IMG/VR virus record: IMGVR_UViG_3300027917_000175
Location: 1-23,946 of that record
Source: a virus
Direction: 5' to 3' (one strand)
Length of the DNA: 23,946 nucleotides
Part shown: one piece after another, positions 1 through 23,946 of the stretch
How positions within the stretch are numbered: position 1 is the first letter of the stretch
Layout: the number at the start of each line of letters is the position of its first letter
The notes under the pieces: model-generated
The model's database searches: none
Told to the model about the DNA's origin: nothing
The model's input: only the letters and a program-made list of their open reading frames with translations
Made by a program: the position numbers and the translations under genes

Positions 1-3000
1 AGGGTGAACAGGGTATCCAGGGTGATCAAGGTATTCAGGGTGACCAAGGTATTCAAGGTTCCCAGGGTTCTCTAGGAACTAAGGGTGATCAAGGAGACCA
101 AGGTGTCCAAGGTGTCCAGGGTATTCAGGGTGATCAAGGTGTCCAAGGAGATCAAGGTATTCAGGGTGATCAAGGTGTTCAAGGTCTCCAGGGAGCCCAA
201 GGTAGAACTGGTAACCAAGGTGAACAAGGTATTCAAGGTGAACAAGGTATTCAGGGTGGACAAGGTGTTGGCGACCAGGGAACTCAGGGTCTCCAAGGTC
301 CACAAGCTAGTCAGGGTATTCAAGGCGAACAAGGTATCCAGGGGGCGGGAGACCAAGGTATTCAGGGTATCCAAGGCGAAGATGGTCCCCAAGGTCAGCA
401 AGGTATCCAAGGCGACGATGGAGTCCAGGGAGAACAAGGCATCCAAGGCGAAGATGGTCCTCAAGGCGAACAAGGTGTCCAGGGTGTCCAGGGTGATGAA
501 GGTCAACAGGGTGAACAGGGTATCCAGGGTGATCAAGGTATTCAGGGTGACCAAGGTATTCAGGGTGACCAAGGTATCCAGGGTGATAAAGGTGTTCAGG
601 GAGAAAGGGGATCTCAAGGATTAAGAGGTTTCCAAGGCGAACAAGGAGTACAAGGAACTGATGGAGACAGGGGAATCCAGGGCGTCCAAGGTACAGTTGG
701 TGTTAAAGGTAACCAAGGTCAGCAAGGTGTTCAGGGCATCCAGGGCGATCAAGGTGTACAGGGTGATCAAGGTGTTCAAGGTGTTCAGGGTGATCAAGGT
801 GTCCAAGGAGACCAGGGCGTCCAGGGTGATCAAGGTATCCAAGGTGAACAAGGTATTCAAGGTCGTCGTGGTAGAGACCTTATCATTATTGGATCTATCG
901 AGGACGTAACTCTAGGAGGAGTTCTAACAGAAACTTCTGGGGGAGATGCAGGTACTATCGATACGTTCACTGTTACATCTAATACAGGTACGTCTAACTT
1001 AGCAGCTGGTAGTTATACCGTACAAGTAGATGGAGACCTTGCTGGTCTCGGAGCAGATTTAAACTTTGATGTAGATGGTGTCGGTAATGTCTCAAACCTT
1101 GTCCTGTATCATGGTCTAGGATTTGTAGCAACAGAAACTGTTAGTATTACTGATACTGAATTAGGTGGTGTCGGTGGAACAGTTGCTATTACACTCACTG
1201 TAGATTCCACTTTTAATTATGCTAATATTGGCGATTACATTACTAATGAATTTGATGGTTTCCCTAATCCAGCAGCTACTTTTAACCAAGGTGTTATCGA
1301 TGAACTAACTGGTGATCTCTACATTCTTCAGTTAGATGAAGTTACTTGGTTAAACGTAGGTACTATTAAAGGTTTCCAAGGTCTTCAAGGCATCCAAGGT
1401 GATCAAGGTGTTCAAGGTGTTCAGGGTGACCAAGGTATCCAAGGAGACCAAGGTATTCAGGGTGATCAAGGTATCCAAGGAGACCAAGGTCCTCAAGGTG
1501 TCCAAGGAGATCAAGGTATCCAGGGTGATCAAGGTATTCAGGGTGATCAAGGTGTCCAGGGTGATCAAGGTGTTCAAGGAGACCAAGGTGTCCAGGGTGT
1601 CCAGGGTGATCAAGGAAACAGAGATGGTTTTCCTTATATCTTTAGTAATAATACAAACGTTTTTAATTTACCAGGCACTAACAATGTTAGGTTTGATGGA
1701 CCATCACCTGCTTCAACACAACTGATTGCTTTTGACAAACAGGATGTAAACACTGTTAATCTTATTGATTACTTCACTAGTTTTGATAATTATGGTATCA
1801 CTGGTAGTAGAGGTTTCTTAACTCTCCTCCCATACGATAATACTCAAAATGAGTATGCTGTATTCCAGGTAGAAGGTGTTACTAATGTTGGACCAAATGA
1901 TTATGTAAGAATTGATGTTGTATACATTGATGGTGTTAGTTTCCAACCCGGACAGCAAGTACATGTCACCTTTAGTCCAGCTGGTAACCAAGGTGTTCAA
2001 GGTATCCAAGGTGATCAAGGTGTTCAGGGTGACCAAGGTATCCAAGGAGACCAAGGTATTCAGGGTGATCAAGGTATCCAAGGTGATCAAGGTGTTCAGG
2101 GTGACCAAGGTATCCAAGGAGACCAAGGTATTCAGGGTGATCAAGGTGTCCAGGGTGATCAAGGTATTCAGGGTGATCAAGGTGTTCAGGGAACACAAGG
2201 CACTCAAGGTGATCAAGGCATCCAAGGAGATCAAGGTATTCAGGGTGATCAAGGTGTCCAAGGAGATCAAGGTATCCAGGGTGATGAAGGTCAACAGGGT
2301 ATCCAGGGAGACCAAGGTATTCAAGGTATTCAAGGCGATACAGGTAAGTCTCTAGTTATTATTGGTTCTGTAGTAGATGTAAACGGAACTATTGCTCAAG
2401 ATAGAGATGGTGTTGGATTCCCAGCAGCTGCTATCGGACCCAATCAACCAAATAATCTATTAAACTACGAATTTGTTACTAAACCAACTCAGTTCGGTCC
2501 ACCAGAAGATATAGCACTAGAGAACGAAGGTGTTATCGATATTGCTTCCGGTGACCTATGGGTATATGACGGATCTGGTACTTGGACTAATGTAGGTAAT
2601 ATTAAGGGCGATCAAGGTGTCCAAGGTGTCCAAGGAGATCAAGGTGTTCAAGGAGACCAAGGTGTCCAGGGTGTCCAGGGTGATGAAGGTCAACAGGGTA
2701 TCCAGGGAGACCAAGGTATTCAAGGTGAACTAGGTGTTCAAGGTCCAACAGGTAACTTTGGTGGTGCCACATTTGACTACACCTTTGATAGCGGAACAAC
2801 ATCTGTAGATCCAGGTTCTGGACGTTTAGCTTTAAACAATGCTACTCAAAATCTCGCTACAGAACTTTATATTAATGAAACTGATGACGCTTCTTCTAGC
2901 ATCGTTAACTTCTTAACTACAATTGCTTCTTCTACGTCTACTATTAAGGGTCAATTTAGAATTTCTGAAAATGGTAACTCAGCAAGATTTAAGTTCTTCT

Positions 3001-4340
3001 CTATTGATACTTTAACTGATAACGGAACTTACTGGACTATTGAGTGTGTTTTCCAACAAGAAGCTGGTGCTGACTTTGCTAATGATGATGATGTCTTGAT
3101 TACCTTTGCCAGAACTGGTGACATTGGTGATACAGGTAACCAAGGAATACAGGGCGATCAAGGCATCCAAGGAGACCAGGGCGTCCAGGGTGATCAGGGT
3201 GTTCAAGGTGAACTAGGTAAAGCACTCGATATTATTGGTAACGTAACAGACGCTACAAATGGCGGTGTTCTTGATAAGACAGATCCAGCTGATCAATCAG
3301 CTATTAACACTATCATTAATAATGATCTAACGGGTCAAGGTATTACGGCAGTTGCTGGAGATGCTATTATTGACACAGCTACTGGGGATCTCTATATCTT
3401 GAGATCTGGTGATTGGGAATTTACATCCAATCTTAGAGGTCAGCAAGGTCTCCAAGGCATCCAAGGAGATCAAGGTATTCAGGGTGATCAAGGTGTCCAA
3501 GGAGATCAAGGTATTCAGGGTGACCAAGGTATCCAGGGTGATCAAGGTATCCAAGGCGAAGATGGTCCCCAAGGTCAGCAAGGTATCCAGGGTGATGAAG
3601 GTCAACAGGGTGAACAGGGTATCCAAGGCGAAGATGGTCCCCAAGGTCAGCAAGGTATCCAGGGTGATGAAGGTCAACAGGGTATCCAGGGTGATCAAGG
3701 TATCCAGGGTGATGAAGGTCAACAGGGTATCCAGGGTGACCAAGGTATTCAGGGTGATCAAGGTGTCCAAGGAGATCAAGGTATCCAGGGTGATGAAGGT
3801 CAACAGGGTGAACAGGGTATCCAGGGTGATGAAGGTCCCCAAGGCGAACAAGGTGTCCAGGGTCAGCAAGGTACTGGTGGTGGAGTAGGTTCACAAGGTA
3901 TCCAAGGTATTCAAGGTCAGCTTGGTGAAACTGGTGCTGGTGGTGCTCAAGGCACCCAAGGTCCTACTGCTAGTGTTCCTGATCAAATTGTTAACATTAC
4001 TCTTACGCCTGCATTTGATGGTACTCAGACTATATTCACAGTACAAGTTGGTGGCGTTACTCAACTCAATAGTGATATTCAAATCGAGATTGCCAGACTG
4101 ATGATTTCAGTGGGTGGTATCATTCAAGAACCAGACAATAGTGGATTTGGAGCAGGTGGTACAAGTGGTTTCAGGCTAAATAATAGCAGCGGAGCTCAAG
4201 ACCTACAAATTATATTTGCTGAGGCACCAGAAACAGATCAAAGCTTCTTTGGTGTTATGTTTAAACAAACAAATTCACCAACTACGGTCTATGCTACTAA
4301 AGAAGAGTCATTAGTCAACTCACTCATATTCGGAGTCTAA
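1..4340 (+). CDS. Giant collagen-like modular fibre protein, 5' end outside the window
   Basis: The frame beginning at base 3 is open without a stop to the TAA at 4338-4340, giving at least 1445 residues; the true start lies upstream. There is no in-frame ATG or GTG in the first 3 kb; the first start-like codon is a TTG at 3096, inside a folded module, so it is not the gene start. Six Gly-X-Y blocks, mostly GIQGDQ/GVQGDQ hexapeptides, lie at about 3-872, 1371-1616, 1983-2345, 2607-2753, 3117-3218 and 3438-3968. Between them sit globular modules of two kinds in strict alternation. The last ~120 residues form a globular C-terminal domain with the motif LMISVGGIIQEP, shared with the protein at 14392-14904. 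Collagen-like triple helices are known in phage tail fibres and appendages; this is most likely a trimeric extended fibre. Receptor and attachment site are unknown. Confidence 0.88.
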   Translation, partial: GEQGIQGDQGIQGDQGIQGSQGSLGTKGDQGDQGVQGVQGIQGDQGVQGDQGIQGDQGVQGLQGAQGRTGNQGEQGIQGEQGIQGGQGVGDQGTQGLQGPQASQGIQGEQGIQGAGDQGIQGIQGEDGPQGQQGIQGDDGVQGEQGIQGEDGPQGEQGVQGVQGDEGQQGEQGIQGDQGIQGDQGIQGDQGIQGDKGVQGERGSQGLRGFQGEQGVQGTDGDRGIQGVQGTVGVKGNQGQQGVQGIQGDQGVQGDQGVQGVQGDQGVQGDQGVQGDQGIQGEQGIQGRRGRDLIIIGSIEDVTLGGVLTETSGGDAGTIDTFTVTSNTGTSNLAAGSYTVQVDGDLAGLGADLNFDVDGVGNVSNLVLYHGLGFVATETVSITDTELGGVGGTVAITLTVDSTFNYANIGDYITNEFDGFPNPAATFNQGVIDELTGDLYILQLDEVTWLNVGTIKGFQGLQGIQGDQGVQGVQGDQGIQGDQGIQGDQGIQGDQGPQGVQGDQGIQGDQGIQGDQGVQGDQGVQGDQGVQGVQGDQGNRDGFPYIFSNNTNVFNLPGTNNVRFDGPSPASTQLIAFDKQDVNTVNLIDYFTSFDNYGITGSRGFLTLLPYDNTQNEYAVFQVEGVTNVGPNDYVRIDVVYIDGVSFQPGQQVHVTFSPAGNQGVQGIQGDQGVQGDQGIQGDQGIQGDQGIQGDQGVQGDQGIQGDQGIQGDQGVQGDQGIQGDQGVQGTQGTQGDQGIQGDQGIQGDQGVQGDQGIQGDEGQQGIQGDQGIQGIQGDTGKSLVIIGSVVDVNGTIAQDRDGVGFPAAAIGPNQPNNLLNYEFVTKPTQFGPPEDIALENEGVIDIASGDLWVYDGSGTWTNVGNIKGDQGVQGVQGDQGVQGDQGVQGVQGDEGQQGIQGDQGIQGELGVQGPTGNFGGATFDYTFDSGTTSVDPGSGRLALNNATQNLATELYINETDDASSSIVNFLTTIASSTSTIKGQFRISENGNSARFKFFSIDTLTDNGTYWTIECVFQQEAGADFANDDDVLITFARTGDIGDTGNQGIQGDQGIQGDQGVQGDQGVQGELGKALDIIGNVTDATNGGVLDKTDPADQSAINTIINNDLTGQGITAVAGDAIIDTATGDLYILRSGDWEFTSNLRGQQGLQGIQGDQGIQGDQGVQGDQGIQGDQGIQGDQGIQGEDGPQGQQGIQGDEGQQGEQGIQGEDGPQGQQGIQGDEGQQGIQGDQGIQGDEGQQGIQGDQGIQGDQGVQGDQGIQGDEGQQGEQGIQGDEGPQGEQGVQGQQGTGGGVGSQGIQGIQGQLGETGAGGAQGTQGPTASVPDQIVNITLTPAFDGTQTIFTVQVGGVTQLNSDIQIEIARLMISVGGIIQEPDNSGFGAGGTSGFRLNNSSGAQDLQIIFAEAPETDQSFFGVMFKQTNSPTTVYATKEESLVNSLIFGV
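3..872 (+). repeat. Collagen-like block 1 (Gly-X-Y, continues from upstream)
   Basis: This is the longest Gly-X-Y tract in the window, about 290 codons, in 9-nt periodicity built from GGT-ATT-CAG and GGT-GAT-CAA type codons. It has at least three breaks: a Gly-to-Ala change at codon 306-308, and one-residue losses (GV then GDQ near 264-279, GA then GDQ near 342-356). Near 600-700 it becomes more varied, with several Arg and Lys residues. Confidence 0.9.
1371..1616 (+). repeat. Collagen-like block 2
   Basis: About 82 codons of uninterrupted Gly-X-Y, almost entirely G[IV]Q and GDQ triplets. A stretch of about 60 bases beginning at 1416 reappears nearly exactly at 2019 and 2091 in block 3, which points to exchange or duplication between blocks. 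Confidence 0.88.
1983..2345 (+). repeat. Collagen-like block 3
   Basis: About 121 codons of Gly-X-Y. It contains a tandem pair of 72-base units (24 codons, eight triplets) at 2010-2081 and 2082-2153 that differ only near the end of the unit. It ends in GDTGK before the next globular module. Confidence 0.88.
2010..2153 (+). repeat. Tandem 72-base direct repeat inside collagen block 3
   Basis: Copies at 2010-2081 and 2082-2153 are identical over roughly the first 66 bases and diverge in the final triplet (ATCCAA versus GTCCAG). The period equals that of the repeat at 3546, although the unit sequence differs. Confidence 0.82.
2607..2753 (+). repeat. Collagen-like block 4
   Basis: A short tract of 49 codons with one GDEGQQ segment and an exit sequence GELGVQGPTG. 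It links the second alpha-type module to the second beta-type module. Confidence 0.85.
3117..3218 (+). repeat. Collagen-like block 5
   Basis: The shortest tract, 34 codons. It enters through GDIGDTGNQG and leaves through GELG, and links the second beta-type module to the third alpha-type module. Confidence 0.83.
3438..3968 (+). repeat. Collagen-like block 6, before the C-terminal domain
   Basis: About 177 codons. Besides GIQGDQ it is rich in GEDGPQGQQ and GDEGQQ units. The last ~35 codons are irregular and Gly-rich (GTGGGVGSQG, GETGAGGAQG) and lead into the C-terminal globular domain, as is common where a helix ends in a trimerising head. Confidence 0.88.
3546..3689 (+). repeat. Tandem 72-base direct repeat inside collagen block 6
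   Basis: Two copies, 3546-3617 and 3618-3689, are identical over the first 66 bases and encode GIQGEDGPQGQQ followed by GIQGDEGQQ. The period is exactly 24 codons, so gain or loss of a unit keeps the frame. The GEDGPQGQQ part also occurs near 378-410 in block 1. Confidence 0.85.
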
Positions 4341-4350
4341 TCTATAAATC

Positions 4351-7323
4351 ATGGCAAGAAGAAAAGAAGAAAACTACGTATTCGACGCTAGTGCCAAGAC
4401 TGTAAAAATTCCTGGTCACTTAAATCTTAATGACCTACTAACGATTATCAACGTTACTACTAACACGGTAATCTATAGTGTTAGTGAAGAGGGAAAGGGA
4501 GCAACCAGGGAACATTCTCACCCACTTCTCGGAACAGATCCAGACTTCCCATGGTCTATTGATGGAGACTGTACATTTCTTTTAGATTATGACACTACTT
4601 CAATGAGCGATACGGATGTCTTGCTCATTCTCGTAGAAGACGAAAGAAAAGGTCTAACAGTAAGACCTTATGAAGCTGCCGTTGATAGTATCGAAAGAAT
4701 TAAAGTATCACAAGGTCAGAACCTAATTGATGCTGACTTTGAATATGGTCTTCAGGAATCCAAATGGCAAAACATTGGTTTTAACACAGGATATCCTTCT
4801 TTCTCCGAAGCAACAGGGTTACCTTTAGTTGTTAATAGTGTAGATACTGATGGAGCAAACCCTTCTACTATTACAGTTGTAGTACAAGCAGGACAAGCTT
4901 TAGCAGCAGGTACTCCAGTTATTGTTACTGGATTGACTGATGGCGCTGTCTTAGCAGAAGGAGCTTATATTGTAGCAACTTCCAATGGATCTACAACTTT
5001 TACGTATACAGCGAAAGCACAAGTAACAGGAACAAATTTAGAAACACCATATACATCTATTAGAGAAGCTTCTCTATTTGATGGTTCTAGTTTAGCTATT
5101 GATACTTATCAGGCAGATGCTAGTCCCGGTACAAATGTAACAGCTAGCTTTATTCAACCGCATGGTCTTTTCCCAGGTTCTCCATTCATCTTGATTGATG
5201 ATAGTGCTGGACAGCAAATTGCCGAAGGTCCATTCTTCGTAAATGAAGTAATTAATTCTACTTCATTTAAGTATGATACTGGAGTAACACAAGACGGATC
5301 TTTAGTGACAACTGGATTGTCAGTATATGCTATCACCAATGCTACGTTTACTCATAGACCTTTTGATGGGGGTGTGTTAATTAACTCCTTCTATCCGTTT
5401 GCTGGGTTAGAAGCAAAGAGACAAACAAAACGTTATTTCAGATATCAGTCAGGTAAAGGAATTAATTTCTCCACAGGTACATTATTCTGTCCTGTTTATG
5501 ACGTTTCCTCCGCTACTTATAATGGAACTAATATATCGGTGACTACAGATATCCCCCACGGATTTCAAATAGGTGTTAAGGTAGCTTTATCTGGTATCGA
5601 TACTACTGGTTATAATTCAGACATTACTGATTATAATTATACTTTGTATGAAGTTACTGGTATTACAGACAGTGATACTTTTACCATTGGAGACTTTGGC
5701 GTAGGCGGAGTTAACGATGGATTGAATACCGGTATTCCCACCGGAACTGCAGTTTTGGGTCTTGAACCAAAAGTAGTTGCTCAAGAATGGAGGGGGGCAG
5801 CAACTAGGGTTGGTATGTTTGACGATGCCAACGGAGCATACTGGGAATATGACGGAGACAAACTATATGCTGTTCTCAGAAATTCAACAATTCAAATAAC
5901 TGGAAGAGTAGATCTAACACAGGGTTCGAATGAAATTGTAGGAACTGGCACGAGGTTTGGAGAACAATTTGTAGCAGGAAATAAAGTACTAATTAAAGGT
6001 CAAGTCTACGAAATTACAGATGTAGAATCATCAACTGTAATGCATGTTAATCCAGCATATAGAGGAGTTTCAATTAATAATTCCAAGATTAGTGTAATCT
6101 CAGAAACTAGAGTACCTTCAGATGTTTTCAATACAGATACTATCAATGGGCATGGTCCTTCTGGATATAATTTACATATTGATAGGCTTCAAATGATGGG
6201 TATCCAGTGGAGTTGGTATGGTGCTGGATATGTTGATTTCCAAGTAAGAGGACCATTGGGTGAATGGATTACCGCTCACCGTATGGCAAATGCTAACTTC
6301 CAAACTGAAGCTTACATGAGATCTGGTAACTTACCAGCAAGATATGAAATTGTAACTTCGTGTAGACATAGTAAAGTTCTATCTAATCCATCAACAGGAA
6401 CAGGAACAGGTGTTATTCAAGTAAGGAATGCCGAGAAATTATTCCCACAATCAGGAAAATTATTAATCAAGAGTGTACAGGGTGGACTAGGTTTAGTCAG
6501 CGAAATTGTTGACTATAGTGGAATTAGTGGCAATGATGTTACACTAACCGGAAGAGGATCTAGTTATACTCGTTTTGTTAATGGATCAAATAGAACATTT
6601 AGTGGTATTACATCAGCTCAAGATCATCCACTAAACAGTTCTGTACAATTTATTGATGCTAATATTGCTCCTCAAATTTCTCACTGGGGTTCTGCCGTAA
6701 TCATGGATGGTGGATTTACAGAAGATACTGGATTTAGATTTACTACATCTAGATTTGGTGTTACTATTGCTGCCGGTTCATCAGACACAGTTCTACTCTT
6801 TAGACCTGCTCCGGCGGTGAGTAACACAATATCCGGAGAAGTAGGAGAAAGAGAATTAATTAATAGATCAAGAGTTAACCTATCCGCACTTGAAATTATT
6901 AACATTGGTGTTCCTAGAAGCGTAGGTCAGCAAATTATTATTGAACCTAGAAGTATTGAAGTTACTGGTATTCTAAACCCATCCAATGTTGATCCCACAG
7001 CAATATCTTGGTCACCAGCTAATGCTATTCCATATGCCGGTGGTGGTGTTCAAACAGGATACCAACCATCATTCTCTCAATATAATGCCCCAGCAGCATC
7101 AACTCTTAATTTAGAGGGAGGAGAGATTCTATTTAAATTCATTACGTCAGATGAAACATCATTCTTTGATGTTTCTAACGTTAAAGAATTACAGAACTCT
7201 ATTGTTGGTGGAAATGGTTTGTTCCCCAACGGACCAGAGATGATTGGTTTTGTAGTTACAAACAAATCATCGGAGGATACTGTAGTTGATGTTGTATTAT
7301 CTTGGAAGGAGGCACAGGCATAA
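4351..7323 (+). CDS. Large virion appendage protein, cassette copy 1 (990 aa)
   Basis: No enzymatic motif is recognised; this is a beta-rich, Gly/Thr/Ser-rich structural-type protein. It is a clear paralogue of the 1069-aa protein at 14916-18125: both carry LIDADFEYG, HRPFDGGV, GLEAKRQTK, FRYQSGKG, DTINGHGPSGYNL, NLPARYE, IMDGGF and LFRPAP in the same order. Three short modules of the pattern HG-L-x2-G-x5-G-x5-NG-x-F-x-V (about residues 161-228, 262-312 and 388-450) resemble the FCCH-like repeats often annotated in cyanophage tail proteins. Arg is mostly AGA/AGG. It starts 10 bases after the collagen-like gene, with a weak GGAG at 4332. The C-terminus (WKEAQA) carries the ribosome-binding site of the next gene. 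The role, probably tail fibre or baseplate-attached appendage, is inferred from context. Confidence 0.8.
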   Translation: MARRKEENYVFDASAKTVKIPGHLNLNDLLTIINVTTNTVIYSVSEEGKGATREHSHPLLGTDPDFPWSIDGDCTFLLDYDTTSMSDTDVLLILVEDERKGLTVRPYEAAVDSIERIKVSQGQNLIDADFEYGLQESKWQNIGFNTGYPSFSEATGLPLVVNSVDTDGANPSTITVVVQAGQALAAGTPVIVTGLTDGAVLAEGAYIVATSNGSTTFTYTAKAQVTGTNLETPYTSIREASLFDGSSLAIDTYQADASPGTNVTASFIQPHGLFPGSPFILIDDSAGQQIAEGPFFVNEVINSTSFKYDTGVTQDGSLVTTGLSVYAITNATFTHRPFDGGVLINSFYPFAGLEAKRQTKRYFRYQSGKGINFSTGTLFCPVYDVSSATYNGTNISVTTDIPHGFQIGVKVALSGIDTTGYNSDITDYNYTLYEVTGITDSDTFTIGDFGVGGVNDGLNTGIPTGTAVLGLEPKVVAQEWRGAATRVGMFDDANGAYWEYDGDKLYAVLRNSTIQITGRVDLTQGSNEIVGTGTRFGEQFVAGNKVLIKGQVYEITDVESSTVMHVNPAYRGVSINNSKISVISETRVPSDVFNTDTINGHGPSGYNLHIDRLQMMGIQWSWYGAGYVDFQVRGPLGEWITAHRMANANFQTEAYMRSGNLPARYEIVTSCRHSKVLSNPSTGTGTGVIQVRNAEKLFPQSGKLLIKSVQGGLGLVSEIVDYSGISGNDVTLTGRGSSYTRFVNGSNRTFSGITSAQDHPLNSSVQFIDANIAPQISHWGSAVIMDGGFTEDTGFRFTTSRFGVTIAAGSSDTVLLFRPAPAVSNTISGEVGERELINRSRVNLSALEIINIGVPRSVGQQIIIEPRSIEVTGILNPSNVDPTAISWSPANAIPYAGGGVQTGYQPSFSQYNAPAASTLNLEGGEILFKFITSDETSFFDVSNVKELQNSIVGGNGLFPNGPEMIGFVVTNKSSEDTVVDVVLSWKEAQA
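7306..7312 (+). promoter_or_regulatory. Ribosome-binding site inside the end of the upstream gene (AAGGAGG)
   Basis: A perfect AAGGAGG lies 10 bases before the ATG at 7323 and encodes Lys-Glu of the upstream WKEAQA tail. The TAATG junction (stop 7321-7323, start 7323-7325) suggests translational coupling. It decides the start at 7323 over the in-frame TTG at 7302. Confidence 0.85.
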
Positions 7324-8828
7324 TGGCTTTAACAAGAGCACAAATATTAAATCAACCAACTGTAGAAGATCCTAATCAGATCAGCGGTGGTTCTATTACT
7401 CTAAGGGATACTACAGCTACTCCAGTAGAAATTTCATTTAAAGTAGCAAATACACAATCTGATCCTTATAATATTACATTCCCATCTACTATCGGAACCC
7501 CTGGGTTTAGTGGATATGTAATGACGTTTAGTGAATCTAGTGGAGAAATTACAGGATCGTTTGGTCCTGTTGTTGCCACCGCTGCTGGTACGGACGGACA
7601 GATTCAGTTTAATAATGCCGGTGTTACGGGTGCTACATCCACCATTGTTTATGATGATACTAATTTAGTATTTGATTTACAGTACGATGGTGCTAACAAT
7701 CCATCATTTTTGAGATTTAGTGATGATGGAGCATCAAATTATGCTCAGTTCCAAGCACCTGCTGACATCACTAGAGATTATAGTATTACATTACCAGCAT
7801 TAGTTCCAGGAACTAGTAACAACACAGAAGCAGTTGGTTATGTACTTAAGATTGCCTCTCATAGTGATCAGTCAGTTGTAGGAGCAACAACAGCTGTACT
7901 AGAGTGGGGTCCACCATTAACAGGTGATAATGTTTCCCAGGGTCCAGCAGGAAACATCCAAACATCAGACAACACTGGTGGTTTCGAGGATAAAACTGCT
8001 GGCAACTATTTAATCTATAACACAAATACATTAAACTTCCAGAATACTGCCGGTGAGATTCAGATCAATGGAGAACTGCTTTTAAATAGCACCACTCTTG
8101 GATCTACAGTTTTGAACTCTAGTCTTACTTCTGTAGGAACATTAACTGCTTTGACCGTTAATGCTGGTATTCAAGTCAACAATAGCATCACCACTCCTAC
8201 AGATACTGACTTACTGTTGTCTCCAAATGGAACAGGTGATGTTATTATTACTGCTGAAGGAGCTGCCGGTAAAGTTGATTTCCAAGATGCTCAAGGCACT
8301 CCACGCACTATTGGCGTTACTGTTCCTGCTACTATTGGAACTCTTGGTTATAATATAACTTTACCAGCAGAAGTAACAACTCCAGGTGACATGGTAATGT
8401 CATTTGCCAGTGACTACTCTGCTTCCTACATTGATAATAGAAAAACTGTTAATCTTGTTATTGATGGTGGTAACGAAGTTATCCAAAACGAACCACATGG
8501 ATCGTTAAGATTTGACGGTGCTTATACTATAACTGATTGGTATATTCTTTCTACCTTCCCTTATAATGTTCCAGACTCATTTGATGTTGTTATCACAAAA
8601 GGAACGCTTGCCGAATTAACTGCCGGAACAGCTCCAAGTGCTTTCAGTGGAACTTTGTCACTATCAAATGCTAATGCTGCTTCGGGAGTTACTACGGGGT
8701 GGGTTAGCAATACAATTGCTGATGGTGATATTTTATACTTCGAAGTTCAAAATCACGCAGCAGCTCCAACAGGAACAGCAATTCAAGCAACTATTAGTCT
8801 GACATTAGTACCAACAGCATTGACATAA
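7323..8828 (+). CDS. Tail-fibre-like virion protein, cassette copy 1 (501 aa)
   Basis: Start chosen at ATG 7323 because of the strong Shine-Dalgarno and the TAATG overlap. The N-terminus (MALTRAQIL) matches the paralogue at 18125 (MTLSRGEIL). The middle has repeated phage-fibre segments such as YSITLPALVPG and a GTDGQIQFNNAG element that the paralogue shares as GSTGQLQYNNAG. The last ~120 residues form a predicted beta-sandwich (YTITDWYIL to LTLVPTALT) that pairs with YTLTAWTLI to LRLVPA in the paralogue. This C-terminal domain may be a receptor-binding head, but that is inference. No catalytic residues are seen. It lies between the 990-aa and 235-aa proteins and is probably assembled with them. 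Confidence 0.77.
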   Translation: MALTRAQILNQPTVEDPNQISGGSITLRDTTATPVEISFKVANTQSDPYNITFPSTIGTPGFSGYVMTFSESSGEITGSFGPVVATAAGTDGQIQFNNAGVTGATSTIVYDDTNLVFDLQYDGANNPSFLRFSDDGASNYAQFQAPADITRDYSITLPALVPGTSNNTEAVGYVLKIASHSDQSVVGATTAVLEWGPPLTGDNVSQGPAGNIQTSDNTGGFEDKTAGNYLIYNTNTLNFQNTAGEIQINGELLLNSTTLGSTVLNSSLTSVGTLTALTVNAGIQVNNSITTPTDTDLLLSPNGTGDVIITAEGAAGKVDFQDAQGTPRTIGVTVPATIGTLGYNITLPAEVTTPGDMVMSFASDYSASYIDNRKTVNLVIDGGNEVIQNEPHGSLRFDGAYTITDWYILSTFPYNVPDSFDVVITKGTLAELTAGTAPSAFSGTLSLSNANAASGVTTGWVSNTIADGDILYFEVQNHAAAPTGTAIQATISLTLVPTALT

Positions 8829-8829
8829 C

Positions 8830-9537
8830 ATGGCGTTTTACGTAGATTTAACTAACGTAGGTGAAAATAATTACAGACTGGTAAGACCAAATGGATTAGT
8901 AGATATCCTTGACTTTACTACAACTTCTGGTGGAGTAACTGGTATTGATATTAGAGACCCTATTGATCCGTATCCCCAGTCCGGAACACCGGATTCTACT
9001 GGTCCCGATACCACATTTCCTATTACATTTACTGATAATAGTCAACAAATTGTTTATAATGGAAATGGAAACTCAGAACCTACTGTTACTGTTGATTTTG
9101 AAAATTTAAATGAAGTGGGCACTGCTCAAGGGGGTCCTGGTTTTCTAGATCTAGGTGCCGGAAATATTAATATCTTTAGAGTTTTTCTTGATATTAGAAC
9201 CGAGACGGGATTAATTCCAGCTGGCAATAGTAACACTGTAACTTTTTCATTAAATTTAAGAAACCCAGGATCTTTAGTAAACATTGCTTCATCGGGAACT
9301 CTTTCATGTACTCCTGCTAGCGGAATTAATACTTACTTTTTTCAAACATCTTTAGCTGCAGGAGTCACTGGTGGATATTACGGTCCTAACGTACAGTTAA
9401 ATATTACTCAATTGAGTGGTGGTGCTGGTGGATCAAAAAACAGGAGAAATTATTTAAACATCTACGCTGTTGACTGGCAAGCAAATACTAGAGACTTAGA
9501 AGTTTATAGACGATTTAACCAATTTGTGGTAACATAA
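8830..9537 (+). CDS. Beta-sandwich virion protein, cassette copy 1 (235 aa)
   Basis: No named family is recognised. The protein is rich in Thr, Asn, Gly and alternating hydrophobic residues, and looks like an all-beta capsid/tail decoration or fibre tip. Its C-terminal half aligns with the 171-aa protein at 19427-19942: both have a segment on the pattern VxLxI-x-Q-x-GGG-x-G followed by N-[YW]-[LI]-x-I-x-A-[VI]-DW (about residues 207-216 here). It starts one base after the TAA of the previous gene, with no clear Shine-Dalgarno, so translation probably depends on the upstream ribosome. Its stop codon lies inside a late-promoter-like octamer. It has an extra ~65 residues near the N-terminus compared with the paralogue. 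Confidence 0.72.
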   Translation: MAFYVDLTNVGENNYRLVRPNGLVDILDFTTTSGGVTGIDIRDPIDPYPQSGTPDSTGPDTTFPITFTDNSQQIVYNGNGNSEPTVTVDFENLNEVGTAQGGPGFLDLGAGNINIFRVFLDIRTETGLIPAGNSNTVTFSLNLRNPGSLVNIASSGTLSCTPASGINTYFFQTSLAAGVTGGYYGPNVQLNITQLSGGAGGSKNRRNYLNIYAVDWQANTRDLEVYRRFNQFVVT

Positions 9538-9540
9538 ATA
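9533..9540 (+). promoter_or_regulatory. Late-promoter-like octamer CATAAATA
   Basis: Seven of eight bases match the T4 late consensus TATAAATA. It overlaps the stop codon (TAA 9535-9537) of the preceding gene and ends 26 bases before the ATG at 9567. A start of transcription would fall before that gene and separate the enzyme genes from cassette 1. Confidence 0.6.
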
Positions 9541-9566
9541 TTAAAAAATGAGTTGAATTCTATTTC

Positions 9567-10568
9567 ATGATTGAAAATTTTGCTAAATTAGCCATTGAGA
9601 ATGGTGGTGACATTACTCCATTAGTAGTTGACTCTAAGCATACCGGTGGATTAGGTCTTACCAATTGTTCTATTTTACCAATTAATGACAAGTTGTATGT
9701 CAATCTACGGAATGTAGAGTACACCTTGTTACATGCAGAAAAGGTAAAGTATGCTCATCCATGGGGTCCTGTAGTTTATGTACACCCAGAAGATGATTGG
9801 AAGCTTAGAACTAATAATTTTCTTGGTGTAATTAATGAAGATCTATCAGATTTTAATTACTATTCGAAAGTTGATACTTCTGAATTAGATAAAGACCCAC
9901 TGTGGGAATTTGTTGGTTTAGAGGACGCAAGAATCTGTCACTGGGATAATAAAGTGTTTCTGTCTGGTGTCAGAAGAGACACTACTACTAACGGTGTTGG
10001 TAGAATGGAGCTGTCTGAGATTGAAGAAGAGAATGGATCATTTAAAGAAATCTCTAGACAAAGACTACCAATTCCAGGAGAAGCAGTTCCTGATACAGGA
10101 AAATCCTACTGTGAGAAAAACTGGATGCCTGTTGTTGATTTACCTTACACATACGTAAAATGGTGTAATCCAGTAGAGGTCGTTAAATATAATCCTGAGA
10201 CTAAATTAACTGAACAAATTTATCTTGGAAAAAACAAATTAGATATTGATTTTGATTTTCGAGGTGGATCACAGGTAATTCCATATAAAGAAGATTATAG
10301 AATAGCTCTGTGTCACGTAACTAGTTTATTCAAGACAGAGACGGGAAGAAAGAATTGTACTTATAGACATCGTTTTATTGTTTTTGATAAAGATTGGAAT
10401 GTACATGGTTACTCTAAAGAGTTCAACTTTCTAGGAGGACATGTTGAATTTTCTTGTGGTATGTGTTTCCATGAAGGAAATTATTTAATTACTTTTGGTT
10501 TTCAAGATAACACATCATTCTTGCTAAGAGTACCAGAAACATTTTTTGATTCGTTTATTGAGGTTTGA
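9567..10568 (+). CDS. GH130/GH43-like beta-propeller protein, possible glycan-acting enzyme (333 aa)
   Basis: The spacing of motifs fits five-bladed propeller proteins of the GH130/GH43 type: GLEDARI (residues 117-123, compare the GxEDPR motif), EKNWMP (183-188), RGGSQ (232-236) and a closing FSCGM...ITFGFQDN (295-315), which resembles the F-x-[SC]-G-[ML]...YG-x-xD element of GH130 enzymes. It has no signal peptide and no membrane segment. GH130 proteins act on mannosides, but the catalytic Asp is not secure here, and related phage proteins are often left unassigned or listed with glycosyltransferases. It is followed after two bases by a TPR/methyltransferase gene, a pairing that suggests joint work on a surface or virion glycan. 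Function is inference; the fold assignment is moderately secure. Confidence 0.62.
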   Translation: MIENFAKLAIENGGDITPLVVDSKHTGGLGLTNCSILPINDKLYVNLRNVEYTLLHAEKVKYAHPWGPVVYVHPEDDWKLRTNNFLGVINEDLSDFNYYSKVDTSELDKDPLWEFVGLEDARICHWDNKVFLSGVRRDTTTNGVGRMELSEIEEENGSFKEISRQRLPIPGEAVPDTGKSYCEKNWMPVVDLPYTYVKWCNPVEVVKYNPETKLTEQIYLGKNKLDIDFDFRGGSQVIPYKEDYRIALCHVTSLFKTETGRKNCTYRHRFIVFDKDWNVHGYSKEFNFLGGHVEFSCGMCFHEGNYLITFGFQDNTSFLLRVPETFFDSFIEV

Positions 10569-10570
10569 TC

Positions 10571-11824
10571 ATGGATAAAAAATTTAAAGATGTTCTTTTA
10601 AAATTTGCAAAAGATCCAGAAGATGCCATGAATAATTTTGACTTGGCATATGAATATCACACTAGAGGACATACAGCTTCTGCTTTTAGTAACTACTTAA
10701 GATGTGCTGAAAGAGCAAAGGAAGATGAGTTAGCATATGAATCTTTGTGTAGGGCTTCCTATTGTTTTACCTCACAAAAAAGAAGAGAGTTTACATCTAA
10801 AGCTTTTCTAAAACATGCTCAGATTATTTTACCAAAGAGACCAGAAGCGTATTATCTTCTCGGCGTACATCATATGAATAGAAAAGAGTATGCTGAAGCT
10901 CATGTTCAGTTTACTCTAGCACTAGAATTCTGTGACTTTGATTGTAAACCGTTAATGACTTTTATTGGATATAAAAGTAAAGAACATCTCTTGTATCAAA
11001 AATCAAAAACAGCATGGTTCTGGGATAAAAACCACGAGACTAGACAAATTTTACGTGACCTAAGTGCTCCGGGAGTATGGGAAAAACTAGACGAAGAAGA
11101 TCAAAAAGCTGTACAAGATGACATCAATCGTATTGGTCTTCTTGTTGATAGTGATGCTTTTGTGAAGTACGAAGAAAAAGATTTCGTTAATCTAAAATAC
11201 AAGTTCCCCGATGCAGAAAAAATTAAAGAGAATAGATCTCAAGTCTTTCAAGACATGTTTGTTCTCTACATGACAGAGGGTAAGAAGAAAGGAACTTATT
11301 TCGAAATTGGATCTGGTCCTTCTCACTTCGGAAGTAACACTGTATTGTTAGAAGAATTTGGTTGGAAAGGTATTGGTGTTGAATCAAACCCAATTTATGT
11401 GAACGAGCATAAATCTAGAAGAAAAAATTTAGTTTTGTTTGATGATGCCCTAAAGCTTAACTACGAAAAAATATTGGATACTCATTTCGATACTACGGAG
11501 ATTGATTACCTTCAACTAGATATTGAACCAGCAATCAATACATTCCAATGTTTGATTTCTATTCCGTTTGAAAAATATAAATTCGGAGTTATCACATACG
11601 AACACGATGACTACATTGATTTTACTAGGTCTTTTAAAAATAAATCAAGAAGATATCTAAAATCTTATGGTTATGAACTGGTAGTTGCTGATGTATCTCC
11701 GGATGGAAAAAGCAGTTATGAAGATTGGTGGGTACATCCAGATTTAATAAATAGAGAAGTTATTGAATCGATTAAGTCCACAGACGGGACTATCAATATT
11801 AAACAATTAATGCTGAGTGAATAA
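10571..11824 (+). CDS. TPR domain fused to FkbM-type SAM-dependent methyltransferase (417 aa)
   Basis: The N-terminal ~125 residues are helical repeats of TPR type; the clearest unit is about residues 91-119 (AYYLLGVHHMNRKEYAEA). A linker follows, then a C-terminal methyltransferase of FkbM type from about residue 230: YFEIGSG (243-249) as the SAM-binding glycine loop, GVESNP (E271) as the acidic residue of motif II, and YLQLDIEP (D317-E319) as motif IV. FkbM-family enzymes O-methylate sugars or small molecules; here the substrate is unknown and the TPR may dock to a partner, perhaps the neighbouring propeller protein. Start chosen at ATG 10571 because GAGG at 10560-10563 is seven bases upstream; the in-frame TTG at 10565 overlaps the previous stop. 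It is soluble, with no signal peptide. Confidence 0.78.
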   Translation: MDKKFKDVLLKFAKDPEDAMNNFDLAYEYHTRGHTASAFSNYLRCAERAKEDELAYESLCRASYCFTSQKRREFTSKAFLKHAQIILPKRPEAYYLLGVHHMNRKEYAEAHVQFTLALEFCDFDCKPLMTFIGYKSKEHLLYQKSKTAWFWDKNHETRQILRDLSAPGVWEKLDEEDQKAVQDDINRIGLLVDSDAFVKYEEKDFVNLKYKFPDAEKIKENRSQVFQDMFVLYMTEGKKKGTYFEIGSGPSHFGSNTVLLEEFGWKGIGVESNPIYVNEHKSRRKNLVLFDDALKLNYEKILDTHFDTTEIDYLQLDIEPAINTFQCLISIPFEKYKFGVITYEHDDYIDFTRSFKNKSRRYLKSYGYELVVADVSPDGKSSYEDWWVHPDLINREVIESIKSTDGTINIKQLMLSE

Positions 11825-11826
11825 TT

Positions 11827-12012
11827 ATGGAATCATCAGAAGCTAGACAGAAACTAAACGAACAACTTGAAAAAGTTGAGGAAAAACTAGAAGAGTTAGA
11901 AAAGAACTTAGTTAACTTAAAAGAGTTTAGGTTAAAAGTTCTAGGTGGTATTGAAACTTTAGATATGCTGGAAGCCCCAGAACCAGAAGAGATAAATAAT
12001 ACTGAGACATAA
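11827..12012 (+). CDS. Small coiled-coil protein (61 aa)
   Basis: Family not recognised. Residues 5-40 form a heptad-rich acidic/basic helix (LNEQLEKVEEKLEELEKNL) predicted to be a coiled coil, followed by a short acidic Pro-Glu tail. It begins two bases after the methyltransferase stop, so it is probably co-translated with it. A coiled coil of this size could be an oligomerisation partner or an assembly factor. A late-promoter-like octamer lies inside its 3' end. Confidence 0.65.
   Translation: MESSEARQKLNEQLEKVEEKLEELEKNLVNLKEFRLKVLGGIETLDMLEAPEPEEINNTET
11991..11998 (+). promoter_or_regulatory. Late-promoter-like octamer GATAAATA
   Basis: It lies within the last codons of the coiled-coil gene and ends 26 bases before the ATG at 12025. 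It matches the T4 late consensus at seven of eight positions. Position and spacing agree with the other five candidates. Confidence 0.5.
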
Positions 12013-12024
12013 TACTCGTCTAGA

Positions 12025-12396
12025 ATGAGAACGGCAATTCCAGTTAATCTAAGTGTAGATCAAGGGGCAGATTTATTTGTAGAATTTAATCTTAGAGATG
12101 AAAATTCTAACTATATAAATTTGCTGGGATACACTGTAACGGCAAAGTTTTCTAGGAGTTATCAATCGGTAACTCCTACTTATGCTTTTAACGCTCAGGT
12201 TCCTGTAGGTAATACGGCAGAAGGTTTGGTTACTTTATCTTTAAGTGGCACTACAGAAGATACAGTAAACAATATCCCAAAAACAGGAGATCTTAAAGCT
12301 GGAAGATATTTATACGATGTTTATCTCACTTCCCCAGTGGGTGATGTTGACAAATACTTAGAAGGTATTTTGACTGTAAGTCCTGGTGTATTATGA
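12025..12396 (+). CDS. Putative small virion protein with Ig/BppU-like beta fold (123 aa)
   Basis: No firm family call. The order of elements (a hydrophobic N-terminal strand, ADLFVEFNLRDENSNYINL, a central TVTAKF strand, then LKAGRYLYDVYLT and a closing EGILTVSPG) is that of small beta-sandwich domains found at the N-terminus of phage fibre and baseplate upper proteins, in which 'dAGrY.ydv' is typical. It overlaps the next gene by four bases (ATGA, 12393-12396), so the two are translationally coupled. Probably a structural or adaptor protein of the tail. Confidence 0.62.
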   Translation: MRTAIPVNLSVDQGADLFVEFNLRDENSNYINLLGYTVTAKFSRSYQSVTPTYAFNAQVPVGNTAEGLVTLSLSGTTEDTVNNIPKTGDLKAGRYLYDVYLTSPVGDVDKYLEGILTVSPGVL

Positions 12397-12677
12397 GTAA
12401 GTATCAGTTAGATTTAATTGGAGAAAAGGTCAAAGATATGAGCACGTATAGAATATCAGTCACTGTAAAAGATACTGAGATTAAAAGGGTAGTAGATATA
12501 AATGCTTCACCAAATTCTATATCAAATTTATCTGATGTAAACACGATTGATCGTCAAAATAATTATCTCCTGGTGTGGAATGAAGCTACACAATTACATC
12601 AATACATTCCTGCTTCACAAGTTACTGACGTATCCGACGATGTACTTGATGACACGTTAGACTACGGAACATACTAA
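12393..12677 (+). CDS. Small hypothetical protein ending in DYGTY (94 aa)
   Basis: Family not recognised. The N-terminal half is mixed charged/hydrophobic (TYRISVTVKDTEIKRVVDI). The second half contains SNLSDVNTI and YLLVWNEATQLHQYIPA, a short beta hairpin of the kind seen in fibre proteins ('LVWN...W'). The C-terminal DYGTY matches DAGTY and DAGTF at the ends of the next two proteins. The start overlaps the previous stop (ATGA). Its own stop codon lies within an ACTAAATA motif. Confidence 0.62.
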   Translation: MSKYQLDLIGEKVKDMSTYRISVTVKDTEIKRVVDINASPNSISNLSDVNTIDRQNNYLLVWNEATQLHQYIPASQVTDVSDDVLDDTLDYGTY

Positions 12678-12680
12678 ATA
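12673..12680 (+). promoter_or_regulatory. Late-promoter-like octamer ACTAAATA
   Basis: A weaker match to TATAAATA (six of eight) that keeps the TAAATA core. It overlaps the stop codon at 12675-12677 and ends 32 bases before the ATG at 12713. Confidence 0.42.
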
Positions 12681-12701
12681 GATATAGAAATATTATCTAT
12701 T
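12677..12701 (+). other. AT-rich 8-bp inverted repeat in a leader
   Basis: AATAGATA (12677-12684) and TATCTATT (12694-12701) are perfectly complementary with a 9-base loop. The hairpin would lie between the promoter-like motif and the AAGG Shine-Dalgarno at 12702-12705. It lacks a U-run, so it is not a typical terminator, and as all A/T except two G-C pairs it would be weak. Confidence 0.4.
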
Positions 12702-12712
12702 AAGGTAAATAA

Positions 12713-14143
12713 ATGGCTGCACCAACACTAAGATTTAAAAGAGGTACTACTTCTGTAGCATCTTCAGTTGCTGTCCCCAATACAGTAGCGGGTGAACCTA
12801 TTGTTCGTTATAACACCGATCAAGGCAAGTATGCTGGAATCACCGAATTTTATGTTGGTGATTCCGGAGCAACAACTTCTAAGTTGGTTGCTGACTCAGG
12901 AGCAACTGCTGCTGCTAATGAAATTCTAAGAGCATTTACTGTTGAAACTGCTGATGGCAATGCTGACGGAGTAGATGCTAGCCTTACTTTAACCAGTCAA
13001 GATATCACTGGTTCTGCTATTACCGTCCAACCACCTAGCAATCTTGCTGCTGATTACACCTTAACTTTACCAGCTGATGATGGAGATTCAGGTCAAGTTC
13101 TACAGACAGATGGTTCTGGTGTTCTAACTTGGGTAGCACAAACTGCTGGATTCTCTGGGTTTGATATTGCTGCCGATACTGGCACTGCCGAATCTGTTGT
13201 TTCGGCAGATACAATAACCTTCACGGGTGGAACTGGTATTGATACAACAGTAGGTGCTACTAATACCATTACTATTGCTATTGATAGCACTGTAGTAACC
13301 ACTGCTGATACTGGTTCAGTTACCAGCGCGATGATTTCTGATGGCACCATCGTAAATGATGACATCAATGGTTCTGCTGGTATCGCTTTCTCTAAGTTAG
13401 CGTCATTAACAGGTGGTAATATTCTTGTTGGTAATGGATCAAATGTTGCTACTTCAGTAACTGCTTCTGGTGATGTTACAATCAGCAATACTGGTGCTTT
13501 CTCGGTTAACAGTGTTCAGGCAAATTCGGTTGCTCTTGGAACAGATACTACTGGTAACTATGTTCAGTCTGTAACTACTGGTGCTACAGACTCTGGTCTT
13601 ACAGGTGGTCAAACTGCTGGCGAAGGAACTACTTCTGCTCTTGCTCTTAAGAACATTGCCAATTTTACCGCTAACAAAGTTCTTAAGTGGGATGACACCA
13701 ACGGTCAGTTAACTGATAGTCTTATTACTGACGATGGAACTACAGTAACTATTGGCGGTAACTTAACTGTTACTGGAACAACTACTACAGTTAACACAAC
13801 CAATACAGTAGTTTCAGACAGATTGCTTGAGTTAGCAAACGGTACTACAGGCAACCCAACCGCCGATTCTGGTATTGTAATTGAGCGGGGCGATGATGAT
13901 AACGTCTTTATTGGATTTGACGAAGGATCTAATTTATTTGTTGCTGGTACTACTGCTGGTGATGGTACAGCTACGGATCTTGCTCCTACTCCTATTGCTT
14001 TCTTAGCACTTCAGTACAATGTAACTGATGGTGCTGGAACTAATGAAGCGGTTGTAAGTTATCTTCTTGCTGCTTCTGCTCCCGATGGTGCTACTGATGG
14101 TAGATATCTCCAAAACATCACAGTTGACGCTGGCACATATTGA
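12713..14143 (+). CDS. Tail-fibre-like virion protein with Mtd_N-like N-terminus (476 aa)
   Basis: The N-terminus (MAAPTLRFKRGTT, then GEPIVRYNTDQGKY and FYVGDSG) has the layout of the short domain found at the head of phage receptor-binding proteins such as the major tropism determinant. The body has repeated fibre elements: YTLTLPADDGDSGQVLQTD (shared with the protein at 18125), a SVTSAMISDGTIVNDDINGS segment of the type 'aik..sIv..dI..gaI', and LTVTGTTTTVNTTNTVVSD, followed by DRLLELANG, which is widespread in marine phage fibres. It ends in DAGTY. AAGG at 12702 is seven bases from the start. It stands alone between two promoter-like motifs. Probably a trimeric adhesin or fibre; no enzyme motif is visible. 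Confidence 0.74.
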   Translation: MAAPTLRFKRGTTSVASSVAVPNTVAGEPIVRYNTDQGKYAGITEFYVGDSGATTSKLVADSGATAAANEILRAFTVETADGNADGVDASLTLTSQDITGSAITVQPPSNLAADYTLTLPADDGDSGQVLQTDGSGVLTWVAQTAGFSGFDIAADTGTAESVVSADTITFTGGTGIDTTVGATNTITIAIDSTVVTTADTGSVTSAMISDGTIVNDDINGSAGIAFSKLASLTGGNILVGNGSNVATSVTASGDVTISNTGAFSVNSVQANSVALGTDTTGNYVQSVTTGATDSGLTGGQTAGEGTTSALALKNIANFTANKVLKWDDTNGQLTDSLITDDGTTVTIGGNLTVTGTTTTVNTTNTVVSDRLLELANGTTGNPTADSGIVIERGDDDNVFIGFDEGSNLFVAGTTAGDGTATDLAPTPIAFLALQYNVTDGAGTNEAVVSYLLAASAPDGATDGRYLQNITVDAGTY

Positions 14144-14149
14144 TAAATA
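14142..14149 (+). promoter_or_regulatory. Late-promoter-like octamer GATAAATA
   Basis: Seven of eight bases match TATAAATA. It overlaps the TGA stop at 14141-14143 and ends 20 bases before the ATG at 14170. It would serve the 67-aa gene and cassette 2. Confidence 0.6.
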
Positions 14150-14169
14150 GATTTATATGAGATTTTGGT

Positions 14170-14373
14170 ATGAATGAAGTTCAAGTAGATTATGCTCTTC
14201 TAGTAGAGGTTATGACTGAAGAACTTCATTCATACCAGAGTCAGATCATTGCAATGAAAGCAAAGATCAAGGCATACGACAGGGCACTCACGGAAGCGTT
14301 AAATAATGCTTCGCCCAAAACCACATCCCGTAAAAAGTCTGTAGATACAGATAAGGATGCTGGTACATTTTAA
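14170..14373 (+). CDS. Small helical protein ending in DAGTF (67 aa)
   Basis: Family not recognised. Residues 5-45 look like one long helix (EVMTEELHSYQSQIIAMKAK), probably a coiled coil; a basic Ser/Lys linker (KTTSRKKS) follows, and the protein ends in DKDAGTF. The size and the helical N-terminal part resemble the coiled-coil protein at 11827, but the sequences do not clearly align. The C-terminal motif links it to the two preceding proteins. Possibly an assembly factor for the fibre proteins encoded on both sides. Confidence 0.62.
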   Translation: MNEVQVDYALLVEVMTEELHSYQSQIIAMKAKIKAYDRALTEALNNASPKTTSRKKSVDTDKDAGTF

Positions 14374-14384
14374 CCTATATAGGT
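14373..14384. other. Perfect 12-base palindrome ACCTATATAGGT
   Basis: It sits in the 18-base gap between the 67-aa gene and the next ATG (14392) and contains the AGGT that may serve as ribosome-binding site, seven bases from the start. It could be a protein-binding site or a small hairpin masking the site; a 12-base palindrome can also arise by chance. Confidence 0.4.
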
Positions 14385-14391
14385 ATCATCA

Positions 14392-14904
14392 ATGGCAGCA
14401 CCAGTAGTACGGCTGAGAAGATCAGCCACACAAGGGGCAGTACCCACAACTGCTCAACTCGATTTAGGCGAGGTAGCAATTAATACTTTTGATGGGAAGA
14501 TTTTTCTCAAGAAAGACCAGAGTGGAACAGAAAGTATTGTAGAAGTATTAAGTGATAGCATTACAGAGTTTAGAATTCTGGATGATATCTCTAGTGGATT
14601 CAATGGAACCACAACTAACTTCACTCTGTCTTACAATTCAGGAACCAACTTTGTTAATACAGAGATTACGACAGCAGCAAGATTGCTAATCTCTGTTGGT
14701 GGTATTATTCAGGAACCATCAGCCACAAAAGGATTTACGATTTCTGGTGGTACTGATGCCACTACAGATCCACTTATAATTTCATTTGTAGAAGCTCCAG
14801 CAACGGGACAAACATTCTGGGGAATTGCTTTTGGTGCTTCTGCTGCTCCTACAACAGGTGGTATCAGTGAAGAACTAGCAATCGCTTATTCAATCGTATT
14901 TTGA
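14392..14904 (+). CDS. Short fibre protein, cassette copy 2, with GGIIQEP C-terminal domain (170 aa)
   Basis: Two parts. Residues 1-58 form an Mtd_N-like head (MAAPVVRLRRSATQG, then LDLGEVAINTFDGKIFLKK), similar to the start of the protein at 12713. Residues ~60-170 are homologous to the last ~120 residues of the collagen-like fibre: ARLLISVGGIIQEP, ISFVEAPATGQTFWGI and a final hydrophobic strand. It therefore occupies the same cassette position as the collagen-like gene but without any collagen. It starts 18 bases after the previous gene and is followed after 11 bases by the 1069-aa gene, with GAGG at 14903 serving that gene. Likely a short fibre or the adaptor base of one. Confidence 0.75.
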   Translation: MAAPVVRLRRSATQGAVPTTAQLDLGEVAINTFDGKIFLKKDQSGTESIVEVLSDSITEFRILDDISSGFNGTTTNFTLSYNSGTNFVNTEITTAARLLISVGGIIQEPSATKGFTISGGTDATTDPLIISFVEAPATGQTFWGIAFGASAAPTTGGISEELAIAYSIVF

Positions 14905-14915
14905 GGTATTAGATA

Positions 14916-17900
14916 ATGGCACAGATTAAAGAAGAACTATACAGATTTATTCCAGTAGATAACTCACTGGCAGCACCCAACACGGGTAAAGGTAGTATTA
15001 CGATTCCAGGTCACAGAGAGACTAGGAATGTAGTAATGATTGTAAATGCCACCCGTGGCGTTATTATTGCTAGTCAATTTGATCCTGCAAAAGGATGGAC
15101 TAGGGAACACGGGCACGTCTATCCAGGAGACCCGGATTATCCAGATCCATACTTTCCTTTTGCTCTAGATGGTACTTGTACTTATATTCTAGACTATGAC
15201 ACTTCACAGATGTCTCAAAGTGATCAGTTGTCAATTTATATTGATGACTACGTTCAAGGCGAAAAGATCCGTCCTTGGGATTTTGGAACGGATGCCATTG
15301 AACGTATGAGGGTGTCAAACCCTCAATCACTTATTGACGCTGACTTTGAGTATGGTATTCAAAATACTAAATGGCAAACATTTGGTTCTAATCGTAGAAA
15401 TCCTTCGTTCTATGAAGTTGCTGGTCCACCTCTAACAGTTAGTGCTATTTCTTCGGATGGTGGAACTCCATATTCGTTAGTTACAATTACAGTTGCTGCT
15501 GGAACTGGATTATCTGCTGGTACTCCAATTTCAGTTACTGGAACTACTGATGGTCTAGCTGATGGTCTATTTATTATTGAAAGTGATAATAGTCCAACTT
15601 TGAGTACATTCAGTTATAGAGCAAAAGGAGTAATTGCTTCTGGTTCTATTCTTACATCATATAATGTCGTAAAGAAAGGTGGTGTTTATACTGGTGCTGA
15701 ATTGCCAGTATCAGCTATTGCTTTAAACAATCCAAGTAATGGATTTGTTCAACTTACATTCTCAGAAGCACATTCTTTAGTTCCTGGTTCTCCTATTACT
15801 GTATTTGATACCGGAGGAAATACAGATTGGGCGGGTGTATTTTTTGCAAACAATATTGTATCACCTACAGTTATTCAGTATCAAGTTAATAATACAGCAA
15901 CGGCATTAACTGGCACTCCTACATTAGGGAACATTACGGTCTATGCTCGTAATGATAGCTTCTTTATTCATCGTCCATTTGATGGTGGTGTTTTTATGGG
16001 TCCGCTATTACCAGTTCATGGACTAGAAGCAAAACGCCAAACAAAGCAGTATTTTAGATATCAATCTGGTAAAGGTTTCCTATTCTCTACTGGTGCTTTA
16101 CTTAATCCAACATTTGACGTAACTTCAGTAACTTATAGTAGTGGAACTGGAGAAGTTACTATCACAACAGAATTTCCACACGCTTTACAAACTGGATCAA
16201 CTATTTTCCTAGAAGGTATTGCTAGCGATAATTATTATGGTTCATATATTGTCAAATCAATATCTTCCGATAAAGTATTTGTTGTTGATGCTTTATCCCC
16301 TGCTCCTACTGATACCACAGCTGTACTTGCTGAGCAACCTAGAATTACTGTAACTAACTGGACTGGTGCTGTTATTCGTACTGGTATGTTTGACGACCAG
16401 AATGGATTATATTGGGAGTATGACGGGCAGCAACTTTATGCCGTGAAGCGTTCCTCTACATTCCAACTTGCCGGAACGGTTTCACTTTCAAATGGTTCTA
16501 GAGTTGTTACTGGAACCAATACAAGATTTTTATCAGAACAATTACAGGTAAATGATCTTGTTGTTATTCGTGGTCAGTCGTATCGTATTACTGGTATTAC
16601 ATCAGATACTGCTTTAACTGTGTCTCCTGAAAATAGAGGGACAACAGCAACTAATGTTAAAATGTTAAAGACGATTGACGAAAGAGTTCCCCAAAAGAAC
16701 TTTAACTACGATACCATTAATGGGCACGGTCCTTCTGGATATAACCTTCGTTTATCACGAATGCAGATGTGGGGCATTCAATTCTCCTGGTATGGTGCTG
16801 GATTTTCTGACTTCCTAATTCGTGGTCCATTGGGATCATTTATTAAAACACATCGTGTTGCTAATCATAACGTAAATTTTGAAGCATATTTGAGATCAGC
16901 AAACTTACCAGCTCGTTATGAAGTTGATAATTGTTCTGCTTATGCAAGGATTTTGGTAGATACTGGAACAGGAACTTCCGATCTAATATTAAATCGTACT
17001 GGAAGATTTCCAGAACCAATTCCTGGATATCCAGGATACGTTTTACTTTCTGGTATTGAAAATGGTACTTCTACAATGCACCACGAAGTTATTACATATA
17101 CAGGAAAGAGTTCAGAAAATATTGTAACTCAAGGTGATAATTATGTTGTTGGTGAATTTGTTGAAGCAGCAGATAGTAATGGTTTTGTTATTGAAGTTAC
17201 TTCAGTAACTGATACTGGTGGTATTGCTAGCTATAGACTTTTCACTGGAGGAACTGGATATAGTACTGGTAATGTAACAATGAGTGTTGCTGCCGCTAGT
17301 GGAACAACTGCTGCTGTAATCAATGTGACTTCAGTTTCCAGTGGAGCAGTAACTTCTGGTCCAGGAAGACCAGCTTTAACTGGTATTACTAGAGCACAAT
17401 CTTATAGTCAGTTCATTGCGGGTCAAACAAGAACATTCCAAGCAGAAACTACAGCAGTCAATTTTGATGCTGGTTCTACTGCTATGTTATTGAATACCAC
17501 ATTCTCCCCAACCATTTCACACTGGGGTTCATCTGTAATTATGGATGGTGGATTTGATAAAGACTTAGGTTTCTTATTTAACTATTCCGTGAGTGGTGTA
17601 ACGGTGAATGGAAACACTGGTTCTACCCTACTTCTATTCCGTCCCGCTCCTTCAGTTTCAAATACATTACCAGGAGAATTTGGAGAAAGAGAGGTTGTAA
17701 ATCGTTCTCAAATTACACTCAAAAATATTGAAGTTAATAATATTACTGGTAGAGAATATCAAATTTATGCTATCGTTAATCCATCAAATATTGGAGCAGC
17801 GACTTGGGTTAATGCTAATGTTCAGACAGTTGGCACAGCATCTCTTTTCCAACCATCATTTGCTCAGGTTGCAACTCAGGGTGGTACTTTAGTTGGAACA

Positions 17901-18125
17901 ACAAATGATCCGATAGATGGAGAAATCCTATTCCAGTTTATTGGTACATCAGCTGGTTCTGAGACATTTGATCTCACTGGTTTAAAAGAAGTTCAAAACT
18001 CAATTATTTCTGGACCAGGAACATTTCCTGATGGTCCAGAAACAATTGCTCTCTACATTGTAAATAATAACAACCAGTCGGGTGACTTTGATATTGTTCT
18101 TTCTTGGACGGAGGCACAGGCATAA
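14916..18125 (+). CDS. Large virion appendage protein, cassette copy 2 (1069 aa)
   Basis: Paralogue of the 990-aa protein at 4351 along nearly its full length: LIDADFEYG, HRPFDGGV, GLEAKRQTK, DTINGHGPSGYNL, RGPLG, NLPARYE, SHWGSSVIMDGGF and LLLFRPAPSVSNT recur in order. FCCH-like modules lie at about residues 176-245, 268-325 and 403-455, followed by a GT-x-VxGTNTRF segment. Unlike copy 1, it has an insert at about residues 735-815 (GDNYVVGEF, then GGTGYSTGNV) of a type also seen in gp13 and gp14. Arg is largely CGT, whereas copy 1 uses AGA. It ends in WTEAQA, which encodes the next gene's ribosome-binding site. The role, tail appendage or fibre base, is inferred. Confidence 0.8.
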   Translation: MAQIKEELYRFIPVDNSLAAPNTGKGSITIPGHRETRNVVMIVNATRGVIIASQFDPAKGWTREHGHVYPGDPDYPDPYFPFALDGTCTYILDYDTSQMSQSDQLSIYIDDYVQGEKIRPWDFGTDAIERMRVSNPQSLIDADFEYGIQNTKWQTFGSNRRNPSFYEVAGPPLTVSAISSDGGTPYSLVTITVAAGTGLSAGTPISVTGTTDGLADGLFIIESDNSPTLSTFSYRAKGVIASGSILTSYNVVKKGGVYTGAELPVSAIALNNPSNGFVQLTFSEAHSLVPGSPITVFDTGGNTDWAGVFFANNIVSPTVIQYQVNNTATALTGTPTLGNITVYARNDSFFIHRPFDGGVFMGPLLPVHGLEAKRQTKQYFRYQSGKGFLFSTGALLNPTFDVTSVTYSSGTGEVTITTEFPHALQTGSTIFLEGIASDNYYGSYIVKSISSDKVFVVDALSPAPTDTTAVLAEQPRITVTNWTGAVIRTGMFDDQNGLYWEYDGQQLYAVKRSSTFQLAGTVSLSNGSRVVTGTNTRFLSEQLQVNDLVVIRGQSYRITGITSDTALTVSPENRGTTATNVKMLKTIDERVPQKNFNYDTINGHGPSGYNLRLSRMQMWGIQFSWYGAGFSDFLIRGPLGSFIKTHRVANHNVNFEAYLRSANLPARYEVDNCSAYARILVDTGTGTSDLILNRTGRFPEPIPGYPGYVLLSGIENGTSTMHHEVITYTGKSSENIVTQGDNYVVGEFVEAADSNGFVIEVTSVTDTGGIASYRLFTGGTGYSTGNVTMSVAAASGTTAAVINVTSVSSGAVTSGPGRPALTGITRAQSYSQFIAGQTRTFQAETTAVNFDAGSTAMLLNTTFSPTISHWGSSVIMDGGFDKDLGFLFNYSVSGVTVNGNTGSTLLLFRPAPSVSNTLPGEFGEREVVNRSQITLKNIEVNNITGREYQIYAIVNPSNIGAATWVNANVQTVGTASLFQPSFAQVATQGGTLVGTTNDPIDGEILFQFIGTSAGSETFDLTGLKEVQNSIISGPGTFPDGPETIALYIVNNNNQSGDFDIVLSWTEAQA
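18110..18114 (+). promoter_or_regulatory. Ribosome-binding site inside the end of the upstream gene (GGAGG)
   Basis: GGAGG ends 10 bases before the ATG at 18125, the same spacing and the same place in the EAQA tail codons as at 7306-7312. The TAATG junction (TAA 18123-18125) is also identical. It decides the start against the in-frame TTG at 18104. Confidence 0.82.
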
Positions 18126-19420
18126 TGACATTATCTAGAGGCGAAATTTTAACAGATCCTGTTGTTAGGGGCGTTAGTACAAGTGGTGCCAAAATTAAAT
18201 TGGAGGATGGAGATGAGAGTGCTTATGTCCAACTAGCATCTCCTGATGTTGTAACGACATCATACACTCTCACTTTACCAGCTGATGCTGGAACGAGTGG
18301 ATATGTATTACAAACCAATGGATCTGGGACTACTACTTGGCAACCAGTTACAGCATCACCTGCTGGTAGCACAGGACAACTTCAGTATAACAATGCTGGT
18401 TCATTGGGTGGAACATCAGGTATTACCACTGATGGTTCTAATCTACTGATTGATAGTCAGGGTGATTTAAGAATGGGAGATGGTACAAACTATCTTGCTT
18501 TCCAAGCACCTGCTTCAATTGGTGCTGATAGAACATATACCCTACCATCTACGATTGGTTCAGCAGGAGACCAATTATTGATTGCTACTTCTCCTACACC
18601 AACAGCAACAGCTGCTACATTGGTTTGGGGTACGGCAACAGGAACTACACAATCTCCTGGTGGTGATACCGATGGTTCCGTTCAATACAATAGTGCCACT
18701 GTATTTACTGGTGAGACAGCATTCAAATACAATGATAGCACCAATACATTAACTGTAGAGAATATAACTGGAACTGGAACATTTACTTCAGGTTCTGTAG
18801 TTGTAGATAACATCACCATCGACGCCAACTCTATCACGGCAACAAATACAAATGGCAATGTAGATCTTGCTGCTGATGGCACTGGAGATGTAAGAGTATT
18901 ATCTAACAAACCATTAAGTTTGATGGATAGTGATAATAGCGATGGCGTTAGTTTAATTGCTGATCCAACTACCACAGCATATACTCTTACATTCCCGGCA
19001 TCAATTGGAGCAGAAAATGAAGTTCTAAAGATTGATGCCACAGGCAATCTTGACTTTGTATCTAATGTAAGAACTCTCAACTTTGCCATTGGTGATGGTA
19101 GTGGTTCTGTTACAACTGGTGTTAAAGGTCACGTTGTAGTTGATGCTGACTATACTCTCACTGCTTGGACTTTGATTGGTCAGACAACTGGTGCATTTAA
19201 CGTGACTGTATCTAGTATTTCTCCGGGTGCATATCCTCTCACATCTGTCCCGACTTATACCAGCATTGTAACGCCATCAATGACAACTGGACAATACGCT
19301 ACACAAACAACAGGATTATCAATTAGTATTTCTGCTGGTGATGTGTTGGAATTTGATGTTACAGCAAATGCTGGATCACATACTTTTGCTACTGTAGCAC
19401 TTCGTTTAGTACCCGCTTGA
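18125..19420 (+). CDS. Tail-fibre-like virion protein, cassette copy 2 (431 aa)
   Basis: Paralogue of the 501-aa protein at 7323, about 70 residues shorter. Shared landmarks in order: MTLSRGEIL at the start, YTLTLPADAGTSGYVLQTN, GSTGQLQYNNAG, NYLAFQAPASIGADRTYTLP, GNVDLAADGTGDVRV and the C-terminal beta-sandwich from RTLNFAIGDG to LRLVPA. The start at ATG 18125 is fixed by the TAATG junction. The YTLTLPAD element is also in the 476-aa protein at 12713, so three proteins of this window draw on the same fibre-repeat stock. The C-terminal domain is a candidate receptor-binding part. Confidence 0.76.
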   Translation: MTLSRGEILTDPVVRGVSTSGAKIKLEDGDESAYVQLASPDVVTTSYTLTLPADAGTSGYVLQTNGSGTTTWQPVTASPAGSTGQLQYNNAGSLGGTSGITTDGSNLLIDSQGDLRMGDGTNYLAFQAPASIGADRTYTLPSTIGSAGDQLLIATSPTPTATAATLVWGTATGTTQSPGGDTDGSVQYNSATVFTGETAFKYNDSTNTLTVENITGTGTFTSGSVVVDNITIDANSITATNTNGNVDLAADGTGDVRVLSNKPLSLMDSDNSDGVSLIADPTTTAYTLTFPASIGAENEVLKIDATGNLDFVSNVRTLNFAIGDGSGSVTTGVKGHVVVDADYTLTAWTLIGQTTGAFNVTVSSISPGAYPLTSVPTYTSIVTPSMTTGQYATQTTGLSISISAGDVLEFDVTANAGSHTFATVALRLVPA

Positions 19421-19426
19421 TAAATT

Positions 19427-19942
19427 ATGGCAACTGAAGTTTTAATTCCCGATGCTATCACAACACAGGTAAGTTTATCGGGAGCATTGACTGATATCGA
19501 TGAAGGAACAACTTCACCTGATGCTAACTGGTTAACAAATACTGAAAACAATGGAAATACTAACGAATTAATTGTTACTTTTCCAACTCCATCAGGTACA
19601 TTGAATTCTGGAGCTGATCTTCAAACTATTCGTGTATGGATTCGTAAAACTGGAACCAACAACCCACAATATGCTTTATCCGTACTAGAAAATGGAACAC
19701 CGGTTGCAACTACTAACCTGACTGTAGCTTCAACAACAGGCGAACTTGATAGTTTTACTTGGAATGCTGGAAATTTGGCAAATGCTGACGGGGCTGGTGT
19801 TGAGGTTCGTATTTTACAAACTGGTGGTGGAACGGGAAGAGCTGCTAATCGAAGTTGGATTGAGATAGGGGCAATTGATTGGGTTGCTGATTATACGGTT
19901 CCTGTTGGTGGGGCAGCAGTGTCTCAAGCAATCTTCATCTGA
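19427..19942 (+). CDS. Beta-sandwich virion protein, cassette copy 2 (171 aa)
   Basis: Closes cassette 2 just as the 235-aa protein closes cassette 1. The two align in the C-terminal half: VEVRILQTGGGTG, then RSWIEIGAIDW (about residues 142-152). It is all-beta by composition, with no cysteine-rich, enzymatic or membrane features. It starts six bases after the previous stop, without a Shine-Dalgarno, so reinitiation is likely. Its TGA stop overlaps a GATAAATA motif that precedes gp13. Family unknown; probably a tip or decoration protein. Confidence 0.7.
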   Translation: MATEVLIPDAITTQVSLSGALTDIDEGTTSPDANWLTNTENNGNTNELIVTFPTPSGTLNSGADLQTIRVWIRKTGTNNPQYALSVLENGTPVATTNLTVASTTGELDSFTWNAGNLANADGAGVEVRILQTGGGTGRAANRSWIEIGAIDWVADYTVPVGGAAVSQAIFI

Positions 19943-19948
19943 TAAATA
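19941..19948 (+). promoter_or_regulatory. Late-promoter-like octamer GATAAATA before the neck genes
   Basis: Seven of eight bases match the T4 late consensus. It overlaps the TGA stop (19940-19942) and ends 20 bases before gp13. It would drive gp13-gp14-gp15-gp16. Confidence 0.65.
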
Positions 19949-19968
19949 CTTAAAAATAGGTTGCAAGG

Positions 19969-21042
19969 ATGGCACAACCCTCAACCCGTGTAGAGTTCAC
20001 GGACTACTGCTTAAGGAAACTGGGAGCACCAGTATTAGAAATTAACGTTGACGATGGTCAAGTTGATGATTTAATCGACGATGCTATTCAGTTGTATCAA
20101 GAATACCATTTTGATGGCGTAGAGAGGATGCTACTCAAGCACAAAATTACACTAGATGATGTAGAAAGATTTACCCGATCAGAATATATTGATACAGCAA
20201 CAGGAACATCAGGTGGAGTTACATATACAGTATCTTCTACGGGAATTGGATACGCTACAGGTGCTCAGGAAAATGTAGCTACAACTAATACAACAGGATC
20301 TGGTTCTGGGTTAACAGTTAATATTGTTGCCAATGGAGCTGGACAACTGACCGAAGTTATTATTAATTCTCAAGGCGAAGATTATGTAGTTGGTGATGTT
20401 CTTACTATTGGAACAAATGGTTCTGGATCTATCACTATTGACTCTGTTGAAAGTGATTCTAGATGGCAGAACAGAGGAAACTATTTACCTATTCCAGACC
20501 ACGTTGTTGGTATCTCCAAAGTATATGGAGTTTCTTCTGGTCTTTCTGATAATGAGATGTGGGGATTCTCTAATCAGTTTTTCTTAATGGATGTATTTTC
20601 ATTTAACTCTGGTTATACATTCTCCAACTTTGATATGTCTTACTTCTTTATGATCAAACAATGGTTTGAGACTTTAGATATGGTTATCAATACTGGAAAC
20701 TTAGTACAGTATAGATTTAATAAAAAACAAGATCAATTATTCTTAGATATTGCTACTGATAGACCTAAAGTAGGAGATTGGATTCTAATTGATTGTTACA
20801 GAGCATTAGATCCGTCTCAGTGGTCACAGGTATGGAATGATAGTTGGTTGAAGAAATATGTTCCAGCTTTAATCAAAAGGCAGTGGGGACAAAATATGAT
20901 TAAGTTTAACGGAGTACAACTTCCTGGCGGCATTACTATGAATGGTCGTCAATTATATGAAGATGCAGAGAAAGAAATTTCTATGCTAGAAGCGAAGCTA
21001 CGTGATGAGTATCAACTTCCACCTCTAGACATGATCGGATAA
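19969..21042 (+). CDS. 13: T4 gp13-like neck protein with an inserted beta domain (357 aa)
   Basis: In T4, gp13 forms a ring below the portal and, with gp14, completes the head before tail joining. Recognised by its N-terminus (FTDYCLRKLGAPVLEINV, then VDDLIDDAIQLYQEYHFDG) and the C-terminal ring helix with WVKKY-like SWLKKYVPALIKRQWGQN, LPGGITMNGRQLYEDAEKE and LRDEYQLPP. T4 gp13 has 309 residues; the excess is an insert at about residues 75-163, Gly/Thr-rich and containing GEDYVVGDVLTIG, after which the conserved part resumes at YLPIPDHVVGISKVYG. It opens the neck/packaging group and is followed after one base by gp14. Confidence 0.88.
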   Translation: MAQPSTRVEFTDYCLRKLGAPVLEINVDDGQVDDLIDDAIQLYQEYHFDGVERMLLKHKITLDDVERFTRSEYIDTATGTSGGVTYTVSSTGIGYATGAQENVATTNTTGSGSGLTVNIVANGAGQLTEVIINSQGEDYVVGDVLTIGTNGSGSITIDSVESDSRWQNRGNYLPIPDHVVGISKVYGVSSGLSDNEMWGFSNQFFLMDVFSFNSGYTFSNFDMSYFFMIKQWFETLDMVINTGNLVQYRFNKKQDQLFLDIATDRPKVGDWILIDCYRALDPSQWSQVWNDSWLKKYVPALIKRQWGQNMIKFNGVQLPGGITMNGRQLYEDAEKEISMLEAKLRDEYQLPPLDMIG

Positions 21043-21043
21043 A

Positions 21044-22216
21044 ATGCCTACAAGTCATTACTTTCCTCAAAACTATAAGAATAATAGTAGCGAGACAAAT
21101 TTAATTCAAGATCTAGTTGATGAGCAAATTAAATTGTTCGGAACAGATGTCTATTATATTAATAGAAAAGCTTACATCGAAGATTTTAGTAACGACATTG
21201 TTTACTCCGAGTTTAAAGATAAAATTGTAATTGAAGCTATGCTTCAAAATGTAGAGGGTTTCGGACCTCAATCAGAATTTATTTCTAAGTTTGGTCTAAG
21301 AGTTACAGATGAAATTACAATGACTTTATCTGCCAGAAGGTGGGATGAAGAAAAATTTAGATTGCCTGGTATTGAGATTATATCTAGACCAAACGAAGGG
21401 GATTTAATTTATCTACCTTTGACTGGTGATTTATATGAGATTAAGTTTGTAGAAAGAGAAATGCCTTTCTATCAACTAGGAAAGATTTATTTCTACACAA
21501 TGACATGTGAAATCTATCAGGTTGGCAATGATGATATCGAGACTGGTATTGATGAGATTGACTTTATTGAGTCACAGAAAGATCAGTCACTAACTCTTGT
21601 TCTAACCGAGGGCGGAACAGGAAATTACTATGTTGGCGATACTGTTGAATATCACACAGTAACAGAGGTTAGTGGTAGTCCTGTTTATACAGCGACTGGT
21701 ATTACAGCAGAAGTTGCTGGATGGGAAGGACCAACCAGAACTCTCAAGCTTATTAATGCCACTGGTAGTCACGCTAATAACTATGCTGTACTGGCACAAG
21801 GATATCCAACACAGACTACCGAGACTGATGGTATATACACCATCGGAACACAAGAAACAACATGGAGAAATGAAGGTAGATATCCTAAGAATGATACTTA
21901 TACTTTGATTGATACAGTTGCTGATGTTAATGTCACATACAACGGTGGTCTCGGAGGACCCGACGATCCTGCTGGATATCTAAACTTTACATTCCCAGCA
22001 AGAACATTCGACGATGCTGTATTTGATGAAGCTACAGAAACATTCTGGATCTATCGTGAGAGATATCTTGCTGACGCTGTTGATTTAGTTGAGATGGAAA
22101 ACACAAGTTCAGAATTTGAAGATAATAAATATATTGAAGACGCTGCGGATGGCTTCCTTGATTTCACTGAGACTAATCCATTTGGCGAATATGGTAATAT
22201 TGGGAATGACTTTTAA
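21044..22216 (+). CDS. 14: T4 gp14-like neck protein, enlarged (390 aa)
   Basis: gp14 binds gp13 to complete the neck. The N-terminal ~180 residues carry the family signature: LIQDLVDEQIKLFGTDVYYI, a VYSEFKD segment, FGPQSEFISKFGLRV, RRWDEEKF, RPNEGDLIYLPLTGDLYEI and FYQLGKIYFYTMTCE. The extreme C-terminus (FLDFTETNPFGEYG) is also typical. T4 gp14 has about 256 residues; about 160 extra residues (roughly 183-345) are inserted, beginning at LTEGGTGNYYVGDTV, which resembles the insert in gp13. The gene begins one base after the gp13 stop, and its TAA overlaps the gp15 ATG. Confidence 0.87.
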   Translation: MPTSHYFPQNYKNNSSETNLIQDLVDEQIKLFGTDVYYINRKAYIEDFSNDIVYSEFKDKIVIEAMLQNVEGFGPQSEFISKFGLRVTDEITMTLSARRWDEEKFRLPGIEIISRPNEGDLIYLPLTGDLYEIKFVEREMPFYQLGKIYFYTMTCEIYQVGNDDIETGIDEIDFIESQKDQSLTLVLTEGGTGNYYVGDTVEYHTVTEVSGSPVYTATGITAEVAGWEGPTRTLKLINATGSHANNYAVLAQGYPTQTTETDGIYTIGTQETTWRNEGRYPKNDTYTLIDTVADVNVTYNGGLGGPDDPAGYLNFTFPARTFDDAVFDEATETFWIYRERYLADAVDLVEMENTSSEFEDNKYIEDAADGFLDFTETNPFGEYGNIGNDF

Positions 22217-23028
22217 TGTTAGGGACACATTTTTATAATCAAGCGATTAAAAAAACCGTAGTAGGTTTTGGAACATTATTCAATAATATGACAGTTGAGG
22301 ATTACAATCCTGTCAACCCGTCAGAAGTTCTAGGCAAACAAAAAGTTCCTTTGGGTTATGGTCCAAAGGAAAAGTTCCTCACGCGTCTAGAAGAAAACCC
22401 AGATCTATCTAAGGTAGGAACTACATTCCCAAGAATGTATTTTGAAATGACAGGTATTACCTATGATGCAGGACGTAAGACATCTCCAATTCAGAAGTAT
22501 AGAACTGTAGTTGCTGACAATGGTGACGAAGTTAGAGTACAGTTTGTACCCGTTCCATACGCTATTGATTTTACTCTAGGTATTCTAGCAAGAAATCAAG
22601 ATGATGGTCTACAAATCCTAGAACAAATTTTACCATATTTCCAACCACAATTTAACATCACTCTTAATTTTATCCCAGACATGGATGAGAAAAGAGATGT
22701 TGCTATCTTCCTAAACAATATTAACTACGACGACGAGTGGTCTGGTAATTTTAATGATAGGAGAATTATTGACTGGACTTTAAGCTTCACTGCTAAAACA
22801 TATATCTACGGTCCCTTTAATCAGTCTGATATTATTAAGAAAGCATTGGTATACGAATCAGTCAATAACATTGTTGACAGAACTACAAGACTTACATACA
22901 CACCAAAAGCTGTTACTGATATCGCTCCGGAACCTGATGGAGATGGCATCGTGGATGCTCTAGACACTGCTGCTCTAGGACCTGCCGATGACTTTGGATT
23001 CAGTGGAGAAATCGATACCTTTTTCTAA
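22216..23028 (+). CDS. 15: T4 gp15-like tail sheath terminator (270 aa)
   Basis: gp15 caps the tail tube and sheath and joins tail to neck. The length matches T4 gp15 (272). Visible family features are the N-terminus (GTHFYNQAIKKTVVGFGTLF), LGYGPKEKFLTRL, FPRMYFEMTG, the strongly conserved ILEQILPYFQPQFN (about residues 134-147), and RRIIDWTLSFTAKTYIYGP. The C-terminal ~40 residues are acidic and likely flexible (PEPDGDGIVDALD). The start overlaps the gp14 stop by one base (TAATG), so translation is coupled. No insertion is seen, unlike gp13 and gp14. Confidence 0.92.
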   Translation: MLGTHFYNQAIKKTVVGFGTLFNNMTVEDYNPVNPSEVLGKQKVPLGYGPKEKFLTRLEENPDLSKVGTTFPRMYFEMTGITYDAGRKTSPIQKYRTVVADNGDEVRVQFVPVPYAIDFTLGILARNQDDGLQILEQILPYFQPQFNITLNFIPDMDEKRDVAIFLNNINYDDEWSGNFNDRRIIDWTLSFTAKTYIYGPFNQSDIIKKALVYESVNNIVDRTTRLTYTPKAVTDIAPEPDGDGIVDALDTAALGPADDFGFSGEIDTFF

Positions 23029-23031
23029 ACC

Positions 23032-23463
23032 ATGAAAGAATTTGAAAAGAATATGGAAGAGATCTTTGACATCGACATGAGCGGTGGGGAGATCGTAGAG
23101 ACCGAGCAAGTTACCGAGCAAGTACCGGTCAAGTCAGAAGACGATCAAAAGAAAGATTATGAATATAGCAGAGGTCAACTCTATTCACTCATAGAGAAGG
23201 GCAGAGAGGCGCTAGACGGCGCTCTAGAGGTTGCTCAAGAGTCTGGGCACCCTAGGGCATATGAAGTCGCTGTAAACGCCATGAAGCAGGTAGCAGACAC
23301 CACCGACAAGCTTCTGGATCTACAGAAGAAGATGAATGACTTAAATGCCCCCACCAAAAAAGCAGGACCCACAACCGTAAACAATACCATGTTTGTTGGA
23401 TCTACAGCAGATCTACAGAAAATGATCAAAGAGATGGGGAAAAAAGCAGACACAGATAAATAG
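23032..23463 (+). CDS. 16: T4 gp16-like small terminase subunit (143 aa)
   Basis: gp16 is the regulatory ring of the packaging motor and works with the large ATPase gp17, which would lie beyond the window. The identification rests on position after gp15 and on family features: an acidic N-terminal region, a helical core (YSRGQLYSLIEKGREALDGA, then AYEVAVNAMKQVADTTDKLL) forming a helical hairpin, and a C-terminal FVGSTADLQKMIKEM that is typical of cyanophage gp16. It is slightly shorter than T4 gp16 (164). It starts three bases after gp15 without a clear Shine-Dalgarno. The stop overlaps a GATAAATA motif. Confidence 0.85.
   Translation: MKEFEKNMEEIFDIDMSGGEIVETEQVTEQVPVKSEDDQKKDYEYSRGQLYSLIEKGREALDGALEVAQESGHPRAYEVAVNAMKQVADTTDKLLDLQKKMNDLNAPTKKAGPTTVNNTMFVGSTADLQKMIKEMGKKADTDK
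23455..23462 (+). promoter_or_regulatory. Late-promoter-like octamer GATAAATA
   Basis: It overlaps the TAG stop of gp16 (23461-23463) and ends 18 bases before the next ATG (23481). Seven of eight bases match the T4 late consensus. Confidence 0.58.
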
Positions 23464-23480
23464 TAAAAAACCTTAGAACC

Positions 23481-23753
23481 ATGATCCTCCATCCACTTTC
23501 GCTACCAGTTGATATTGCTGCAGATGTCTCTGTTGACTCAGCATCATTAGTATCTATTATTAACACAAATGCTGCCGTTGTTTATATTACTGTTTCTGGA
23601 GATGTCGTAACTCGTATTGGTATTGCTGCTGGCGAAAGAGTTCTTTTAGAAAAAGATTACACAGCAGTAATTCGAGCAAACACAGCATCCGATGGAACTG
23701 GTGCTGTTGTTGCTGATACAGTTTTGGCAACTAAGGTAGCATACGCAGGATAA
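23481..23753 (+). CDS. Small hypothetical protein, beta-rich (90 aa)
   Basis: Family not recognised. It is hydrophobic/Val-Ala rich with alternating strands (ASLVSIINTNAAVVYITV, then IGIAAGERVLLEKDYTAVI), and the pattern 'N-x-A-x-x-x-x-I...G-x-x-x-I...G-E-x-V-x-x-x-K-x-x-x-x-x-I-x-A' suggests a small beta barrel of the head-tail or decoration type. No signal peptide. It follows gp16 by 17 bases, with a promoter-like octamer in front, and probably belongs to the late structural set. Confidence 0.65.
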   Translation: MILHPLSLPVDIAADVSVDSASLVSIINTNAAVVYITVSGDVVTRIGIAAGERVLLEKDYTAVIRANTASDGTGAVVADTVLATKVAYAG

Positions 23754-23788
23754 GTAGTATTAGCATCTAAAATCGCTTACGTAAACTA

Positions 23789-23946
23789 ATGGCACAGTGG
23801 AATAAAAATACTCAAGACTATAGGGCACAGGACACTACCAACTTTGAAGTAGTGATGCTGGCAGACCAGAATGGCAATCCATTGAATAGTTATGGATCTG
23901 CTGCTAACATTCCTATTGCTGCTGGAGATTTAGCAGGATATTCTCA
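23789..23946 (+). CDS. Start of a putative virion protein, cut by the window edge
   Basis: An ATG at 23789 opens a frame that runs to the window end without a stop (52 residues seen). It begins MAQWNKNTQDYRAQDTTNFE and continues VVMLADQNGNPL. The length and function cannot be judged; similar openings occur on cyanophage structural proteins near gp16/gp17. The 35 bases before it hold no clear promoter or Shine-Dalgarno. Confidence 0.6.
   Translation, partial: MAQWNKNTQDYRAQDTTNFEVVMLADQNGNPLNSYGSAANIPIAAGDLAGYS

Follow-up and report, generated by a model that had tools for sequence, protein, structure and literature searches.

Two paralogous adhesin-like four-gene cassettes in a T4-like structural region of a viral metagenome record

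The window, by which we mean the whole stretch of DNA analysed (23,946 nucleotides of IMG/VR record IMGVR_UViG_3300027917_000175), contains two four-gene series, A (3-9537) and B (14392-19942). All eight open reading frames of the preliminary description were present and in the order it gave. The features are listed below.

3..4340, + strand: A0, giant collagen-like fibre with Gly-X-Y repeats and matches to PHROG tail fibre families; its 5' end lies outside the record
3963..4340, + strand: C-terminal adaptor domain of A0, homologous to B0 residues 59-170, ending in ..LVNSLIFGV
4351..7323, + strand: A1, 990 aa, virion protein of family-1 (phrog_5838, E 2.2e-206), with a predicted lectin-like core and inserted small domains
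7306..7325, + strand: A1/A2 junction, GGAGG within the codons of the EAQA C-terminus, and TAATG overlap
7323..8828, + strand: A2, 501-aa fibre-like protein, C-terminal part like phrog_10330 (E 3.1e-4)
8830..9537, + strand: A3, small beta protein, relative of B3 by profile-profile match
9534..9540, + strand: ATAAATA, late-promoter-like site behind series A and ahead of o5
9567..10568, + strand: o5, sugar-enzyme-like gene behind series A, judged from homologues and context
14143..14149, + strand: ATAAATA, late-promoter-like site ahead of o10-B0-B1-B2-B3; similar site in 7/7 relatives examined
14392..14904, + strand: B0, 170-aa fibre, head (residues 1-58) and adaptor (residues 59-170)
14916..18125, + strand: B1, 1069 aa, family-1 paralogue of A1 (phrog_5838, E 2.1e-220)
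18108..18127, + strand: B1/B2 junction, same device as A1/A2
18125..19420, + strand: B2, 431-aa paralogue of A2 (blastp against A2)
19427..19942, + strand: B3, small beta protein, predicted carbohydrate-binding-module-like sandwich (model pLDDT 84.5, pTM 0.81)
19942..19948, + strand: ATAAATA, late-promoter-like site behind series B and ahead of gp13; similar site in 10/10 relatives examined
19969..23463, + strand: gp13-gp14-gp15-gp16 homologues (phrogs 211, 460, 227, 445), anchoring the B locus

The gp13, gp14, gp15 and gp16 homologues keep the T4 gene order (PHROG matches), and by these genes the window is a T4-like myovirus structural region. For gp15, the 15 best of 2023 records were all from Synechococcus or Prochlorococcus phages (61-65%), and the tailed virus is probably a relative of phages infecting marine cyanobacteria. 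The window is without psbA and other Kyanoviridae markers, and the comparison with the nearest isolates rests on gp15.

The two series proved homologous gene by gene. In blastp, A1 and B1 matched at 38% over 1105 columns (with a reported E of 0), A2 (501 aa when counted from the ATG) and B2 at 30% over 513 (E 2.6e-36), and the A0 C-terminus and B0 at 38.5% over 109 (E 2.6e-13). A3 and B3 aligned over 35 residues only (E 5.6e-4), and their profile-profile comparison gave a probability of 93.7% (E 1.9e-7, 126 columns). Against 100 shuffles for each pair, the Z values were 224 for A1/B1, 28 for A2/B2, 19 for A0/B0 and 3.5 for A3/B3, the last with a real score of 54 barely above the best shuffle of 53. 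From the blastp, shuffle and profile results together, the similarity is thus not merely a local one from common fibre repeats. The junctions were also conserved, as had been described: gene 0 is followed by gene 1 after 10 and 11 bases in the two series, genes 1 and 2 overlap by TAATG in both, and gaps of 1 and 6 bases separate genes 2 and 3.

The first genes resemble each other over the C-terminal ~110 residues only, and the match spares the collagen and the B0 head. The single scaffold that had been proposed therefore holds from the C-terminal adaptor of the fibre onward, whereas the N-terminal anchors differ. The adaptor domain was present in 23 ORFs (loci plus window). GGIIQEP, described before as the end of both fibres, does occur in A0 and B0 but lies inside the C-terminal domain. 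A giant collagen protein (A0) and a short one (B0) were found as described; for the "Mtd_N-like head" of B0, a Pfam search gave no Mtd match with E up to 10, a search in which the HMMER filters drop most weak matches. The B0 head is of the type PVVRLRRS..LGEVAINT, and the collagen fibres of the related contigs L035, L108 and L109 have an unlike head, RLLSNRVKV..EPNLG. Read from these relatives, the A0 head would be of this other type, and the two fibres should therefore sit at different virion sites. A C-terminal fibre tag stood ahead of the family-1 gene in 56/89 cases, against 2/927 other ORFs; the pattern was drawn up after some tails had been seen, and 6 of 95 rows, which had no readable upstream ORF, were dropped from the count.

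The phrog_5838 match covers most of A1 and of B1, in two stretches each. The AlphaFold2 model of A1 (pLDDT 86.5, pTM 0.87) had its best VIA match to a lectin-like fold, of the concanavalin A-like kind (Z 13.1, 180 residues aligned, 3.4 A); the prediction for the ~1000-aa protein is thus a sandwich of lectin type into which small domains are inserted. None of the 737 Foldseek matches of A1 in the PDB was at E <= 0.001. A PDB sequence search with family-1 found a 65-position stretch like the F2-pyocin side fibre (E 1.3e-7) and two further weak matches (E 0.047 and 0.42). Alternatively, family-1 could serve as a conserved structural connector in the baseplate or neck and not as an adhesin; gene 3 or the fibres alone would then touch the host, and series A would be a second connector that fills a variable slot. 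The core segments of family-1 are indeed the most conserved (A1/B1 51-68%, against 25-40% between the segments, whose borders were set by us), as would suit a protein whose role is purely structural, and PHROGs labels the family just "virion structural protein". However, this explanation is unlikely in view of the predicted lectin-like fold, of the receptor-binding domain of TM4 gp23 among the VIA matches (Z 12.1) and of the fibre adaptor ahead of gene 1 in those A/B-group members with a readable upstream gene. The family occurs in IMG/VR in at least several hundred contig stretches (595 of 600 confirmed among the pattern matches listed), yet it carries no other label in PHROGs.

For gene 3, Foldseek gave 18 matches of the B3 model at E <= 0.001 (best E 1.5e-4); they included CBM36, CBM35 and CBM61 at 1.5e-4 to 5.2e-4 and also Cry proteins and cyclases. 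In VIA the best match of B3 (Z 10.6) was to a non-sugar protein, with the CBM rows tied and many rows at Z about 10. A sandwich like that of carbohydrate-binding modules is predicted for B3. Searches of gene 2 against PDB sequences and of B2 by tblastn against phage records found no match, and Pfam yielded nothing at cut-offs for A1-A3 and B0-B3 (for A0, the last 122 residues were searched). Between close kin, divergence peaks in gene 3 on the A side (A1 61-68%, A2 44-51%, A3 34-41%) and on the B side (B1 72-73%, B2 73-77%, B3 48-49%), as expected for a receptor-facing tip. The gene 3 of L028, L029, L112 and L113 had no detectable relation to B3.

The series had been called duplicated. If this means copying within the genome, the trees speak against it: A1 and B1 come from distinct old lineages and fall in separate groups, each with 100% support, and a tree pairing them as sisters was rejected (p 1.9e-34), ruling out a recent in-genome duplication. 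The trees were built from 35 and 23 rows selected from 139 full-length ORFs, plus the cut L035, and the A clade comprises four phages. When 89 records, most of them fragments, were searched whole, each had one ~1000-aa family-1 gene; one copy per record was the rule in this survey. The survey of relatives that had been suggested did find the series together in one other contig, L109. In this independent metagenome contig, series A is followed, as in the window, by the connecting genes and then by B0, of which 120 residues are present before the contig ends, so that both series are complete in the window only. A scan with o6 recovered L109 alone again, and one with B0 found L202, another L008-like contig, which breaks off within B0 and lacks a full family-1 copy. 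A chimeric assembly of two phages might be suspected, the window being an IMG/VR fragment with a left end rich in collagen repeats. But L109 is collinear with it from the collagen fibre to B0, and across 2172 bases through o8-o10-B0 the DNA of the two is 91.6% identical; because an independent contig has the same order, misassembly is unlikely, and we regard it as close to refuted. Single copies in the survey would also suit series A as a passenger or a decaying extra copy. This is very improbable, given that A1, A2 and A3 have uninterrupted frames, that A0 reads through to the end of the record, and that the A clade persists in four phages. In addition, both copies look functional: 118 columns are conserved at >=95% in the 63 other members of the family, and of these 114 are kept in A1, 113 in B1 and 109 in both. 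In the structure alignment, rows were dropped to 63 of the 93 non-redundant locus rows, with L004 and L006 out under the stated rule of the tool and others omitted to limit size.

The resident version is series B, immediately ahead of the neck genes gp13-16; series A occupies, as an optional block, a slot that holds giant genes in another relative. In L109 this slot is preceded by gp6 (phrog_438) and a 2691-aa phrog_358 protein, which would be VrlC, the left border of the island, a border that itself lies outside the window. The available text of PMC7029224 describes the host recognition cluster (HRC) of pelagi-/cyanomyophages as a variable island from VrlC to the neck gene gp14, containing fibres and glycosyltransferases and, in the same operon, structural proteins bearing collagen repeats as well as concanavalin A and tropism-determinant domains. 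The fibre genes of the window likewise lie in an island ending at neck genes, and our best reading is that the two-cassette block sits inside this known host-recognition island of T4-like marine phages. The HRC has its right border at gp14, whereas series B stops before gp13, with gp14 next after it, and two paralogous fibre-tip cassettes per island do not appear in that text (PMC7029224).

Similar genes are known from isolates. S-PM2, Syn1 and S-RSM4 have a three-gene virion structural block (T4-GC order 865-864-863 in S-PM2, 865-1089-863 in Syn1) in which two large structural genes lead to the same ~1100-aa family-1 protein ending in WTEAQA. However, they have one copy per genome (S-PM2 and S-RSM4 searched whole, Syn1 with one place by tblastn), away from gp13; the gene before family-1 has a different tail, ..NFNA.R..[FY]G, and genes 2 and 3 are not directly behind it. 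In S-CAM1 and S-BM3, giant proteins directly before gp13 contain family-1 parts at the B locus, but as one copy, split by long inserts within a 1673- or 2087-aa protein. The more distant relative L055 carries a single cassette, followed by o5; its neck genes lie 8 kb further on, and there is no second copy. The tailspikes of Ackermannviridae are enzymatic and joined via their N-terminal parts. Their branched multi-tailspike complex (PMC11414711) is comparable in principle, with several receptor-binding units per particle, whereas here parallel fibre/tip cassettes have different heads. Among literature titles and abstract openings, no description of paired fibre-tip cassettes was found, and an earlier one in print is possible.

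Our results support two paralogous adhesin-like cassettes with a common C-terminal/tip scaffold, on the evidence of blastp, profile comparison and the adaptor. The best reading, which we hold to be rather probable, is of two fibres with different anchors that carry paralogous glycan-binding tip complexes. Each gene 0 fibre would be anchored in the virion through its N-terminal head, N-terminus inward, while its adaptor and hydrophobic tag would dock onto the lectin-like gene 1 protein, which in turn would carry gene 2 and the carbohydrate-binding-module-like gene 3 tip. Series B would be the short resident version beside the neck genes and series A an extra, collagen-long one in the variable slot of the island, the two fibres standing at different virion sites and presenting two different tips. 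This agrees with the observed homology and gene order, with the two old and separate lineages, both copies being conserved, with the unlike heads and with the predicted folds, and also with the location of the series between baseplate-wedge genes (seen in L109) and neck genes. We infer that both would be displayed on one particle, bind glycans and use different receptors. It is quite improbable that the A and B tips instead compete for one docking site, a particle carrying one or a mixture. Adaptor and tag type are common to both fibres, and in L028/L029 a protein of the B side stands in the o5 context, so type does not strictly follow locus; however, the adaptors have diverged to 39% and the heads differ, which favours separate sites and self-pairing.

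With two diverged cassettes where relatives were seen with one, the virus may grip its hosts by two kinds of appendage, and dual receptor use in marine T4-like phages becomes a testable question. The two copies serve as natural internal controls, separating scaffold (core, adaptor, tag) from the receptor-facing gene 3. More speculative, and in our view doubtful, is a plug-and-socket arrangement in which fibres with one conserved C-terminal tag accept interchangeable family-1/2/3 tips. This lineage would run two at once, collagen-long at the baseplate and short near the neck, and so recognise two glycans in two stages; over evolution, tips would move from one locus to the other.

The ATAAATA sites are unusual in placement only: across the window 9 were found with 7.3 expected, no over-representation, and 32 of 100 shuffles reached 9. 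Neither Pfam nor a PDB sequence search gave a match for o5 itself. Its homologue in L055 is weakly GH130, under the cut-off, and of two phage homologues one is annotated as a beta-mannosyltransferase. Relatives of o5 stand behind the family-1 cassette in L028, L029, L055, L108, L109 and L144.

Two series of appendage genes, A and B, lie in the window, which covers the whole of the linear IMG/VR record. Genes are numbered 0 to 3 by position in the series, and other open reading frames (ORFs) of the window are given as o.

Gene layout of the window
3-9537, series A: A0 (collagen fibre, truncated by the left end of the record), A1, A2, A3
7306-7325, gene 1/gene 2 junction of series A, where the codons for the C-terminal EAQA contain a ribosome-binding site
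between the series: o5, o6, 61-aa gene, o7, o8, o9 (476 aa, fibre-like), o10
14392-19942, series B: B0, B1, B2, B3
18108-18127, gene 1/gene 2 junction of series B, where the codons for the C-terminal EAQA contain a ribosome-binding site
19969 onward, 3' of series B: homologues of gp13, gp14, gp15 and gp16

The preliminary description had read the two series as a duplicated four-gene cassette. This stood for genes 1 to 3, homologous pair by pair, while A0 and B0 have only the C-terminal adaptor in common. Homology was clear by blastp for A1/B1, A2/B2 and the A0 C-terminus/B0 (shuffle Z 224, 28 and 19, respectively); A3/B3 was borderline pairwise (Z 3.5, E 5.6e-4) and clear in profile comparison (E 1.9e-7). 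B0 consists of a head (residues 1-58) and the adaptor (59-170). Among the ORFs examined, 86 had a B0-type head and 23 the adaptor (some loci overlap), and both were joined in only seven, being apart elsewhere; in locus L030 three genes separate the 427-aa protein that bears the head from the 153-aa protein that bears the adaptor. B0 therefore resembles a fibre that has collapsed to its minimum. In the A-type relatives L035, L108 and L109, the collagen fibre opens with a head unlike that of B0.

In a careful 23-row tree of family-1 (gene 1) proteins, A1 clustered with L035, L108 and L109, and B1 with L008 and L009, both at 100/100. A sister pair of A1 and B1 was rejected (log-likelihood 601 worse, p-AU 1.9e-34). 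The deeper split was only moderately supported, at 91/94 for the A side (including L115 and L144) and 80/80 for the B side; the corresponding values in a quick 35-row tree were 92 and 97. L028 and L029 encode a B-side protein, yet o5 comes next as in series A, and the seven rows of o5/A context as one group were rejected (p 3e-8, the group being defined after the tree was known), indicating that cassettes or their proteins have moved between genomic contexts. Relatives of o5 elsewhere also come after single cassettes.

Both family-1 copies look maintained: of 118 columns conserved at ≥95% in 63 other members, A1 retained 114, B1 113 and both together 109. With borders set by us from the predicted model, A1/B1 identity was 51-68% in core segments (106-160, 331-400, 466-515, 591-665, 746-835), 25-40% in intervening ones (161-330, 401-465, 516-590, 666-745) and 37-49% at both ends. 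Against close kin, gene 3 had the lowest identity in both series, and in series B gene 2 (73-77%) was as near as gene 1 (72-73%). A ~240-aa protein takes the gene 3 place in L028 (10329-11063), L029 (14234-14968), L112 (14225-14959) and L113 (9286-9996), with no detectable relation to B3.

Relatives were surveyed for one, two or more cassettes. Every one of 89 distinct records searched whole (19 + 40 + 32, two repeats) held one family-1 gene, a few clipped by the contig end; further matches were <100 residues or pieces of the same gene. The family was matched in 164 sequences: the window and 163 loci, some of which overlap or repeat a contig. A single full-scoring copy was present in 161 and none in two, and the window alone had two, a lower bound on two-copy phages as the scans covered the best 80 loci among the matches listed. 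Nine records of A-side/o5 context or with a like upstream region (G016, G017, G019, G021, G027, G056, G057, G062, G079) were tested for gp15, which was absent from eight; these therefore end before a possible series B. G027 (L055, outside the A/B clade) has neck genes and a single family-1 copy. In annotated phages, B1 matched 49 places in 46 records and A1 65 places in 61; the second place in S-BM3 belongs to one 2087-aa gene, and candidate second places were also seen in MW202722, OQ999401 and MH319766. We conclude that paired, old paralogous fibre-tip cassettes are real and unusual, whereas the host-recognition island that carries them is of a known kind.

Where a contig has only series B, no A was present over a long upstream stretch (L008, 42 kb; L030, ~57 kb; L112, ~34 kb). 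In L008, L112 and L202 a ~2200-aa gene lies immediately 5' of the 61-aa-gene homologue, followed by o7-o10-B0, and L009 has the last 1616 aa of such a gene at the same place. L008 carries two giant genes between a 67-aa gene and the 61-aa-gene homologue: one of 2918 aa with PHROG tail-fibre matches, and the ~2200-aa gene (2-6658), for which the PHROG search gave no match. The 2209-aa frame of L202 (439-7065) bears short family-1-like modules. In L109 the corresponding stretch comes after gp6 (phrog_438), a protein of phrog_358 and a gene of 66 aa. It carries a fibre gene, ~2500 aa long by the coordinates of two loci that overlap, then a 113-aa gene, the collagen fibre, A1 to A3, o5 and o6; next come the 61-aa gene, o7-o10 and B0 to residue 120, the contig end. 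Series A is one of the alternative contents of this slot, which in L008 is occupied by giant genes.

A new late unit probably begins at the gene 3' of each series, because ATAAATA lies 10-45 bases 5' of five annotated starts (o5, o7, o10, gp13, o20). Five of seven plus-strand sites were so placed (0.2 expected at random, p 5e-5), though the null of random placement takes no account of stop codons or A+T-rich gaps. With a looser pattern (any base + TAAATA, ≤60 bases), relatives, several near-identical, had the site at gp13 (10/10), o10 (7/7), o5 (5/5) and o7 (6/6); elsewhere it was found at gene 1 in 2/12, gene 2 in 0/6, gene 3 in 0/8 and B0 in 2/5. At the gene 1/gene 2 junction, 18 members had an overlapping start pattern (TAATG or ATGA), and 17 of these used GAG as the Glu codon of the conserved EAQA; among the 77 lacking such a pattern, 13 did so.

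Of 89 ORFs lying 5' of gene 1, 56 terminated in a short hydrophobic tag (..AYSIIFGF-like), compared with 2 of 927 other ORFs, by a pattern composed after part of the data was known; B0, L028/L029 and several others escaped the strict pattern despite a similar look, and deep family-1 members have another tail (..YPF.P.DI.LG). The AlphaFold2 model of A1 (65 sequences; pLDDT 86.5, pTM 0.87) had no Foldseek match in the PDB at E ≤ 0.001. Its best VIA-align Z was 13.1 (180 residues aligned, spread over 122-787). Going by their names, most rows are lectin-like sandwiches, among them lectin domains of sialidases, GH43 C-terminal domains, GH7 and the receptor-binding domain of TM4 gp23 (Z 12.1). Among viral models it matched uncultured phage proteins and, less well, giant-virus and haloarchaeal tailed-virus proteins, the latter from HFTV1, HHTV-1/2 and HGTV-1. 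For B3 (10 sequences; pLDDT 84.5, pTM 0.81), Foldseek gave CBM36 as best match (E 1.5e-4), with Cry proteins and cyclases also among the matches, and carbohydrate-binding-module rows tied with the top VIA row, an intraflagellar transport protein (Z 10.6). B3 is predicted to be a carbohydrate-binding-module-like sandwich; neither this fold nor that of A1 establishes a function. The preliminary description had suggested two adhesin complexes on one scaffold; we consider the pairing probably functional, and our best, modestly favoured reading is that two different anchors and two glycan-binding tips, one per cassette, would be presented.

The region 3' of series A (9567-11824) holds a sugar-enzyme-like and a TPR/FkbM-like gene. 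A Pfam search with o5 itself gave no match, one of its homologues being weakly GH130 and another annotated as beta-mannosyltransferase; o6 gave TPR and FkbM methyltransferase matches that fell short of the Pfam cut-offs. Since the 15 records that matched gp15 best were cyanophages (61-65%), the host was probably a picocyanobacterium. The gp13 and gp14 proteins (19969-22216) have 357 and 390 aa, versus 275 and 314 in L008, and the extra part of gp13 (~residues 81-164) matches other virion proteins (PHROGs), which suggests that neck proteins hold a mobile beta module. Finally, the consecutive o8, o9 and o10 (12393-14373) all terminate in D-x-G-T-Y/F (LDYGTY, VDAGTY, KDAGTF), possibly another C-terminal assembly tag, and relatives show resembling endings.

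Follow-up and report, generated by a model that had tools for sequence, protein, structure and literature searches.

The contractile-tailed phage T4 provides the best described counterparts of the proteins considered here. In T4 gp13, a helix bundle lines the channel and a swing domain (residues 52-192) forms a peripheral ring; in the virion, the anchor of this domain (90-157) clasps the portal and gp23, whereas fibritin is bound by domain III (190-239) (PMC12270204). Domain III, with the fibritin whiskers, is an extra gp13 domain that decorates the neck, as the insert of the marine gp13 described below may do, but the two differ in both site and sequence. In the T4 sheath protein, gp18, domain I projects from the surface; it takes no part in contacts within the sheath and is the binding site of the retracted long tail fibres (PMC3004832). 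Added domains are also documented in other phage sheaths (PMC9230969), as are outer beta domains in adaptors (PMC12886913). The adaptor and the stopper of Staphylococcus phage 812 both have extra beta domains, and that of the adaptor faces outwards from the neck, as is proposed here for gp13; however, the phage 812 domain is described as a beta-sandwich and not a GxGY module (PMC12886913).

More generally, small beta domains are documented to be shared among phage structural proteins, those of the neck included, and RIFT-related and Ig-like modules have been shuffled such that one beta module recurs across virion parts (PMC10684548; Fraser 2006 cited there), which is likewise the pattern seen here. 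The passages found in that text mention neither the gp13 swing-domain site nor the sharing of a module between sheath and neck, and in a limited literature search no paper was found to describe a module of the sheath type within the swing domain of gp13.

Inserts in the neck adaptor and in an appendage protein

The window, that is, the whole stretch of DNA analysed, is a 23,946-base virus contig from a marine T4-like phage (Kyanoviridae-type); among named phages, Synechococcus myoviruses and Marine virus AG-345-P14 are the nearest to it. The genes for gp13, gp14, gp15 and the terminase small subunit lie at its 3' end. The features relevant to this analysis are as follows.

4351..7323, plus strand: 990-aa paralogue of the 1069-aa protein, lacking the insert (alignment of the two)
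14916..18125, plus strand: 1069-aa appendage or virion structural protein (phrog_5838, E 2e-220; paralogue of the 990-aa protein)
17115..17375, plus strand: insert in the 1069-aa protein, residues 734-820 (missing from the 990-aa paralogue; profile matches)
19969..21042, plus strand: gp13, neck head-tail adaptor (Ad2), 357 aa (phrog_211, E 3.3e-42; T4 gp13 in PDB, E 1e-21; VIA-align Z 15.8 to T4 gp13)
20191..20463, plus strand: GxGY/GD beta-barrel insert in gp13, residues 75-165 (no counterpart in the gp13 of S-PM2 or S-CAM3; profile match to the sheath module)
20212-20454, plus strand: compact part of the gp13 insert in the AF2 model, residues 82-162
21044..22216, plus strand: gp14, neck head-closure protein (Hc2), 390 aa (phrog_460, E 2e-85; Pfam T4_neck-protein, E 9e-22)
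21584..21853, plus strand: gp14 C-terminal 'GxFxxGExVTG..SGxTAxV..W' domain, residues 181-270 (found in S-PM2, S-CAM3, L007-L011 and others)
21854..22078, plus strand: 75-aa gp14 stretch, residues 271-345 (a gap in L007, L089 and L091, the closest relatives; present in L087)

The core of the window gp13 is homologous to T4 gp13, as indicated by the PHROG, PDB and VIA-align matches. Compared with the 276-aa gp13s of S-PM2 and S-CAM3, it contains about 85 extra residues between 'DDVERF' and 'WQNRGNYLPIPD', so that the insert postulated in an earlier note on this DNA is real and spans residues 75-165. That note had also pointed out that T4 gp13 and gp14 are shorter, which they are (309 and 256 aa); insert-free cyanophage homologues provide the fairer reference for length. 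Among 81 non-redundant gp13s, 70 have no domain in the respective loop of the swing domain, six have an insert of the window type (found in the clade of the window, in AG-345-P14 and in L008/L009), and five have another insert, of about 120 aa, which is the type present in S-CAM9 and S-8S56 (Kanaloavirus-type) and is an unrelated domain occupying the same loop. On the tree of the gp13 core, the distribution of the insert is patchy and requires at least three changes, by gain or loss. Gp13s of the Kanaloavirus type, with an 'HGL.TG...' insert, are encoded in L004:8001-9119, L005:8001-9122, L012, L013, L015, L019 and L050, and the phages with this insert have gp14s of about 480-660 aa.

In the 1069-aa protein, residues 734-820 split a conserved stretch, between 'EVITYTGKSS' and 'LTGITRAQ', which is uninterrupted in the 990-aa paralogue, S-CAM3, AG-345-P14 and most relatives; the insert recurs in L158-L161, and its family comprises few distinct sequences. 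The alignment thus agrees with the earlier proposal on both counts, the insert in this protein and its lack in the paralogue.

The two paralogues belong to a four-gene appendage cassette that is present twice in the same order (window 3-9537 and 14392-19942). The counterparts are the C-terminus of a 1445-aa protein and a 170-aa protein (39%, E 2e-13), the 990- and 1069-aa proteins (38% identity), proteins of 508 and 438 aa (29%, E 9e-32), and proteins of 235 and 171 aa (40% over 35 aa, E 5e-4); the barrel insert occurs in one cassette copy only. The 1445-aa protein (window 3-4340), whose gene is open at the 5' end of the contig, is a collagen-like fibre protein in which non-collagen domains are interspersed between blocks of GxQGxQG repeats. 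Between the cassettes (window 9567-11824) lie two non-structural-looking genes, for a 333-aa protein assigned to no family and for a protein of about 417 aa that matches TPR weakly and has a methyltransferase-like C-terminal sequence.

A beta-barrel module in neck, appendage and sheath proteins

The two inserts are linked to each other and to the contractile sheath by profile-profile comparison. The gp13 insert matches the insert of the 1069-aa protein with P 3.9e-6 over 59 columns, the cyanophage sheath module with P 1.6e-16 and the gp14 repeats of other phages with P 2.4e-6, and in each case none of 60 column shuffles reaches the observed score. The 1069-aa insert matches the sheath module as well (P 4.6e-5, 0/60 shuffles), although this link is far stronger for the gp13 insert. 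Column shuffles being a potentially lenient control, we additionally moved the sheath profile along the proteins of the window (174 segments) and scored reversed sequences for comparison; gp13 and the 1069-aa insert are the only segments to rise above these (32.2 against a reversed-sequence maximum of 17.3). Conceivably, the likeness of the two inserts might reflect convergence of glycine/threonine-rich sequences rather than common origin, as the non-significant BLAST comparison between them (E 0.058) and the failure of iterated HMM searches with gp13 inserts to recover the 1069-aa insert, the link to which is seen only by profile-profile comparison, could suggest. We consider convergence improbable, given that the profile match covers both half-repeats and beats all shuffles, and that the 1069-aa insert is the only segment besides gp13 that the sheath profile raises above the reversed sequences. 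When either insert was used as a lone query, tblastn against 50,697 phage records gave no matches, the divergence of the module being too great for a search with one sequence. A 476-aa protein that scored 26 with the gp13-insert profile over about 30 columns gained no support from the sheath profile and was set aside as a carrier.

An HMM of the gp13 insert detects the sheath proteins of S-CAM3 and AG-345-P14 (E ~1e-19), gp14s and large structural proteins; the 107 domains recovered at this threshold include no decoy, and the PHROGs matched by members of the module include baseplate wedge, head closure, tail fibre and head decoration proteins. Thus, the proposed spread of one domain among virion proteins was upheld, for gp13, the 1069-aa protein, the sheath and the gp14 of other phages. 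Among the sheath proteins, the module is carried by those of S-CAM3, S-CAM1 and AG-345-P14, where it follows the N-terminal sheath domain and, as with the inserts of the window, is cleanly present or absent: sheaths with the module are about 807 aa long and close relatives without it about 655 aa. The half-repeat pattern is the same as in the gp13 insert, but the sheath contains about four half-repeats (~160 aa) and gp13 about two (~85 aa). The module tree is poorly supported and hints that different gp13 lineages have different nearest relatives, either sheath modules or gp14 repeats, which falls short of proving independent acquisition. A sheath gene with the barrel module also occurs in L234, from the same sample (3300021335) as L087, and is a candidate for the sheath gene of the window phage itself.

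The AF2 model of gp13 has a mean pLDDT of 69, and the insert is among its better-predicted parts (71-87 by blocks), with a compact structure of six strands at residues 84-160 flanked by low-confidence joints at residues 73-81 and 163-166; in the model, the insert is a compact domain on flexible joints. T4 gp18 domain I is a six-stranded beta-barrel inserted in a virion protein, as the gp13 insert is predicted to be, and a 'GxxYxVGDxhxV' stretch is common to both. VIA-align superimposes this domain (98-188) on gp13 residues 83-161 with Z 4.3 and rmsd 2.9 over 74 residues at 18% identity, a score tied with those of the unrelated barrels of EF-Tu and eIF2-gamma, and profile comparison gives a probability of 71%, over 25 columns only. 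PF22639 (Gp18_dom_I) is the commonest Pfam family among the members of the module, with six of 11 matching and the best E of 0.0042 below cut-off; the insert of the window gp13 itself scores 11.3 bits (E 0.36) against a curated cut-off of 27 bits. Searches of Pfam and NCBIfam identified no trusted domain in the insert, and a PDB profile search returned chance-level matches only, T4 gp18 among them at E 1.3-1.8. A YbaB match (E 0.004) covering 37 residues in one of 11 members was rejected as chance. With these scores below the cut-offs, T4 gp18 domain I may be distantly related to the module.

The C-terminal part of gp14

The earlier note had counted gp14 residues ~183-345 as a further copy of the same insert. 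The comparison of the three segments joins those of gp13 and the 1069-aa protein and finds no significant similarity of the gp14 segment to either: its profile probability against the gp13 insert is 2.5%, BLAST against the inserts gives E 3.8, and it shows no match to the sheath module in profile comparison (8.7% over 22 columns). Residues ~181-270 form a domain that is also present in the related gp14s examined (S-PM2, S-CAM3, L007-L011); being native to these proteins, it does not represent an insertion. The additional stretch, residues 271-345, has been found so far only in the window and in the near-identical contig L087. In the gp14 model, residues 183-252 have pLDDT of about 70-80 and resemble a small barrel, different from that of gp13, and residues 271-345 are of low confidence. 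The matches of this model in Foldseek and VIA-align, to small barrels of baseplate proteins and translation factors (Z 5-6.6), were dismissed as a common arrangement rather than a relation.

Most other marine gp14s are about 470 aa long and contain 2-6 GxGY repeats ahead of the native C-terminal domain; the window gp14 has no such repeats. The related repeats in many gp14s, together with the glycine-, threonine- and valine-rich beta character of all three segments, could be taken to mean that the segments, that of the window gp14 included, constitute one domain family. We regard such a family as very unlikely, since neither profile comparison nor BLAST relates the gp14 segment of the window significantly to the inserts and its homologues sit in gp14s that lack such an insert.

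Position in the neck and possible functions

The gp13 insert aligns at about T4 residues 75-100, in the swing domain at the start of the anchor region, and marine gp13s are about 40 aa shorter in the stretch that holds T4 domain III, both alignments being uncertain in detail. Because the region of the insert is equivalent to the peripheral swing domain of T4, the insert is likely to face outwards from the ring rather than towards the channel. The alignment does not place the insert at the site of domain III (190-239), the part that binds fibritin in T4, so that the analogy with whiskers drawn in the earlier note is weak.

We propose, as the probable interpretation, that the inserts of gp13 and the 1069-aa protein are copies of a shuffled barrel module, that the gp13 copy serves as a docking or stabilising knob, and that the gp14 segment is a different, native domain. 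The module would be a beta-barrel of about 80 aa in which a half-repeat with the pattern G-x-G-Y-x-x-G-D-x-[LIV]-T-[IV] ... G-x-[ILV]-T-x-[VI]-x-[IV] occurs twice, its best exemplar being a module of the contractile sheath in related cyanophages. It would have entered a permissive loop of the gp13 swing domain, a peripheral part of the adaptor ring whose T4 counterpart flips up and clasps the portal and capsid. With the 12 copies of gp13 that are expected, 12 small barrels would surround the outside of the neck, both copy number and orientation being predictions. Since T4 gp18 domain I protrudes and binds the retracted fibres, we favour a lateral knob that would dock another protein or stabilise the particle, much as that domain does for the retracted long tail fibres and the baseplate; this docking role is what we infer by analogy.

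The main rival is that the gp13 insert acts as an additional swing-domain clasp against the portal and capsid, performing part of the job of the T4 anchor (residues 90-157). The insert indeed lies at the beginning of the region that touches the portal and gp23 in T4 (PMC12270204), and the outer beta-sandwich of the phage 812 adaptor touches the capsid (PMC12886913). We nevertheless consider a clasp somewhat unlikely, given that 70 of the 81 marine gp13s manage without any domain at this site and that the module also occurs in sheath and appendage proteins, where there is no capsid to clasp. Display of the module on the virion as a weak glycan-binding or adhesive domain would be in keeping with the beta-modules added to virion proteins, including neck passage proteins, which are sometimes carbohydrate-binding (PMC9230969; PMC10684548). 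This role also appears improbable: no carbohydrate-binding family was matched, and a neck fibre of cyanophage A-1(L) that has a carbohydrate-binding module showed no binding to the host (PMC10966104). An extension of the docking knob to a shared docking address, in which barrels on the neck ring, sheath, baseplate and appendages would be bound by one partner, such as a stowed long fibre, and the modules on the flank of the virion would provide marine T4-like phages with a track for parking fibres, is a speculation to which we assign only a small chance.

On the interpretation that we favour, the normally conserved adaptor ring of T4-like phages would possess, at its periphery, a permissive loop in which different domains can be accommodated, including one that also occurs in the sheath. 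The gp13 loop would offer a concrete site at which to study how marine phages decorate the neck and the tail with the same part, and its variable occupancy may help to explain the length variation of the neck proteins in abundant ocean phages.
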